Shown piece after piece: positions 1-64,000 of a stretch of 64,000 bases of DNA. The notes beneath the pieces were generated by a model that was given only the letters and a program-made list of their open reading frames with translations, did not search any database and was not told where the DNA came from. This stretch comes from Williamsia deligens (GTDB lineage: Bacteria > Actinomycetota > Actinomycetes > Mycobacteriales > Mycobacteriaceae): assembly GCF_024171765.1 (NCBI RefSeq), contig NZ_JAMTCI010000005.1, forward strand, positions 1 through 64,000, read 5' to 3'. Each line of letters starts with the position of its first letter. The first letter of the stretch is position 1. The position numbers and the translations under genes were made by a program.

Positions 1-37
1 CGATCTCGGTGGTTGTGGTGGGTGATTGAGCGGTGGG

Positions 38-652
38 TTAGCCGATGCGGTTGAGTGCGTCGTTGACCGCGTCGGCGGTGATGTCGACGGGTGCGTCTAG
101 TTCCGCGATGCGACGCCACGCGTCGATGGCGTGGCTGGTGAACTCGACGAACGCGGCGGACCGGGCGGCGGACCAGGCGGCGGACCGGGCGGCGGACCGG
201 GCAGCGGACCGGGCAGCGGACGCCTCCCATGCGAACGGCACCTCACCGATCGCCGACTGCCGATGCAGATCGGCGATCCGCTCGATCGCCACCCGACCGT
301 CCGCATCGGCGTACTGCACGACACCCCACTCGGGGTTCGTCAACACCCCCGCGATCCACAGGGCGTGCACCGCGTCCGAAACGCCCGCCGTACCAACCGT
401 GCGCCACCCCAGGTTCAGCACCAGCACCGAATTGTCCGGCGACAGGAACCCGTCTGCGTCGGCGAGGTAGTCGTTGCAGCCCTGCACCAGCGACGCCAGT
501 GGGCGGGCGGAGCACTCGGGGTAGTCGGTGATCTGCGTGTCGCCGTTGATGTAGCTGACGACGTTCATCGCGCAGCCCTTCCCGCTGCCGGGTTGGTGTG
601 ACCCCTTCGCAAGACGCAGGGGGTGGGTGATGCGGTCCAGGTCGAGCGTCAT
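38..652 (-). CDS. Hypothetical element-borne protein with an SAAR repeat
   Basis: A 204-residue protein of unknown function. The ATG at 652 has a GAAGGA ribosome site about 8 bases upstream; an internal ATG at residue 29 (MNVVSYINGD) is an alternative start. The middle is an ordinary folded-looking sequence with several Trp and Asp residues. Around residues 143-167 it carries a short SAAR/SAAW tetrapeptide repeat encoded by a 12-bp tandem repeat. It is probably the fourth gene of the leftward operon, separated from the gene before it by a 147-base gap with two hairpins. No catalytic motif is visible and I do not recognise the family. Confidence 0.6.
   Translation of the reverse strand: MTLDLDRITHPLRLAKGSHQPGSGKGCAMNVVSYINGDTQITDYPECSARPLASLVQGCNDYLADADGFLSPDNSVLVLNLGWRTVGTAGVSDAVHALWIAGVLTNPEWGVVQYADADGRVAIERIADLHRQSAIGEVPFAWEASAARSAARSAARSAAWSAARSAAFVEFTSHAIDAWRRIAELDAPVDITADAVNDALNRIG
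156..221. repeat. 12-bp tandem repeat (about 5.5 copies) inside the first gene
   Basis: The unit GCGGACCGGGCG repeats in register with few changes from 156 to 221. The length is a multiple of three, so on the minus strand it adds four-residue SAAR/SAAW units and copy-number change would not shift the frame. Confidence 0.8.
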
Positions 653-799
653 GGCGTGTCCTTCGGTTGGGTCTCGATGTGGTGGTGGGTGATGGCCCGC
701 CGCCCCGAACGGGGGACGAGGCGGCGGGCCGTGCCCGGGACACGGGTCTCGGGCGCTCCGCCCCGCGGGCGGCTTCCTCCATCCGCCCGCGGGGGAGAG
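653..799. other. Intergenic gap with two strong hairpins
   Basis: Two perfect inverted repeats lie here: an 11-bp stem at 694-704/720-730 and an 11-bp stem at 762-772/783-793. Both lie downstream of the 800-997 gene in the minus direction. Neither is followed by a T-run on either strand, so they may be attenuating or protective RNA hairpins but are not convincing intrinsic terminators. Confidence 0.5.
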
Positions 800-997
800 T
801 CAGGGGCCGAGACGGTCCGCGTGGTCGGCGACGGCAGTGAACGCGGCAGCGATCGCGCGCGCCTCGGCCGCGGTGAAGAGGTAGGTGGTGCGCGCCAGCG
901 CGCGGGTGTTGAAGCGCACCCGGTGAGGGGCCGCAACGTCAGCGACCTCCAGCGAGTTCTGAATCGATTGCGCGGCGGCGAAGTCGAGGGTGTTCAC
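800..997 (-). CDS. Small hypothetical protein of the element's leftward operon
   Basis: A 65-residue, mostly helical-looking protein (LFTAAEARAIAAAFTAVADH) of unknown function. Its GTG start at 997 overlaps the stop of the preceding gene (GTGA), so it is probably translationally coupled. Small coupled genes like this are usual beside the Cro gene of actinophages. Confidence 0.55.
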   Translation of the reverse strand: MNTLDFAAAQSIQNSLEVADVAAPHRVRFNTRALARTTYLFTAAEARAIAAAFTAVADHADRLGP

Positions 998-1149
998 GAC
1001 ACGTCACCGCGGGCGTTAACCGGCCGGACCCACACGCGACGCAGCAACGCGGCCTGCTTCTCGGTGAGGGGAGGCGCGGTCGCGGCCATCTCCCTCGCGA
1101 TGCGCTGCACCTCGCGGCGGCGCTCGTCGTCGTTCCGGCAGATGGTCAT
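994..1149 (-). CDS. 51-residue hypothetical protein between the Cro-like gene and the next small gene
   Basis: Reading the minus strand from the ATG at 1149 gives a 51-residue Arg-rich protein starting MTICRNDDERRREVQRIARE and containing LTEKQAALLRRVW. Its ATG overlaps the stop of the HTH gene (ATGA) and its stop overlaps the start of the next gene (GTGA). This chain of four-base overlaps is the main reason to call such a short gene. The function is unknown; I infer a small phage-type accessory protein. Confidence 0.6.
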   Translation of the reverse strand: MTICRNDDERRREVQRIAREMAATAPPLTEKQAALLRRVWVRPVNARGDVS

Positions 1150-1418
1150 GCGGGCACCTGTTCGGCGGTGGCCGTGGCATTCGGGTTCGCCAGAAGCGCT
1201 CGGTAGTCGACGATCTGCAACTGCGCGAGAAGCGCTGAGTAGAACTCAGCGCTGACGCGGCGCGAGTGCCCTGTCTCGATCTTCGTGATGTACGACCGGT
1301 CGACGCCCAGAGCGTCCGCCAACTCCGCCGTCTTGCGTCCCCGCGCTTCGCGGATGACGCGGCAGGCGAACCCCTGGATCTCGACAGCGGAGGCGCGCCC
1401 CGTTCGTGCTGTGGTCAT
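1146..1418 (-). CDS. XRE-family helix-turn-helix regulator (Cro-like or excision-side)
   Basis: A 90-residue protein from the ATG at 1418. A GTG at 1436 would add six residues. The helix-turn-helix is clear: ELADALGVDRSYITKIETG, about residues 32-50. It is the first gene of the leftward operon and diverges from the repressor-like gene at 1595, so it is likely the Cro-type or early-side regulator of the element. A minus-strand promoter ends so close to the ATG that the transcript is probably leaderless, and no ribosome site is seen. Confidence 0.75.
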   Translation of the reverse strand: MTTARTGRASAVEIQGFACRVIREARGRKTAELADALGVDRSYITKIETGHSRRVSAEFYSALLAQLQIVDYRALLANPNATATAEQVPA

Positions 1419-1425
1419 GTTGTCA

Positions 1426-1455
1426 AAGATAGTCACAGCTAGTCACACACGTCAA
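1426..1455 (-). promoter_or_regulatory. Leftward early promoter with a paired 8-bp direct repeat
   Basis: On the minus strand TTGACG (1455-1450) and TATCTT (1431-1426) are separated by 18 bases. The predicted start falls on or next to the ATG at 1418. Two direct repeats, TAGTCACA at 1430-1437 and 1440-1447, lie between the -35 and -10 boxes with a 10-bp period, i.e. on one face of the helix, as expected for operator half-sites. Confidence 0.5.
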
Positions 1456-1464
1456 CAGGTGTGC

Positions 1465-1570
1465 CTAGGAACATCTAAAGGTATGGCTAGCTGTGCTTAT
1501 GCGCGCAACGTTGGTGGTAGAAGCCACGAGTTACACGCGTGTAAGTGACTAGGCCGGACTAGATGTTCCT
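1465..1570. promoter_or_regulatory. Lysogeny switch region with a palindrome and a wide inverted repeat
   Basis: Between the divergent regulators there is a perfect 14-bp palindrome, TTACACGCGTGTAA, at 1531-1544. There is also an 11-bp inverted pair: AGGAACATCTA at 1467-1477 and TAGATGTTCCT at 1560-1570. I infer operators for the two HTH proteins, possibly with looping between the outer pair. A clear rightward promoter could not be picked out. Confidence 0.5.
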
Positions 1571-1594
1571 GGTGATGACTGACAAGCTTTCGAC

Positions 1595-2293
1595 GTGACT
1601 AACGCGGAGGACAGCGACGAGCGGTGGCGGGAGCGAGTGGCGACCGCCGTCGTGCGTCGTCGCCTGGAGAAGGGCCTGAGCAAAGAGGCCGCGGCTACCG
1701 CGGCTGGCATCAGCTCGATCACGTGGAAGCGCGTGGAGGACGCTCTACCCGTCCGCGACATCAAGCTGCGCAGTGTCGAAGAGGCCCTCGGCTGGCAGCA
1801 AGGGACCGTCGAGCGAATCGGTGATGGACTCGCAGATGCGCGTGGCGAGAGCTTGGGCCACGACACCGCCTATCAGTGGCAGGAACGGCTACAAGAGGAC
1901 GCGTACGACGACGCGATGTCAGACCATGCGGGCGAATCGTCTGACGTGATCCGTGCGCGTGTTGCCAGTTTGGTTGCGGCCACAGTCAAGGCAGCTGGAC
2001 CTGCCGTCGCGGATGACGCGTTCGTCGACGCCGTCACAGCCCAGGTCCTGCGACACGAAAAGCTCTGGATCGGCAACCGGGTGTCGGACCTACCGTTCGA
2101 CGCATGCCTTCAGGTTGCCGACTTCGTGCTGAAGTTCGAGTCCGAACCGCGCGATGATGCGGTCGCAGCCCCTGGCGACCGGCAGTCCGACTACGACCTC
2201 GCCAACCGAGTGGGACCCGGCAAGTCACAAGGCGCACAGCTGCGCGACGCCCAGGACGCGGACGCGGAAGGCCCACAGGACGACGGGTCCTGA
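1595..2293 (+). CDS. XRE-type HTH repressor-like protein
   Basis: A 232-residue protein from a GTG start. The N-terminus carries a lambda-repressor-like helix-turn-helix (LSKEAAATAAGISSITWKRV, about residues 28-47). The long acidic C-terminal part has no recognised motif. It diverges from the Cro-like gene and heads the rightward operon with the ImmA-like protease, the usual place of an immunity repressor. The product is longer than a minimal repressor; the C-terminal 170 residues could be for oligomerisation or sensing, which is an inference. Confidence 0.65.
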   Translation: MTNAEDSDERWRERVATAVVRRRLEKGLSKEAAATAAGISSITWKRVEDALPVRDIKLRSVEEALGWQQGTVERIGDGLADARGESLGHDTAYQWQERLQEDAYDDAMSDHAGESSDVIRARVASLVAATVKAAGPAVADDAFVDAVTAQVLRHEKLWIGNRVSDLPFDACLQVADFVLKFESEPRDDAVAAPGDRQSDYDLANRVGPGKSQGAQLRDAQDADAEGPQDDGS

Positions 2294-2362
2294 TCGAATT
2301 ACAGTCATGTAATTGCTGGTCACGGGCATTTGGTGTCGGTGGGCACACCTACCGTCGGACCC

Positions 2363-2776
2363 ATGTACCACCCATGGCGCGCGGCCCGCGACCGCGCACA
2401 TCTCACCATCGCGTTCCGCGGCGACACCGACTGCCGGCGCGGGCGCATCGAGGGCGACACCATCGAGATCGCCGACCGCCAGTTGCAGGCGGAACGGCGC
2501 TGCACGCTGACCCACGAGCTGGTGCACGACGAGCGCCGTGTGTTCCCTCGCGATTCAGTGCTCCGTGCACGCGAGGAGGTGACGGTCGAGCGGATCGCGG
2601 CCCGCCGCCTGGTCGCGCTCGAGCAACTCGTCGACGTACTGCGGTGGACACGGGACACCGCGGAGGCCGCGGACGAGCTGTGGGTCGACATGCCCATGTT
2701 CCTCGCACTGGTGGCATCACTGAGCGACGACGAGCGGGCGTGGATCGACGAGCAGCTCGAGGGGGATGCAGCGTGA
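2363..2776 (+). CDS. ImmA/IrrE-family metallopeptidase-like protein
   Basis: About 137 residues from the ATG at 2363 (MYHPWRAARD), preferred over upstream TTG/GTG codons because this N-terminus is typical of the actinophage proteins I recall. The zinc motif HExxH is present as THELVHDER near residue 50, and a downstream REEVTVERIAARRLV resembles the third-ligand helix. Proteins of this family cleave phage or ICE repressors to trigger induction. The position directly after the repressor gene fits that role. The start of the next gene overlaps its stop (GTGA). Confidence 0.75.
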   Translation: MYHPWRAARDRAHLTIAFRGDTDCRRGRIEGDTIEIADRQLQAERRCTLTHELVHDERRVFPRDSVLRAREEVTVERIAARRLVALEQLVDVLRWTRDTAEAADELWVDMPMFLALVASLSDDERAWIDEQLEGDAA

Positions 2777-3009
2777 CCGACGAGGACCGCCGCATTCTGG
2801 AGTTCGAGCGGCTGTGGTGGCGGACGCCGGGGGCCAAAGAAAACGCGATCCGAGAACAGTTCGGTTTGTCACCAACGCGGTATTACCAGCGTCTGAACCA
2901 CCTTCTGTCGACCCACGAAGCATTACAGTTCGACCCAATACAGACAAACCGGCTGCGACGCATCCGCTCTGCACGCCAGGACGCATCAGACAGGACCTCA
3001 GTTCAGTGA
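2773..3009 (+). CDS. DUF3263 small protein
   Basis: A 78-residue protein from the GTG at 2773, overlapping the protease stop by four bases. The sequence ILEFERLWWRTPGAKENAIR followed by LSPTRYYQRLNHLL and a basic LRRIRSARQ tail matches the DUF3263 family as I know it from actinobacteria and their phages. The family has a helical, possibly DNA-binding fold, and its role is not established. It sits in the lysogeny operon. Confidence 0.75.
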   Translation: MTDEDRRILEFERLWWRTPGAKENAIREQFGLSPTRYYQRLNHLLSTHEALQFDPIQTNRLRRIRSARQDASDRTSVQ

Positions 3010-3491
3010 CACAGCCTGATCCCGCGAAGCGCAGCATCTTCGGCCAAGCCCGCGACAACGCGCGCGACAACACCCGTTCGATCAAGACCGTCATGAAGCG
3101 TCCCGGGTCTGGGGCGTTCCTTCTGACGGTCGTCTTCCTCCTCGCCACATTCGTCGTCGCAGTTCTCATCCCGATCAGCTACAACGGCGTGGACTGCGGG
3201 CCATGGATTGCCAACGACAACAGCTCTGCAGATGTAGTGGACGCCAACCAAAACCTTCGAGCCGCTCAAAACGATTTGGGTTATGCCCTCTCGTCCAGCT
3301 CGGATTACTTCCCGTCGTCGTCCCCGAACACCACATACGCAGCAGATGGATGCATCTCCGCACGGCACAACTACACCCCCGCAATCGCGGTGCTCGCCGT
3401 ATTGACGGTCATCTGCTTCGCGATCGGAGTCCTGAAGCGGTATCAACCGCGTCGCGACGGGCCGTCCGACGCGGCTGCGGCAGGGCAGTAG
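3006..3491 (+). CDS. Two-helix membrane protein of the lysogeny operon
   Basis: A 161-residue protein from the GTG at 3006, again coupled by GTGA. A basic N-terminus is followed by a membrane helix (AFLLTVVFLLATFVVAVLIP, about residues 38-57), a Ser/Asn-rich extracytoplasmic loop with two Cys, and a second helix (AIAVLAVLTVICFAIGVL) before a short basic tail. Prophage membrane proteins expressed with the repressor often act in superinfection exclusion or lysogenic conversion. That is an inference from position only. It converges on the integrase gene with four bases between. Confidence 0.6.
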   Translation: MTQPDPAKRSIFGQARDNARDNTRSIKTVMKRPGSGAFLLTVVFLLATFVVAVLIPISYNGVDCGPWIANDNSSADVVDANQNLRAAQNDLGYALSSSSDYFPSSSPNTTYAADGCISARHNYTPAIAVLAVLTVICFAIGVLKRYQPRRDGPSDAAAAGQ

Positions 3492-3495
3492 GCCC

Positions 3496-4893
3496 TCACT
3501 GCACCCATTCGATCGACACGTCGTCGGGCTCGAAGACGCCGGGCCCGACTGCTTTCGTGGGGTTGATCGTGACGGTGGCGACTGCTCGGATGAGCGCGCG
3601 GCGGTCCACGAGCGGCATCACGGACCACTGTTCGCGCGCTTGCGGGCCCGCGACCGCGGCGACGATGGGGTGGCGGTGGCCGGCGGATGCGCGACGCTGC
3701 GCCGCAGCGATCTGCGGCAACAGTCGGGCCTCAACCCGGGCGAGCGCGGCCGCCGACAGCGACCCGTCCGCCGCCTGGTCGACGAAGGCGTCCAGGCGTT
3801 CGCGCAGCGATCGCGCCTCCGCGAGCGCTTCGGTAACCACCGGGTCGGTCGGTGCCACCGCGGCGGGATCGAGTGTCTCGAGGCGAGCGAGGACCACCTC
3901 GACGACGAGCTCGTCCACCCACTCCGACCGCCGAGACACACAGCTATGCGCCTCGCACATGTATCGCGGTGTGGGGCGCGACGGTGCGGCGGTGAACCGC
4001 ATGACGGCACCACATACCCCGCAGCAGGCGATCCCCGTCAGCAGGTGTCGCGCGGTCGGGTCGTTGCACGTCGACCGGGCAGGGTCGGTAAGGATCGCGC
4101 GCAGCCGCTCGTGGTGCTCGATGCTGATCAGCGGCTCCCAGTTGCCATCACCCACCACCTGGCCCTGATGCTGGCGCTTCCCGGCGTACGACGGCGACAG
4201 CAGCATGACGCGCATCCGCTGCGGCACCCACGGCGCCGGGACGGGGGGCCCCGATCGGTGGGGCCGCGGGATACCGCGGGCGGTGAAGTCGCGGCTGATC
4301 GACCACAACGATTCGCCGTCGAACACCCGCCGGATCGCCTCGAGGACCAGTGGCGCGTACTGCGGGTGCGGCTCCCACGTGACGGTCCGGCCGGTGTCGG
4401 GGTCACGCTGCACGCGGTAGCCGAACGGAGGGCGTCCCGCAGGTCGGCCGGCGGCGGCGGCCGCCCGCTTCCCGCGGAGTACTCGAGTCCGGATCTGCTC
4501 TGCCTCCTTCTCCGCGAGGAGGGCGTCGAGTCCGGTTCCGAACCGGTCGTCGCCGTCGGCGAGGTCGTACAGGCGGCCGGAGTAGCACCAGTGGACGCCC
4601 CGCACGGTGCACAGGTCGCGCAGCTGCACGTAGGCGGCGAGGTCGCGCTGCGCGCGCGAGGCCTCCCAAGTGACGAGGACGTCGCCGGCGGTGAGTACCT
4701 CGGCGAGCCGTTGGTACGCGGGCCGGTCCTTCCCGGACCAACGCGACGCGCCGATGTCGTTGTCGCACAACACCTCGGCCACATCCCACCCGCGTTGTTC
4801 GCAGATGGCGCGGCACTCACGCTCCTGGTCGTCGGTGGAGGTGGACCGGCCGGACTGGTCGTTGGACACCCGGGTGTAGATGATCGCGCGCAT
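3496..4893 (-). CDS. int: Large serine integrase
   Basis: A 465-residue site-specific recombinase. The N-terminal resolvase domain begins MRAIIYTRVS, with the nucleophile Ser10 and Arg8, and continues through DNDIGASRWSGKDRPAYQRL and TWEASRAQRDL. A recombinase domain (GRPPFGYRV, about residue 153 on), a zinc-ribbon region with CCGVCG and CEAHSC, and a C-terminal coiled-coil-like helix follow. It would join attP and attB by double-strand cleavage and 180-degree rotation. The gene ends the element and its start lies within about 35 bases of the host junction, the usual place of attP for this class. I see no excisionase (RDF) that I can identify. Confidence 0.93.
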   Translation of the reverse strand: MRAIIYTRVSNDQSGRSTSTDDQERECRAICEQRGWDVAEVLCDNDIGASRWSGKDRPAYQRLAEVLTAGDVLVTWEASRAQRDLAAYVQLRDLCTVRGVHWCYSGRLYDLADGDDRFGTGLDALLAEKEAEQIRTRVLRGKRAAAAAGRPAGRPPFGYRVQRDPDTGRTVTWEPHPQYAPLVLEAIRRVFDGESLWSISRDFTARGIPRPHRSGPPVPAPWVPQRMRVMLLSPSYAGKRQHQGQVVGDGNWEPLISIEHHERLRAILTDPARSTCNDPTARHLLTGIACCGVCGAVMRFTAAPSRPTPRYMCEAHSCVSRRSEWVDELVVEVVLARLETLDPAAVAPTDPVVTEALAEARSLRERLDAFVDQAADGSLSAAALARVEARLLPQIAAAQRRASAGHRHPIVAAVAGPQAREQWSVMPLVDRRALIRAVATVTINPTKAVGPGVFEPDDVSIEWVQ

Positions 4894-4935
4894 GTCACGA
4901 GTGTAGGTACCCCTTCTGACAATTGTCTTCGATCA
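4894..4935. other. Probable attachment-site junction (attL or attR)
   Basis: The host reading frame leaves family-like sequence at the GQMIE codons (about 4928-4942) and the integrase ATG is at 4893, so the recombined half-sites must lie between. A perfect palindrome GACAATTGTC sits at 4918-4927 and could be near the crossover, since serine integrase sites are imperfect inverted repeats around a two-base core. The core cannot be fixed without the other end of the element. Confidence 0.5.
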
Positions 4936-5923
4936 TCTGGCCGTTGCCGACGATCATCGCCACGTGGCCGGACCACACAGCCAGGTCGCCCGGGAGCAGC
5001 TCGCCCCGGTCGACCCGGAAACCGGCCGTGTCCTGGTCCTGGGCGAGGCGGGGGAGCTCCACCCCGGCCTGGCGGTACGCGTACTGGGTCAGCGCACTGC
5101 AGTCGAGTCCCTGGCCCGGGGTGGTGCCGCCCCACGCGTACGGCACGCCGCGTTGCGAGAGTGCGGCGCGGACCGCGGTCGCGGCGCGTTCGTTCGGCGC
5201 GTAGGCCACCGACCCGTCGGGCAACGTGATGGGGACGCGCCCGCCGGGATGTGCGCCGTCGTGGGTTCCCGCCGGCGATGTCGTCGCGCCCGCCGTGCCG
5301 TGGTCACCCCCGCCGGGACGGTGCTCACCCACGGCCCGGCCTCTCGTGGGGTGCGCGCCGCCAGTCCGTGGCGAGGCGGCGGGACGGCGGAGTCGTCCCG
5401 GATCCGGTACGGCGGGGGTGCGGCGCCGCGCCATCGACTGGAGCCGTTGGGTCAGGGCGGTCAGCCTGGCCTGCGCCTGACCGATCACGGTGAGCGCCCG
5501 TTGAAGGTGTGCGACACCGATCGACACCAGTGCGGGCAGACCCGCGGGCGTGGTCGCGGCCGGACCGAGCGCGTCGGCCGCCGCGACGAACGAGTCGAGG
5601 ACTGTCCGCAGGGACCGCGCGGCCTCGGCGACCACCCTGCCCGCCTCGTCGCCGATGTCGGCCACCGCGCGGACGTCGTCGGCCAGTCCACCCACGTGCC
5701 GGCGGTGCTCTCCCACGGTGCGCACCGCGGCGTCCGCGCCGCTGGAGTCCCAGATCGCCGGCACCGCGGAGGTCGCGCGGTCGAGGTCGGTGCCGGCGCG
5801 GTCCAATGCGTCCGCGGCGCACCGCAACTGTGCGATCGGACCGTCGGCCGGGAGGTGCCCGGTCCCCACGGCGTCGAGCAGGGCGCGCAGGGGCGCGGCC
5901 AGCGCGGCCACCGGGCCGATCAC
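4895..5923 (-). CDS. NlpC/P60 peptidoglycan hydrolase, 3' end replaced by the element
   Basis: A 342-residue product. The N-terminal ~170 residues are helical and resemble the substrate-like domains of ESX/WXG-associated proteins. A Pro/Gly-rich linker follows, then an NlpC/P60 domain with the nucleophile Cys275 (LDCSALTQY), His320 (SGHVAMIVG) and the acidic residue of GQMIE (Glu332). The last ten residues (DNCQKGYLHS) are not family-like and come from the inserted element; roughly 25-30 native residues are missing. No classical signal peptide is visible. The gene overlaps its upstream partner by ATGA. Whether the truncated hydrolase still folds is unknown. Confidence 0.8.
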   Translation of the reverse strand: MIGPVAALAAPLRALLDAVGTGHLPADGPIAQLRCAADALDRAGTDLDRATSAVPAIWDSSGADAAVRTVGEHRRHVGGLADDVRAVADIGDEAGRVVAEAARSLRTVLDSFVAAADALGPAATTPAGLPALVSIGVAHLQRALTVIGQAQARLTALTQRLQSMARRRTPAVPDPGRLRRPAASPRTGGAHPTRGRAVGEHRPGGGDHGTAGATTSPAGTHDGAHPGGRVPITLPDGSVAYAPNERAATAVRAALSQRGVPYAWGGTTPGQGLDCSALTQYAYRQAGVELPRLAQDQDTAGFRVDRGELLPGDLAVWSGHVAMIVGNGQMIEDNCQKGYLHS

Positions 5924-6372
5924 GCCGCGGCCCCGGCCGTGCGGAGCGCGTCCGCACCGGACCGGTCCTGCGCGGCATACGCCTGGCGGCTCGCGGCGGT
6001 CGCGGCGCCGATCTGCCGTATCGCGCCGGCGGCGTCGGCGACATCGCGGTGCTGCTCGACGGCGGCGGAGAGCAGGGCCGTGACGAACTGGGCCGCGACG
6101 AGTCCGAGAGCGACCGCCAGCGCGCCCACCGCCTCCTCACCGCCCGACGGCAGCGACGCCAGCGACTCGCCGACGGTGTCGAGCGCGCGGGCGAGGTGGT
6201 CGAGCGCGATCGTCTCGACCGAGACGCCCCCGGAGGCGGGTACCGCGGGCGCGACGGTCTCCGTGACCGGGGTGGGGGAGATGCGGTCGATCACTGAGGG
6301 CGACGGGCCGACGGCGGCGGGCGACGGGCCGACGGCGGCGGGCGCGTCGAGCGGGAGCGGGGTGCTGTCCAT
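5920..6372 (-). CDS. Small helical protein coupled to the NlpC/P60 gene
   Basis: A 150-residue protein with a Pro-rich start containing a duplicated AAVGPSP and then a long Ala-rich helical region of about 100 residues. Its stop overlaps the start of the NlpC/P60 gene (ATGA), so the two are probably made together. The size and helical character recall WXG100- or ESX-type partner proteins, but no WxG motif is present. Function unknown. Confidence 0.65.
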
Positions 6373-6464
6373 GTCCGTTGGACGCAGACCGCCCCCGCCG
6401 GGTTCCGTCGACCCGGTTCCGTCGACGCGCTCGGCGGCCCCGGAGCCGCCTAGGATCCCTTCGC

Positions 6465-7178
6465 ATGGACGACCTCACTGACGCAGACCGTGAAACCGGG
6501 ACTCCGGTGACCGGGAGTCCGTCGAGCGGGGGATCGACGCCCGGGGCCCCCGCGATCGACGTCACGGTGGTCGACCACCCCCTCGCCCATGCGCGGCTGA
6601 CGACACTGCGGGACCGACGGACCGACAACGCCGCCTTCCGCGGCGCGCTCGCCGACCTCACACAGATGCTCGTCTACGAGGCGCTGACGGACGCGCCCGA
6701 GGCGGACGTCGACATCGAGACCCCGGTCACCGCGACCACCGGGTCGAGGTTGGCGTCCCCGCCGTTGCTGGTGCCGGTGTTGCGCGCCGGCCTCGGCATG
6801 GTGGAGCAGGCCCACGCGATGATCCCCGAGGCGAACGTCGGTTTCGTCGGCATCGCCCGCGACGAGGCCACCCACCAGCCGGTGCCCTACCTCGAGTCGC
6901 TGCCCGAGGACCTGTCCCGCACACCGGTCTTCGTGCTCGACCCGATGCTCGCGACCGGCGGCTCGATGGTCCACACGATCGGTTTGCTGGCAGGTCGTGG
7001 CGCCCGGGACGTCACCGCGGTGTGCGTGGTGGCCGCGCCCGAGGGCATCGCCGCGCTGGCGCAGTGTTCGCCGCCGGTACGACTGGTGACCGCGGCGGTG
7101 GACGACGGACTCAACGACGACGCCTACATCGTCCCCGGCCTCGGTGACGCGGGGGATCGGCAGTTCGGGCCGCGATGA
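6465..7178 (+). CDS. upp: Uracil phosphoribosyltransferase
   Basis: A 237-residue enzyme that makes UMP from uracil and PRPP for pyrimidine salvage. Diagnostic segments are [12 protein letters not shown] and the PRPP-binding loop [14 protein letters not shown]; the C-terminus has [21 protein letters not shown], typical of UPRTases. The ATG at 6465 was chosen because the family-like sequence begins soon after; the first ~35 residues are a Thr/Gly/Pro-rich extension not usual in the family. The NUDIX gene overlaps its stop (ATGA). It matches the upp position next to pmmB and the nucleoside phosphorylase in M. tuberculosis. Confidence 0.95.
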
Positions 7179-7657
7179 CCGACTCCGGCGACGTGTCCCC
7201 GGTGATGGGGGAAGGGACGTTCGGTGTGCGGGCGGCCGCGGTGGTGCGGTCGGGCGACGCCGTGCTGACGTGCGCGCACCGCACGCTGTCGCACGAGTTC
7301 CTCCCCGGCGGCCGTGTCCGGCTCGCCGAGAGCGCCTTCCACGCCTGTGAACGGGAACTGCTCGAGGAGATCGGGGTCCCGCTGCCCGTCGGGCCGATGC
7401 GTCTGATGGTCGAGAACTTCTTCGCGGCGGCGGGTCGGCGGGTGCACGAGTTGCTGTTCTGCTTCGACGTCGACGGGAGCGACCTCGACCTCGAGGACGC
7501 CCGGGGGTGGGAGGTCGACCACACGTTCCGCTGGCGGACCCGTGACGACCTGGGCGCGGGGAACTTCGAGCCACACCCCGTGGTGCCGTTCATGTTCGAC
7601 ACCGGACCGGTCGTGCGGACCCTGGTGCTGCGCGACGGTGAGCTCGTCAGCGCCTAA
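7175..7657 (+). CDS. NUDIX hydrolase
   Basis: A 160-residue protein with a complete NUDIX box: [20 protein letters not shown] followed by IGV, matching GX5EX7REUXEEXGU at about residues 47-69. It should hydrolyse a nucleoside diphosphate linked to another moiety. The substrate cannot be told from sequence. Coupling to upp by ATGA overlap suggests a nucleotide-pool or housekeeping role. It converges with the ABC ATPase gene, overlapping it by four bases. Confidence 0.88.
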
Positions 7658-8478
7658 CCGCCACGGACGTCGGCGGGGTCCCGCCGTGTGGTCGCCGACC
7701 ACCGACCGTGGGTCCGGTCGAGCTGGACGGGGTGGTCGAAGCAGGCGCTGACCGTCGACGACGTCAGAGCGCGGTCGACGGGACCCTGTGCGACGCCGCG
7801 ACCGTCGCGGAGGAGCAACGCATGGGACGTGCTGACAGGCAGGTCCTCGAGATGGTGGGTGACCATGATGCTCGCCAGATCCGGTACCTGGGAACGCAGT
7901 TCGTCGATGCCGATCAGCAGCTGCTCGCGGGCCGCGAGATCGAGACCGGTGGCCGGCTCGTCCATCAGCAGCAGCGATGGCCGCCCGATCAGGGCACGGG
8001 CGACCAGTGTGCGGCCGCGTTCGCCCTGACTCATGGTGGTCCAGCGCAGGTCCCGGCGCGCACCCATCCCGAGGATGTCGAGCAGTTCGTCGGCGTGGCG
8101 GTGTTCGGCGTCGTCGATGACACGCCGTCGGTCGAGTTCGGGGGTGTTGGTGAGTCCGGTGAGGACGACGTCGTGGGCGGTGAGGGGGAGGTCGAGTCGG
8201 TGGCGGGGATCGACGTGGCCGATGTGTGTGCGCAGTTCCCGCATGTCGACGCGACCGAGGCGAGCGCCGAGCACGTCGACGGTCCCGTGCGTCGGGTGAC
8301 CGAACGCGCCGAGGATGTGCAGCAGGGTGGACTTGCCGGCGCCGTTGGGTCCGAGCAGTGCCCAGTGCTCCCCGGGCCGCACGCGGATGGTGATGTCCGA
8401 GAGCAGGTACCGGCCGCCCCGGACGACGTCGACACCGTCCGTGGCGACGACGGGGGTGGCCGCGTCGACCGGGCTCAC
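7654..8478 (-). CDS. ABC transporter-type ATP-binding protein (stand-alone)
   Basis: A 274-residue single ABC domain: Walker A GPNGAGKST, signature MSQGERGR, Walker B LLLMDEPATGLD and the switch His in MVTHHLEDL. The signature departs from LSGGQ, as seen in ModF/YlmA-like ATPases. No permease gene is next to it, so it may be a soluble or orphan ABC protein. The GTG at 8478 overlaps the stop of the phosphomannomutase gene (GTGA); it is third in the phosphorylase-mutase-ATPase operon. Confidence 0.85.
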   Translation of the reverse strand: MSPVDAATPVVATDGVDVVRGGRYLLSDITIRVRPGEHWALLGPNGAGKSTLLHILGAFGHPTHGTVDVLGARLGRVDMRELRTHIGHVDPRHRLDLPLTAHDVVLTGLTNTPELDRRRVIDDAEHRHADELLDILGMGARRDLRWTTMSQGERGRTLVARALIGRPSLLLMDEPATGLDLAAREQLLIGIDELRSQVPDLASIMVTHHLEDLPVSTSHALLLRDGRGVAQGPVDRALTSSTVSACFDHPVQLDRTHGRWSATTRRDPADVRGG

Positions 8479-10172
8479 GGCGCGGTCCCGGCGACGAGAC
8501 TTCTCGCCGCTGATCGGAGACGATCCAGGAGAGCGTCCGCGCGCACGCGGGCGGCGGCCCGGTCGGGGTCGGGTGCCAGCGCGACCTCCAGGTACGCCTT
8601 CACCTTCGGCTCGGTGCCCGACGGCCGCACGATGATCCGCAGCCGGGTGTCGTCGTCCCCGGCGGAGATCGACACCGCGTCGGTACGCAGTCCGTCGTCG
8701 CGGGTGGCGAAGTCGTCGACCGTGGCGTGATGGTCCAGCAGGGTCTCGGGCGGTGTGGTCCGCAGACGGGTCATCGCCGCCGTGATGGACGACAGGTCCT
8801 CCGTGCGGTGGGCCACCTGGCCGGTGAGGTGGACGCCGTGGCGGTCGGTGAGGTCGTCGAGGGCGCCGGCGAGATCGGAACCGGCCAGGAGTCGTCGGTG
8901 GACGAGATCGGTGACGGCCACCGCGGTCGCGATGCCGTCCTTGTCCCGTACGGCGTCGGGGTCGACGCAGTGCCCGATGGCCTCCTCGTAGGCATAGAGC
9001 AGGCCCCCGCCCGCGCGGACCAGCCACTTGAAACCGGTCAGGGTGCGGGCGAAGCGTGCGCCCCGGTGGGCACACACCTTCTCAACCAGCGACCCGGAGA
9101 CGATGGTCGACGCGACCAACGGGACGGCGGCGGCACCATGGGTGGAGGCCGGGTCGCGGTCGGCGTCGACACGGTCGGTCAGGAGGTGATCGGCCAGGAG
9201 GGCGCCGGTCTCGTCGCCGGTGAGCATGCGCCACCGTCCGTCGACGAGACAGCCCACCGCGCACCGGTCGGCGTCGGGGTCGAGTGCGATGGCCACGTCG
9301 GCGCCGCCGGCGCGGGCGAGGTCGAGCAGCATGTCGGCGGCGCCGGGCTCCTCCGGGTTCGGGAACGCGACGGTGGGGAAGTCGGGGTCGGGGTCGAATT
9401 GCTCGGCGACGACGGCGATGTCGGTCACCCCTGCAGTCCGCAGCGCCTGCACCGCGATCGCGCCGCCCACGCCGTGCATCGCGGTCAGGGCGACGCGCAC
9501 CGGCCGTGGCCCGGTCCCGAACCGCTCGACGAGACGTGCGAGGTACGCCTCGACAGCCGCGGCCGCACGCGGGTCGGTGTCGGAGACCGGTGAGACCCGT
9601 TGGGCGACAGCGGGGTGGGGATCGCTCGTCATGAGGTGCTCGATCGCCGCGTCGGCGGGAGGGACGAGCTGCGCTCCCCGCGTCAGGTCGTCGCCGCCGA
9701 GGTAGACCTTGTACCCGTTGTCGGCGGGCGGGTTGTGCGACGCGGTGACCATGATCCCGGCCGCCGCATGCAGGGCACGGGTGGTGTGGGCGAGGACCGG
9801 CGTGGGCACGGTCCCGGTCAGCGCGACGACGTCGAATCCCCACTGCCGCATCACCTCGACGGCCTCCGCGGCGAACTCGGCCGAGCCGTGGCGGGCGTCG
9901 CACCCGACCACGACGGTCTCCGTCTCGCCGGGATGCTGCCGCAGCCAGGCGGCGAGTGCCCGCGTGGCACGGCGTACGACGAGCCGGTTCATCCCCGCGG
10001 GACCGGCGCGGACCGGTCCCCGCAGGCCGGCGGTGCCGAATCGCAGGGGCGCCGCGAAGCGCTCGGCGAGGGCGTGGTCGTCGAGATCGACGAGTTCCGC
10101 CCGCGCCGCCGGATCGGGATCAGCGGCGAGCCACGCGTACACCGAGTCGGCGAGCGTCTCGGCGCCGGTCAC
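8475..10172 (-). CDS. pmmB: Phosphomannomutase/phosphoglucomutase family protein
   Basis: A 565-residue alpha-D-phosphohexomutase. It has the phosphoserine loop [20 protein letters not shown], the metal loop [12 protein letters not shown], the sugar-binding loop [12 protein letters not shown] and a C-terminal phosphate-binding [14 protein letters not shown]. It interconverts hexose or pentose 1- and 6(5)-phosphates. Being coupled on its 5' side to purine nucleoside phosphorylase (GTGA overlap), it may well act on the (deoxy)ribose 1-phosphate that enzyme releases. The symbol follows the syntenic M. tuberculosis gene. GTG start at 10172. Confidence 0.92.
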
Positions 10173-10993
10173 AGGGCGCCGATCACACGATCCAACAGAC
10201 CGCCGAGTGCCGGTGCCGACGCCCGTCCCGCGTCGAGCACCTCGGCGTGATCCAGCGGCGCGCCGGTGATCCCGGCGGCGAGGTTGGTCACCAGCGAGAT
10301 CCCCAGGACGTCGAGGCCGGCGGCGCGCGCGGCGATCGTCTCGTGCACCGTCGACATCCCGACGAGATCGGCACCGAGGGTCGCGAGCATGCGGATCTCG
10401 GCCGGGGTCTCGTAGTGGGGTCCCGGCAGACCGGCGTACACCCCGTCGGTCAGCGACGGCTCCACCGAGCGGGCCACCTCGCGCAGCCGGGGTGAGTAGG
10501 CGTCGACCATGTCGACGAAGTGGGCACCACGCAACGGTGAGCGTGCGGTGAGGTTGAGGTGGTCGGAGATCAGCACCGGCTCGCCGACCGCCATGCCGTC
10601 GCGGATTCCGCCCGCGGCGTTGGTGAGCACGATGGTGTGCACCCCGGCGGCGGCCGCGGTGCGGACACCGTGCACCACGTACTCCAGTGGATGGCCCTCG
10701 TAGGCGTGCGTCCGTCCGAGCAGCACGAGGACGCGTCGACCGCCGACCTCCGTCGACATCACCGTCCCGGCGTGCCCGGCCGCGCGCGGAGCCGTGAAGC
10801 CGGGGATGTCGGCCATCGGCATGCTCGCCCGCGCGGTCCCGATGCTCTCGGCGGCCGGTGACCACCCGGACCCGAGCACCACCGCCACGTCGTGCGCAGG
10901 GGAGCCGAGACGCTCCGCCAGCACCGCGGCCGCCTGTGCGGCAGCACCCTCCGGATCGAGGGCGGGGTCGACGACGGGACCGGGATCACTCAT
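10169..10993 (-). CDS. deoD: Purine nucleoside phosphorylase
   Basis: A 274-residue enzyme that phosphorolyses purine (deoxy)nucleosides to base and sugar 1-phosphate. It is of the trimeric, high-molecular-weight-specific type: [12 protein letters not shown] near residue 39, [42 protein letters not shown] and [13 protein letters not shown] with the purine-site Glu and later Asn (LVTNLAAGI). ATG start at 10993. It heads the operon with pmmB and the ABC ATPase. The symbol follows the M. tuberculosis name; punA is also used for this type. Confidence 0.94.
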
Positions 10994-11073
10994 GGGCCGA
11001 GCCTAAAGCCGTTCGGTGTGCGCCGGGTCGACGGCACGACGGGCGACGCCCACCCCCGCGATAAGGTCGTGCG

Positions 11074-11760
11074 ATGCCGTATCTGAACCGCTCCGGAGAC
11101 CTCTGGGAGCTGTACCTGGGTACCGAGGGACACGACCTCGACCCCGACAACCCCGAGAACCGCTTCGCGTCGTCCTGGCTCACGGCGGTCGAGGACGCGC
11201 TCACCGAGGTCGAGTCACAGGCGACCGGCGCGCTGGTGATCACCGCCACGGGCAAGTTCTTCAGCAACGGCCTCGAGCTGGCGGAACTCGCCGATCCGTC
11301 GGGACTCGACGCCTACATCGACCGCGTACACGACGTCTACGCCCGCGTGCTGACGCTGCCGGTGGCCACGGTCGCCGCGATCAACGGCCACGCGTTCGGC
11401 GCCGGCGCCATGCTCGCGCTGTGTGCCGACCACCGCATCATGCGCACCGAGCGGGGGTTCTGGTCCCTGCCCGAGGTCGCACTGGGCATGCCGTTCCCCG
11501 ACGGCATGGCCTCCCTGCTCGCCGAGCGACTGCCCGAGAGCACCCGCACCGAGGCGATGACCACCAGCCGTCGCTACGGCGGCGCCGACGCGGCCGCGGC
11601 GGGGATCGTCGAGGAGGCCGTCGCGATCGACGGACTGCTCGAGCGTGCCCGCGCGGTGGCGCAGGACCGCGTCGGCGTCGCCGGCGCGAACCTCGCCGGC
11701 GTGAAGCGGTCGATGCGCCGCGGCGTTCTCGCCGACCTGGCGCCGACCGCCTCCCGATGA
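11074..11760 (+). CDS. Enoyl-CoA hydratase/isomerase family protein
   Basis: A 228-residue crotonase-fold protein. The oxyanion-hole segments are TGKFFSNGLEL and INGHAFGAGAMLALCADHRI. The first of the two catalytic Glu positions of true hydratases is not obvious, and the overall look is closer to the short enoyl-CoA isomerases (PECI type). The substrate is unknown. It is coupled to the following amidohydrolase by ATGA overlap, which suggests co-expression rather than a known joint pathway. Confidence 0.82.
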   Translation: MPYLNRSGDLWELYLGTEGHDLDPDNPENRFASSWLTAVEDALTEVESQATGALVITATGKFFSNGLELAELADPSGLDAYIDRVHDVYARVLTLPVATVAAINGHAFGAGAMLALCADHRIMRTERGFWSLPEVALGMPFPDGMASLLAERLPESTRTEAMTTSRRYGGADAAAAGIVEEAVAIDGLLERARAVAQDRVGVAGANLAGVKRSMRRGVLADLAPTASR

Positions 11761-12971
11761 CCGGCGCCCCAGGAGGGTCCGGAACAGGAGGGTCCGGCAC
11801 GGCAAGACCCGGCCCGGACGTCGCCGCGGTCTGGCTCGACGCGCACCGGGACACCATGATCGGTTGGCGCCGTGACCTGCACGCCCATCCCGAGCTGTCG
11901 CGGCAGGAGCAGCGCACCACCGACGTGGTGATGGCTCATCTGCAGTCGCTCGGCCTGTCGCCGCAGCGCCTGCCGCTCGGCACCGGCGTGGTCTGTGACC
12001 TCGGTCCGTCCGAGCCCCGGATCGCCCTGCGCGCCGACATGGATGCGCTCCCGATCGCCGAGCGCACCGGTCTGCCGTTCTCGTCGACGGTCGACGGGGT
12101 GTCCCACTCGTGCGGCCACGACGCGCACACCGCTGTCCTCATGGCCGTCGCGGGCGTGCTCGCCGAGGTCCGCGACCTCCCGGTCGGTGTGCGGCTGGTG
12201 TTCCAGGCGGCCGAGGAGGTCATGCCGGGTGGTGCCCTGGACGCGGTCGATGCCGGTGTGACTCAGGGCATCTCGCGGATCTTCGCGCTCCACTGCGATC
12301 CGAAGCTCGCCGTCGGTCACGTCGGTCTCCGTGAGGGTGCCATCACCTCCGCGGCCGATCACATCGAGGTGGTGCTCCACTCACCCGGCGGGCACACGTC
12401 GCGCCCCCACCTCACCGGCGACCTCGTCCACGCGATGGGCACCGTCATCACCGGCCTCCCCGCCGTGCTGTCCCGGCGTATCGACCCGCGCACCGGGACG
12501 GTCATGGTGTGGGGGGCGGCGCACGCGGGGAACGCCCCCAACGCCATCCCGCAGGAGGGCAGGCTGCGGGGGACCGTGCGCACCGGTGACCACGCCACCT
12601 GGGCCCTGCTGGAGCCGCTGGTGCACGACGCCGTCGAAGGATTGCTGCGACCGCTGGGTGTCGCCCACGAACTGCACTACCGCCGCGGTGTCCCGCCGGT
12701 CGTCAACGACCCCGTCGCCACCGAGATGATCCGCCGGGCCGCGGAGTCCGTGGCGCCCGGGACGGTGGCCGACACACCGCAGTCCGGCGGCGGCGAGGAC
12801 TTCTCGTGGTATCTCGAGCACGTGCCGGGCGCGATGGCACGTCTGGGCGTGTGGGACGGCGTCGGCGACCCCGTCGACCTCCATCAGCCCAACTTCGACC
12901 TCGACGAACGCGCACTCGACGTCGGCGTCCGGACCCTCGTGGGGATCGTCCTGGGCGGCGCCGCGCTCTAG
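11757..12971 (+). CDS. amiA1: M20-family amidohydrolase (N-acyl-amino-acid hydrolase type)
   Basis: A 404-residue metallohydrolase. Metal-binding signatures are SHSCGHDAHTA near residue 120, AAEEVMPGGA, FALHCDP and the C-terminal HQPNFDLDE; RMDAL-like RADMDALPIAE is present. It should cleave N-acyl or hippurate-like amides in the cytoplasm. The N-terminus has an unusual Gly/Ser/Thr-rich run (about residues 3-18) before the domain. ATG at 11757 overlaps the hydratase stop. M. tuberculosis has two such genes (amiA1, amiB1) at this place, here only one; the symbol is a best guess. Confidence 0.88.
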   Translation: MTGAPGGSGTGGSGTARPGPDVAAVWLDAHRDTMIGWRRDLHAHPELSRQEQRTTDVVMAHLQSLGLSPQRLPLGTGVVCDLGPSEPRIALRADMDALPIAERTGLPFSSTVDGVSHSCGHDAHTAVLMAVAGVLAEVRDLPVGVRLVFQAAEEVMPGGALDAVDAGVTQGISRIFALHCDPKLAVGHVGLREGAITSAADHIEVVLHSPGGHTSRPHLTGDLVHAMGTVITGLPAVLSRRIDPRTGTVMVWGAAHAGNAPNAIPQEGRLRGTVRTGDHATWALLEPLVHDAVEGLLRPLGVAHELHYRRGVPPVVNDPVATEMIRRAAESVAPGTVADTPQSGGGEDFSWYLEHVPGAMARLGVWDGVGDPVDLHQPNFDLDERALDVGVRTLVGIVLGGAAL

Positions 12972-12980
12972 GCGGACGGC

Positions 12981-13469
12981 TCAGAGGTCGGGATCGGCCG
13001 CGCCCGGGCCGGGGCCCACGTTGCGGGCGTCGCGCACCCGAAGAGCGTGCACGTACTCCGCAGGCGCGCCGGCGATCTCGGCCGCCTCGGCCATGACGCC
13101 GAGGTACCGGGCGGAGGGGAGTCCGCCCTCGAACGCGTCGAGGACGTAGAGCCACGCGAGGACGGGTCCGCCGTCGGTGTCGACGCGGGCGCGGATCTTG
13201 CGGTGGATGCCGAGCTCGGAGCCCTCCCAGGAGTCGAGCAGCGACTCGTCCTCCTCGGTCACGTCGTAGAGGACGACGAAGACCTTCGCCTCCGGATTCG
13301 ACCGGTCCTCGGTGACGGTCGCGAGAGCGCCCTCCCAGCCGATGTCGCCGCCGCCGAACGTCAGGCGCCAGCCCGTCAGCCATCCCGTGCCGGCCATCGG
13401 GGAGTGCGGCGCACGCTCGGACATCTGATCCGGGTGCATGTTCGACCCGTAGGCGGCGTAGATCGGCAC
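12981..13469 (-). CDS. Gamma-glutamylcyclotransferase-like protein
   Basis: A 162-residue protein with the GGCT-fold substrate loop YAAYGSNMHPDQM at residues 4-16 and a central acidic catalytic Glu candidate (SWEGSELGIHRK). Family members make 5-oxoproline from gamma-glutamyl compounds, although many bacterial ones have no proven substrate. It lies between the amidohydrolase and lpdA as in M. tuberculosis (Rv3304, recalled). Confidence 0.82.
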   Translation of the reverse strand: MPIYAAYGSNMHPDQMSERAPHSPMAGTGWLTGWRLTFGGGDIGWEGALATVTEDRSNPEAKVFVVLYDVTEEDESLLDSWEGSELGIHRKIRARVDTDGGPVLAWLYVLDAFEGGLPSARYLGVMAEAAEIAGAPAEYVHALRVRDARNVGPGPGAADPDL

Positions 13470-13610
13470 GGCGTGAGCCTAGATGGTCGTCGGCGGTCGC
13501 GATACGGGGCGGTCGGCGGCGGGAGTCCGGATCGACTAGTTTCGATCACGACGGGGGCAACCCGGGGGCGTGCGAGGACGGAGTGGATCACAGGTGACGG
13601 TGAGGTACGC

Positions 13611-15050
13611 GTGACGAGGATCGTGATCATCGGAGGCGGCCCCGCCGGCTACGAGGCAGCCCTGGCAGGAGCGGCCTACGGGGCCGATGTCACCGTCGTC
13701 GACTCCGACGGTGTCGGCGGTGCGTGCGTCCTCTGGGACTGTGTCCCGTCGAAGACCTTCATCGCCTCGACCGGGATCCGCACCGAGGTGCGGCGCGCCG
13801 TGGACCTGGGGATCAACCTCCGCCACGACGACGCGTCGGTGTCGCTGCCGCAGATCCACCAGCGTGTCCGCGACCTGGCGTTCGCGCAGTCCGCCGACAT
13901 CCGGTCACGGCTGGTCAGCGAGGGTGTCAGCATCGTCGCGGGCCGCGGTCGCCTCGCCGACGCGGAGACCGGACTGTCGACCCACAGCGTGATCGTGTCG
14001 CCGACCGACGCCCGGGGTCAGGTCATCGCCGACGCCCCGGAGGAGACCCTGCTCGCGGACGTGGTCCTCATCGCCACCGGCGCGTCGCCCCGGGTGCTGC
14101 CCTCGGCGCAGCCCGACGGCGAACGCATCCTCACCTGGCGGCAGCTCTACGACCTCGACGACCTGCCCGAGCATCTCGTGGTGATCGGGTCGGGTGTCAC
14201 CGGCGCGGAGTTCGTCCACGCCTACACCGAGCTCGGTGTGCAGGTGACGTTGGTGTCCAGCCGCGACCGCGTGTTGCCCGGGGAGGACGAGGACGCCGCC
14301 CTGGTCCTCGAGGAGGTGCTCGCGGAACGCGGCGTCGAGCTGGTCAAGCACGCCCGCGCGGACGCCGTGAAGCGCGTCTCGGGCCCCGACGGCGAGGGCA
14401 TCGAGGTGCATCTGTCCGACGGCCGTGTGGTCACCGGTTCGCACGCACTCATGACTGTGGGGTCGGTGCCGAACACGTCGCACCTGGATCTGGACAAGGT
14501 CGGCATCGAGTTGTCGCCGGGCGGCTACATCTCCGTCGACCGCGTCTCCCGCACGTCGGCGCCGGGCGTCTACGCAGCCGGCGACTGCACCGGACTGCTG
14601 CCGCTGGCCTCGGTCGCGGCCATGCAGGGTCGCATCGCGATGTACCACTCGCTCGGTGAGGGTGTCGCGCCGATCAAGTTGAAGACGGTCGCCTCGGCCA
14701 TCTTCACGCGGCCCGAGATCGCGACCGTCGGTGTCAGCCAGCAGGCCATCGACGACGGCGAGTACCCGGCGCGCACGGTCATGCTGCCGTTGGCGACCAA
14801 CCCGCGCGCCAAGATGAGCGGGTTGCGACGCGGCTTCGTGAAGATCTTCTGCCGTCCCGCCACCGGCGTGGTCATCGGCGGTGTGGTCGTCGCGCCCAAC
14901 GCCTCCGAGCTGATCCTGCCGATCGCGCTGGCCGTGCAGAACAAGCTGCCGGTGAACGATCTCGCGCAGACCTTCTCGGTCTACCCGTCACTCACCGGGT
15001 CGGTCACCGAGGCCGCCCGTCAGCTCATCCGGCACGACGACCTCGACTGA
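13611..15050 (+). CDS. lpdA: LpdA-type flavoprotein disulfide reductase / NAD(P)H quinone reductase
   Basis: A 479-residue FAD enzyme. The FAD site is IVIIGGGPAGYEAA (4-17), the NAD(P) site VVIGSGVTGAEF and the second FAD motif GVYAAGDCTGLLPLAS. Both redox-position cysteines are present (GGACVLWDC, Cys39 and Cys44). The C-terminal His-Glu pair of true disulfide reductases is absent: the region reads SVYPSLTGSVTEAAR. This suggests quinone reduction rather than lipoamide turnover, as described for the M. tuberculosis protein. GTG at 13611 with GGTGAGGT upstream. The end overlaps the convergent aminotransferase gene by 26 bases. Confidence 0.92.
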   Translation: MTRIVIIGGGPAGYEAALAGAAYGADVTVVDSDGVGGACVLWDCVPSKTFIASTGIRTEVRRAVDLGINLRHDDASVSLPQIHQRVRDLAFAQSADIRSRLVSEGVSIVAGRGRLADAETGLSTHSVIVSPTDARGQVIADAPEETLLADVVLIATGASPRVLPSAQPDGERILTWRQLYDLDDLPEHLVVIGSGVTGAEFVHAYTELGVQVTLVSSRDRVLPGEDEDAALVLEEVLAERGVELVKHARADAVKRVSGPDGEGIEVHLSDGRVVTGSHALMTVGSVPNTSHLDLDKVGIELSPGGYISVDRVSRTSAPGVYAAGDCTGLLPLASVAAMQGRIAMYHSLGEGVAPIKLKTVASAIFTRPEIATVGVSQQAIDDGEYPARTVMLPLATNPRAKMSGLRRGFVKIFCRPATGVVIGGVVVAPNASELILPIALAVQNKLPVNDLAQTFSVYPSLTGSVTEAARQLIRHDDLD

Positions 15051-16221
15051 TCGCAACCGCCCGGCCCAACCGTGACGCGGCGATCCGCAGGTCGTCGGGG
15101 CGCAGCGTCGCGTAGCTGACACGCAGGCAGTCCGACAGGTCGCGCTCGACGGCGAACGCCGGTCCGGGGACGAAGGCGACGCCCTCCCGCGCCGCGACGG
15201 TCAGGCAGGCGGTCGCGTCCAGACCGGGCACGCGAACCCAGCTGAACATCCCGCCGTCGGGGCGTGTGATCTCGGCATCGTCGGGCAGTTCGGTCCGCAG
15301 TGCGCCGACAAGGGCCTCGGCGCGGTCACCGTATGCGCGGCACAGCCCGTCGACGTGGGCGTCGAGCCATGCGGTGTCGTCGAGCAGCGCGGCGGTCACG
15401 GACTGGGTCAGCGAGGACCCGCACAGGTCGGCGGACTGTCGCACCCGTTCCACCGTCGCGACCACCTCCGGGGGCGCGAGCAACCAGCCGACACGCAGGG
15501 CCGGGGCGAGGATCTTCGACGCCGAGCCGAGAGAGATGACGCGGCCGCCGTGTCGCCGGATCGGGCCGGGATCGGTACCGCGGAAGCGGAGACGGCCGTA
15601 GGGGTTGTCGTCGACGACCCAGAAGCCGTAGGTGTCGGCGAGCCGGGCCAGATGCGATCGCCGGTCGTCGTCGGCGGTGACGCCGCCGGGGTTGTGGAAG
15701 GTCGCCACCGTGTGGACGACCCGCGGGCGCAGACCGTCGCGACACCACCGCTCGAGCAGTTCGGTGTCGATGCCGCCCGGGGTCAGGGGGAGGCCTCGGA
15801 TGTCGGCGCGGACGGCCTCGAAGGCCTGTCGGGCACCGACGTAGACGGGATCGTCGACGACGACCACGTCGCCGGGATCGACGAGAGCGGTGGCCAGCAA
15901 CGACAGGGCCTGCTGCGACCCGTGCGTGACCAGCACGTCGTCCGGCGCGACGCCCTCGTAGGCGGCCACCGCGGTCCGGGCGCCCACCGTCCCCGCGCTC
16001 AGCGTGTACTGCAACGTCTCGGGATCGCCGAGCGCGGCGGCGACCTCCCGCGCTATCCGCTCGGCGGGGATGAGTTCGGTGGCGGGGAGCCCGCCGGCGA
16101 GGCCGAGGATGTCCGGGCGAGCGGTGACGGCGAGGAGATCGCGGATCGCCGAACTGCGGATGGACCGCGCGGCAGCCGAGGGGACCGGGGTGAGGGGGAC
16201 GGTGGACGAGGTGTGGGGCAT
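15025..16221 (-). CDS. PLP-dependent aminotransferase, class I/II (LysN/2-aminoadipate type)
   Basis: A 398-residue fold-type I aminotransferase without an N-terminal GntR domain. The PLP lysine is in SLGSASKILAPALRVGW, with VVDDNPYGRLRFRG and FHNPGGVT supplying Asp, Tyr and Asn cofactor contacts. The substrate is probably an amino acid such as 2-aminoadipate or an aromatic or branched-chain one; the sequence does not decide. ATG at 16221. The 234 bases upstream to glpD hold no gene. Confidence 0.88.
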   Translation of the reverse strand: MPHTSSTVPLTPVPSAAARSIRSSAIRDLLAVTARPDILGLAGGLPATELIPAERIAREVAAALGDPETLQYTLSAGTVGARTAVAAYEGVAPDDVLVTHGSQQALSLLATALVDPGDVVVVDDPVYVGARQAFEAVRADIRGLPLTPGGIDTELLERWCRDGLRPRVVHTVATFHNPGGVTADDDRRSHLARLADTYGFWVVDDNPYGRLRFRGTDPGPIRRHGGRVISLGSASKILAPALRVGWLLAPPEVVATVERVRQSADLCGSSLTQSVTAALLDDTAWLDAHVDGLCRAYGDRAEALVGALRTELPDDAEITRPDGGMFSWVRVPGLDATACLTVAAREGVAFVPGPAFAVERDLSDCLRVSYATLRPDDLRIAASRLGRAVAISRGRRAG

Positions 16222-16455
16222 GAGGACTCCCGAGGTGTCGGTGCGGTGATGCTGGTGGTCACCGAGGACAGCGGGGGTCGCCCGTGGGATGGAGCCTAAC
16301 CGCCGTTCCCACCCAACGAAACTGCGGTCCCATCAAATAGGACAACGTCGTGACCCACTCGGAGCGCCGGGCAGCGCGAGTGTGGCCGTCGGCCGGCTAC
16401 CGGCGGGTAACATCGGGTGCCTGACCCACCGTCTCGTGTGAGGATCCCCGCGATC

Positions 16456-18213
16456 ATGACCGACCTCCCCTCCACCGCCTCCGCAGCCGGGGACCGCCCC
16501 GCCGATCTGACTCCCGGCCAGCGCGACGATGCGTGGCGGCGCCTCACGGAGGAGAAGTTCGACGTCGTCGTCGTGGGCGCGGGGGTCGTCGGGGCGGGCG
16601 CAGCGCTCGACGCCGCCACCCGCGGTCTGCGCGTCGCGCTGGTGGAGGCCCGCGACATCGCGTCGGGCACGTCGAGTCGGTCGTCGAAGATGTTCCACGG
16701 CGGCCTGCGCTACCTCGAACAGCTGGAGTTCGGGCTCGTCCGCGAGGCCCTGCACGAACGTGAGCTGTCGCTGCGGACGCTCGCGCCCCATCTCGTCAAG
16801 CCGCTGCCGTTCCTGTACCCCCTGACCCATCGCGTGTGGGAACGCCCCTACGTCGCCGCCGGACTCTTCCTCTACGACACCCTCGGCGGTGCACGCAGCC
16901 TGCCCGGGCAGCACCACGTCACACGCTCAGGTGCGCTGCGCGTGGCACCGGCGTTGAAGCGGTCGGCACTGACCGGGGGCATCCGCTACTACGACACCGT
17001 GGTCGACGACGCCCGCCACAGCCTCACGGTCGCCCGCACGGCGGCGAACTACGGTGCAGTGGTACGACTCTCGACGCAGGTCGTCTCGTTCCTGCGCGAG
17101 GCCGACCGGGTGAGCGGCGTCCGCGTCCGGGACACCGAGAACGGTGCCGAGACCGAGATCCGCGCGCACTGCGTGATCAACGCGGCCGGCGTGTGGACCG
17201 ACGAGGTGCAGGCGCTGTCCAAGGAGCGCGGGCGGTTCCGTGTCCGCGCGTCGAAGGGCGTGCACATCGTGGTTCCCCGCGACCGCATCGTCAGCGAGAC
17301 GGCGATCATCCTGCGCACTCCGAGTTCCGTCCTCTTCGTCATCCCGTGGGAGACCCACTGGATCATCGGCACCACCGACACCGACTGGAACCTCGACCTC
17401 GCGCATCCCGCGGCGACCCGCGCCGACATCGACTACATCCTCGAGCGGGTCAACGATGTCCTGAAGACCCCGCTCACCCACGACGACATCGAGGGCGTCT
17501 ACGCCGGGTTGCGGCCGCTGCTGGCTGGGGAGAGCGACGAGACGTCGAAGCTGTCGCGCGAGCACGCCGTGGCGTCCCCGTCCCCGGGTCTGGTGTCCAT
17601 CGCCGGCGGGAAGTACACGACGTACCGCGTCATGGCTGCGGACGCCGTCGACGCCTGTGCCGACTTCATCCCCACCCGCGTGGCCGACTCCATCACCGAA
17701 CGGGTCCCGCTGATCGGCGCGGAGGGCTACTTCGCGCTGGTCAACCAGTGCGATCACCTCGGCGCCCGCTACGGGCTGCACCCGTACCGACTCCGGCGGC
17801 TGCTGAACCGCTACGGATCCCTCATCGACGAGGTGCTCGCCCCCGTCGGCGACGACCCCGGTCTGCTGCAGCCGCTGTCGGCGGCACCGCAATACCTCCG
17901 CGTCGAGATCGATTACGCGGCCCGGTGCGAGGGTGCGCTGCACCTCGAGGACCTGCTCGCCCGCAGGACCCGCATCTCGATCGAATACGCCCATCGCGGC
18001 GTCGACTGCGCGCGCGAGGTCGCCGAGATCGTCGCGCCCATCCTCGGATGGTCCACCGCGACGGTCGATTTCGAGGTCGAGACCTACCGTCGCCGCGTCG
18101 AGGCCGAGGTCGAGTCGCAGCGCCACTCCGACGACGCCTCCGCCGACGCCCTGCGCGCGGCGGCGCCGGAATCCCGCCCGGAGATCCTGGAGCCCGTGCC
18201 CGTCCCCGAGTGA
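16456..18213 (+). CDS. glpD2: Aerobic glycerol-3-phosphate dehydrogenase
   Basis: A 585-residue FAD-dependent, membrane-associated dehydrogenase that oxidises sn-glycerol 3-phosphate to DHAP and feeds electrons to quinones. Motifs: FAD site VVVVGAGVVGAGAALDAATRG, SSRSSKMFHGGLRYLEQ, VINAAGVWTDEV, IPWETHWIIGTTDTDW and SIAGGKYTTYR. ATG at 16456 chosen by family length. Next to lpdA as in M. tuberculosis (Rv3302c glpD2, recalled), although an aminotransferase gene separates them here. Confidence 0.95.
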   Translation: MTDLPSTASAAGDRPADLTPGQRDDAWRRLTEEKFDVVVVGAGVVGAGAALDAATRGLRVALVEARDIASGTSSRSSKMFHGGLRYLEQLEFGLVREALHERELSLRTLAPHLVKPLPFLYPLTHRVWERPYVAAGLFLYDTLGGARSLPGQHHVTRSGALRVAPALKRSALTGGIRYYDTVVDDARHSLTVARTAANYGAVVRLSTQVVSFLREADRVSGVRVRDTENGAETEIRAHCVINAAGVWTDEVQALSKERGRFRVRASKGVHIVVPRDRIVSETAIILRTPSSVLFVIPWETHWIIGTTDTDWNLDLAHPAATRADIDYILERVNDVLKTPLTHDDIEGVYAGLRPLLAGESDETSKLSREHAVASPSPGLVSIAGGKYTTYRVMAADAVDACADFIPTRVADSITERVPLIGAEGYFALVNQCDHLGARYGLHPYRLRRLLNRYGSLIDEVLAPVGDDPGLLQPLSAAPQYLRVEIDYAARCEGALHLEDLLARRTRISIEYAHRGVDCAREVAEIVAPILGWSTATVDFEVETYRRRVEAEVESQRHSDDASADALRAAAPESRPEILEPVPVPE

Positions 18214-18256
18214 GCGGCGCCCGTCACCCGGCGACCGGAGCGAGGGGACCGGTGCG

Positions 18257-19168
18257 TCAGAGGGGCCAGTGGGTGCCGGTGCGGCGTTCGGCGACGTCCC
18301 AGAGTGCTGCGGCGAGGTCATGGTTCGACGCCTCGGCGGTCCGGCCCGCGAGCGCCGGCGCGCCCTTCAGACCGAACCGGCCCTCGACGCCGACGAAGCT
18401 GCCCGACGGCAGCGGCTCGGTGAGCGCGTACAGGGTCGGTGCGGCGCCCGCGTCGATGTCGTTGGCGAAGAACTTCCCGACGGTGGACACCACCGTGTGC
18501 GCGACCTTCGCGATCGGCCCGTCTCCGACGGACGACAGGTTCGACCGCACCCACCCCGGGTGGGTGATCGTCACCGAGACCGGCGACCCGGCCTCCCGCA
18601 GGCGCCGGTCGAGCTCGAGACCCCACAGCATGTCGGCCAACTTGGACTGTGCGTAGGCACGCTGGGCGTTCCATCCGCTGCGCAGGTCGAGGTCGTCGAG
18701 ACGCAGCGAGGTCATGCGGTGCGCGTCGGACCCCACGATGACGACCGCCTGGGTGATCCGGTCCGCGAGGAGGTTGGTCAGGGCGAACGGTCCGAGGAAG
18801 TTGGTCCCGATGGTCGCCTCGAAACCGTCCACGGTGTCCCGCCGCGAGACCAGCACCACCCCGGCGTTGTTGACGAGCACGTCGACGGGTTCGGTGACGC
18901 GGTCGGCGAAGGCGCGCACCGACGACAGGTCCGCGAGATCGAGCCGGGACACCTCCGTCGAGCCGCCGATCTCGCGGGCACGCTGTGCGCCGCGGTCGGT
19001 GTCGCGCACCGCGAGGATCACGTGCGCACCCGCGCGGGCGAGGGCGCGTGCGGTCGCGAACCCGACGCCGTTCGTGGCTCCGGTGACGATGATCCGCTGA
19101 CCCGTGCGGTCGCCGAGGCGTTCCGGGCTCCAGCGCTGGGCGGGGTGTGCGGGGGACGCAGCAGTCAT
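18257..19168 (-). CDS. Short-chain dehydrogenase/reductase
   Basis: A 303-residue SDR. The nucleotide site is VTGATNGVGFATARALA (about residues 29-45), with NNAG in VDVLVNNAGVV, the catalytic Ser in VIVGSDAH and YAQSK. It resembles the retinol/protochlorophyllide reductase-like group. NADPH is likely because of the basic residue after the first beta-alpha unit. The substrate is unknown. ATG at 19168 overlaps the stop of the glycosylase gene, so it forms the 3' end of an lhr-nei-SDR transcript. Confidence 0.88.
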   Translation of the reverse strand: MTAASPAHPAQRWSPERLGDRTGQRIIVTGATNGVGFATARALARAGAHVILAVRDTDRGAQRAREIGGSTEVSRLDLADLSSVRAFADRVTEPVDVLVNNAGVVLVSRRDTVDGFEATIGTNFLGPFALTNLLADRITQAVVIVGSDAHRMTSLRLDDLDLRSGWNAQRAYAQSKLADMLWGLELDRRLREAGSPVSVTITHPGWVRSNLSSVGDGPIAKVAHTVVSTVGKFFANDIDAGAAPTLYALTEPLPSGSFVGVEGRFGLKGAPALAGRTAEASNHDLAAALWDVAERRTGTHWPL

Positions 19169-19968
19169 GGGCTCGAGGGTAACGACAGCCCGGCGGGCGC
19201 GGGCTGACAGCGCGGACAGTGGTACAGGACCCGCTCCTCTGTCGTGTCGGGGGTACCCATGAACCCGCGCTCGATCGCGGTGCCGCAGCGCATGCACGGC
19301 CGACCGCCGCGCCCGTACACCCAGTACCTGCGCGCACGGGTCTGACCGGTGGTGGTGCGGACACGCGCCCGGTTGGCCAGGAGCAGCCGGCGGCAGAGGT
19401 CGACCATGGCGGGCAGGTCGACGTCCCCGGCGGGGGTGTGCGGGTGCACGCCGCGCAGGAAGCAGACCTCGCACCGGTAGACGTTGCCCACCCCGGCCAT
19501 CAGGTGCTGGTCGAGCAGGGCGAGTCCGATCGGCCGGGCGGGGTCCCGTCCGAGGTTCGCGACAGCGGTCTGCGCATCCCAGGTCGGGCCGAGCAGGTCC
19601 GGTCCGAGGTACGCCAGCGCCTCGTCGGGGTGCCGCAGCATCTCGCAGACGCCGAGGTCGAACCCGACGGCCTCGTGCGTGGCGGTGCGCAACACCAGGC
19701 GGGCGGTGAACGCGGGCTTCGTCCAGCGGGTGCCGATGGGATGGACCCGCCACACACCCTCCATCTTCATGTGCGAGTGGATCGCCCAGTCGTCACCGAC
19801 GTCGACGACGACGTGTTTGCCGATCGACCGCGACGCGAGGACGGTGCGTCCGGCGAGGTCGACGGTCGCGTACCGGGGGACGCGGAACTGGCTGGAGGTC
19901 AGCGTGTTCCCGGTGAAGGCGCGGCCGATCGCCGTCGCCGCCTGGTACGCGGTGTCACCTTCGGGCAC
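19165..19968 (-). CDS. nei2: Fpg/Nei-family DNA glycosylase (endonuclease VIII type)
   Basis: A 267-residue bifunctional glycosylase/AP lyase. Starting at the GTG at 19968 places the catalytic Pro2-Glu3 at the mature N-terminus (VPEGDT), which fixes the start. The helix-two-turn-helix segment (LMAGVGNVYRCEVCFLRGV) and a zinc finger (CMRCG...HCPRC) are complete. It removes oxidised pyrimidines and nicks the strand. It follows lhr with one base between them, as in M. tuberculosis (Rv3296-Rv3297). Confidence 0.93.
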   Translation of the reverse strand: MPEGDTAYQAATAIGRAFTGNTLTSSQFRVPRYATVDLAGRTVLASRSIGKHVVVDVGDDWAIHSHMKMEGVWRVHPIGTRWTKPAFTARLVLRTATHEAVGFDLGVCEMLRHPDEALAYLGPDLLGPTWDAQTAVANLGRDPARPIGLALLDQHLMAGVGNVYRCEVCFLRGVHPHTPAGDVDLPAMVDLCRRLLLANRARVRTTTGQTRARRYWVYGRGGRPCMRCGTAIERGFMGTPDTTEERVLYHCPRCQPAPAGLSLPSSP

Positions 19969-19969
19969 G

Positions 19970-24652
<4,683 letters not shown>

Positions 24653-24734
24653 CGGACCATCATCCACGCCGGGTCCGACATCCTTCGACGACGACGGCCG
24701 TTCACTCCCGCTGTCACGGTGGCGGCGGGGTCTG

Positions 24735-24763
24735 TTGCCCGCGTCGAATCCGACATCTAGAGT
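24735..24763 (+). promoter_or_regulatory. Candidate promoter of the cbtBA operon
   Basis: TTGCCC at 24735-24740 and TAGAGT at 24758-24763 are separated by exactly 17 bases. The predicted start, about 24770, is just before the riboswitch aptamer. Confidence 0.5.
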
Positions 24764-24764
24764 C

Positions 24765-24910
24765 CCCCACAGCCGAGGCGGCTGGGGAATCCGGTGGGAA
24801 TCCGGGACGGTCGCGCCACTGTGAGGCCCGCAGACGTGGGTCGAGTCAGGTTGCCACCGCCGCGGTATCCCATCCGCATCACGTGGGACGCGTCATCCCA
24901 CGAGAGGAGA
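24765..24910 (+). promoter_or_regulatory. Cobalamin riboswitch upstream of cbtB
   Basis: The leader has the classic cobalamin aptamer order: GGGAATCCGGTGGGAATCCG, GACGGTCGCGCCACTGTGA, and the B12 box GAGTCAGGTTGCCACC at 24843-24858. A 7-bp hairpin (CGTGGGA 24882-24888 with TCCCACG 24896-24902) directly abuts the GAGAGGAGA ribosome site of cbtB. This suggests that cobalamin controls translation initiation. It is the only riboswitch I see in the window. Confidence 0.93.
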
Positions 24911-24916
24911 TCTCCC

Positions 24917-25159
24917 ATGACCATGTCATCCATGGCGACCGCATCACCGGCACGGCGTGCCGGCGCACTCGCCCTCGACACCCCCGACGTCACCCTGATG
25001 GAGACGGCGCTCTGGCTCACCGCCACCACGGCGGTCGCCGCGCTGGCCTACTACTTCCTCGGGTACGACCAGGGCGCGGTGTCGGTGTTCGGCGCCGACA
25101 CCCACGTGCACGAGTTCGTGCACGACGCCCGTCACTTCCTCGGCTTCCCCTGCCACTGA
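24917..25159 (+). CDS. cbtB: Cobalt transporter subunit CbtB
   Basis: An 80-residue protein with one membrane helix (LWLTATTAVAALAYYFLGYD) and the family's His-rich C-terminus, HVHEFVHDARHFLGFPCH, a likely cobalt ligand set. It acts with CbtA in cobalt uptake for cobalamin synthesis. The ATG at 24917 has a strong AGGAG ribosome site that is in reach of the riboswitch hairpin. Confidence 0.93.
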   Translation: MTMSSMATASPARRAGALALDTPDVTLMETALWLTATTAVAALAYYFLGYDQGAVSVFGADTHVHEFVHDARHFLGFPCH

Positions 25160-25171
25160 GCGGGGCAGGTC

Positions 25172-26011
25172 ATGGAGAAGAAGTTCATCGGCGCCGGCCT
25201 GCTCTCGGGTCTCGTCGCCGGGTTGTTCGCGTTCGTCTTCGCCCGCGTGTTCATCGAGCCGCAGGTGGGCAAGGCCATCGACTACGAGTCCGGCCGCAGC
25301 GCGGCCGAGGAGATGCTCGCCGGGGAGCACGGCGCCCACGAGCACGGTGAGGTCTTCACCCGGTCGGTCCAGGAGAACATCGGCGCCGGTGTCGGTTCGG
25401 TCGTCTTCGGCCTCGCCATGGGTGCCGTCTTCGCGGTCGTGTTCACGGTGCTCTGGGCCTACGTGGGGCGCCGGTACCCGCTCGTGGACCCGCGCGTCGT
25501 CGCGGGGCTGCTCGCCCTCGGCGGGTTCGTTGCGGTGTACCTGGTGCCGTTCGGGAAGTACCCCGCCAACCCGCCCGCCGTCGGCAACGACGACACCATC
25601 GGGTCCCGCAGTGGCTCCTACCTCACGATGACCCTCGTGTCGGTCATCGTCGCGATCGCGGCCGTGGTGCTCGCCTTCTGGTTGCTGCCGCGCATCGGTG
25701 GGCTCTACGCGCTGATCGTGTCGGCTGCCGGCTATCTCGCGGTGGTCGGCGTGGCGATGGCGCTGCTGCCGGGCTTCGACGAGGTCCCGACCGCGCTGCG
25801 CTCGCCGGACGGGGTGATCGTCTTCCCGGGGTTTCCCGGTGACGTCGTCGGCGACTTCCGGTTCCTCTCCCTGGCGAACCAGATGATCCTGTGGACGGTC
25901 CTCGGCGTGGTCTTCGCCGTCGTCCTCACCCGGCTGGGTCGCAGGACCGACCCCGTCCCCGCCGACGCCGTGGGATCCGCCGGGGTGGGATCGGCCGGGG
26001 TCGACCGCTGA
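25172..26011 (+). CDS. cbtA: Cobalt transporter subunit CbtA
   Basis: A 279-residue integral membrane protein with about six membrane helices, the first at residues 7-25 (AGLLSGLVAGLFAFVFARV). The His-rich loop GEHGAHEHGE near residue 55 could bind metal. It starts 12 bases after cbtB and is under the same riboswitch. A short GSAG repeat (VGSAGVGSAGVDR) ends the protein. The next gene overlaps its stop. Confidence 0.92.
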   Translation: MEKKFIGAGLLSGLVAGLFAFVFARVFIEPQVGKAIDYESGRSAAEEMLAGEHGAHEHGEVFTRSVQENIGAGVGSVVFGLAMGAVFAVVFTVLWAYVGRRYPLVDPRVVAGLLALGGFVAVYLVPFGKYPANPPAVGNDDTIGSRSGSYLTMTLVSVIVAIAAVVLAFWLLPRIGGLYALIVSAAGYLAVVGVAMALLPGFDEVPTALRSPDGVIVFPGFPGDVVGDFRFLSLANQMILWTVLGVVFAVVLTRLGRRTDPVPADAVGSAGVGSAGVDR

Positions 26012-26517
26012 GGCTGACCCTCGTCGCCGCGGGGCGGACCGGTCCGAACCGGGATCTGCGCTTCGGCGGCGAGGGCTCGCCGCTCGACTCCCGCGGTCGG
26101 CGGGACGTCACCGCCCTGGACTGCCGGTTCGCCGACGCTGTCGCGGGCCCGGAGCGTTCTGTCGTCGAGACCGCCGCGACACTCGCCGAGCGCGTTGTCG
26201 TCGTCGACTCCCTGCGCAGCATCGATCTGGGGTCGTGGACAGGCCGGCGGCCCGAGGAGATCGACATCTCCGACCTCGGCGCCTGGTTCGCCGACCCCCG
26301 TGCCACCCCACACGGAGGGGAGTCGGTCGTCGACTTCCTCGGTCGCATCCGTTCCGCACTGCGGACTCTCGCCGGCGGCCCTGTGGTCGTCGTCGCCGCG
26401 AAACCGGTCGTCCAGGCGGCTGTCGTCGCGCACCGCGGGCTCGGCGCCGCGGACTTCCTCGGCGTCGACATCACCCCCGCGACCACGTGGGCGGTGGACA
26501 TTTCCATCGACGGATGA
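26008..26517 (+). CDS. Degenerate histidine-phosphatase-like protein of the cbt operon
   Basis: About 169 residues, apparently starting at a CTG codon (26008) that overlaps the cbtA stop as CTGA. No ATG, GTG or TTG lies in frame between the cbtA interior and the first family-like residues (LRLTLVAAGRTGPNRD). The fold resembles phosphoglycerate-mutase-like phosphatases, but the RHG signature reads AAG and the second catalytic His region reads VVAAKPVVQ. It is therefore probably not an active phosphatase. Members with similarly worn motifs accompany CbtAB in other actinobacteria, as I recall; the role is unknown. Confidence 0.65.
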   Translation: MRLTLVAAGRTGPNRDLRFGGEGSPLDSRGRRDVTALDCRFADAVAGPERSVVETAATLAERVVVVDSLRSIDLGSWTGRRPEEIDISDLGAWFADPRATPHGGESVVDFLGRIRSALRTLAGGPVVVVAAKPVVQAAVVAHRGLGAADFLGVDITPATTWAVDISIDG

Positions 26518-26534
26518 CATCGTTGCCGCAGCGG

Positions 26535-26554
26535 AACTGAAACACAATTCAGTT
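26535..26554. promoter_or_regulatory. Operator-like inverted repeat before the acyl-CoA dehydrogenase gene
   Basis: AACTGAA at 26535-26541 and TTCAGTT at 26548-26554 form a perfect 7-bp inverted repeat with a 6-bp spacer, and the pairing extends with one mismatch outside. It stands 27 bases before the ATG. The local sequence is AT-rich compared with its surroundings. TetR-type fatty-acid regulators bind sites of this shape; which one is unknown, as no regulator gene is adjacent. Confidence 0.5.
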
Positions 26555-26581
26555 TCATCACGGATGTGCTGGAGGCGACAG

Positions 26582-27802
26582 ATGTACGAGTGGTCCGACG
26601 AGGATCTGATGATCCGCGATGCACTGCGGGGCTTCATCGACAAGGAGGTGCGTCCGCACCTCGACGAGCTCGAGACCGGCGTGCTGCCGCCCTACGACAT
26701 CGCGCGCAAGCTGTACACCACCTTCGGCGTGGACCAGATGGCCCGCGAGGGTCTGGAGAAGGAACTCGAGTCGGAGGCGACCGGGGAGGCCAAGCCCGGT
26801 GCGGTCAGCGGCGGGATGGGCGACAGCACCTTCATGCTGCTCAACACCGAGCTCGCGGGCGTCAGCCTCGGCATCATCGCGTCGTTGGGCGTCTGCCAGT
26901 TGACCGTCGGCACCATCCGCTCGAAGGGCACGCTGGCGCAGAAGAAGCGCTGGCTCCCGGAGCTCGTGACCCTGGAGAAGATCGGCGCCTGGGCCATCAC
27001 CGAGCCCGATTCGGGATCCGACGCGCTCGGCGGCATGAAGACGACGGTCAAGCGTGACGGCGACGACTACATCCTCAAGGGCCAGAAGACGTTCATCACC
27101 AACGGTCCCTACGCCGACACCATCGTCGTCTTCGCCAAGCTCGACGAGGGCGACGGGACGCCGATCCGTGACCGCAAGGTCCTGTCGTTCGTGCTCGACA
27201 AGGGCATGGAGGGCCTGACGCAGGGCAAGCCGTTCAAGAAGATGGGCATGATGAGCTCGCCCACCGGTGAGCTGTTCTTCGACAACGTGCGCGTCTCGCC
27301 GGACCGCCTGCTCGGCGAGACCGAGGACACCGGCGCGGACACCCGCGGCGGCGAGGGCGCCAAGGCCGGCTTCACCATGGAGCGCGTCGGGATCGCGGCG
27401 CTGTCGCTCGGGATCATCAACGAATGTCTGCGGCTCTCGGTCGACTACGCGCGCAACCGCACCCTGTGGGGCAAGAACATCGGGCAGTTCCAGCTGATCC
27501 AGCTCAAGCTCGCCGAGATGGAGATCGCGCGGATCAACGTGCAGAACATGATCTTCAGCGCGCTCGAGCGCGGCAAGGACCGCAAGTCGATCTCCCTGGC
27601 CGAGGCGTCGGCGATGAAGCTGTACTCGTCGAAGGCCGCCACCGACGTCGCGATGGAGGCGGTGCAGCTGTTCGGCGGCAACGGCTACATGGCCGAGTAC
27701 CGCGTCGAGCAGCTCGCCCGTGACGCCAAGTCGCTCATGATCTACGCCGGCAGCAACGAGATCCAGGTGACCCACGTGGCGAAGGGTCTGCTCGCGGGTT
27801 GA
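26582..27802 (+). CDS. Acyl-CoA dehydrogenase
   Basis: A 406-residue flavoenzyme of fatty-acid or branched-chain acyl-CoA oxidation. Motifs: WAITEPDSGSDALGGM, KTFITNGPYAD, the C-terminal QLFGGNGYMAEYRVEQLARD and IYAGSNEIQ. The usual catalytic Glu of medium-chain enzymes (YEGT) is Ala here; a Glu in the FTMERVGIAA helix is placed as in long-chain and isovaleryl-CoA types and probably serves. The ATG at 26582 follows a GGAGGCGA ribosome site. It is monocistronic, with its own operator-like repeat and terminator. Confidence 0.93.
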   Translation: MYEWSDEDLMIRDALRGFIDKEVRPHLDELETGVLPPYDIARKLYTTFGVDQMAREGLEKELESEATGEAKPGAVSGGMGDSTFMLLNTELAGVSLGIIASLGVCQLTVGTIRSKGTLAQKKRWLPELVTLEKIGAWAITEPDSGSDALGGMKTTVKRDGDDYILKGQKTFITNGPYADTIVVFAKLDEGDGTPIRDRKVLSFVLDKGMEGLTQGKPFKKMGMMSSPTGELFFDNVRVSPDRLLGETEDTGADTRGGEGAKAGFTMERVGIAALSLGIINECLRLSVDYARNRTLWGKNIGQFQLIQLKLAEMEIARINVQNMIFSALERGKDRKSISLAEASAMKLYSSKAATDVAMEAVQLFGGNGYMAEYRVEQLARDAKSLMIYAGSNEIQVTHVAKGLLAG

Positions 27803-27820
27803 CCCACCCGACCACGACGA

Positions 27821-27860
27821 CGGCGCCCGGCCCCCCCGAGAGGGGACCGGGCGCCGTTTG
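27821..27860 (+). terminator. Intrinsic terminator after the acyl-CoA dehydrogenase gene
   Basis: CGGCGCCCGG at 27821-27830 pairs perfectly with CCGGGCGCCG at 27847-27856. It is followed by a short T-rich stretch (TTTGTCGTT), an intrinsic terminator form common in GC-rich actinobacteria. Confidence 0.8.
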
Positions 27861-27873
27861 TCGTTCGTCGAGC

Positions 27874-28000
27874 GTGCATCAGATACACGCGATCGTGCAC
27901 TCGATCCCGTGGGCCGCACGGTCGACGCGATCTACGGCACGGTCGGCGGGATCTGGTGCACGCTCGGCGGGAAGTTTGTGCACGGTCGGCGGGTTGCGGT
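27874..28000. repeat. Degenerate direct-repeat array, period about 21 bp, six units
   Basis: Units starting with GCAC/GCAT at 27876, 27897, 27916, 27937, 27958 and 27980 are spaced 19-22 bases apart. The last three share GCACGGTCGGCGGG almost exactly. No open frame uses them. They end about ten bases before the stop of the convergent mycolyltransferase-like gene. Confidence 0.6.
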
Positions 28001-28009
28001 GGGAGCCGC

Positions 28010-29065
28010 TCAGGCGCCGATGGCGCGCCCGATCTGCGGCCAGGACCGGTGCAGCTGGTCCTGCCAGTAGAGCCAGGAGTGCGTGCCCTGGGGCGGGAAG
28101 TCGCCCGTGAACGGGATCTTCAGCGCGTTCAGACGGTCGGCCAGCTGATGGGTGCACTGGTTGACCGCGGCCTCGATCGGCCCACCGAGGATGATCTGCT
28201 GGTCGAGGCTGGTGCCGGGCTGGATCGACTGCGGGTTGTCGTACTTCCCGGGCAGACCCGACGAGCTGGAGATCCACAGGCTCATACCGCGCAGGCGCGC
28301 CGCGTTGATGATGGCGTCGTGGTCGCGCCACCCCGGGCCGTTGTAGGGGCCCCACATGTTCTCGGGGTTCGCGCCCCCGCGCGACGAGACGACCAGGCGC
28401 ACATAGGTCTGACCGGCGGGACCTGCGGTCGACGCGCAGCCGCTGTAGGCACCGACGGCCTTGTACACGCCGGGGTGCTCGATCCCGAGGTTCAGCACGG
28501 ACGTCCCCGAGGACGAGATGCCGGCGACGGCGTTCTTGCCGGACCCGTTCAGGGCCTTGTCGACGATGGGCGGCAGCTCGGTGCCGAGGAACGTCGACCA
28601 CTTGTTGCGGCCGAGCACCGGGTCGTCGCGCTGCCAGTCCGTGTAATAGGTGAACGCACCGGAGTTGGGGGTCACCACCGTGACGTCCTTGTCGGCGAAG
28701 AACTGCACGACGTCGGTCTGGCGCTGCCACGTCGCGGCGTCCTCACCGCCGCCGGCGCCGTTGAGGAGGTAGAAGACGGGCCGGGGCTTGCTGCGGTCGC
28801 GCGGGAGGATCACCGACAACGGGACGTCGCGGTTCATCGCGGCCGAGTGCACGGTGATGTCGAGTCGTCGGGCGTCGACGCGCGTGACATTCACCAGCTC
28901 GGAGCCGTCGGCGGACCGGGCGCCGGGTGCGGGCAGTCCGGGATCGGCGCTCGCGACCGCGGTCGGGGTCAGTACGCCGGCCAGGAGTGCGCCGGCGACG
29001 AGGGCCACCCGCGCGGTGCGCCGTCGGCGCGTACGCCCGCCGGAGGGGGTGATGGAAGTGAGCAC
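28010..29065 (-). CDS. Secreted antigen-85-like mycolyltransferase/esterase (first paralog)
   Basis: A 351-residue exported alpha/beta-hydrolase from the GTG at 29065, which has AGGGA upstream. The signal peptide has RTRRRRTAR, a hydrophobic stretch and a VASA-DPG cleavage site near residue 43. The nucleophile is in AGISSSGTS (cf. GLSMSG of antigen 85) and the catalytic His in GTHSWLYWQDQL. Antigen-85 enzymes move mycolic acids between trehalose and arabinogalactan outside the membrane. A paralog sits at 46168-47211 inside the acyltransferase island; the two share TDWQRDDP, ELPP and HSW-YWQDQLHRSWP. Confidence 0.88.
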   Translation of the reverse strand: MLTSITPSGGRTRRRRTARVALVAGALLAGVLTPTAVASADPGLPAPGARSADGSELVNVTRVDARRLDITVHSAAMNRDVPLSVILPRDRSKPRPVFYLLNGAGGGEDAATWQRQTDVVQFFADKDVTVVTPNSGAFTYYTDWQRDDPVLGRNKWSTFLGTELPPIVDKALNGSGKNAVAGISSSGTSVLNLGIEHPGVYKAVGAYSGCASTAGPAGQTYVRLVVSSRGGANPENMWGPYNGPGWRDHDAIINAARLRGMSLWISSSSGLPGKYDNPQSIQPGTSLDQQIILGGPIEAAVNQCTHQLADRLNALKIPFTGDFPPQGTHSWLYWQDQLHRSWPQIGRAIGA

Positions 29066-29146
29066 TGTCGTCCCTAACTGTCGCGAAAACCGCCCCCGCG
29101 GCACCGGTGTCGTGAGCACACCGGTTCCGATCGACCCGGCGAAACT

Positions 29147-29563
29147 CTACTCGACCACGGTCAGCCCGAGCGCGCCGTCGGCGAAACGTCCGACGGCGGC
29201 GGTCGCCGCTGCGAGAGCGTCGTGGGCACCCTCGACCGTGGTGACGCCCGTGACCATTCGTGCGGTGGTCGTCGACGGGTCCGGCAGCAGGACGACGAGG
29301 GCGATCAGCTCGCCGGTCGTCGGCACGCACACGGCCCACGTGAGACGTGTTCCGTCGTGCCATCCCTGGGCTGCGCGGACGACCGCGGCCTGCGGTGTGT
29401 CGCCGTCGAGGACATCGGGGTCGGTGAGAGCCGCGAGCGCGGGGACGTCGGTGACCCGCTCGTCGTCGCGGAGCGCGCGCAGATACCAGGCACCCGCGTT
29501 GATCTCGACCGGGTCCATCCCCGACGGGTCCGCGGTGTCGTGTGCACCGCGGTCGGGGCTCAC
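29147..29563 (-). CDS. Short protein resembling a truncated GNAT acetyltransferase, coupled to accA3
   Basis: A 138-residue protein whose GTG start overlaps the accA3 stop (GTGA). [19 protein letters not shown] and [20 protein letters not shown] resemble the first strands of RimJ/RimL-type N-acetyltransferases. It stops before the acetyl-CoA binding motif of that family, so it is either a degenerate or a minimal form. Tight coupling to accA3 suggests shared expression. Function unknown. Confidence 0.6.
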
Positions 29564-31362
29564 TTCAGTTCGAGCAGGACGGTGCCCTGGGTGACAGCAG
29601 AACCGGGCTCCACCGACAGCCCGGTGACGACGCCGTCCTTGTGGGCGGTCACGGGGTTCTCCATCTTCATCGCCTCGAGGACGACGACGAGCTCGCCGGC
29701 GCTGACCTCCTGGCCCTCGGTGACGGCGACCTTGACGACCGTGCCCTGCATCGGCGCAGCGATCGCGTCGCCGGAGACGGCCACGTTGCCGCCCTTGGTG
29801 CGGGTCCGCGACTTCGGCTTCTTGCGCTGCGCGCCGGCGTGTCCGCCACCGCCACCGTTGGTGCTCGCCAACGCCAGGTCACCCGGCAGCGACACCTCGA
29901 CGCGACGCCCGCCGACCTCGACGACGACGGTCTGCCGCGGGGCGGCGTCGTCCTCCTCGATGGGCTGCGCGCCGGTGTAGGGCTCGATCGGGTTGTCCCA
30001 GTCGGTCTCGATCCACTTGGTGTAGACCTCGAAGCCGTTCTCGTCGCCGATGAACGCCGGGTTCGACACGATGTGGCGGTGGAACGGCAGGACGGTGGCG
30101 AGGCCCTCGACCTCGAACTCGGCCAGCGCGCGGCGTGACCGCTCGAGTGCCTGCTCGCGGTTCTCGCCGGTGACGATGAGCTTGGCGAGCATCGAGTCGA
30201 ACTGGCCGCCGATGACGTCGCCGGCGCGGACACCGGAGTCGACGCGGACGCCGGGGCCCGTGGGCTCCTTGTAGACGGTCACCGGGCCGGGGGCGGGCAG
30301 GAAGTTGCGGCCCGCGTCCTCGCCGTTGATGCGGAACTCGAAGGAGTGTCCGCGCGGGGTGGGGTCCTCGGTGATCTCCAGCGGCAGGCCCGCGGCGATG
30401 CGGAACTGCTGGCGCACGAGGTCCAGACCGGAGGTCTCCTCGGTGACGGGGTGTTCCACCTGCAGGCGTGTGTTCACCTCGAGGAACGAGACGAGACCGT
30501 CGTTGCCGACGAGGAACTCGACCGTGCCGGCGCCGTAGTACCCGGCCTCACGACAGATCGCCTTGGCCGAGGAGTGGATCTTCTCGCGCTGCTCGGTGGT
30601 GAGGAACGGCGCGGGGGCCTCCTCGACGAGCTTCTGGAACCGACGCTGCAGCGAGCAGTCACGGGTTCCGGCGACGACGACGTTGCCGTGCTGGTCGGCG
30701 ATGACCTGTGCCTCGACGTGGCGCGCCTTGTCGAGGTAGCGCTCGACGAAGCACTCGCCGCGACCGAAGGCGGCGACGGCCTCGCGGGTCGCGGACTCGA
30801 ACAGCTCGGGGATCTCCTCGAGGGTGTACGCGACCTTCATGCCGCGGCCTCCGCCACCGAACGCTGCCTTGATCGCGACGGGGACACCGTGTTCCTTCGC
30901 GAACGCGACGACCTCGTCGGCGTTGGCGGCGGGATCCTTGGTGCCGGGGGCCATCGGGGCGTTCGCCTTGAGGGCGATGTGCCGCGCGGTGACCTTGTCG
31001 CCGAGGTCGCGGATCGACTGCGGGGACGGGCCGATCCAGGTGATCCCGGCGTCGATGACGGCCTGGGCGAACTCGGCGTTCTCCGACAGGAAGCCGTAGC
31101 CGGGGTGGATCGCGTCGGCGCCGGACTTCTCCGCGGCGTCGATGATCTTCGGGATGTTCAGGTACGACTCGCCCGAGGTCTGACCGCCGAGGGCGAACGC
31201 CTCGTCGGCGAGCTGGACGAAGAGGGCGTCGGCGTCGGGCTCTGCGTAGACGGCCACGCTCGTGAGACCGGCGTCGCGAGCGGCGCGGATGACGCGCACA
31301 GCGATCTCACCGCGGTTCGCGACGAGAACTTTCGTGATCACCGAGCTGGCGTGACTGGGCAC
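29560..31362 (-). CDS. accA3: Acyl-CoA carboxylase alpha subunit (biotin carboxylase plus biotin carrier)
   Basis: A 600-residue protein, the same length as M. tuberculosis AccA3. The N-terminal biotin carboxylase domain has [17 protein letters not shown], the ATP loop [13 protein letters not shown] and [19 protein letters not shown] Pro/Lys/Gly-rich linker leads to the carrier domain with biotinyl-Lys in [17 protein letters not shown]. With AccD subunits and AccE5 it makes malonyl-, methylmalonyl- or long-chain carboxyacyl-CoA. GTG at 31362. In M. tuberculosis it directly follows sufE; here a PapA-type gene stands between them. Confidence 0.96.
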
Positions 31363-31476
31363 TTCGTCTCCTGTGGGTGGACGGGCAGGGCTGCAGGATG
31401 CGATCCCGAGAGGCACCCTAACGCACCGAGCAATCGATCGGTCGCGCAGTCCGGTGCGCCCCGAGTGAGGCGTGGG

Positions 31477-32934
31477 TCACTGCGCGGCGAACGTGCTGCG
31501 GTCGCCCACGGCACGGACGACATCGCTGAATCGCACGAGGAATCCACTGACCGCGGAGTGCATGGGACCCCTCGCCGGGAAGCGCGCGGAGATCCGGACA
31601 CCCGACGGTGTCCGGTTGACCCAGATGTAGACCTCGTCGGGGGAGTAGTTGTGACTCCGCAGGACCCGCGCACCGCCGGCGTCGGCCGCGGCGGCGTCCG
31701 GGGCGTGGCGCGTGTCGATGAAGGAGACGACGAAGGTCGGGGCGTCGCCGTAGCCGAGCAGTTCGGTGACCCGCAGGAACGGGACGTCCGCGGCGACGCG
31801 TGTGCGACGCAGTGCGGCGGTGGCCCGCTGCACCACCGACGCGAAGGACCTGGTGCCGGCGGAGTCGATCGCGACCGGTGTGGTCGAGACGAACCATCCG
31901 AGTGCGCCCAGCCATCTGCCCTCGGTCCGCGTGTGGCGCGGTGTGATGCAACAGAACACGTCGCCACCTCCGCACTCCCGGTAGGAGACGGCCAGTGCGG
32001 CGAGGATGCCGGCGAACAGCGATCCCCCCGTCGCGGCACACACCGCCGTGAACCGGTTCGCCGCGTCGTCGTCGAGGAGTTCCAACGTCACCGACGACTG
32101 CGGCGGGCCCTGGTCGGTCCCGTCGGTCTCGGCGGAGGGGGCCGCGCCGGCGGCCTCGGCGGTGGTCACGTCACCCGTCTCGGACGCGGGCGCGACGAGG
32201 TCGAAGCGTGGCATCGTCCGGTCGTGGGCGTCGAGGAACTCGGCCCAGGCCGTGACGGCCGGGTGGTCGACGTCGGCGTCGTCGGCGACTCTGCGCTCGT
32301 GGGCACTGAAGTCGACGTAGCTGCCGACCTCGGGCAACTGCGGCTCCCGGCGCTCACGCGCCGCGTGGTACAGCTCCGACAGCTCGTGCTGGGCGAGGAT
32401 CAGCGAGTAGCCGTCGAGCAGGGAGTGGTCGCCGGCGAACAGCAGCGTGAACGTCCGTTCCCGCGCCACCGTGGCGAAGAGGTACGCCGGCCACTGCAGC
32501 GGCGCCGTCGCCCGGTCGAAGGAGCCGGCGAGCTGATCGAGGAGCGGGCCGGATTCGGCGTACCAGCCGACGCGACCCATCTTCAGCCGGACCGACCCGG
32601 GCGGGGTCGTGAGTCGTTGCAGGCCCGAGTGTTTGACGACCACGTGGCTGCGCAGGACCTCGTGGCGGTCGATCCACCGGGTGAGGGCGGACCGGATCGC
32701 CGGGACCGACATCGGCTCGTCGAATTCGATCGCGAGGCCGAGCCAGGACTCCCGGCCGCCCTCGCGCTTGGTCCGCCACCGGTGTTCGAGCGACGAACGC
32801 AGGTGCAGCTCGTGGTTGTGCGAGGTCGAGCGGGGGTCGTTCTCCCAGTGCGCGAACCCGCCGACCGTGCTCGGCGACCACTCGACGAGGCCCCCGGGCT
32901 CGACCGGCTGGTCCATCATCTGGATGAACTTCAT
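31477..32934 (-). CDS. PapA-type acyltransferase, type C (outlying member)
   Basis: A 485-residue condensation-fold acyltransferase with no carrier or adenylation domain. The active-site motif is DHSLLDGYS (HxxxDG) near residue 170. The N-terminus MKFIQMMDQPVEPGGLVEWS matches the type C proteins at 37298 and 44286. Family enzymes in mycobacteria (PapA1-A3) transfer acyl groups from CoA or a PKS to trehalose or other sugar hydroxyls. It starts 14 bases after sufE and so probably belongs to the sseA-sufE transcript, away from the other six paralogs. Confidence 0.88.
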   Translation of the reverse strand: MKFIQMMDQPVEPGGLVEWSPSTVGGFAHWENDPRSTSHNHELHLRSSLEHRWRTKREGGRESWLGLAIEFDEPMSVPAIRSALTRWIDRHEVLRSHVVVKHSGLQRLTTPPGSVRLKMGRVGWYAESGPLLDQLAGSFDRATAPLQWPAYLFATVARERTFTLLFAGDHSLLDGYSLILAQHELSELYHAARERREPQLPEVGSYVDFSAHERRVADDADVDHPAVTAWAEFLDAHDRTMPRFDLVAPASETGDVTTAEAAGAAPSAETDGTDQGPPQSSVTLELLDDDAANRFTAVCAATGGSLFAGILAALAVSYRECGGGDVFCCITPRHTRTEGRWLGALGWFVSTTPVAIDSAGTRSFASVVQRATAALRRTRVAADVPFLRVTELLGYGDAPTFVVSFIDTRHAPDAAAADAGGARVLRSHNYSPDEVYIWVNRTPSGVRISARFPARGPMHSAVSGFLVRFSDVVRAVGDRSTFAAQ

Positions 32935-32948
32935 CGGCGGCCGCGCAC

Positions 32949-33371
32949 CTACGCGCGCGCCCGGGTGATCTGGGCCTTCACCCGGGCCAGCATCCCCGCC
33001 ATGCCCCGCAACCGCAGTGGACTCACCACCGACGCCAGCCCGAGGTCGGTGTAGAAACCCGGCGGCACGTCGAGGATCTCCTGCGCCGACGCACCGTCGA
33101 GACCCTGGTGCAGGATCGACGCGAACCCGCGTGTCGTGGGGGCCTCGGGCGGCGCACTGAAGTGCAGCCGTACCGCGTCCGGGTCGGTCGCGTCCACCGC
33201 GAGGAACACCGGCGACTGACACTCCGGGACCGGTTCCATCGCCTCGGTCCGCAGGTCGTCGGGCAGATCCGGCAGATCGTTCGCGAACTCCAGGAGCATC
33301 GTCACCCTGTCGGACTCGGACAGGGCGGCGAAGTCCTCGACGATCTCGGCCAGCGCGGACGGGAGCGTCAC
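32949..33371 (-). CDS. sufE: SufE-family sulfur acceptor
   Basis: A 140-residue protein with the sulfur-accepting Cys in [11 protein letters not shown] (about residue 51) and a family-typical C-terminus ([17 protein letters not shown]). SufE receives persulfide from a cysteine desulfurase for Fe-S cluster assembly. It overlaps the sseA stop by four bases, so it is coupled to it. Corresponds to Rv3284 in order. Confidence 0.93.
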
Positions 33372-34252
33372 GGTGTCCCCGGAGCGTCACCCGTGGCGAT
33401 GGGCGCCCGCACGGCGTTGCCCCACTCCGTCCACGAGCCGTCGTAGTTGCGGACCCGGGTGAACCCGAGCAGGTGGGTGAGCACGAACCACGTGTGCGAG
33501 GAGCGCTCACCGATGCGGCAGTAGGCGATGGTCGGGGTGTCCGGGGCGAGATCGCCGTAGATCTCCTCGAGCTCGGGGCGGCTCCGGAAGCGACCGTCCG
33601 GCGCGGCCGACTTGGCCCACGGGATCGACAGCGCCGTCGGGATGTGCCCGCCGCGCAGCGCGCCTTCCTGCGGGTAGTCCGGCATGTGCGTGCGCTCGCC
33701 GGTGTACTCCTGCGGCGAGCGCACGTCGACGAGGGGCTCGGTGCCGATGGCGTCACGGACCTCGTCGGCGAACGCGCGGATCAGGCTGTCGTCCCGCTCG
33801 ACCACCGGGTAGTCCGACCGGGGGAGGTCGGGGACGTCGAACGACGTCTCGCGGTCCTCGGCGAACCACGCCTGACGTCCACCGTCGAGCAGGCGCACGT
33901 CGGGATGGCCGAACAGGGTGAAGACCCACAGCGCGTAGGCCGCCCACCAGTTGCTCTTGTCGCCGTAGACGACGATCGTGTCGTCGCGGTGGATCCCCTT
34001 GCTGCGCATCAGCTCTGCGAACGCCTCACCGTCGATGTAGTCGCGCGTGACGGGGTCGTTCAGATGCAGGTGCCAGTCGATCTTCTGCGCGGTCGGGATG
34101 TGTCCGATGTCGTAGAGGAGGACGTCCTCGTCGGACTCGACGACCTTCAGGCCCGGCGCCCCGATGTTGGCGCTGAGCCACTCGGTGCTCACGAGACGTT
34201 CGGGGTGCGCGTACGCGGAGAAGGCGGGATTCGGGTCGGTGGGGACGGTCAC
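33368..34252 (-). CDS. sseA: Thiosulfate sulfurtransferase (two-domain rhodanese)
   Basis: A 294-residue tandem rhodanese. The C-terminal domain carries the active loop with catalytic Cys in [15 protein letters not shown] (CRIGER), as in the M. tuberculosis SseA family. The N-terminal inactive domain has [18 protein letters not shown]. Substrate segments include [11 protein letters not shown]. It moves sulfane sulfur and neighbours sufE, fitting a sulfur-relay role. Start is a GTG at 34252. In M. tuberculosis maf comes next; here a 22-kb island intervenes. Confidence 0.93.
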
Positions 34253-34357
34253 TGCGGCTCCGTGGGTCGGGTGCTCTTCGATGCTCCGCCGGGCGCTCGC
34301 GGCCTCGGGCGGGGTGGCCCCCGACGCCGGACCTCGAGCCCGGCGACGGCGACGTGG

Positions 34358-35800
34358 TCAGCCTAGTGCGCGCGGCAACGCGGTGGTCGTGATGCGCGCC
34401 GCGACGGCCACGACCGTGTCGAGGAAGTCCCCGACCACCCGATGCGCAGTGGGGGTGTCGGGGAAGCGGGTGCGCAGGGCCAACCCCGCGTCGGTCCGGG
34501 AGATCCACACCTGGACGTCGTCGGCGCGGGTGATGTTCGAGATGTGGTGGGCGCCGTCGTCGGTGCTGCCCGCCCCCGGGAGTCTGCGGTAGTCGACGAA
34601 CGACACCATGAACACGTCGGAGCGGACGAAGGTCAGGCCGCCGATCGCGGCCACGACGGCGGGGACCGGGATCGCACCGAGGCGCACGGCCGCCCGGAGG
34701 TCGTCGCCGGTCGCCGAGACGGTCGCGCACAGCTCCTCCCGGGGTGTCACGGTGATCGGTGCGTTGGTCGTGAACCACCCCACCGCGCGGTCCCAGAGAG
34801 GCGACCGTCGGGTGTGCATCGGGAACAGCAGCGACAGGTCGTCGGCGAGACCCGCCTGTCTCGCCGCGTGCGCCATCGCCGCGAGGATGCCCGCGAACGT
34901 GGATGCGCCCAGGGACCGGCAGGCCGCGTCGAGGCGGTCGGCCGCGGGTGCGTCGGCGAGGGTTCGCAGGTCGACGGCCTGTGGGGCGCTGTGCCCGGGG
35001 AGCAGGCCGAGGTCGGCGGGGAACGAGGGTGGCATGTTGTCGTGGCGTGCGAAGAACGTCCGCCAGCCGTCCATCGCGGGGTGGCCGGCGTGGTCGCGGT
35101 CGTCGCGCGCCTCGGCTGCGCAGTGGCGCAGGAAACTGCCCACCGGTCCGAGACGGTCGGCCACGTCGGACTCCGGTGACCGCCGGAACCCGTCGTAGAG
35201 CAGACGCAGGTCGTCGACGACGACGGCGATGGACCACGCGTCGACGTGGGCGTGGTCGAACGCGCACACGATGGTCGACGTGTCGTGGCCGTCGATGGCC
35301 GCGAACAGGTGGTCGGGATCGCCCAACGGGGCGCAGGAGTCGCTGAGCACCGCGCGCAGGGCGAGGTGGGCCTCCTCAGGGGTGCTCGTCTCGATCGGGG
35401 CGTCGGCGACGAGGCGCATCCGCGACCTGTCGTGGATGCGCCGGACGACCCGCGGCGGTGCGTTCTCGTCGTTCGACGGTGCGTCCTCGTCATTCGACTG
35501 TGCCCCCTCGTCCGACGACGGCTCGACGGTGAACCCGCAGCGCAAGCTGTCATGGCGGTCCACCAGAGCCGCGAACGCCCGTGCGAGTGCGTCGTGGTCC
35601 AGCGCACCGTCGACGTCGAACGCGGCCGCGAGGAACACCGTCTCGTCGCCGGGTCGCGCCCGGGCGGACTCCAGGTGGAAACGCTGGTTGAAGGACGGAG
35701 GGATGTCCGAGACGATCACCCGCGCATCGGAGAGGTCCATCCGCCACCGTGTCAGCGGTCCGGGCCGCGGCCGGAACCGGTCAACGGTGGTGACCCGCAC
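34358..35800 (-). CDS. PapA-type acyltransferase, type A, copy 1
   Basis: A 480-residue condensation-fold protein from the GTG at 35800, overlapping the preceding gene by 20 bases. The active-site motif reads FDHAHVDAWS, i.e. HxxxDA with Ala in place of the usual Gly. The shared N-terminus (RPGPLTRW) and C-terminal MVSFVDYRRLPG, VQVWISR and RTRFPDTPTAHR align with the protein at 41479. An acidic insert (QSNDEDAPSNDENAP, near residue 90) contains a repeated SNDE unit. Predicted to acylate a sugar or glycolipid hydroxyl; substrate unknown. Last gene of the first C-B-A module. Confidence 0.87.
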   Translation of the reverse strand: MRVTTVDRFRPRPGPLTRWRMDLSDARVIVSDIPPSFNQRFHLESARARPGDETVFLAAAFDVDGALDHDALARAFAALVDRHDSLRCGFTVEPSSDEGAQSNDEDAPSNDENAPPRVVRRIHDRSRMRLVADAPIETSTPEEAHLALRAVLSDSCAPLGDPDHLFAAIDGHDTSTIVCAFDHAHVDAWSIAVVVDDLRLLYDGFRRSPESDVADRLGPVGSFLRHCAAEARDDRDHAGHPAMDGWRTFFARHDNMPPSFPADLGLLPGHSAPQAVDLRTLADAPAADRLDAACRSLGASTFAGILAAMAHAARQAGLADDLSLLFPMHTRRSPLWDRAVGWFTTNAPITVTPREELCATVSATGDDLRAAVRLGAIPVPAVVAAIGGLTFVRSDVFMVSFVDYRRLPGAGSTDDGAHHISNITRADDVQVWISRTDAGLALRTRFPDTPTAHRVVGDFLDTVVAVAARITTTALPRALG

Positions 35801-37301
35801 CCGACGCCACCTCCTGCATCCGCGTGTGATCGGGTGCCCGCGTGATCACCCGGTCGCCGGTGGCCGCGATCTCGGCGAAGATCGCCCGCAGACGGCGATG
35901 ATGGTGCGCGAGCCGTTCCTGGGCGACCGGGGTGTCGGGCGTCTGGGTCCCGAGGTACATGCCGTGCTCGTCTCGATTGACCCACACCGAGGCGTTCGCC
36001 GTCCGCCCCTCGCCGGTCGTCTGGATCCCGCGGTCGTACGTCGGTGTCCCCGCGTGCGGGGACCTGCGGAAGTCCAGATAGGACAACAGCTGTGGGGTGA
36101 CCATCGCCTCCGCGGGATCGGCACCCGCGGCGATCAGTGCGGCCATCACCGTGGGCACGGGGACGTGGGACGCGTCGGTCGCCTCCACACCCGCCCTCTG
36201 CGCCCTCGGCACCAGGTCGGTGAACCTTCGAGCTTCCGCGACCGGGAACGCCACGGGCGCGAAACGACAGAACCATCCCTGGGCCAGGTGGACGTCGGCG
36301 AGGTCGCGGTCGGCGAGGGCCGTGATGCCGAACCATGAGGGGTCGCCGGTCAGTTCGTGGTCCGCGGTGGCGATCGCCGCGACGACGCCCGCGGTCACGC
36401 CACCGCCGGCTGCGGAACAGATCTGCGCGAAGCGTTGCGCCCCGTCGGCGTCGAGGACGTCGAACCGGATGCTGCGCACCGGTGCGGTCTCACCGGGTGC
36501 CAGACCGAGATCGACCGCGCTGTGGGGCATCCGGAGTCCGTGGGCGCGCAGCGTCGTCATCCAGTGGTGCAGGGCCGCCGACCCCTCGCCGTAGGCGGCG
36601 GCCCTGATCCGTTCCTGCCGCGCGTACTCCACCGCGGAACCCACCGGCGCCGTCGTGAACGGTCCGGGGGGCGTGCCGTCGCGCTCGGCGACATACAGAT
36701 CGGCGATCTCGGCCAGCGCCATCGCCTGCGACACCCCGTCGGTGAGTGCGTGGTCACAGAACCAGAACAGGGTCGTGCTCCTGTCGCGGACGATCGCGCC
36801 GAGTTCGAACCCCGGCCACCGCAGGGCACTCGCGCGCTGCCCGAACTCGGTGTCGACGAACTCGTGCAGGCGACGTGCACCGATGTGGTCGTCGCGGCGA
36901 GGACCGCCGCGGACCCACCCGTGGTCGTCGAGGACGGCGAGGTCGGCTGTGGTGAAGGCGACGTGGTCGGCGTCGACGACGTGGCGCGTGACGTCCGCCC
37001 CGGACACGGAGAACCAGCTCCGCAGGCCGTCGTGCCGGATGACGAAGCGGCGCAGGGCCTCCGCGATGGCACGCGGGTCGAATCCGCCGTCGACCTCGGT
37101 GGCCGCGGCGAGGTAGACCGAGTGTCGCCGACCGGCGCGGGCGGTCGCGGCCGTGCCGTGCAGATGCCCCTCCTGCAGCGTGGACGGGGGCACGGGATGC
37201 GCCGGGGTGGCGTCGGCGGCCGCGGTCGCGGGCGGTGTGGGACGCACGGTCACGATGCGACCGGGAGCCGGGTTCCAGTGCGCGATGGCGTCGATCATCA
37301 T
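35781..37301 (-). CDS. PapA-type acyltransferase, type B, copy 1
   Basis: A 506-residue condensation-fold acyltransferase, ATGA-coupled to the type C gene before it. The N-terminus (HWNPAPGRIVTVRPTPPA) is the most like mycobacterial PapA1/PapA2. The active site is FCDHALTDGVS with a canonical HxxxDG core. LLSYLDFRRSPHAG and NASVWVNRDEHGMYLGTQTP place it with the protein at 42839. The cytoplasmic role would be acyl transfer from CoA to a glycolipid intermediate. Second gene of the first module. Confidence 0.88.
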   Translation of the reverse strand: MMIDAIAHWNPAPGRIVTVRPTPPATAAADATPAHPVPPSTLQEGHLHGTAATARAGRRHSVYLAAATEVDGGFDPRAIAEALRRFVIRHDGLRSWFSVSGADVTRHVVDADHVAFTTADLAVLDDHGWVRGGPRRDDHIGARRLHEFVDTEFGQRASALRWPGFELGAIVRDRSTTLFWFCDHALTDGVSQAMALAEIADLYVAERDGTPPGPFTTAPVGSAVEYARQERIRAAAYGEGSAALHHWMTTLRAHGLRMPHSAVDLGLAPGETAPVRSIRFDVLDADGAQRFAQICSAAGGGVTAGVVAAIATADHELTGDPSWFGITALADRDLADVHLAQGWFCRFAPVAFPVAEARRFTDLVPRAQRAGVEATDASHVPVPTVMAALIAAGADPAEAMVTPQLLSYLDFRRSPHAGTPTYDRGIQTTGEGRTANASVWVNRDEHGMYLGTQTPDTPVAQERLAHHHRRLRAIFAEIAATGDRVITRAPDHTRMQEVASGAGHHR

Positions 37302-38839
37302 CGGCGGGCACCTTCGGTGTCGGGTCCCGCGGACACCCGTGTGTCGGCCCGTCGGCCGGCCGGGTCGCGCTCGATCGGATCGCGGTCGTCGACGCCCAGT
37401 TCACGACCCATGTCCGCGACCACCTCCCGCAGTGCGTGGAGGTGACGATGGACGGAGTCGGCTGCGACGGCGGTGCTCGGGAAGCGGGCGGACAGCGAGA
37501 TCCCCTTCGGGGACCGCACGATCCAGAGATAGACCTCGTCGTCGGAGACCGAGGCGCCACGCAGGGTGCGTGCACCCCACCGCGTCCACTCCTGCGCCCC
37601 CGGTATCCGTCGGGTGTCGACATAGGAGACGACGAAACGCGGGGTCGCCCGCGACCCGTTGATCTCCGCCACGCACGGATAGGGGTGGGGTGCGAGGGGC
37701 CGTCGTCGGCCGATCTCGGCGGCGGCCAGCGCGAGTCGCTCGTCCACGGTCGTCGCGGCCCCGAGGTCGACGGTGATGGGGACCATGCCGACAAACCACC
37801 CGACGGAGTGGGCGTACCGCGGATCGGTGCGGGTGTGCAGCGGCATCACGAAGCGGGTGGTCGAGTTACCGGTGCAGCGGTGCGTCGCGGTCGCCAACGC
37901 TGCCAGCACCACGGTCTGCATGGTGTGGCCGCGTGCACGGGCGGCGGCGTTGATGCGGTCCGCCTGATCGGCCGTCATCACCCACGACGACACCCCGCTC
38001 TGGCGGCGGGCCGGTGCCGAGGCGGTGGTCCCCAACGGCAGCGGGAACGCCGGGAACTGCTCGGCCTCGCCGTCCTGCAGGAACTCCCGCCATGCCACGA
38101 CGGCGTGGTGGTCGCGGTGCAGGCGCGTCCCCGCGAGGTGGTCGGCGACGCTGAAGTCGACGTGGCTCGCGACCGGAGCGGTGTCGATCCGCTCCCCCTG
38201 GTGGGCCCGGCGGTAGAGCTCCTGGATCTCGCCGATCGCGAGGAGCATCGAGTAGGCGTCCATGACCGAGTGGTCGGCGGCGAACACCAGCAGGAACCGG
38301 TCGTCGGGCCGTGGTGTGTCGGCCAGCGGCGCGTGTTCGACGGTGGGCTCGCTGATGGTGGCGGCCACGCAGTGCGGCCACGTCCACGGCGACAACCGGT
38401 CGAACAGCGAGACGAGGTGTTCATGGACGCGCGTACCGGTTCGCAGGCTGCCGACGATCGAGGGCGCCACCTCGACGTCGTCGTCGAGGACCACCCGCAC
38501 GGGGTGTCCGCCGTCGCCGGTCACGGTGGTGCGGAAGACCTCGTGCCGACGCATCCATGCGGTCAGCGCGACACCCACCGCCGCAGCGTCATAGGGGAGC
38601 GGCACCTCGAAGACGGCCCCCAGCCAGGAGCCCGGCGGCCCGGGCGTGTCGCGATCGGATCGAGGTCCGAACACGTCGACGCCGCGCCGGCAGTAGTCGG
38701 CGTGCAGGGGGCTGAGCGGCCGGTCGTCGACGGTCCACGCGGGGTCGTGGCCCGCGGCGCGGGGTGTCCACTCGGTGAGCACGCCGCCGGTCAGCGGGTA
38801 GTCGGTGAGTTCGGTGAATTCCACAGGTGCGGTCTCCAT
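37298..38839 (-). CDS. PapA-type acyltransferase, type C, copy 1
   Basis: A 513-residue condensation-fold protein. The N-terminus (VEFTELTDYPLTGGVLTEWT) matches the type C protein at 44286 nearly residue for residue. The active-site motif is ADHSVMDAYS (HxxxDA). Other landmarks are VSYVDTRRIPGAQEW, DEVYLWIVRSPKG and SARFPSTAVA. It is first in the C-B-A run that ends at 34358, with four-base or longer overlaps throughout, so the three are very probably one operon read from the promoter region at 38840-39179. Confidence 0.88.
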   Translation of the reverse strand: METAPVEFTELTDYPLTGGVLTEWTPRAAGHDPAWTVDDRPLSPLHADYCRRGVDVFGPRSDRDTPGPPGSWLGAVFEVPLPYDAAAVGVALTAWMRRHEVFRTTVTGDGGHPVRVVLDDDVEVAPSIVGSLRTGTRVHEHLVSLFDRLSPWTWPHCVAATISEPTVEHAPLADTPRPDDRFLLVFAADHSVMDAYSMLLAIGEIQELYRRAHQGERIDTAPVASHVDFSVADHLAGTRLHRDHHAVVAWREFLQDGEAEQFPAFPLPLGTTASAPARRQSGVSSWVMTADQADRINAAARARGHTMQTVVLAALATATHRCTGNSTTRFVMPLHTRTDPRYAHSVGWFVGMVPITVDLGAATTVDERLALAAAEIGRRRPLAPHPYPCVAEINGSRATPRFVVSYVDTRRIPGAQEWTRWGARTLRGASVSDDEVYLWIVRSPKGISLSARFPSTAVAADSVHRHLHALREVVADMGRELGVDDRDPIERDPAGRRADTRVSAGPDTEGARR

Positions 38840-39179
38840 CTCGGCGTGGGCCGACGAAGCGCGGACGGTGCTGCCCGGTGTGCGGAGGTACTCGGTGTGC
38901 CGGGAATGCTACGGGCGAACCGGACGTGCCGTTCGCCTGAGTAAGGGGTGTCGATCATCACGTGACGGCGGTCCTGCGCGTCGCCGGTAACCGGTGTAAG
39001 CCGAGTGAGGAAGAAGTGAACAGCATTGAGCGACAACGTCATCGAGGATGATCGCTCGAGAGCGGTTCGGGGTACGTCGCCAGCCGACACGATGCGGCGA
39101 CCGTCGGTGTGACGGCGGTGTTACCGACAGTGGGCAACGGCACAGAACTGGCCGTGTGTGGCGCGAGATACGCCCTGTG
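38840..39179. promoter_or_regulatory. 340-base control region upstream of the first acyltransferase module, with an inverted repeat
   Basis: No gene is seen. GGCGAAC at 38914-38920 and GTTCGCC at 38931-38937 form an inverted repeat with a 10-bp spacer that pairs partly inside, about 75 bases before the type C gene. The part at 38980-39060 is less GC-rich than the flanks and is the likeliest place for the minus-strand promoter of the module. A weak pair, TTCACT and TACACC, 16 bases apart, is seen there on the minus strand. These assignments are tentative. Confidence 0.4.
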
Positions 39180-40061
39180 TCAGGGCATCCCGCGGTCGGC
39201 GCCGGGGTGCAGCAGCGTGGCCAGCGAGAACCGTCCGGTACGCGCGTCCCACCCTCGGATCAGCAGCAGGCGGACGGCGTGCACGACGACGACCCAGGGG
39301 ACGTAGAGCACCGACGCACCGATCCCGAGCCACAGCCGTCGGTGCAGGAACATGGTCCGCGGCAGGCACATCATGTAGCGAGCGAACGACGCGAGGCCGG
39401 TCTGCATCCGCCGCGGGGAGACCCCCACGGTGAGGTGGGGGAGGAAGGCGTTGCGGCCACCGGTCTCGGTGACACACAAGCCCATGTCGACGTCCTCGAA
39501 GACGTCGCGGCGCATGGCGACACGATCGCGGATGGCCAGCCACGTGGAGCGGCGCAGCGTCATGTTGGACCCGTAGAGCACCGCGACGGAGCGGACGTCG
39601 TCGCTGGTCGCGCTGCGTCGCGCGACGAACGGGACCCAGCGCCCCACCCTGTCCTTGAGCCGGGCCACGCCGTCGCCGTAGGGGAGGCCGTAGGCCTCGC
39701 CCCGTCCGCACAGCGCCGCCCACCGATGTGCGGCGTCCTCGCGCAGGAAGTGGACGATGTCGGCCGCCCACCGCTCACCGACCATCGTGTCGGCGTCGAT
39801 GCGGGCGATCGCGTCACCGGTGGCGGCGTCGAGACCGGTGTTGCGCGCGTACACGAGTCCCTGGCGGGGTTCGGGGATGAGCCGGACCTCCGGGTGTGCC
39901 CGGGCGCGGTCGGCGACGATCCGGGCGGTGTCGTCGGTCGAGTTGTTGTCGACCACGACGATCTCGTGGATGTGGTCGCGCTGCGCGAGGAGTCGGTCGA
40001 GGCACTCGCCGATCACCTCGGCCTCGTCGTAGCAGGGGATGACGACGGAGAGCGTGGTCAT
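39180..40061 (-). CDS. GT2-family glycosyltransferase with a C-terminal membrane helix
   Basis: A 293-residue GT-A-fold enzyme. The start MTTLSVVIPCYDEAEVIGE has the nucleotide-sugar site, VVDNNSTDDT follows, and the metal-binding Asp pair is in ARIDADTMV near residue 92. A hydrophobic segment near residue 250 (IGASVLYVPWVVVVHAVRLL) anchors it to the membrane. It resembles glycosyltransferases acting on lipid-linked or membrane acceptors. ATG at 40061. It follows the GT1 gene by about 70 bases and probably ends the second operon. Confidence 0.85.
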   Translation of the reverse strand: MTTLSVVIPCYDEAEVIGECLDRLLAQRDHIHEIVVVDNNSTDDTARIVADRARAHPEVRLIPEPRQGLVYARNTGLDAATGDAIARIDADTMVGERWAADIVHFLREDAAHRWAALCGRGEAYGLPYGDGVARLKDRVGRWVPFVARRSATSDDVRSVAVLYGSNMTLRRSTWLAIRDRVAMRRDVFEDVDMGLCVTETGGRNAFLPHLTVGVSPRRMQTGLASFARYMMCLPRTMFLHRRLWLGIGASVLYVPWVVVVHAVRLLLIRGWDARTGRFSLATLLHPGADRGMP

Positions 40062-40130
40062 GGGGCGCCGATCTCTCGGGGACGCGAGGCATGTCTCCGC
40101 CGAAGTGGCTGGACGACAGTGCAACCGAGA

Positions 40131-41471
40131 TTAGGTGCCCGCGATGCGTTCGGCGCGTCGAGCGGCTCCGGACGTGGGGTTCGTCACGCGGTGGGGCGGC
40201 GCGACAGCGCTCTCGACGACCTCGGCGGCGGCGGTGACCGCCTCGGCGGGTGTCACCATCTCCGCGGCGACGGTCTCTGCGCGAGCGCGCATCCCGGCGG
40301 TGAGGACACGAGCGAGAGCACCGCCGAGGCCGTCGGGTGTGATCGACGGGAGGCGCAGTGCGGTGCCGACGCCCGCTCGCGACACCGCGCGCCCCCACAG
40401 GGGCTGGTCGGCGCCCAGCCAGCACACGACGGCCGGGACGCCGGCGCGCAGGGTCGCCGCGGTGGTGCCCGCACCGCCGTGATGGACCGCCGCCGCGCAG
40501 AGGGGCAGCACCGCCGCGTGGTCGACAGAGTCGACGACCCGGACGCGATCGTCCGCGTCGACGTCACGGTCGACGCCGGAGAACATCCCGCCCCATCCGG
40601 ACGCGATGAGGACACGGTGTCCGCGGGTGGCCGCGAGTACCGCCGACCGCACCGCCGGGGGGTCGGCGACCGACATGCTCCCGAACCCGACGTAGACCGG
40701 CGGGGGTCCCGCCCGCAACCACGTGGCGAGGTCAGCTATGTCCGTGCCCTGCGTCAGCGAACGGCCGGTGTCCGGCGGGACGGCGAGGAACCCGACCATC
40801 GGACGGCCCGCACCCCAGTCCCGCGCGAGACCGGGGAACAGGACGGGGTCGTAGGCCTGCACGGCCGGCAGGCCCCGGGCGTCGATGCGGCGGCCCGCGG
40901 GGGTGCGGGCGGGCCGGAGTCCGAGGGCGGCCCGCACGCTGTTCTCGTCTCGTCGCGAGGTCGTCCACAGTGCCTGCTCGAGGAGGTGCCAGGTGGCAGC
41001 GGTCGCCCATCCGGGGAGCTCGCGGTCGCGCGGTGCGACGACACCCACGCGACGATTCGGCCGCAGCGGGCAGAGGTGGACGGGTAGGTAGCCGATGCCG
41101 CGGGCCTCCGCGACGGCGAGCGCCCGCTCCTGTCCGACGCTGCCGCCGACCAGCAGGTCGGCGCCGTCGCAAGCGTCGCGGAGATCCTGCGTGGCCTGCA
41201 GGGCACCCGCTCTCGTCACCGCGCGCACGGCGCGCAGGCGTCGGACGGGGTCGCGTGACCGCAGCTCGTCGGTCACGGTGGCGGAGCCGAGGAGCTCGGC
41301 GGTGTCGGTTCCGTAGGGGACGGCCTGGACTCCGGCCGACTCGGCGAAGTCCACGAGGTTCGGGGGGACGGCCATCGTGACGTCGTGCCCGCGGCGGGTC
41401 AGTTCGAGGGACAGCGCGAGCCCGGGTTGGACGTCTCCGCGACTGCCGGCGAACGCCGCGACGAGGCGCAC
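40131..41471 (-). CDS. GT1-family (UGT-like) glycosyltransferase, copy 1
   Basis: A 446-residue GT-B glycosyltransferase. The N-terminal acceptor domain begins MRLVAAFAGSRGDVQPGLAL, and the donor-site signature is AVHHGGAGTTAATLRAGVPA with DQPLWG after it. This is the type that glycosylates glycopeptidolipids and phenolic glycolipids in mycobacteria, often with deoxyhexoses. The sugar cannot be read from sequence. It begins eight bases after the type A gene at 41479 and so is part of the second module's transcript. Confidence 0.9.
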   Translation of the reverse strand: MRLVAAFAGSRGDVQPGLALSLELTRRGHDVTMAVPPNLVDFAESAGVQAVPYGTDTAELLGSATVTDELRSRDPVRRLRAVRAVTRAGALQATQDLRDACDGADLLVGGSVGQERALAVAEARGIGYLPVHLCPLRPNRRVGVVAPRDRELPGWATAATWHLLEQALWTTSRRDENSVRAALGLRPARTPAGRRIDARGLPAVQAYDPVLFPGLARDWGAGRPMVGFLAVPPDTGRSLTQGTDIADLATWLRAGPPPVYVGFGSMSVADPPAVRSAVLAATRGHRVLIASGWGGMFSGVDRDVDADDRVRVVDSVDHAAVLPLCAAAVHHGGAGTTAATLRAGVPAVVCWLGADQPLWGRAVSRAGVGTALRLPSITPDGLGGALARVLTAGMRARAETVAAEMVTPAEAVTAAAEVVESAVAPPHRVTNPTSGAARRAERIAGT

Positions 41472-41478
41472 CGCGGCG

Positions 41479-42834
41479 TCAGACCGACGAGGGCGACAGT
41501 CCCGCGGGGACCGGCACGGCAGCGTGGGCCCGGGCGACGACGCCGTCGATCACGGAGGTGATGGTCGCGCGCGCCACCGCGGTGTCGGGGAATCGTGCAC
41601 GCACGCTGACGCCGTCCTCGTCACGCCAGAACCACAGCTGCAGGTCGTCGGCGCGACCGTCGCTCGAGATGTGTCGGGCGTGCAGGGACGCCAGGTGGTC
41701 GAAGCGGCGGTAGTCCAGGTAGGACACCATGAACACGTCGTGACGCGGTTTGCGGAGCAGATGCCCGAAGGTGCTGTAGACGGTGCTGAGGTCGACGCCC
41801 GCGAGCGGCAGGGCGTCCGCGACGGCCGTCGTGGCGGCACGCAACACGTCGTCGGGGTCCGTCGTGTCCGGGGGGCCGGAGTCGATCACGACAGGGGCGT
41901 TCGCGACGCACCACCCCACCGACCGGCCCGATGTGTCCCCGCCCCGCGTGTGGATCGGGAGGATCACCGGAAGGCGTTCCGGGCCACCGTGGTCGCGGGT
42001 CGCGGCGGCGAGTCCCGCGAGCAGGGTGGGGTAGGTGCGCACCCGACGTTCTGTCCCCGACACCGTCAGTGCATCGGCGAGGGCCCGCGGCAGGACCCGT
42101 GCGACGTGGATGCGCGCCGGCGCGAACTCGCCGTGGTCGACCCCGAGGTCCAGGGGATAGTCGGGCACGGTGTGTCCGGTGTCGGCGAGGAAATCGGCCC
42201 AGCCGAGGACCCGGGGGTCGTCGGGTCCGGGTTCCGGCCGAGATGCGGTGTCGCGGAGGTGGTCCAGGAAACTGCCCGCCGCGACCAGGGGGTCACCGCG
42301 ATAGGCGGCGACGACGTCCTCGGCGATGACCGCGAGGGAGTGCGCGTCGACGTAGCAGTGGTCGAATGCGCAGACCACGGTGACGGTGTCCCCGACCTCC
42401 AGGGCGGCCAGGACATGCGATGCGGGCCGCGCCGCGCTGCAATCGCCCACCGCTGCACCGAGTTCGGCGCGGAAACCCTCCTCGTCGACCTCGACCGGAG
42501 GTCCGACCGGGGTGAAGGTGACGGCGCCGCGTGGGTGCAACCGCCGGTGCGCGGTGCCGTCCGGGTCGGTGACGAAGTGCGAGCGCAGGACCTCGTGGTG
42601 GTCGACGACAGCGCCGAACGCGGCGGCGAGACGGTCGCCGTCGATCGTCGCGGTGGGGATCTCGGCGGTGACCGCGAGCCATCCCGACCCCCCGGAACGG
42701 ACCGCGTCGAGATGGAAGCGCTCGTTCTCCGACGGCCCGACCGGATGGGGGGCCGCCGGTCCCCGCACATCCGCGGTCCACCGGTGCAGCCGGCCCCCGG
42801 GTACACGCAGGTTCGCCAGTGTCGTCAGCAGCAC
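41479..42834 (-). CDS. PapA-type acyltransferase, type A, copy 2
   Basis: About 451 residues from the GTG at 42834; a TTG at 42858 would add eight. The active-site motif is FDHCYVDAHS (HxxxDA). FMVSYLDYRRFDHL, LQLWFWRDEDG and RARFPDTAVARA align with the type A protein at 34358, which also shares the GGRLHRW/RFHLDA start. Third gene of the second C-B-A module, four bases after the type B gene. Predicted cytoplasmic acyltransferase on a glycolipid; substrate unknown. Confidence 0.86.
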   Translation of the reverse strand: MLLTTLANLRVPGGRLHRWTADVRGPAAPHPVGPSENERFHLDAVRSGGSGWLAVTAEIPTATIDGDRLAAAFGAVVDHHEVLRSHFVTDPDGTAHRRLHPRGAVTFTPVGPPVEVDEEGFRAELGAAVGDCSAARPASHVLAALEVGDTVTVVCAFDHCYVDAHSLAVIAEDVVAAYRGDPLVAAGSFLDHLRDTASRPEPGPDDPRVLGWADFLADTGHTVPDYPLDLGVDHGEFAPARIHVARVLPRALADALTVSGTERRVRTYPTLLAGLAAATRDHGGPERLPVILPIHTRGGDTSGRSVGWCVANAPVVIDSGPPDTTDPDDVLRAATTAVADALPLAGVDLSTVYSTFGHLLRKPRHDVFMVSYLDYRRFDHLASLHARHISSDGRADDLQLWFWRDEDGVSVRARFPDTAVARATITSVIDGVVARAHAAVPVPAGLSPSSV

Positions 42835-42838
42835 GGGC

Positions 42839-44269
42839 TCACCGTACCTGTGCCCCAACGTGTTCTGACGATCGCATCACGTCGGAACCGGCCGCGTAGG
42901 CGGACAGGACGTCGACCAGGTGGCCGTGCAGCGCCGTCAGCGAACGGCGGGCCACGGCGTTGTCGGGTACGTGGGAGAGCAGCCGCAGACCGTCGCTGTT
43001 GCGGTTGATCCACAGGTTCGCGTTGCGGGTGCGACCCACGCCGGGCATCACCCGGCCGGCCACGATCTCCGGTGCGTCGGGATCGGCGAGGCGTCGGAAG
43101 TCGAGGTACGACACCATCTGTGGGCTCGACGCGTCCGGGATGAAGTCCCCGGACGCGGCCAGCACGGCGAGCACACCGTGCACCGGACGGTCGATGTGGT
43201 CGCGGGCGTGTCGGAGATCGGCTGCGGCGGCACGGACCAGATCGTCGGTGTCGGCGACGTCGGACGCGTCGATCGCGACCGGTGCGAAGGTGCACATCCA
43301 CCCCTGCGTCCCCGGCTCGGCCGGATCGCGGGTGGAGAGCACCGTCGACGTGAAGTACCGCGGTTCGCCGGTGACCTCCCGCTGGGCGATGGCGAGCCCT
43401 GCGAACAGGGCGGCCGCCAGCGACCCGCCCGCTGCGCGGGCACGGGCCTCGCAGGCCCCTGTCGCCTCGGCGTCGAGCAGGGGCTCGTCGATCGCCACGG
43501 CGGGGACCGGCTCGGAACCGGTGAGCCCCAGGTCCAGCGCGGTGCGGGGGACGGTGCGACCGTGCGCGGCGAGGATCTCGCGCCACCGCTCCACGAGCGG
43601 GTCGTCCGCGGTGACGGCGGCGGCACGGCGCATCTCGTCGGCGACGTGGCGGAGATGACTGCCGGCGGCGCGGAGGGTCGGCGTCGTCCCCGCGACCTCG
43701 GAGCGGTACCGCACCACGATCTCCTGCAGCGCCTCGATCGCGGCCGAGCCGTCCGTGTGCGAGTGGTCGAACGAGATGTGCAGGGCGACCGTGGCACCGG
43801 CGTCGACGGCTCCCACGCTCCATCCCGGGATGCGGTCGTGTACGGCGTCACGGGCGATGTGGTGGTGCAGGGTCTCGACGAGCTCGTCGTGGTCGGCGGG
43901 AGGACCGTCGCGGTGCGCGTCGAACGCCACCGCGTCCGCGGGGGCCATGAAGCGCGTGACGGTGCCGTCGTCGGCGACGACGAAGTGGCTGCGCAGTTCG
44001 TCGTGTGCCGCGACGAACGCCGCCAGGGCGCGACCCATCGCCGCCTCGTCGAGCGGACCGGGGAACTCGGTGGTCACGGTGACGACGGCGCGATGCGGAT
44101 GTCCCGCCCGGCGTTTCGCGTGCGCGGCGAGGAGATGGTCGCGTTGCAGGAACGACGGCCCGACGTCCGACGGTGTGCTCCGCGCGCGGGCCGCCGCCTC
44201 GTCGCGCATCGTCCACCACACCAGATCCCCGGTCGGTGGACTCCAGTCGGTGAGCGCCCCCGCGATCAC
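42839..44269 (-). CDS. PapA-type acyltransferase, type B, copy 2
   Basis: A 476-residue protein from a GTG at 44269, 16 bases after the type C stop; no strong ribosome site is seen, so the start is uncertain by a few codons. The active-site motif is SFDHSHTDGSA with the canonical HxxxDG. QMVSYLDFRRLADPD and NANLWINRNSDGLRL pair it with the type B protein at 35781, as does SFLQRDHLLAAHAKRRAGHP against its STLQEGHL counterpart. Middle gene of the second module. Confidence 0.87.
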   Translation of the reverse strand: MIAGALTDWSPPTGDLVWWTMRDEAAARARSTPSDVGPSFLQRDHLLAAHAKRRAGHPHRAVVTVTTEFPGPLDEAAMGRALAAFVAAHDELRSHFVVADDGTVTRFMAPADAVAFDAHRDGPPADHDELVETLHHHIARDAVHDRIPGWSVGAVDAGATVALHISFDHSHTDGSAAIEALQEIVVRYRSEVAGTTPTLRAAGSHLRHVADEMRRAAAVTADDPLVERWREILAAHGRTVPRTALDLGLTGSEPVPAVAIDEPLLDAEATGACEARARAAGGSLAAALFAGLAIAQREVTGEPRYFTSTVLSTRDPAEPGTQGWMCTFAPVAIDASDVADTDDLVRAAAADLRHARDHIDRPVHGVLAVLAASGDFIPDASSPQMVSYLDFRRLADPDAPEIVAGRVMPGVGRTRNANLWINRNSDGLRLLSHVPDNAVARRSLTALHGHLVDVLSAYAAGSDVMRSSEHVGAQVR

Positions 44270-44285
44270 TGTGAACCGGGTCGGA

Positions 44286-45797
44286 TCACGAAGTGCCGCC
44301 CGCCGCCCCGGACTCGCCCGCGGTGACGGTGGACCCGGCCCGGGACGCGTCGAAGGTGGTGTCGCCGTGTGCGGCGACCTCGAGGAGGACCTCCTCGAAG
44401 GCGCGCAGGAAACGGTGGACCCTGGTCGCGGCGGGGGACGAGGTCGGGTACCGCGCGGAGAGGTTGGTCCCGGTCCCGATGCGGTTGATCCAGAAGTAGA
44501 CCTCGTCCGCCGAGCGGGTCGCGCTGCGCAGGACGCGGGCATCCATCGCGTCCCACGAGTCGGCACCCTCGGCCCCCCGCAGGTCGATGTAGGAGACCAC
44601 GAACTGCGGCGGCGTCCGGTGACCGATCAGCTCGGCGATGGGGTGGAACGGGACCGTGCCCAGCTCCTTGTGCTCCCGCGACGACGCTGCGACGGCCCCG
44701 ATCGCCTCACCGAACGTCGAGGCGTCTCCCGTGCGCAGGTGGGTGGGGACGAGCCCGACGAACCAGCCCGCGGCCTCACCCCACTGGAGCTCGGTCCTCG
44801 TGTGGACGGGACTGATGAACCGCAGGTCGGCGGTGCCGGTGGTGCGGTGGTTGGCGATGCACAGCGCGGTGTGGACGCCGGCCTGCATGTTCGACCCCAG
44901 CGCCTTGCACGCGCGGTTGAACGCCTCGGTCTGTTCCGGGTCGAGCAGCCAGCGGGACAGGCTGCCCTGATACGGGGCCTCGACGGCGTCCGCCGAGGAG
45001 TCCTCGAGCCGGCCCTGCGGCGGACGCGGGAACGCGGGCATCGGATCGGGCTGGCAGTCGGAGTCCGGACGTGGCGCCAGGAACTCCTCCCATCGCGCGA
45101 CCTCGGCGGTCTCGCGGTCGAGTCGGGACCCGTGGGCGCGCTCGGCGTGGGAGAAGTCGAGGTAGCTGCCGAAGGTGCCCAGGGAGTCGTCGTGACCGTG
45201 CAGCGACGACTCGTACAGCCGCGTCAACTCCTTGATGGCGAACACCTGCGTGTAGGCGTCCATCACCGTGTGGTCCGCGCCGAAGACGATCAGGAACGAG
45301 TCGGGGTCGTCGTCGGGCTCGACCGTCATCACGAGGCAGTGCGGCCACCGCAACGGGTTGATCCGCGTGTTGAACACGTGGTCGACCCGGAGGTACACAC
45401 GCGTGCTGCTCGAGGGCTCGGGATCGCGGCGGTCGACGATGTCGACCTTGTCGGCGGCGATGATCCGGCGACCGAACTCGTCCTCGTCCCGACCGACGGC
45501 CACCCCCGCCTCGGCGTGGTGCACGAGCGCGGACCGGAAGGCCTCGTGCCGGGCGAACCAGCGCCGCAGGGTCGTCGCCAGCGCGTCACGGTCCAGGCGG
45601 TGGCCGATCCGGAACGCGGTGCCGATCCACTCGCTGTGCCACGTGTCGCCGGCCTCGGCGGCCCGCCGGGCGTGCTCGAGGTGGGCGTAGGACAGTCGGC
45701 GCTCGTCGGACTTCCAGTCGGCGTCGTCGGCGGTGGGCGTCCACTCCGTCACGACGCCGGACGGGAGCGGGTAGTCGGCGAGTTCGGTGTACTCCAT
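44286..45797 (-). CDS. PapA-type acyltransferase, type C, copy 2
   Basis: A 503-residue protein from the ATG at 45797, preceded by a good AGGAG ribosome site. The N-terminus MEYTELADYPLPSGVVTEWT is the twin of the protein at 37298. The active-site motif is ADHTVMDAYT (HxxxDA). VVSYIDLRGAEGADSWDA and DEVYFWINRIGTG are typical of type C. It leads the second module, followed by types B and A, GT1 and probably GT2, all on the minus strand. Confidence 0.88.
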   Translation of the reverse strand: MEYTELADYPLPSGVVTEWTPTADDADWKSDERRLSYAHLEHARRAAEAGDTWHSEWIGTAFRIGHRLDRDALATTLRRWFARHEAFRSALVHHAEAGVAVGRDEDEFGRRIIAADKVDIVDRRDPEPSSSTRVYLRVDHVFNTRINPLRWPHCLVMTVEPDDDPDSFLIVFGADHTVMDAYTQVFAIKELTRLYESSLHGHDDSLGTFGSYLDFSHAERAHGSRLDRETAEVARWEEFLAPRPDSDCQPDPMPAFPRPPQGRLEDSSADAVEAPYQGSLSRWLLDPEQTEAFNRACKALGSNMQAGVHTALCIANHRTTGTADLRFISPVHTRTELQWGEAAGWFVGLVPTHLRTGDASTFGEAIGAVAASSREHKELGTVPFHPIAELIGHRTPPQFVVSYIDLRGAEGADSWDAMDARVLRSATRSADEVYFWINRIGTGTNLSARYPTSSPAATRVHRFLRAFEEVLLEVAAHGDTTFDASRAGSTVTAGESGAAGGTS

Positions 45798-46167
45798 CGT
45801 CGATCTCCTGACTGTCTTGAGAAATCGTGTGGCCGACGACCCGCGACGCGCGAGGGACTCGGGCGGTTCACGGGCGCGGACGGGCGGCGGGTTCGTTGGG
45901 GTGCAGCGCACCGGCGCGTCGACGAGCCGTCTCACCTACAGGGCGGACGACTCACCATCCGCCGACCGGAGAAGGCGTGGATGGGCACTCGTCCACGCGT
46001 CGACGGTAACGCGAATCGGCCGGGATTTCGCGTCGGGATCCGGTTTTTACCAGAGCAAATCATCGGTGTGCAGATTGTCGCGATGGTTCGCGGCGCCATG
46101 TGCTGCGACGATTCCCCGTCCGATCGCGCGACGGCGCGGATCGGTCCGGAGAAATCGTCGCGCATGA
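45798..46167. promoter_or_regulatory. 370-base gap between the mycolyltransferase-like gene and the second module
   Basis: No gene is supported. A segment at about 46020-46085 is clearly less GC-rich than the flanks (TTTTTACCAGAGCAAATCAT) and is the most likely site of the minus-strand promoter for the 45797-39180 operon. I could not define trustworthy -35 and -10 boxes and see no terminator with a T-run after the upstream gene. Confidence 0.4.
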
Positions 46168-47211
46168 TCATCCGATTCCGAGACCGCGTGCGACCGTCGG
46201 CCAACTGCGGTGCAACTGGTCCTGCCAGTAGGGCCAGGAATGCGATCCGCGTGGTTCGAAGTCGAATGTCGCCGGGATGCGCTTGGCCGCGAGCGTCTCG
46301 GCGAGACGGTGCGTGCAGAAGTTCGCGCCCGCCTCGATGCCGCCGCCGACGATCGCCCTGTCGGCCGGGTTGGAGTTGCCGGGGTAGTTCGGCGCCTCGT
46401 ACGGCCCGGGCAGACCCGAGCCGACCGACACGTAGACCGAGGTCCCGCGGAGCCCGTTCGCCCGCAGCAGCACGTCGTGTGCAGCCCACGCGGGATCGGA
46501 CGGCGGTCCCCACATGTTGTCCGCGTTGCCGCCGAACGCCGCGACGATCGTCCGCGGGACGCCCTGCGAGACGATGTCGGAGGTCGAGTAGCAGCCGCTG
46601 AACGACGCCACCGACTTGAAGTAGCCCGGGTTGCGGGCGGCGAGTGTGAGCGCCGAGCCGGCTCCCATCGAGAGTCCGCCGATACCGCGGATCCCGTTGC
46701 CGGAGAATCGGTTCTGCAGCAACGGCGGGAGCTCGCGGGTGAGGAACGTCTCCCACTTGTACCGGCCGAGCTTGGGGTCGTCGCGCTGCCAGTCCGTGTA
46801 GAAGCTGCCGTTGCCGGCCAGGGGCAGCGCGACGGTCACGTTCTTGTCGCGGTAGAAGCTCGACGCGTCGGTCTTCCGCAGCCACATGCTGTTGGTCGGG
46901 TCCTCCTCGCCCAGGCCGCTGAGCATGGTCAGCGTCGGGCGGGGTCCGCGATCGACCGAGGGGACGAGGACCTGCACCTTGATCGTCTTCGCCATCGCCG
47001 TCGAGTAGACGTACACGCCGTACTGCGTGGGTCCCTCGGTCTCGATCTTCTCGATCGTCGGCGCGCTCGGCGTCGCTGTCGCCACCGCGACGACGGGGGT
47101 GCAGGCGACGGCCGCGGTGGCGAGTGCGGTGGCCGTGATCAGTCGTCGAGTCGACGAGGTGAACACGGGAAGAAATCCGCGTGACATGCGAATTCCGGCA
47201 GAGAAGGGCAT
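46168..47211 (-). CDS. Secreted antigen-85-like mycolyltransferase/esterase (island paralog)
   Basis: A 347-residue exported alpha/beta-hydrolase. ATG at 47211 with AAAGGA upstream, an N-terminal signal (STRRLITATALATAAVACTP) and the nucleophile in IGGLSMGAGSALTLAARNPG, the closest to classical antigen 85 in this window. The catalytic His is in GSHSWPYWQDQLHRSWP. Since it stands between a GT1 gene and the acyltransferase module, it may add or exchange an acyl (possibly mycolyl) group on the exported glycolipid. That is an inference from context. Confidence 0.88.
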   Translation of the reverse strand: MPFSAGIRMSRGFLPVFTSSTRRLITATALATAAVACTPVVAVATATPSAPTIEKIETEGPTQYGVYVYSTAMAKTIKVQVLVPSVDRGPRPTLTMLSGLGEEDPTNSMWLRKTDASSFYRDKNVTVALPLAGNGSFYTDWQRDDPKLGRYKWETFLTRELPPLLQNRFSGNGIRGIGGLSMGAGSALTLAARNPGYFKSVASFSGCYSTSDIVSQGVPRTIVAAFGGNADNMWGPPSDPAWAAHDVLLRANGLRGTSVYVSVGSGLPGPYEAPNYPGNSNPADRAIVGGGIEAGANFCTHRLAETLAAKRIPATFDFEPRGSHSWPYWQDQLHRSWPTVARGLGIG

Positions 47212-47289
47212 CGAGGTCCTTTACGAGTGGAGTCGGCGGTCAGTCTCGCACAGCACAGGGGTGTCGGCGATCCCAGTGGGTGTTTGTCA

Positions 47290-48564
47290 TTACCTGTTCG
47301 GGAAATCGACAAGAATCGACGCGGCATTGTGGGCCGCGTCCACATCGGAGACAATTTGACGTGCGAAAGATGCCGCAGTCATCGTGCATTCGTCCGACAA
47401 CGCGCGGGTGACGGCCGCGTCGAGTCGACCCCGGTCCCGGATCGAGCGCACCGGGAGCGTCGCCCCGAGTCGTCGATCGGTCACCACGCGTCCCCACATC
47501 GGCTGGTCGGCGCTGAACGCGGCGATCACCATCGGCGTGCCCGCCCGTAGGCACGCCGCCGTCGTCCCCGCACCGCCGTGGTGCACCGCGGCACGGCATC
47601 GGGGCAGGACGGTCGAGTGGTCGACGGTCTCGACGACCCGGACCCCGGACCCGCTGTCGGCCGTCGCCGCCCGGGCCGCGTCGAGATTGGGCCCGGCGGT
47701 GATCAGGACCCGGGCCCGGCGCCCGGTGATGCCGGCGACGAGTCGGCGGTAGGAGTCCTCCGGATCGGGCAGCGGCATGCTCCCGAAGCCGACGAGGACC
47801 GGCGGGTCACCGTCGTCGATCCACGTGGACGTCTCGACGTCGGTGGTGGTCGCCGCGGGCGGGTCGACCCCGAGGAAGCCGGTGAGCGGTCGACGCGGCC
47901 CCCACTCCTGCGCCAACTCGGGGAACAACGCGGGCTCGTACGCCTGGATCTCGGGGGTCCCGTCCCGTGCGAGACGCCCGCCGAGCGGCCCGCCCGCCGG
48001 TGACATGCCCAACCGACGTCGTAGGGCGTCGTCGGCACCGCGGGCGGAGGAGTACCAGAAGAAGAGGTCCACCGCGGTCCACAGGGCGCCGGTGAGACGT
48101 CCCGCCGGGATCGCCTGGACCGGGCCGAGGGGGACCCGTACCGACCGGTTGGGTCGGATCGGGCAGTAGTGCACCGGGACGAACCGGGCGCCGTGGTGCT
48201 CCGCGACGGTGGCCCCGCGCTCCTGCCCGAGCAGGCCGGTCACCACCAGGTCGGCGCCGTCGGCGAGGGTCAGCAGGGCGTCGTCCATCGCCGTGGCCCC
48301 GAACTCGGTGACCTGACGGATCGCCGCGGCCCGGGTACGAGGGTTGCGCGACTTGAGGTCTCGCGCGATCAGGGGGGACGCCAGCAGCTCCGCGGTGTCG
48401 GGGGCGAACTCGTGCGCCTCGATCCCGAACGACCGGACGAGGCCGAGCAGGTTGACCGGGACCCCGAGGACGACGTCGTGCCCACGGTCGACGAGGGCGC
48501 GCGTGAGGGCGATCTGCGGCTGGATGTCGCCGCGGCTGCCGTTGGCGGCGATGGTGATCCTCAC
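47290..48564 (-). CDS. GT1-family (UGT-like) glycosyltransferase, copy 2
   Basis: A 424-residue GT-B enzyme starting MRITIAANGSRGDIQPQIAL, with the donor-site signature AVHHGGAGTTAACLRAGTPM and DQPMWG. It is clearly related to the enzyme at 40131; both keep RGDIQP/RGDVQP, LGQERG/VGQERA and a PIRPNR/PLRPNR segment. Two different GT1 enzymes suggest two sugar additions. It starts four bases after the WS/DGAT-like gene and belongs to the exporter-led transcript. The last ~100 bases of the gene are noticeably less GC-rich. Confidence 0.9.
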   Translation of the reverse strand: MRITIAANGSRGDIQPQIALTRALVDRGHDVVLGVPVNLLGLVRSFGIEAHEFAPDTAELLASPLIARDLKSRNPRTRAAAIRQVTEFGATAMDDALLTLADGADLVVTGLLGQERGATVAEHHGARFVPVHYCPIRPNRSVRVPLGPVQAIPAGRLTGALWTAVDLFFWYSSARGADDALRRRLGMSPAGGPLGGRLARDGTPEIQAYEPALFPELAQEWGPRRPLTGFLGVDPPAATTTDVETSTWIDDGDPPVLVGFGSMPLPDPEDSYRRLVAGITGRRARVLITAGPNLDAARAATADSGSGVRVVETVDHSTVLPRCRAAVHHGGAGTTAACLRAGTPMVIAAFSADQPMWGRVVTDRRLGATLPVRSIRDRGRLDAAVTRALSDECTMTAASFARQIVSDVDAAHNAASILVDFPNR

Positions 48565-48568
48565 GCGG

Positions 48569-49915
48569 TCACCACGGGCGGGCCTGCAGGGACCAGCGCC
48601 GCAGTTCGGCGGTCACCACCGACTCGAGGACGTCGGGACCGAGGGCGTCGGGGTCGAGGCCGACCACCGACAACGTGGTCGTCCCCGCAGCGTCGTTGAC
48701 CCAGGCGGCGAGACCGCCACGCAGGGACCGGAGTCGGGCCGTCGTGATCGACTGCGTCGTCGCCCGGGTCACCACGGCGTCGGCCCGTGCGGGGTCGCCG
48801 AAGCCGGCGACCGCGGGATCGACGCGCCCCAGGCTCGAGGCCAGGGCGAGCGGCGTGGTGGCCCCCGCGCTCAGCAGGGCCACGGCCCGGTCGCCGAGTG
48901 CCTGCACGAGCGGCTGCAGCCGCACGAAGGCGGTCGGTCGGGTGGTTTTGCTGCCGTAGGCCTCCCTCGCGAGTGCACGGATCGGGGCGAGGTCGCCGTC
49001 GAGGGCATGGACCGCCGGTACGTCCAGCGACAGGCCGGTCGTCGCGTTGGCGCGGTCGTCGTCGGGCTCTCGGGTCGACATCGGGACGGACACGCGGACC
49101 ACGTCGTCGGCGCCCGCACGGCCGGCCGCGACGACGATGCCCACGACGACCGCGATGAACAGTGCGTTCGACGACCCACCGGATCGAGCGGCGGCCGCCT
49201 CCCACTCGGCGGTCTCCACGCTCAGCACGCAGAGCGGTGCGATCCGGGCACCGCCCTCGGGCGCGGTGGGCGGCAGTGCCGGAGAGGTCGCCGCGGTCAC
49301 CACGGGGCCGGCGTCCGGTGCGGCGGGCCCGGAGCCGACCCGGACCCGGTCCCGGGCGATCGCGGCGACCGACCCGGCGATGGTGGCGGCCCGGCCGATG
49401 ACCTCACGTGCCTGGTCGAGGGGGGTCGGCGGAGTCGGGTCGAACTCCGTGCCGTCACCGGAGAGCGCCTCGGCGAAGGCCGTCAGCGCGCTGATCCCGT
49501 CACCGACCGCGTGGGACAGGCACAGCGACACCAGGGCACCGCCGGTGTGCAGCGGCGCTGCGCGGACCTCCCAGACGGGCCCGGAGCGCAGGTCGAAGGG
49601 GCGTGAGGCGGCCGCATCGATCCACGCGATCACCTCGCCGGCGGCGACGGCATGCGACGAGACGACCAGGCCGCCGGAATCGGACCCACCTGCGACCCAG
49701 TGGTCGCGCACCAGCGGGATCCGACTGCGGCGCAGGAGGCGCGCGAGGCGTCCGTGGGCCAGCCCGTCGGCGAAGCGGGTGAGTTCCGCCTCCGACGGCA
49801 TGGCGGTCAGGCGCCACACCATCTGGTTCACCACGGGGACGTCCAGCGCGGTGTCCATCCGGATGAACAGGTCGTCGTCGACGGTGGTCCGCAGGAGGGG
49901 TCCTCGTGTCGTCAC
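48569..49915 (-). CDS. WS/DGAT-like acyltransferase, type D, member 1
   Basis: A 448-residue condensation-fold protein. The active-site segment is CLSHAVGDGISAL (HxxxDG). The N-terminus (TVDDDLFIRMD...VVNQMVWRL) and the middle (SSNALFIAVVVGIVV, VPMSTREPDDDRANATTGLS) follow the plan of wax-ester synthase/diacylglycerol acyltransferases and match the three genes at 52127-56281. The first His of the WS/DGAT HHxxxDG is Ser here. It lies between the permease and the GT1 gene on the minus strand. Start is a GTG at 49915. Acyl acceptor unknown. Confidence 0.8.
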   Translation of the reverse strand: MTTRGPLLRTTVDDDLFIRMDTALDVPVVNQMVWRLTAMPSEAELTRFADGLAHGRLARLLRRSRIPLVRDHWVAGGSDSGGLVVSSHAVAAGEVIAWIDAAASRPFDLRSGPVWEVRAAPLHTGGALVSLCLSHAVGDGISALTAFAEALSGDGTEFDPTPPTPLDQAREVIGRAATIAGSVAAIARDRVRVGSGPAAPDAGPVVTAATSPALPPTAPEGGARIAPLCVLSVETAEWEAAAARSGGSSNALFIAVVVGIVVAAGRAGADDVVRVSVPMSTREPDDDRANATTGLSLDVPAVHALDGDLAPIRALAREAYGSKTTRPTAFVRLQPLVQALGDRAVALLSAGATTPLALASSLGRVDPAVAGFGDPARADAVVTRATTQSITTARLRSLRGGLAAWVNDAAGTTTLSVVGLDPDALGPDVLESVVTAELRRWSLQARPW

Positions 49916-49939
49916 GCCGGCGTCCTCACGATCGGTGGG

Positions 49940-50785
49940 TCAGAGCTTCCTCAGGTAGATGCGCACCGTCAACGGGGCGAGCACCGCGATGAGCACGAAC
50001 GACCCCAGCAGCGACCAGCCCAGGTGCTGGTCCACCCGTCCCTCGTTGGCGAGCAGGCGCACCGCGGAGATCAACTGCGACAACGGGTTGATCGTGGTGA
50101 CGGTCTGCATCCACGAGGGCATCGTGTCAGGCGGCACGAAGGCGTTCGACATGAACCCGAGGACGGTCAGGATCAGCGCCGAGAAGCCCTGCACGGCGGA
50201 CGCCTTCGACAGCACCACGCCCATCAGGGCGAAGAGCCAGCTCAGGGCGAACGCCGAGAAGATGACCAGGACGATCGCGGTGAGGGTGCCCCACACGCTG
50301 CCGGGCCGGTACCCCATCAGCAGTCCGACCGTCAGGGTCAGGCACGCTGCGATCAGGTAGCGGAGGTTGGCCGCGACCAGGGACCCCGAGAGCGGGGCGA
50401 TGCGTGCGATCGGCAACGAGACGAACCGGTCGAACACACCCTTGTCCATGTCCTCACGCAACTGGATCCCGACGACCACGGTCGAGGTGGTGACGACGTT
50501 GACGAGCACGCCGGGGATGAGGATCGGCAGGTACGACGTGACACCGCCGGCGATGACTCCGCCGAAGATGCTGGCGAACATGACCGTGAAGACGACCGGG
50601 ACGATGGTCACGTCGACCAGGAGCTGCGGGTTGTGCTTGAACTTCAGCAGCCCGCGCCGCGCCATCGTCAACGTGTCGCGCACGGTCTTGGCCGGCGTGA
50701 TGTGGTCGACCACCGAGGCCATCGGGATGGAGGAGAACGCCGGGGCGTCGGGGACCGGACGGGTGGTCTCCTCCGCGGTGGTCAC
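49940..50785 (-). CDS. ABC-2 type permease (DrrB-like)
   Basis: A 281-residue membrane protein with about six helices (e.g. VDVTIVPVVFTVMFASIFGG, YLIAACLTLTVGLLMGY, VLVIFSAFALSWLFALMGVV). The segment LREDMDKGVFDRFVSLPI between helices and GFMSNAFVPPDTMPSWMQ are characteristic of the DrrB daunorubicin/PDIM exporter group. It is coupled to the ATPase gene by GTGA. Together they should export the finished or part-made lipid across the membrane. Only one permease gene is present, unlike the drrB-drrC pair of PDIM loci. Confidence 0.92.
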   Translation of the reverse strand: MTTAEETTRPVPDAPAFSSIPMASVVDHITPAKTVRDTLTMARRGLLKFKHNPQLLVDVTIVPVVFTVMFASIFGGVIAGGVTSYLPILIPGVLVNVVTTSTVVVGIQLREDMDKGVFDRFVSLPIARIAPLSGSLVAANLRYLIAACLTLTVGLLMGYRPGSVWGTLTAIVLVIFSAFALSWLFALMGVVLSKASAVQGFSALILTVLGFMSNAFVPPDTMPSWMQTVTTINPLSQLISAVRLLANEGRVDQHLGWSLLGSFVLIAVLAPLTVRIYLRKL

Positions 50786-51936
50786 GCGGGCCTCCGGTCG
50801 TCGGTGAGGGCGAGGAACACGTCGTCGAGAGAGGGGGTGTGCACCCCGAACTCACCCACGGTGATCCGCCCCGCGGTGAGCGCCGCGATGACCTCCGCGG
50901 CCCGTGCGGAGTCGGGGACGGGCCCGGTGAGCTGCCCGGTCCTGACGTCGACGTCGATCGGTGCGCGCAGCAGCGATCGCATGACGGCCGCGGCGTCGTC
51001 GGCCTGTCGGGGATCGATCAGACGGATCGACAGCGAGAAGTCGCCCACCGACCGCTTGAGGGACTCCGGGGTGCCCCGCCCCACCACCCGACCGTGATCG
51101 ATGACGACGAGCTGGTCGGCCAGTGCGTCCGCCTCGTCGAGGTACTGCGTGGTGAGGACGACGGTGGTCCCCGAGGCCACCACCGACCGCACGATCTCCC
51201 ACAGCTGGGTGCGCGTGCGTGGGTCCAGTCCGGTCGTCGGCTCGTCCAGGAACAGAAGGGCGGGTCGTCGGATCATGCTCGCCGCGAGGTCGAGTCGTCG
51301 CCGCATGCCGCCGGAGTACGACCCGATCGCGCGCCCGCCGGCCTCGGTGAGACCGAACTGGTCCACGAGTTCGCGGGAGCGCTGCCGTGCCTGCGCGCCG
51401 CGCAGTCCCAGCAGACGGCCGAATATCTCCAGGTTCTCCAGCCCGGTCAGGTCCTCGTCGACCGACGCGTACTGCCCGGTCAGCGCGATGAGGCTGCGCA
51501 CCGCGGTGGCGTCGGCGACCACGTCGCGGCCCAGGACGGTGACGCGTCCGGCGGTCGGTCGCAGCAGCGTCGCCAGCATCCGGACGGTGGTGGTCTTGCC
51601 GGCCCCGTTCGGTCCGAGGAGTCCGCACACCGTGCCCGCGGGCACCGAGAAGTCGACCTCGTCGACGACGCGACGACCGCTGTACTCCTTGGTCAGGCCC
51701 GCGACGTCGACCGCCGCGGATGCGGTGGCCCCGCTCGTGGCGCGCGGCGAGTCCTCCCGGCGTGGGTGCAGCGGCGGGGTCCATCCGATGTCGCGGATGT
51801 CGCGGGCATCCACGGTGTCCCCGGCGTGGGGCGCACCCGTGGTGGCGTCGTCGGGTTCGGGACGGGCGTGACGCCCGCCCCGCGGCATCGTCGGGACACG
51901 GTCCGCGGACTCGGCGTCTCGCGAGAGTGTTGTCAT
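50782..51936 (-). CDS. ABC exporter ATPase (DrrA-like) with a long N-terminal extension
   Basis: A 384-residue protein from the ATG at 51936 (GGGGGA upstream). The ABC domain begins only near residue 76: Walker A GPNGAGKTTT (108-117), signature YSGGMRRRLDLA, Walker B LLFLDEPTTGLD and the DrrA C-terminal domain ending HTPSLDDVFLALT. The first ~75 residues are charged, Pro-rich and probably disordered, with an IRDIGWTPPLHP motif; DrrA proteins normally lack this. It heads the minus-strand transcript permease - type D - GT1 and is divergent from the three type D genes. Confidence 0.92.
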   Translation of the reverse strand: MTTLSRDAESADRVPTMPRGGRHARPEPDDATTGAPHAGDTVDARDIRDIGWTPPLHPRREDSPRATSGATASAAVDVAGLTKEYSGRRVVDEVDFSVPAGTVCGLLGPNGAGKTTTVRMLATLLRPTAGRVTVLGRDVVADATAVRSLIALTGQYASVDEDLTGLENLEIFGRLLGLRGAQARQRSRELVDQFGLTEAGGRAIGSYSGGMRRRLDLAASMIRRPALLFLDEPTTGLDPRTRTQLWEIVRSVVASGTTVVLTTQYLDEADALADQLVVIDHGRVVGRGTPESLKRSVGDFSLSIRLIDPRQADDAAAVMRSLLRAPIDVDVRTGQLTGPVPDSARAAEVIAALTAGRITVGEFGVHTPSLDDVFLALTDDRRPA

Positions 51937-52126
51937 CGGCTGGTTCCCCCTGGGCCGTGGAGTCTCGGGCACAGGCTAACGGTCGAGGTCGCCCGGCCGT
52001 GTCACAGGCGACGTCGGTCACACCCCACCGCACTGGACGACGGGGCCCACCACGACCGGTCGGATGTGTCCGGCGCCATATCCGCTCGTCCGGCGGGCCG
52101 CGCGGTGCGCCACTAGTGTCCTGCGA
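51937..52126. promoter_or_regulatory. Divergent promoter region between the exporter and the type D acyltransferase genes
   Basis: 190 bases without a gene separate divergently read halves of the island, so promoters in both directions are expected. The ATG at 52127 has no evident ribosome site, and a TAGTGT just upstream could be a -10 box for a leaderless transcript. No convincing -35 or palindromic operator was found. Confidence 0.35.
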
Positions 52127-53503
52127 ATGGCGCAGCGAGCGAACGCAGTTCGGCTCGACGGACCCGATCTGACCTACTGGTTCGTCGAGCGCGCGCTGGG
52201 GTGGTCGGTCGTCCTGCAGCTCGTGTGGGTGTTCCCGGACCGCCTCTGCGCCGACACCGTCGACGGCGTCGCCGCACGCCTGCACGGGAGCGGTCTGCAC
52301 CGTCGGGTCGTGCCCGCGGTGGTGCCGGGCGCGCGTCCGCGCTGGACGCGGTCGACCGAGACGATCGCCGCGGTCCACGACGACGACCCGATCGACCTCG
52401 ACGACGTCGCCGCGTGGGCGGACCGGGAGTTGTACGGCGTGGATCTCGACGCCGTCGCCGGCCGCTCCTGGCGGGTGCGAGCGGTCCCGATCGACTCCGG
52501 CGGCCACGCTCTGTCGCTGTGCACCCTGCACCTGGTGACCGACGGGCAGGGTTTCGTCCGGGCGGCCGCCGAGGCGTTCGCGTCGGCGCCGGGAGCCTCG
52601 GTGACCACCGCCGAGAACGGTTCTGCGACAGCGGCGCCGACGACGGGCCTCGCAGACCTGGTCGGGGACACCCGGGATCTCCTCCGGCAGGTGGCGGCCG
52701 CCGCGACCGGCGTCGCACGCGTCGTCGCGTCGACCGCGCCCGTACCGGGCCGCGGACCGCGGGAGGCGCCGCGTGACCCGAGGACGCCGAGAACGCCACT
52801 GGCGCAGCGGGCCCCGCAGGCGCGGCCCCGGTGGGTGATCGCGTCGGTGCCGACCGTGGACTGGGACGCCGCCGCCTCCCGGCACGACGGCACCGACAAC
52901 ACCCTGTTCGTGGCGGTGATCGCCGGTGCGTTGCGTCGTGCCGGGGCGATCCCGGCCGGCGAACCGGTCAAGGTGGGCATCCCCGTCAGCCGCCGTGGTG
53001 CCGACGACGATCGCGCCAATGCCACGGCGGGGGTCTCGGTGATGCTCGACGACACCGTCGGCGGGGGCCGGTCCCTCGCCGGTGTCCGCGCCGCCTGCCG
53101 GGCGGCCTACACCGCACTCGACGGGGGGCGACGTGACCCGACCGCCCACCTCACACCTCTCGTCACACTCCTGCCGCCGGCGGTGACCGTGCGGGCCGTC
53201 ACCGCGGGGTCGGGGATGCCCGACGCGATGACCTCCAACATCGGCGCCTGGGACGACGACGTCCTGCGACTGGGCACGTCCACCGCCGAGCGGATGGTCT
53301 TCCGCGGGGACGCCCAGCACGTCCTCCCGGACCGTCCGCACCGGTTCGGTGACGGGCTGCAGTCGTGGATCGTGCGAGCGGGTGACCACACGACCCTGTC
53401 GGTGGCGGCGTTCGACGAGACCGCCGTCCCCGACGCGGACACGCTGCGATCGGTTCTCGCCGACGAGTTCGCCGCATGGGGACTCCCGCACCGGTTCTGG
53501 TGA
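52127..53503 (+). CDS. WS/DGAT-like acyltransferase, type D, member 2
   Basis: A 458-residue protein. The active-site segment is CTLHLVTDGQGF (HxxxDG with Leu before His). Family marks are VLQLVWVFPDRL, TDNTLFVAVIAGALRR, VGIPVSRRGADDDRANATAG and MTSNIGAWDDD, which parallel WS/DGAT motifs, and the end is EFAAWGLPHRFW. Predicted to transfer an acyl group from CoA to an alcohol or sugar acceptor. First of three adjacent plus-strand paralogs. Confidence 0.8.
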   Translation: MAQRANAVRLDGPDLTYWFVERALGWSVVLQLVWVFPDRLCADTVDGVAARLHGSGLHRRVVPAVVPGARPRWTRSTETIAAVHDDDPIDLDDVAAWADRELYGVDLDAVAGRSWRVRAVPIDSGGHALSLCTLHLVTDGQGFVRAAAEAFASAPGASVTTAENGSATAAPTTGLADLVGDTRDLLRQVAAAATGVARVVASTAPVPGRGPREAPRDPRTPRTPLAQRAPQARPRWVIASVPTVDWDAAASRHDGTDNTLFVAVIAGALRRAGAIPAGEPVKVGIPVSRRGADDDRANATAGVSVMLDDTVGGGRSLAGVRAACRAAYTALDGGRRDPTAHLTPLVTLLPPAVTVRAVTAGSGMPDAMTSNIGAWDDDVLRLGTSTAERMVFRGDAQHVLPDRPHRFGDGLQSWIVRAGDHTTLSVAAFDETAVPDADTLRSVLADEFAAWGLPHRFW

Positions 53504-53538
53504 CGGGCCGCGGGATGACCGAGGTGCAGGAGGGTCCG

Positions 53539-54909
53539 ATGACGGCACGGGTGACCGGACCCGACGAGACGTTCATGACGGTCGAGGCGGTGGCCGGCGT
53601 CGAGACACCGATCCAGATGGGATGGGTGTTCGCGCACGACCCGGGAGAGGCGGCCGTCGACGTCGTGCACGCGCGGCTCGCCGCCGGCCCGGTCAACCGG
53701 GCCGTGCGACGCACCCGGGTGCCGTTCGCGCGGCACCGCTGGGTCCCTTGCGACCATGTCGACGTCGCCCGCCACGACCGTGAGCCCGTCGCCGCCGGTG
53801 CCGTCTCGCAGTGGTTCACCGACCACCTCGAGTCGACACCGGTGCGCCCCACGGCCGGTCGGAGCTGGCATGTCGCGAGCGCCCCGACCACCGACGGTGG
53901 GCGTGTGGTGTCGGTGCTCGCCTCCCACGTGGTGTGTGACGGATCGGGTCTGCGCGCTGCGGTCCTGGGGACGACCCCGGCCGCCGCCGCCGATCCGCCG
54001 ACCACCCGCGTCGTCGACGAGCTCCTCGACGATCTCCGTGACGCCGTCGCGCAGGTGCGCTCGGCGCTGCGGTCGATACTGGTGATGCTGCGACTGACCG
54101 TCGCGGGGGGCCGGCGGGACCGGTCCGATGCAGACAACGGCGCGCCGGCCGTCGTCGATGTCGGTCCGACGCACCGCAGGACCGTCCCGACCCCGGTGGC
54201 GGCGAACGGCGTTCCGGAGGAACCGCCGGTCCGGCACGTCCTGGTGACGCTGGACTCGGCCCAGGTGGCCGCACGCGCCGCGGACCGGGGTGGGACACCG
54301 AACAGCCTCTTCTGCGCCCTGCTCGGAGGCGTGGCGCAGCGTGCGCACATCCCGGAGTCCGACACGACCGCCATCTGCATCGCCGTCGATCGGCGCGAGG
54401 GGGACCACGACGGCAGGGCGAACGCCTCGGGCGGGGTGTGGATCCGGGTCCGCGGCGCGCTCGACGGACCCGTCGACCTGTCGGGGATCCGTGCACGGAC
54501 CAAGAGCGCGCTCACCACCTACTCCGCGCACGGGGCCGATGCGTCGGCCGACAACGTCCAGCCGATCGTGCGGCTGCTGCCCGCGCGCCTGGTGCTGCTG
54601 CTGATGCGACTGATCCCGTCGCCGCACACCACGGTCTCCAACCTCGGGGACGTCGGCGAGGACCTGCTGCGGATGGGGGAGCAGCGGGCGCACGTGCAGT
54701 TCACCCGCGCTGCGGTGCGGGGTCTCGGGGCCGATGCCCGTCGACGGCTGTGCCGTCCGGGGTTGCTGGCGTGGCTGACCGTGCACGGGGAGCACGCGAC
54801 CCTCGCGGTGTGTGGCGTCGACCCGGACCGCTTCGGTGGGGACGGGGTGCTGCGATCGCTCGTCGTCGACGAACTCGACGCCTGGGGGCTGTCCCATGCG
54901 GTGGTCTGA
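53539..54909 (+). CDS. WS/DGAT-like acyltransferase, type D, member 3
   Basis: A 456-residue protein. The ATG at 53539 is chosen over 53476 and 53515 because AGGAGGG (53528-53534) precedes it at the right distance and the N-terminus then matches its paralogs (TGPDETFMTVEA). The active-site segment is LASHVVCDGSGL. Other marks: IQMGWVFAHDPG, GTPNSLFCALLGG, DHDGRANASGGVW and TVSNLGDVGED; the C-terminus ends ELDAWGLSHAVV. It overlaps the next gene by 14 bases. Confidence 0.8.
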   Translation: MTARVTGPDETFMTVEAVAGVETPIQMGWVFAHDPGEAAVDVVHARLAAGPVNRAVRRTRVPFARHRWVPCDHVDVARHDREPVAAGAVSQWFTDHLESTPVRPTAGRSWHVASAPTTDGGRVVSVLASHVVCDGSGLRAAVLGTTPAAAADPPTTRVVDELLDDLRDAVAQVRSALRSILVMLRLTVAGGRRDRSDADNGAPAVVDVGPTHRRTVPTPVAANGVPEEPPVRHVLVTLDSAQVAARAADRGGTPNSLFCALLGGVAQRAHIPESDTTAICIAVDRREGDHDGRANASGGVWIRVRGALDGPVDLSGIRARTKSALTTYSAHGADASADNVQPIVRLLPARLVLLLMRLIPSPHTTVSNLGDVGEDLLRMGEQRAHVQFTRAAVRGLGADARRRLCRPGLLAWLTVHGEHATLAVCGVDPDRFGGDGVLRSLVVDELDAWGLSHAVV

Positions 54910-56281
54910 GGGCCGACTCGGGGTGACGGACGAGTCGTACCTCCTCCTGGAGTCGACGCTCGGGGTCGTCGCGCCGATGCAGGTCGTCTGGGTGTTCCCG
55001 TCAGACCCCGGGATCGATGCGGTGTCCGCCGCGCACGCCCGGTTGATCGGTGGGCCGCTGGACCGCGTGGTGCGGCCGCCGCGCGTCCACGGCGCCCGCC
55101 CACGATGGGCCCGCCCGACGGGTGTCGCACGGCTGCGGATCGACCCCGACACCGTCGACGACACCGTCGACGACACCGACACCGACACCGACGCCGTCCG
55201 CCGGTGGGCGGCGGGCCATCTCGGCGACGCCCCGATCGCGGCCGCGGCCGTCCCGGGGGGTCGCTGCTGGGAGATGGCCACCGTGGGAACGCGGTCGGGG
55301 GGCCGGGTGGTGTCGGTGGTCGCGTCCCACGTGGTCGCCGACGGCCGTCGGTTCGTGGAGACGCTGGCGTCCGCGCTGGCGGGGTGCGACCCGGACCCGA
55401 CGGATGTCCCGGCGACGGTGTCGTCGTCCCGTGAGGTTGCCCACGACGTCGTCGACGCCATCGCGGCGACGGGGGACGCCGCGCGATCGCTGCGGCGGCT
55501 CGTGGCGGCGTCGCGCGCCCGTCCCCCGGGACCGACGGGCTCATCCCGACCCGCGCCGTCCGCGCCCCCCGACTCGCCTCCACCGGTCGGCGACTGCACG
55601 CCCGAGCATCGCGTGCTGTCGGTGCCGCGCACCAGGTGGGACGACGCGGCACGCCGACGCGGGGGCACCTCGACGACCCTGCTCGTCGCCCTGGCCGCGG
55701 ACCTCGCCCGACAGGCCGGTCTGCTCGAACTGCGATCGGGACCGTCTGTGCCGCTGCGGGTCTCGGTCGCCGTGGACCGGCGCGATCCCGGTGACGCGCA
55801 CTCGGCCAATGCCGCGGGCGGTGTGTCCGTGCGCCTCGATCAGCCCGTCGATCCCGCCGACGGGCTGGCCGGGATCCGTGCGGCGGTGCGGACCGCCGTG
55901 GCGGAGCCTGTCGAGGACGACGCCGTCGCGAGACTCGCCCGGTTGCTCCCACGGGGTGTGCTCGGTCGCGTGATCGCGTCGATCCCCGGACCGCATGTGT
56001 CCGTGTCCCATCTCGGCGAGGCCCCTGTCGGTCTGCGCGCCTGCGGGGGAGTGGGCGCCGAGGAGATCGTCGTCCGCGCGGCGACCCGGACGGTCGCGGC
56101 GCGTCTCGCCCGGGGGATGCTGCCGGGGATCGCCGTCTGGGCGGTGGGACACGGGGATCGCGTCGCCGTCGCCGTGTGCGGCGCCGACCCCGTGTTCGGG
56201 TCCGGTGCGGTGGATCTCGACGAACTGATGGACCGGGTGGCGAAGCGGTGGGGTGTGGACGACCCCGGCGTGGTCGCCTAG
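54896..56281 (+). CDS. WS/DGAT-like acyltransferase, type D, member 4
   Basis: A 461-residue protein from the ATG at 54896; a GTG at 54923 is an alternative. VTDESYLLLESTLGVVAPMQ is the segment most like the WS/DGAT N-terminus, followed by VVASHVVADGRRF (HxxxDG), TSTTLLVALAADLAR, DAHSANAAGGVSVRL and IPGPHVSVSHLGEAP. A simple acidic repeat (DDTVDDTDTDTDAV) sits near residue 105. The stop overlaps the convergent maf gene by four bases, marking the right boundary of the island. Confidence 0.8.
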   Translation: MRWSEGRLGVTDESYLLLESTLGVVAPMQVVWVFPSDPGIDAVSAAHARLIGGPLDRVVRPPRVHGARPRWARPTGVARLRIDPDTVDDTVDDTDTDTDAVRRWAAGHLGDAPIAAAAVPGGRCWEMATVGTRSGGRVVSVVASHVVADGRRFVETLASALAGCDPDPTDVPATVSSSREVAHDVVDAIAATGDAARSLRRLVAASRARPPGPTGSSRPAPSAPPDSPPPVGDCTPEHRVLSVPRTRWDDAARRRGGTSTTLLVALAADLARQAGLLELRSGPSVPLRVSVAVDRRDPGDAHSANAAGGVSVRLDQPVDPADGLAGIRAAVRTAVAEPVEDDAVARLARLLPRGVLGRVIASIPGPHVSVSHLGEAPVGLRACGGVGAEEIVVRAATRTVAARLARGMLPGIAVWAVGHGDRVAVAVCGADPVFGSGAVDLDELMDRVAKRWGVDDPGVVA

Positions 56282-56910
56282 GACCAGAGGTCGGTGACCG
56301 ACACACCGACCTCGGCGAGAAGGGTGCGGATCACCGACAGACCGATGCCGATGACCGCGGAGTGATCGCCGTCGATCCCGTCGATCAACCACCCGCCGAA
56401 CCCGTCGAGGGTGAAGGCGCCCGCCACCTCCAGCGGCTCACCGGTGGCGACGTAGGCGGCGACGGTGGCGTCGTCCACGTCGGCGAACCGCACGGTGGTC
56501 GAGGTCGATGCCTCCGCTGACGCGGTGACCACCCCCTCCGACACCCGCAGGACGCTGTGTCCGGTGAGCAGTCGCGCGCTGTGCCCGCGCACCCGGTGCC
56601 ACTGGGCGATCGCGGCCGACGGCGTGTGGGGCTTTCCGGTGAGCGCTTTGTCGTGGAACAGCATGGAGTCGCACCCGATCACCACGGCGTCGGCGGCGAC
56701 GGTGGGGTCGTCGAGGACCAGACGTCCCGCCACGGCGTCGGCTTTCGCCCGCGCGAGGGTGGTGACGACGGTCTCGGGCGGCGCGTCGGGACCGAGCGCC
56801 GCGGCCACGCGATCCTCGTCGACGTCCGAGACGCGGACGATCGGGTCGACGCCGGCGTCCCGGAGGACCCGTCGACGGGCCGGGGACGCCGAGCCGAGGA
56901 CGACCTGCAC
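56278..56910 (-). CDS. maf: Maf-family nucleotide pyrophosphatase
   Basis: A 210-residue protein from the GTG at 56910. The signature VLGSASPARRRVLRDAG starts at residue 4, and VIGCDSMLFHDKALTGKP and GAFTLDGFGGWLIDGIDGD are typical. Maf proteins hydrolyse non-canonical or canonical nucleoside triphosphates and affect septum formation. It follows accE5 by eight bases. In M. tuberculosis (Rv3282) sseA comes next; here the acyltransferase island separates the two. Confidence 0.93.
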   Translation of the reverse strand: MQVVLGSASPARRRVLRDAGVDPIVRVSDVDEDRVAAALGPDAPPETVVTTLARAKADAVAGRLVLDDPTVAADAVVIGCDSMLFHDKALTGKPHTPSAAIAQWHRVRGHSARLLTGHSVLRVSEGVVTASAEASTSTTVRFADVDDATVAAYVATGEPLEVAGAFTLDGFGGWLIDGIDGDHSAVIGIGLSVIRTLLAEVGVSVTDLWS

Positions 56911-56918
56911 CGCGCGGG

Positions 56919-57200
56919 TCAGTGCGAGAAGTGCACGTTGAGGAACGCCGTCGGTGCCGGCGACCACGACGGGCGCAGCCTCTGCTCCGGCGAGCCCCAC
57001 AGGTCGCGTCTCTGTTCGCCGCCGCCGTGCGAGGGTGCGCTCCCGGCAGCCGACAGAACCGCGGTGAGCACCGCGATGTCGACGTCGTCGGGATTGCCCC
57101 GGATGATGCTGAAGGCCGGTCGCACGGTGGCCCCCTCGCCGGGGTCGCCGTCGGCCGGGGTCGCCTCGCCGGTCTCGGCCGTCGTGTCGTCGCTCACCAT
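56919..57200 (-). CDS. accE5: Acyl-CoA carboxylase epsilon subunit
   Basis: A 93-residue protein with an acidic disordered start and a conserved C-terminal core: SIIRGNPDDVDIAVLTAVLS and SPEQRLRPSWSPAPTAF. AccE5 stimulates the AccA3-AccD5 propionyl-CoA carboxylase. It lies 56 bases after accD5. The ATG at 57200 was chosen because it follows immediately on the intergenic gap and gives the usual length. Confidence 0.9.
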   Translation of the reverse strand: MVSDDTTAETGEATPADGDPGEGATVRPAFSIIRGNPDDVDIAVLTAVLSAAGSAPSHGGGEQRRDLWGSPEQRLRPSWSPAPTAFLNVHFSH

Positions 57201-57256
57201 GTCTCCCGTCGTGCGGTGGTCGGGGTGTCGCACCCCGGTCGGCGTGGTCGGCTCGG

Positions 57257-58882
57257 TCAGAGCGGGATGTTGCCGTGCTTCTTGGGCGGCATCGACACCA
57301 TCTTGCGCTCCAGCAACCGCAGCGCCGTGGCGATCTGACCGCGTGTGTGCGACGGCGGGATGACCGCGTCGACGTACCCGCGCTCGGCCGCGATGTACGG
57401 GTTCACCAGGGTGTCCTCGTACTCCTGCTGCAGCTGCAGGCGCAGGGCGTCGACGTCCTCGCCCTTCGCCGCGGCGTCCTTGAGCTGCGAGCGGTAGACG
57501 AACCCGACGGCGCCGGACGCGCCCATGACGGCGATCTGCGCGGTGGGCCACGCGAGGTTGACGTCGGCGCCCATGTGCTTGGACCCCATGACGTCGTACG
57601 CGCCGCCATAGGCCTTACGGGTGATGACCGTGATCTTTCCGACGGTGGCCTCGCCGTAGGCGTAGAGCAGTTTCGCGCCGCGACGGATGATGCCGTTGTA
57701 CTCCTGCTCGGTCCCCGGCAGGAAGCCCGGCACGTCGACCAGCGTGATGATCGGGATGTTGAAGCAGTCGCAGGTCCGCACGAAGCGGGCGGCCTTCTCC
57801 GAGGCGTTGATGTCGAGACATCCGGCGAACTGGGTCGGCTGGTTGGCGACGATGCCGACGCTGCGTCCGTCGACGCGGCCGAAGCCGACGATGATGTTCG
57901 TCGCGTACTGCGCCTGGATCTCGAGGAACTCGTCGTCGAGGATCCGCGCGATCACCTCGTGCATGTCGTACGGCTGGTTCGGCGAGTCCGGGATGAGGGT
58001 GTCGAGCTCGAGGTCCTCGTCGTTGACGGTCTCCTCGATCGACCCGGCGGCCGGCTCGGCGACGGGCAGCCGCGGCGGCTCCGCCTTGTTGTTGCTCGGC
58101 AGGTAGGAGAGGATCTCGCGCACGTAGTCGAGCGCGTCCTCCTCGTCGGAGGCCACGTAGTGGGCCGTACCGGACCGCGTCATGTGGGTCTGCGCGCCAC
58201 CGAGGTCCTCCATCGTGACGTCCTCGCCGGTGACGGTCTTGATGACGTCGGGGCCGGTGATGAACATCTGGCTGGTCTTGTCGACCATGACGACGAAGTC
58301 GGTGAGGGCGGGCGAGTAGACGTGGCCACCCGCGGCGGCGCCCATGATCAGCGAGATCTGCGGGATGACGCCGGATGCGCGGACGTTGCGGTGGAAGATC
58401 TCGCCGTAGAGACCCAGGGAGACGACACCCTCCTGGATGCGGGCGCCCGCACCGTCGTTGATGCCGATCAGCGGTCGACCGGTCTTCACCGCCAGGTCCA
58501 TCACCTTGACGATCTTCTCGCCGTAGACCTCGCCGAGGCTGCCGCCGAAGACGGTCGAGTCCTGGCTGAACACGCAGACCTCGCGACCGTCGACCGTGCC
58601 GTAGCCGGTCACCACGCCGTCGCCGAGCGGTCGGCGCGACGCGAGTCCGAAGTTGGTGCTGCGATGACGCGCGAGCGCGTCGAGTTCGACGAACGAGCCC
58701 TCGTCGAGCAGGTGGGTGATGCGCTCGCGGGCGGTCAGCTTGCCCTTGGCGTGGACCTTCTCGACGGCTTCGGCACCGACCGGCTGCTCCGCTTCGGCGA
58801 GGCGTCCTCGCAGGTCAGCGAGCTTTCCGGCCGTGGTGTGGATGTCGGGAGCGCCGTCGGCGTCGGGCGAGGCAGTCGTCAT
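57257..58882 (-). CDS. accD5: Propionyl/acetyl-CoA carboxylase beta subunit (carboxyltransferase)
   Basis: A 541-residue carboxyltransferase. The two oxyanion regions are seen in [15 protein letters not shown] with [12 protein letters not shown], and in [21 protein letters not shown] with [13 protein letters not shown]. AccD5 carboxylates propionyl-CoA to methylmalonyl-CoA with AccA3 and AccE5. ATG at 58882. It is divergent from birA, which biotinylates AccA3, so the supporting gene set for carboxylation is together as in other Mycobacteriales. Confidence 0.96.
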
Positions 58883-58975
58883 GGGTGTCGATGCTAGCGA
58901 GCGCACGCTCGGTCGGTGGGACCGGGGACATGAGTGAGTCTCATGTTCACCTGCCACGCGGATAGCGTGAGCACC

Positions 58976-59812
58976 ATGGAACCCCGCAGCGACATCCTCG
59001 ACGCGGCCCGCATCGCCGAGCACGCCGGAACCGGATGGGACGTGGAGGTGGTGGCCGAGACGGGCTCCACCAACGCCGACCTCCTGGCCCGCTGCGCCGA
59101 CGAGCCCTGTCCGGGCGCCGTCCTGGTCACCGAGCACCAGGTCGCCGGACGCGGGCGGCACGGACGTGTCTGGACGTCGCCGCCCGGTGGCCACCTCGCC
59201 ATGTCGTTGGCGCTCGACGCGTCGCATCGCGGCGCGATGGACCGTCTGGGCTGGATCCCGCTCGCGATGGGCGTCGCCGTGGCGCAGGCGGTCGCGGACG
59301 TGACCGGGGTCCGGGCGGGCGTGAAGTGGCCCAACGACGTGATGGTCGACGTCGTCGACACCACGACCGGTGAGCCGGTCGGGCGCAAGGTCGCGGGGAT
59401 CCTCGCCGAACTCGCCCCGGGCGCACGACCGTGCGTCGTGGTGGGTGTCGGGATCAACACGGGGCTCGCGGAGGACGAGCTCCCGGTCCCGACGGCGACG
59501 TCGCTGAACCTCGTCTCCGGTGAGCCGGTCGACCGTTCGCACCTCGCGGGCGCGGTGGTGGCTGCGCTCGCCGACCGACTGCAGGACTGGCCGCACGCGA
59601 CCGCACGCATCGCCGAGCGCTACCGGCCGCTGTGCACCACCCTCGGGCGACGGGTGCGCGTTGACCTGCCCGGCGACCGGTCGATCACCGGCACAGCCGT
59701 CGACATCGACGTCGACGGACGCGTGGTCGTGCGATCGGCCGACGGCGAGACGGCGGTGGCCGCAGGTGACGTGACCCACCTGCGGGTGCAGGACGACCCT
59801 CCGCGGGCCTGA
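58976..59812 (+). CDS. birA: Biotin-[acetyl-CoA-carboxylase] ligase
   Basis: A 278-residue class I-type ligase with no N-terminal DNA-binding domain, so it is not a repressor. Motifs: [12 protein letters not shown], the biotinyl-AMP loop [12 protein letters not shown] and KWPNDVMV, then a C-terminal SH3-like domain ([16 protein letters not shown]). It attaches biotin to the AccA3 carrier domain. ATG at 58976. Divergent from accD5 with 93 bases between. Confidence 0.95.
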
Positions 59813-59836
59813 GGCGGAGCGTCTCCGCCCCTGCGA

Positions 59837-60493
59837 TCAGCGGTACTCGACGCTCCGGGAGCCCATCGCGCGGATCAGGAACAGGATCGGCAGACCGATC
59901 ACCAGGTGCATGATCGCCGTCCCGATGCCGGCCGAGATCTCCCGCGAGAGCAGCAGCGGCAGCAGGACCGCGGCGATCACCAGCAGCCCGACGATCCACG
60001 CGTAGAACTGGTCCGGCGACGGGGTGGTCATCTGCAGCACGTACCAGAGCGCTCCGGCGAACAGCGCACACAGACCGCCGACCACCGCGAACCAGTACTC
60101 GTCCTGCGCCACCGGGTTCCACACGCCGAACTTTCCGGTCTCGGTGATGCGCTGACTGATGACGCGGATGATCCACGCGACGAGCCAGGCGGCGAGCGCG
60201 GTGACCACCGCGGTCGCGACGACGCCGCCGATGAACAGCCCGATGTTGATCTGGGGGCCACGCTTGGGCGCCCGTGGCTTGCGGGCGGGCTCGGCGTACG
60301 ACTGCGCCGGGTACTGCTGCTGCGCGTAGCCGGGATCCGCGTACGGGTCCTGGGTGTAGCGGTCCTGGGCGTAGGCGTCGCGCTGCGGGTCCGCGGCGTA
60401 GGGGTCGCTGGAGTACGCGCGGGTCCGGTTGTCGTCCCAGTACTCCCCGCGGGAGTCCCGTCGGCGGGGGTCGTTCGGGTCGTTCGGGTACAT
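59837..60493 (-). CDS. Membrane protein with a Tyr/Asp/Pro-rich cytoplasmic N-terminus
   Basis: A 218-residue protein. The ATG at 60493 has AAAGGTGG upstream. Residues 1-75 are low-complexity with repeated DPYA/AQDRYTQDPY units and then Lys/Arg-rich RKPRAPKRGPQ. Four hydrophobic helices follow (e.g. LFIGGVVATAVVTALAAWLV and FAVVGGLCALFAGALWYVLQ). I do not recognise a function. Such Tyr-rich tails are common in actinobacterial membrane proteins, some of which are phosphorylated; that is only a possibility. Confidence 0.7.
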   Translation of the reverse strand: MYPNDPNDPRRRDSRGEYWDDNRTRAYSSDPYAADPQRDAYAQDRYTQDPYADPGYAQQQYPAQSYAEPARKPRAPKRGPQINIGLFIGGVVATAVVTALAAWLVAWIIRVISQRITETGKFGVWNPVAQDEYWFAVVGGLCALFAGALWYVLQMTTPSPDQFYAWIVGLLVIAAVLLPLLLSREISAGIGTAIMHLVIGLPILFLIRAMGSRSVEYR

Positions 60494-60607
60494 GGGGGCC
60501 ACCTTTGCAACTCGAGTTCGTCACCCGCGGTCCCGCAGAGTCTACCGAGCGCAGGGGTGGCGATCGGCGGAGCGCGACGCCGGATATGCGCTACTTTCTC
60601 CCCCGAC

Positions 60608-61129
60608 ATGGGATATCCGGAGAACATCCTCGCCGAGGGTGAGCACATCGTGCTGCACCGCCATCCGCACTGGAAGGCGCTGGTGGTGCCCACGGTGGGG
60701 TTCCTCGTGATCACCGCGCTGGCCGGAGTGGCCGCCGGGTTCACCGGCTCGGCGGACGTCTCGTCCTCGACACGATCGGTGCTGTGGATCGTGATCGCCG
60801 TGGTGTGGGCGGTGGTCGTGATCTGGTTCTTCCTGCGTCCCGTGATCTCATGGCGCACCACGCACTTCGTCCTCACCGACCGCAGGGTGACGTTCCGCGA
60901 CGGGATCCTGACCCGCTCGGGCATCGACATCCCGTTGCAGCGCATCAACTCGGTGGAGTTCCGGCACGGACTCGTCGACCGCATGCTGCGCACGGGCACG
61001 CTGGTCATCGAGTCGGCGTCCGACGATCCGCTGGCCTTTCACGACATCCCGCAGGTGGAGAAGGTCCACTCGTTGCTCTACCACGAGGTGTTCGACCCCG
61101 AGGACGACGGCGGCCGTCGCTTCCGCTGA
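60608..61129 (+). CDS. Membrane protein with a bacterial PH-like domain
   Basis: A 173-residue protein: a short start (MGYPENILAEGEHIVLHRHP), two membrane helices (about residues 24-45 and 57-77), then a bPH2-type domain (WRTTHFVLTDRRVTFRDGIL, IPLQRINSVEFRHGLVDRML, GTLVIESASDDP). This matches the M. tuberculosis gene next to birA (Rv3278c, recalled). The molecular role of these proteins is not established. Confidence 0.88.
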   Translation: MGYPENILAEGEHIVLHRHPHWKALVVPTVGFLVITALAGVAAGFTGSADVSSSTRSVLWIVIAVVWAVVVIWFFLRPVISWRTTHFVLTDRRVTFRDGILTRSGIDIPLQRINSVEFRHGLVDRMLRTGTLVIESASDDPLAFHDIPQVEKVHSLLYHEVFDPEDDGGRRFR

Positions 61130-61179
61130 GTCGTGTCGCACCGCGCCCCGCCGAGCCCGGGGGCCGGTACCGTGGCGCC

Positions 61180-61857
61180 GTGACGGACGTACTGCTGGCC
61201 GAGGACGACGAGGCCATCGCCACCCCGCTCGCCCGTGCGCTGACCCGCGAGGGCTACGGCTGCGAGATCGTGGCGACCGGCCCCGACGCCCTCGAGCGTG
61301 CCCGTGATCCCCGCTTCGAACTGCTGGTCCTCGATCTGGGGCTGCCCGAGATGGACGGCCTCGAGGTGTGCCGCAGGATCCGGGCCCAGCGACCTCAGCT
61401 GGCCGTCCTGATGCTCACCGCCCGCACCGACGAGGTCGACTTCGTCGTCGGTCTGGACGCCGGCGCCGACGACTACGTCGGCAAGCCGTTCCGACTGGCC
61501 GAACTGCTGGCGCGCGTGCGGGCCCTGCTGCGTCGCAAGCAGGGTGTGGACCTGGTGCTCGAGGCCGGCGACATCCACCTCGACGCGCGCGGGCGGCGCG
61601 TCCTCGTCGGCGGGCAGGACGCGACGTTGGCCAACCGCGAGTTCGACCTGCTGCGATTCCTGATGGAGCGCGGTGGCGAGGTGGTCAGCCGCGAGGAGAT
61701 CCTCACCGAGGTGTGGGGCTCGGCGGACCTGCGGTCGTCGAAGACGCTGGACATGCACGTGTCGTGGCTCCGACGCAAGATCGGTGACGACCAGGCCGGG
61801 CGGAAGAAGCGCATCGTCACCGTCCGCGGCGTCGGCTTCCGGTTCGACCCGGACTAG
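61180..61857 (+). CDS. OmpR-family response regulator
   Basis: A 225-residue two-domain regulator from the GTG at 61180. The receiver has the acidic pair LLAEDDEA, the phospho-acceptor Asp52 (VLDLGLPEMDG) and the conserved Lys in VGKPFRLAEL. The C-terminal winged helix has DATLANREFDLLRFLMERGG and KTLDMHVSWLRRKIGD. Its cognate kinase follows ten bases later. The target genes are unknown. Confidence 0.94.
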   Translation: MTDVLLAEDDEAIATPLARALTREGYGCEIVATGPDALERARDPRFELLVLDLGLPEMDGLEVCRRIRAQRPQLAVLMLTARTDEVDFVVGLDAGADDYVGKPFRLAELLARVRALLRRKQGVDLVLEAGDIHLDARGRRVLVGGQDATLANREFDLLRFLMERGGEVVSREEILTEVWGSADLRSSKTLDMHVSWLRRKIGDDQAGRKKRIVTVRGVGFRFDPD

Positions 61858-61867
61858 GGGTTCGAGG

Positions 61868-63208
61868 ATGCGCAGACGGATCCTGCTGTCGATGCTGGCC
61901 ATGGTCGGCGGCATCGGGCTGCTCCTCGGGCTGCCGCTGATGGTCGCGGCGTGGTGGTGGATCGATGACAACGCCCACCAGGACCTCGACCAACGCCTCA
62001 AACGCGTGTCGTCGGAGCTGATCGACCAGGAGTCCGGTGACCTGCGGGTCGGCCGTGGTCTCGACGCCGCGCCGTTCCGGCTGCTGTTGCCGCCCGGCGG
62101 GCGCCTCGACCTGCAGTACCCCTCCGGTGCGTCGCAGGTGCGGACGTCCATCGGCGACGACATCGCCGGCGCCGAGGTGTCGGAGTCGGCCAGCCTCGGC
62201 GACGCCGGGTCGGTGACCATGAGCATCCCGCTGGCGGACGTGCGCGGCGACCAGTGGACGGCGATCGGTGTGGTGGCGTTGATCCTCACCGCCTCGATCG
62301 TCGGCGGCACCGCGGTCGCGGCGGTCACGGCGGGCCGTCTCGCCGACCCCCTGGAGGAGCTCGCGGACCGGGCGTCGCGGATGGCGCAGGGCGATTTCCA
62401 CAGCGCGTGGCGGACCCACGGGATCGTCGAGCTCGACCGCCTGTCGAGCGCGCTGGAGGTCGCGAATCGTGAGATCGCCCTGCGCCTCGAACGGGAGGGC
62501 GAGATCGTCGGCGAGGTGTCCCATCAGCTGCGGAGCCGGTTGACCGCGATCCAGCTCCGCCTCGACGAGCTGTCGCTGCATGCCGACCCGCACGTGGTCG
62601 AGGAGGCCGAGGCGGCCCACGGCCAGGTCGAGCGCCTCAACCGCGAACTCGACGAACTCATCAAGGTCTCCCGCAACGCGGGCGTGCGTCCCAGTGCGCC
62701 GATCGCGGTCGACGACACCATCGACTCCCTCGTCCGGGACTTCCGCGACGCGTTCGGGAGGGCCGGGCGGCAGCTCGTCGCGCAGTACGTCGGTGATCGC
62801 AGCGCGTGGGCGACGCCGAGTCGGCTGCGGGAGGCGGTGTCGGTGCTCGTCGACAACTCGCTGCGCCACGGTGCGGGGCGGTGCGTGGTGGACGTGTCCC
62901 GGCTCGACGGAGCGCAGCTGCTGAGGGTCACCGTCCGCGACGAGGGCTCGGGGATCCCGGACGATCTCGTGCCGAAGATCTTCCGCCGTGGCTGGTCCGG
63001 GGGAGGGTCGAGCGGTGTCGGCCTGTCGTTGGCGCGGGCACTGGTCGAGGCGGACGGCGGCCGGCTCGAGCTGACCACCCGCGCTCCGGCGGCCTTCACG
63101 ATCGTGCTGCCCACCACAGCCGGTGGCCCGATCACGGGAGTCGGCGGGGAGTCCTCGACGACGGGCGTCGACGTCGATCCGGCACGCCTGGTGCGCGAAC
63201 CGCGGTGA
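61868..63208 (+). CDS. Sensor histidine kinase
   Basis: A 446-residue membrane kinase: first helix at about 5-30, an extracytoplasmic sensor of about 100 residues, a second helix at about 132-153, a HAMP domain (LADPLEELADRASRMAQGDF), the H-box with phospho-His219 (GEVSHQLRSRLTAIQLRLDE), an N-box (LVDNSLRHGAG) and G-boxes (DEGSGIPDDLVPKIF, GSSGVGLSLARALVEADGG). It should phosphorylate the adjacent OmpR-type regulator. The signal is unknown. Confidence 0.94.
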   Translation: MRRRILLSMLAMVGGIGLLLGLPLMVAAWWWIDDNAHQDLDQRLKRVSSELIDQESGDLRVGRGLDAAPFRLLLPPGGRLDLQYPSGASQVRTSIGDDIAGAEVSESASLGDAGSVTMSIPLADVRGDQWTAIGVVALILTASIVGGTAVAAVTAGRLADPLEELADRASRMAQGDFHSAWRTHGIVELDRLSSALEVANREIALRLEREGEIVGEVSHQLRSRLTAIQLRLDELSLHADPHVVEEAEAAHGQVERLNRELDELIKVSRNAGVRPSAPIAVDDTIDSLVRDFRDAFGRAGRQLVAQYVGDRSAWATPSRLREAVSVLVDNSLRHGAGRCVVDVSRLDGAQLLRVTVRDEGSGIPDDLVPKIFRRGWSGGGSSGVGLSLARALVEADGGRLELTTRAPAAFTIVLPTTAGGPITGVGGESSTTGVDVDPARLVREPR

Positions 63209-63249
63209 GTTGGCGCGACGGCGGGATGTAGCAGGGCCGGTCGGCCGTA

Positions 63250-63864
63250 CTACACGCCGGGCGTCCGGTCGGGCTCGACGCCGGGGTCGATCGTGACCTG
63301 GCCGGTGGCGAGTGCCTCGATCTCGGCGTCCTCGTGGCCGCGGGTCTCGGGGAACGCGAACTTCCGCAGTGCCCAGAAGCGGAACGCCATCTGCAGGATG
63401 TTGCCGATGATGTACCCGAGGACGAAGTCGACGACGACCAGCTGCGCGAACGGCAGGTGGGTGCGCATGTCGAGGACGTTGTTGGCGAACCACAGCGGCG
63501 CGGCCTGCAGCACGACACCGATCCCGCTGATCACGAAGAACAGCAGCGCCTCGTGATGTGTCTCGCGCCCGCCCCGGTTCTTGAACGCCCACTCACGGTT
63601 GAGGAAGTAGCTGAGGATCGTGGCGAGAGTGCCGGAGATGACCTTCGCGACGACCGGCTTGGCCTCGAGGACGGTGAGGCTCAGGCCGTAGAAGATGGCC
63701 ATGTCGAACACCATGGTGGTGCCGCCGACCAGAGCGAACTTGATCAGTTCGTGGTGGCGGAGGGCCAGGCGCCGCACGGGGCCCGGGGTACGGGCGAGGA
63801 GCCCGTCGATGAACGACACAAGAAGCGAGTGTACGAAAGTGGACCGCGGACGCGAATTCCTCAC
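63250..63864 (-). CDS. GtrA-family membrane protein
   Basis: A 204-residue protein with four membrane helices in the GtrA pattern: ELIKFALVGGTTMVFDMAIF, TLATILSYFLNREWAFKNRG, LLFFVISGIGVVLQAAPLWF and VVVDFVLGYIIGNILQMAFR. GtrA-like proteins are thought to help move polyprenyl-linked sugars or support cell-wall glycan synthesis; M. tuberculosis has one here (Rv3277, recalled). The GTG at 63864 gives the full length; GTG at 63819 is also possible. Confidence 0.88.
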   Translation of the reverse strand: MRNSRPRSTFVHSLLVSFIDGLLARTPGPVRRLALRHHELIKFALVGGTTMVFDMAIFYGLSLTVLEAKPVVAKVISGTLATILSYFLNREWAFKNRGGRETHHEALLFFVISGIGVVLQAAPLWFANNVLDMRTHLPFAQLVVVDFVLGYIIGNILQMAFRFWALRKFAFPETRGHEDAEIEALATGQVTIDPGVEPDRTPGV

Positions 63865-63943
63865 GCGTCACCGCACCCCGCGCCGCACGTCACAGCGCCC
63901 CGCGCCGCAGCTCACCGCGCGTGTCATGAGACCATCGTCAGCC

Positions 63944-64000
63944 GTGAGTGGACACAATCCTGTGGGCCTCCCGACCGTCGCGATGGTCGGCGGGGGACAG
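63944..64000 (+). CDS. purK: 5-(carboxyamino)imidazole ribonucleotide synthase, 5' fragment cut by the window edge
   Basis: Only 19 codons lie in the window, from the GTG at 63944. They read LPTVAMVGGGQ, the ATP-grasp enzyme's characteristic N-terminal glycine motif (MVGGGQLARM in the family). Position beside the GtrA gene matches purK in M. tuberculosis (Rv3276c). PurK carboxylates AIR in purine synthesis. Confidence 0.75.
   Translation, partial: MSGHNPVGLPTVAMVGGGQ

What the first reader, a model, noticed from the sequence alone, without database searches (positions are those of the whole stretch)
31477..56281. An eleven-acyltransferase glycolipid island, apparently undescribed
Within about 25 kb there are seven PapA-type and four WS/DGAT-like condensation-fold acyltransferases, two GT1 and one GT2 glycosyltransferases, a DrrAB-like exporter and an antigen-85-like exported enzyme. 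This is directly visible from motifs (HxxxDG/A, HHGGAGTT, Walker boxes, GLSMG). PapA enzymes acylate trehalose and other sugars in mycobacteria, and GT1 enzymes of this type glycosylate mycobacterial glycolipids. I infer a polyacylated oligosaccharide or glycolipid made inside and exported. Known trehalose ester loci have one to three acyltransferases plus a PKS and MmpL; none of those is here, and I know no described locus with this composition.
Basis: partly seen in the sequence, partly recalled or inferred. Interest (0 to 1): 0.9.

Follow-up and report, generated by a model that had tools for sequence, protein, structure and literature searches.

The report
Twin gene modules for acylated-sugar lipids
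A Williamsia bacterium carries two related sets of genes, side by side, that probably build and export sugar chains decorated with many fatty acids; sister versions of these genes sit in two species reported to make such surfactants, for which the responsible genes have not been proven.

Summary
In detail: 7 PapA-type and 4 further condensation-fold acyltransferases (11 of 11 with HxxxD[GA]), two GT1, one GT2, DrrAB and an Ag85-like enzyme lie in 31477-56281 of a Williamsia genome. Three details change. Housekeeping genes (sufE, sseA) lie inside the island, within an accD5-maf-sseA-sufE-accA3 neighbourhood. The four 'WS/DGAT' proteins fail the curated cut-offs. The island is two paralogous modules, each a PapA triad with GT1 and W genes, plus a separate PapA (P1). 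Single modules occur elsewhere; triad order is kept in 70 of 80 named loci. The key comparison: Rhodococcus fascians NBRC 12155, listed as maker of a trisaccharide succinic tetraester, has one such module at the same place: 4 PapA + 2 W + 1 GT1, equal to the four sugar esters, two secondary esters and one extra hexose of the largest published congener. R. corynebacterioides has 3 GTs; a pentasaccharide lipid is reported for that species. Best reading: synthesis and export of trehalose-based acylated oligosaccharide surfactants, probably two products. A new variant of a known kind; product unproven. Four papA genes of a matching cluster are already in print for one Rhodococcus.

The parts
31477..32934 (-). 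P1, PapA-type acyltransferase (DHSLLDG); likely ATG start at 32934
   Evidence: PF00668 1.7e-20; in 40 of 40 named loci where a P1 was called it follows sufE
32949..33371 (-). sufE-like, housekeeping, inside the island
   Evidence: PF02657 4e-31
33368..34252 (-). sseA-like rhodanese, housekeeping, inside the island
   Evidence: PF00581 2e-32
34358..35800 (-). P2, module A PapA-type acyltransferase
   Evidence: PF00668 5.7e-14; paralogue of P5 (33%)
35781..37301 (-). P3, module A PapA-type acyltransferase
   Evidence: PF00668 3.1e-12; paralogue of P6 (36%)
37298..38839 (-). P4, module A PapA-type acyltransferase
   Evidence: PF00668 9.3e-24; PapA2 6aef 4.8e-19; paralogue of P7 (37%)
39180..40061 (-). 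GT2 glycosyltransferase (module A); likely ATG start at 40061
   Evidence: PF00535 3.5e-27
40131..41471 (-). GTa, GT1-type glycosyltransferase (module A)
   Evidence: PF06722 3.6e-19; clade separate from GTb
41479..42858 (-). P5, module B PapA-type acyltransferase
   Evidence: PF00668 3.7e-7, just under cut-off
42839..44281 (-). P6, module B PapA-type acyltransferase (start uncertain, perhaps 44269)
   Evidence: PF00668 3.6e-7, just under cut-off
44286..45797 (-). P7, module B PapA-type acyltransferase; likely ATG start at 45797
   Evidence: PF00668 3.1e-21
46168..47211 (-). Ag85/Cmt1-like, probably exported mycoloyltransferase (module B)
   Evidence: Cmt1 E 6e-57; the Ser (GLSMG), Glu and His positions align (triad roles recalled)
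47290..48564 (-). GTb, GT1-type glycosyltransferase (module B)
   Evidence: PF06722 3.7e-14; clade separate from GTa
48569..49915 (-). W1, condensation-fold acyltransferase
   Evidence: WS_DGAT_cat E 0.009, under cut-off; HxxxDG
49940..50785 (-). DrrB-like ABC-2 permease
   Evidence: PF01061 4.2e-24
50782..51936 (-). DrrA-like ATPase (alternative start 51972)
   Evidence: PF00005 1.1e-28, DrrA1-3_C 1.2e-6
52064..53503 (+). W2, condensation-fold acyltransferase
   Evidence: TIGR02946 8.9e-9, under cut-off
53476..54909 (+). W3, condensation-fold acyltransferase
   Evidence: 31% to W2, E 9e-43; AlphaFold2 model, condensation fold
54896..56281 (+). W4, condensation-fold acyltransferase (ATG at 54896; the longest ORF begins at 54812)
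   Evidence: 34% to W3, E 6e-37; HxxxDG
56278..57000 (-). maf, housekeeping flank
   Evidence: PF02545 5.5e-47
57257..59779 (-). accD5-type carboxyltransferase, housekeeping flank
   Evidence: PF01039 5e-207
29560..31416 (-). accA3-type biotin carboxylase, housekeeping flank
   Evidence: PF02786 8e-78

Best explanation
The island is a double version of a biosynthetic module for trehalose-based, multiply acylated oligosaccharide lipids (the class of the succinic trisaccharide tetraester listed for R. fascians and the pentasaccharide succinic octaester of N. corynebacteroides). Proposed working: GT1/GT2 enzymes add hexoses to a trehalose core; each PapA puts one acyl group (medium-chain 3-hydroxyacyl, short acyl or succinyl, from CoA) on a particular sugar hydroxyl; the W enzymes esterify the 3-hydroxyl of an attached hydroxyacyl chain, giving acyloxyacyl groups; DrrAB exports the product; in module B an exported mycoloyltransferase may add or exchange an acyl chain outside. 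Module A = P2-P3-P4, GT2, GTa, W2-W3(-W4). Module B = P5-P6-P7, GTb, W1, Ag85-like, DrrAB. Two products are more likely than one. Shown here: gene content, intact motifs, whole-triad paralogy, conservation, presence in one strain and one species listed as producers. Inferred: trehalose acceptor, acyl donors, division of labour, export.
For: Paralogy P2~P5, P3~P6, P4~P7, GTa~GTb. In a tree of 130 PapA rows each of the three clades (P2/P5, P3/P6, P4/P7) holds its own supported module B group (100*, 99*, 100*), fascians group (99*, 100*, 100*) and non-mycolate group (99* in each), and a module A group (83, 98*, 98*). Triad order P4/7-P3/6-P2/5 in 70 of 80 named loci; a W gene in 68 and a GT in 61 of the 75 loci with all three types (loci were fetched with a P4 profile, best 80 of 106). 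Modules A and B lie about 150 kb apart in G023 and on different contigs in Gordonia sp. OPL2 (L086, L114) and ABSL11-1 (L110, L126); no P5-P7-like hit in G003, G012, G017, G034, which have module A. R. fascians NBRC 12155 (L082): accD5-maf-W-GT1-W-P4/7-P3-P2-sseA-sufE-P1-accA3; the review PMC4365757 lists this strain for the trisaccharide succinic tetraester. The largest congener published for I2R has 4 sugar esters + 2 secondary esters + 1 hexose beyond the disaccharide, against 4 PapA + 2 W + 1 GT. R. corynebacterioides NBRC 14404 and BP-281: 3 GTs each, with a pentasaccharide reported for strain SM1 of the species; in NBRC 14404, 4 of 5 P4-like hits are in this locus. I2R: of 31 loci compared, L084 fits best: ATG starts at three of the four published papA lengths and the same P4-P3 spacing.
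Against: No lipid of this strain is known to me, and no Williamsia glycolipid showed in the listings (one hit on other matter; 25 of 121 listed, none with Williamsia). Two producer species are few; enzyme counts can match by accident. R. corynebacterioides has 6 acyltransferases for a reported octaester, and SM1 is not the sequenced strain. The structure was worked out in Rhodococcus sp. BS-15; NBRC 12155 is only listed beside it. R. fascians BD8 is reported to make a different trehalose lipid with one branched C16/C17 chain. The fascians-type loci show no DrrAB, so this exporter is not needed for the class. 7 of 75 triad loci show no W (two of them, L049 and L050, because the stretch ends) and 14 of 75 no GT in the fetched stretch. 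The P2 of R. corynebacterioides falls outside the module A group. The I2R fit is poor for NBRC 12155 itself (0 of 4 lengths). The review lists tri/tetrasaccharide esters from Tsukamurella, but no Tsukamurella locus is among the 80 kept hits (26 weaker ones not shown).
Confidence: 0.66

Rival explanations
1. The two modules cooperate on ONE large product in Williamsia: trehalose plus three hexoses (GT2, GTa, GTb = pentasaccharide) with up to seven sugar esters and up to four secondary esters.
For: Six of the seven other genomes of the genus searched carry both modules at one place; total of three GTs in the focal island; the focal genome has one DrrAB in the island where these six have two.
Against: Module A is seen without any P5-P7-like hit in G003, G012, G017 and G034; the modules lie apart in G023 and in two Gordonia; relatives keep two DrrAB pairs. 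A DrrAB pair 57% (B) and 64% (A) like the missing one exists elsewhere in this genome.
Confidence: 0.25
2. The product is a glycolipid on another core (glycosylated lipid alcohol, peptide lipid or polyketide), decorated by the acyltransferases, as in mycobacterial glycopeptidolipids.
For: Related GT1 enzymes of mycobacteria act on glycopeptidolipids and phenolic glycolipids (recalled); the genome has several very large NRPS frames.
Against: No NRPS or PKS in the 49 window ORFs scanned apart from the stand-alone PF00668 proteins; the large NRPS frames are on another contig. The homologous locus is in a strain and a species listed for trehalose-type oligosaccharide esters.
Confidence: 0.15
3. 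The acyltransferases mainly modify an envelope glycolipid such as mycolyl trehalose, so the locus is an envelope-remodelling set and not a surfactant pathway.
For: Location beside the acc genes; Ag85/Cmt1-like enzyme in module B; a second Ag85-like gene at 28010 near accA3.
Against: Ag85-like was seen in 11 of 80 loci, each with P5-P6-P7. Triads also occur in Promicromonospora, Saccharopolyspora and Nocardioides, which lack mycolic acids (recalled). PapA-type enzymes are taken to be cytosolic (recalled), which fits a periplasmic acceptor poorly.
Confidence: 0.12

Closest known systems
Four-papA cluster of Rhodococcus sp. I2R (PMC8396431), proposed for succinic di/trisaccharide esters
   Same: Published gene lengths, order and a gap of the size of sseA-sufE fit P4-P3-P2-[..]-P1; best fit L084 (three of four lengths, one of three spacings exact).
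   Different: In the passages read, the paper names the four papA genes as a group and speaks of many glycosyltransferases spread over several contigs, not of W and GT genes beside them; the Williamsia island has a second module. The I2R genome was not examined here.
R. fascians NBRC 12155 locus (L082) and the trisaccharide succinic tetraester listed for it
   Same: Same genomic place, PapA triad + P1, two W genes, one GT1.
   Different: One module, no GT2, DrrAB or Ag85-like enzyme in the locus.
Rhodococcoides corynebacterioides locus (L099, L106) and the pentasaccharide succinic octaester of strain SM1
   Same: Two GT1 + GT2, two W, P4-P3-P2 and P1 in the same neighbourhood.
   Different: No module B or DrrAB in the locus; maf lies between P2 and sseA; strain SM1 itself was not examined.
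Mycobacterial sulfolipid / DAT-PAT loci (PapA, Chp, Pks, MmpL; make-up recalled)
   Same: PapA-type acylation; PapA2 is the best solved relative of P4. Cytosolic acylation followed by periplasmic completion is stated for DAT/PAT in the abstract of PMC4183827.
   Different: No PKS or MmpL found here; glycosyltransferases and W genes present; seven PapA; ABC exporter.
TlsA of Rhodococcus sp. SD-74 (succinoyl trehalose lipid)
   Same: Acyl-CoA transferase shown to matter for a trehalose lipid; I2R's four papA are its closest homologues there (PMC8396431).
   Different: About 30% similarity as stated there; the original paper was not held and TlsA itself was not compared here.

Membership tests
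PapA-type stand-alone condensation-fold acyltransferase | PF00668 match and HxxxD active-site motif | tested here: met
   7 of 7 match PF00668 (5 over cut-off, 2 at 29.7 of 30.6 bits); 7 of 7 have HxxxD[GA]; PapA2 is the best solved relative of P4
WS/DGAT family (W1-W4) | score over the curated cut-off of PF03007 or TIGR02946 | tested here: not met
   W1 16.2 of 23.6 bits, W2 34.7 of 309.95, W3 and W4 none; of 29 aligned relatives 2 hit PF03007 and 1 hits PapA_C at E<=0.01; W2 alone finds no WS/DGAT or PapA structure by sequence
WS/DGAT family (W1-W4) | condensation-type (CoA-dependent acyltransferase) fold | tested here: met
   W3 model pLDDT 88.9; best match 8s6l TM 0.63-0.66, WS/DGAT 6chj at rank 19; profile of 29 hits 8s6l 0.00055 and 7nxg (WSD) 0.0028. 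The fold is shared with PapA and NRPS condensation domains and does not single out WS/DGAT. W1, W2, W4 were not modelled
Mycobacterial PKS-MmpL acyltrehalose locus | PKS and MmpL genes in the cluster | tested here: not met
   none in 49 distinct window ORFs scanned
Succinic oligosaccharide lipid cluster (fascians type, as proposed here) | P4/7-P3/6-P2/5 triad with P1, W genes and GT between accD5/maf and accA3 | tested here: met
Succinic oligosaccharide lipid cluster (fascians type, as proposed here) | product is an acylated trehalose-based oligosaccharide | not testable with these tools
   needs lipid analysis and gene removal
Ag85/Cmt mycoloyltransferase | Ag85-type sequence family with Ser-Glu-His triad | tested here: met
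   PF00756 5e-34; alignment to Cmt1 keeps the Ser of GLSMG, a Glu and a His (triad roles recalled). Activity not tested
DrrAB exporter | ABC_tran with DrrA C-terminal domain, and ABC-2 permease | tested here: met
   substrate not testable

The most novel reading that the evidence does not exclude
The locus obeys a one-enzyme-per-bond rule: each PapA paralogue owns one sugar ester (including a succinyl ester), each W paralogue makes one acyl-on-hydroxyacyl (acyloxyacyl) ester, each GT adds one hexose, so acylated oligosaccharide structures across actinobacteria can be read from gene counts and clades. In Williamsia the duplicated module would then give a hitherto unseen pair of lipids, or one pentasaccharide with up to eleven esters.
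Probability: 0.3. Interest if true: 0.75.

Novelty: new variant of a known kind. Interest (0 to 1): 0.6.

Why it matters
PMC8396431 calls the genetic basis of succinoyl trehalolipids poorly understood and names tlsA as the only gene shown to act. This work proposes a specific, conserved gene set with assigned enzyme classes for a family of surfactants, of which that paper reports a fraction with antiviral activity. It makes the question testable by gene removal in sequenced strains, shows that the triad exists in two ancient paralogous versions combined in Williamsia, and proposes an enzyme class for the unusual acyloxyacyl bond.

Tried and rejected
Single 11-enzyme pathway: not first choice, because the triads are paralogous and occur apart. 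'WS/DGAT' membership of W1-W4: rejected at curated cut-offs. GTb as a moved copy of the second GT1 of module A: rejected, separate clades. The DrrAB pair missing in the focal genome as simply moved: unlikely; the pair at C1:2339108 is only 57% (DrrB) and 64% (DrrA) like it and no island gene other than drr-like ones was found in the 20 kb around it. The Gordonia sp. IITR100 and R. fascians BD8 papers gave no gene link to this cluster in the passages seen. Inaba 2013 was not held; Konishi 2014, Esch 1999, Powalla 1989 and Vollbrecht 1998 were not seen, only what PMC4365757 and PMC8396431 say of them. The family-wide search with P3 (132 of 201 genomes at E<=1e-25) is loose: many matches are 27-35% identical, i.e. 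other PapA types, so it is not used as a count of islands.

Rows dropped: one search used 35 of 80 named loci and skipped 3 PapA rows (stop inside or too short); one search skipped 9 GT1 rows for the same reasons; one search used 29 of the 32 sequences first listed; one search's composition tally used 33 of the 40 loci with P1 (double-module or incomplete Williamsia loci left out).
Full report
What is there. The window lies in a 4.41 Mb genome; the P4 profile finds Williamsia first, W. serinedens and an uncultured Williamsia at 69%. Between accA3 (29560) and maf-accD5 (56278-59779) sit 17 island genes, with the housekeeping genes sufE and sseA between P1 and the rest. All seven PapA-type and four W-type proteins keep HxxxD[GA]. 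No PKS or MmpL domain appeared in 49 distinct window ORFs scanned with Pfam (a chosen set out of the 174 mechanical ORFs).

The W proteins. W1 and W2 match WS/DGAT models weakly and under cut-off; W3 and W4 match no model but are clear relatives of W2. W2 alone finds no meaningful solved relative (best E 0.19). A profile of 29 relatives finds PDB entries 8s6l (molecule named a phthiocerol dimycocerosyl transferase, entry titled otherwise) at E 0.00055 and an O-acyltransferase WSD at 0.0028. The W3 model (pLDDT 88.9, pTM 0.89) has a condensation-type fold, best TM 0.63-0.66, with the Marinobacter WS/DGAT at rank 19. I take them as condensation-fold acyltransferases of a group of their own.

Two modules. 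Within the window P2 pairs with P5 (33%), P3 with P6 (36%), P4 with P7 (37%) and GTa with GTb (43%). A FastTree tree of 130 PapA rows from 35 of the 80 named loci plus the window shows P2/P5, P3/P6 and P4/P7(+P1) clades; each holds a module B group, a fascians group and a non-mycolate group with starred support, and a module A group (support 83, 98*, 98*). So the triads largely evolved as units; an exception is the P2 of R. corynebacterioides and R. kroppenstedtii, which falls outside the module A group. The order P4/7-P3/6-P2/5 is kept in 70 of 80 loci, another contiguous order in 5, none in 5. The 80 loci were fetched with a P4 profile, are the best of 106, and include four genomes twice.

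Relatives. Of the seven other genomes of the genus searched, six (G001, G002, G004-G007) carry both modules and P1 at this place; W4 was seen in G002, G006 and G003 only, and W2-W3 stand elsewhere in the island in G001, G004, G005 and G007. G003 has module A and P1, with no P5-P7-like hit. All seven have a DrrAB pair between P4 and GT2 which the focal genome lacks; six of them have the module B pair as well. In G023 (contig of the same length as that of Williamsia sterculiae) the modules lie about 150 kb apart. Gordonia sp. OPL2 and ABSL11-1 have them on different contigs (L086/L114, L110/L126). Gordonia loci L104, L115-L119 and L125 show module B triads, and no module A locus of these genomes is among the 80; Nocardia, Millisia and several Rhodococcoides loci show module A only. 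G012, G017 and G034 have module A and no P5-P7-like hit. Ag85-like was seen in 11 of 80 loci, each with P5-P6-P7.

Link to chemistry. The review PMC4365757 (section 8 and passages seen) lists R. fascians NBRC 12155, beside another Rhodococcus, for a trisaccharide succinic tetraester, and Nocardia corynebacteroides SM1 for a pentasaccharide succinic octaester. PMC8396431 (abstract, outline, section 15, passages incl. Table 3 and the Figure 9 legend) describes, for Rhodococcus sp. I2R, trisaccharide succinic tetraesters whose largest member has succinate, two 3-hydroxy-C8 chains and a hexanoate on the sugars and two secondary acyl chains: four sugar esters, two secondary esters, one hexose beyond the disaccharide. 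The genome of NBRC 12155 (L082) has, between maf and accA3, four PapA, two W and one GT1. Of 33 single-module loci tallied (of 40 with P1), all have four PapA, partly by that choice; 31 have two W and two have one. R. corynebacterioides NBRC 14404 (L099) and BP-281 (L106) have four PapA, two W and three GTs, and a pentasaccharide needs three hexoses beyond trehalose. In L099's genome 4 of 5 P4-like hits are in this locus and the fifth lies in a 4496-aa frame; in L082's genome 4 of 8 are in the locus, one is a stand-alone 27% relative, and three are short matches in frames of 1353-3290 aa. For I2R I compared published papA lengths and spacing with 31 loci: L084 has ATG starts at three of the four published lengths and the same P4-P3 stop-to-stop distance (1448), the other two distances differing by 14 and 5 bases; L078 and L080 share the 1448; NBRC 12155 fits none of the lengths. 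So the I2R cluster is very likely this locus type, but its genome was not examined.

Reading. PapA enzymes as sugar O-acyltransferases, W enzymes as makers of the secondary (acyloxyacyl) esters, GTs as chain-extending hexosyltransferases, DrrAB as exporter. The counts agree for R. fascians; they agree for sugars but not for esters in R. corynebacterioides (six acyltransferases, eight esters reported). That is two species and could be luck, so the class of product is held at 0.66 and the one-enzyme-per-bond rule at 0.3. For the focal strain two products are preferred to one, because each module stands alone elsewhere.

Against. BD8, another R. fascians, is reported with a different trehalose lipid (PMC6198247, passages). 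No Tsukamurella locus is among the 80 kept hits although a Tsukamurella is listed for related lipids. DrrAB is missing in the fascians-type loci and in L070, L071, L095, L099 and L106. 14 of 75 triad loci show no GT and 7 no W in the fetched stretch.

Print. Ten full-text searches of the PMC library listed no paper on this island or on the W, GT and papA genes as one cluster. I saw listings (25 of 121: 25 of 56: 12 of 108) and opened five papers in part (PMC8396431, PMC4365757, PMC6198247, PMC9009618 by passages or sections; PMC4183827 abstract and outline). The four papA genes of I2R are the only prior mention seen. Subscription papers are not covered, so novelty of the single module is not certain.

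Noticed in passing
window 28010-29119 (-): A second Ag85-like esterase gene, 42% identical to the island's Ag85-like enzyme, near accA3; also near accA3 in the seven same-genus genomes mapped.
   Followed up: partly
window 38840-39180: Site where all seven same-genus relatives carry a DrrAB pair that the focal genome lacks; a pair 57% (B) and 64% (A) similar lies at G000:C1:2339108 without other island genes in 20 kb.
   Followed up: partly
L063 (record titled Kitasatospora arboriphila NRRL B-24581): Same arrangement as the Williamsia muralis loci L060 and L062, accA3 at 87% to the window; the record is probably misnamed or contaminated.
   Followed up: no
L067 (record titled Rhodococcus ruber IEGM 1391): Carries a fascians-type locus; the species name may be wrong.
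   Followed up: no
G000:C1 about 2613000-2705000: Several giant NRPS-like open frames (up to 11378 aa) in this genome, seen in the PF00668 search.
   Followed up: no
G000:C2:469069-470451: A further stand-alone PapA-type gene outside the island (29% to P4, 33% to P3), with similar hits in other Williamsia.
   Followed up: no
window 3496-4893 (-): Serine recombinase (Resolvase + Recombinase domains) far from the island; no sign that it concerns the island.
   Followed up: no
L091, L101, L105, L109 (Lolliginicoccus/Hoyosella): Triads in another order (P2-P7-P3) without W or GT genes in the fetched stretch, perhaps for a simpler acylated sugar.
   Followed up: no
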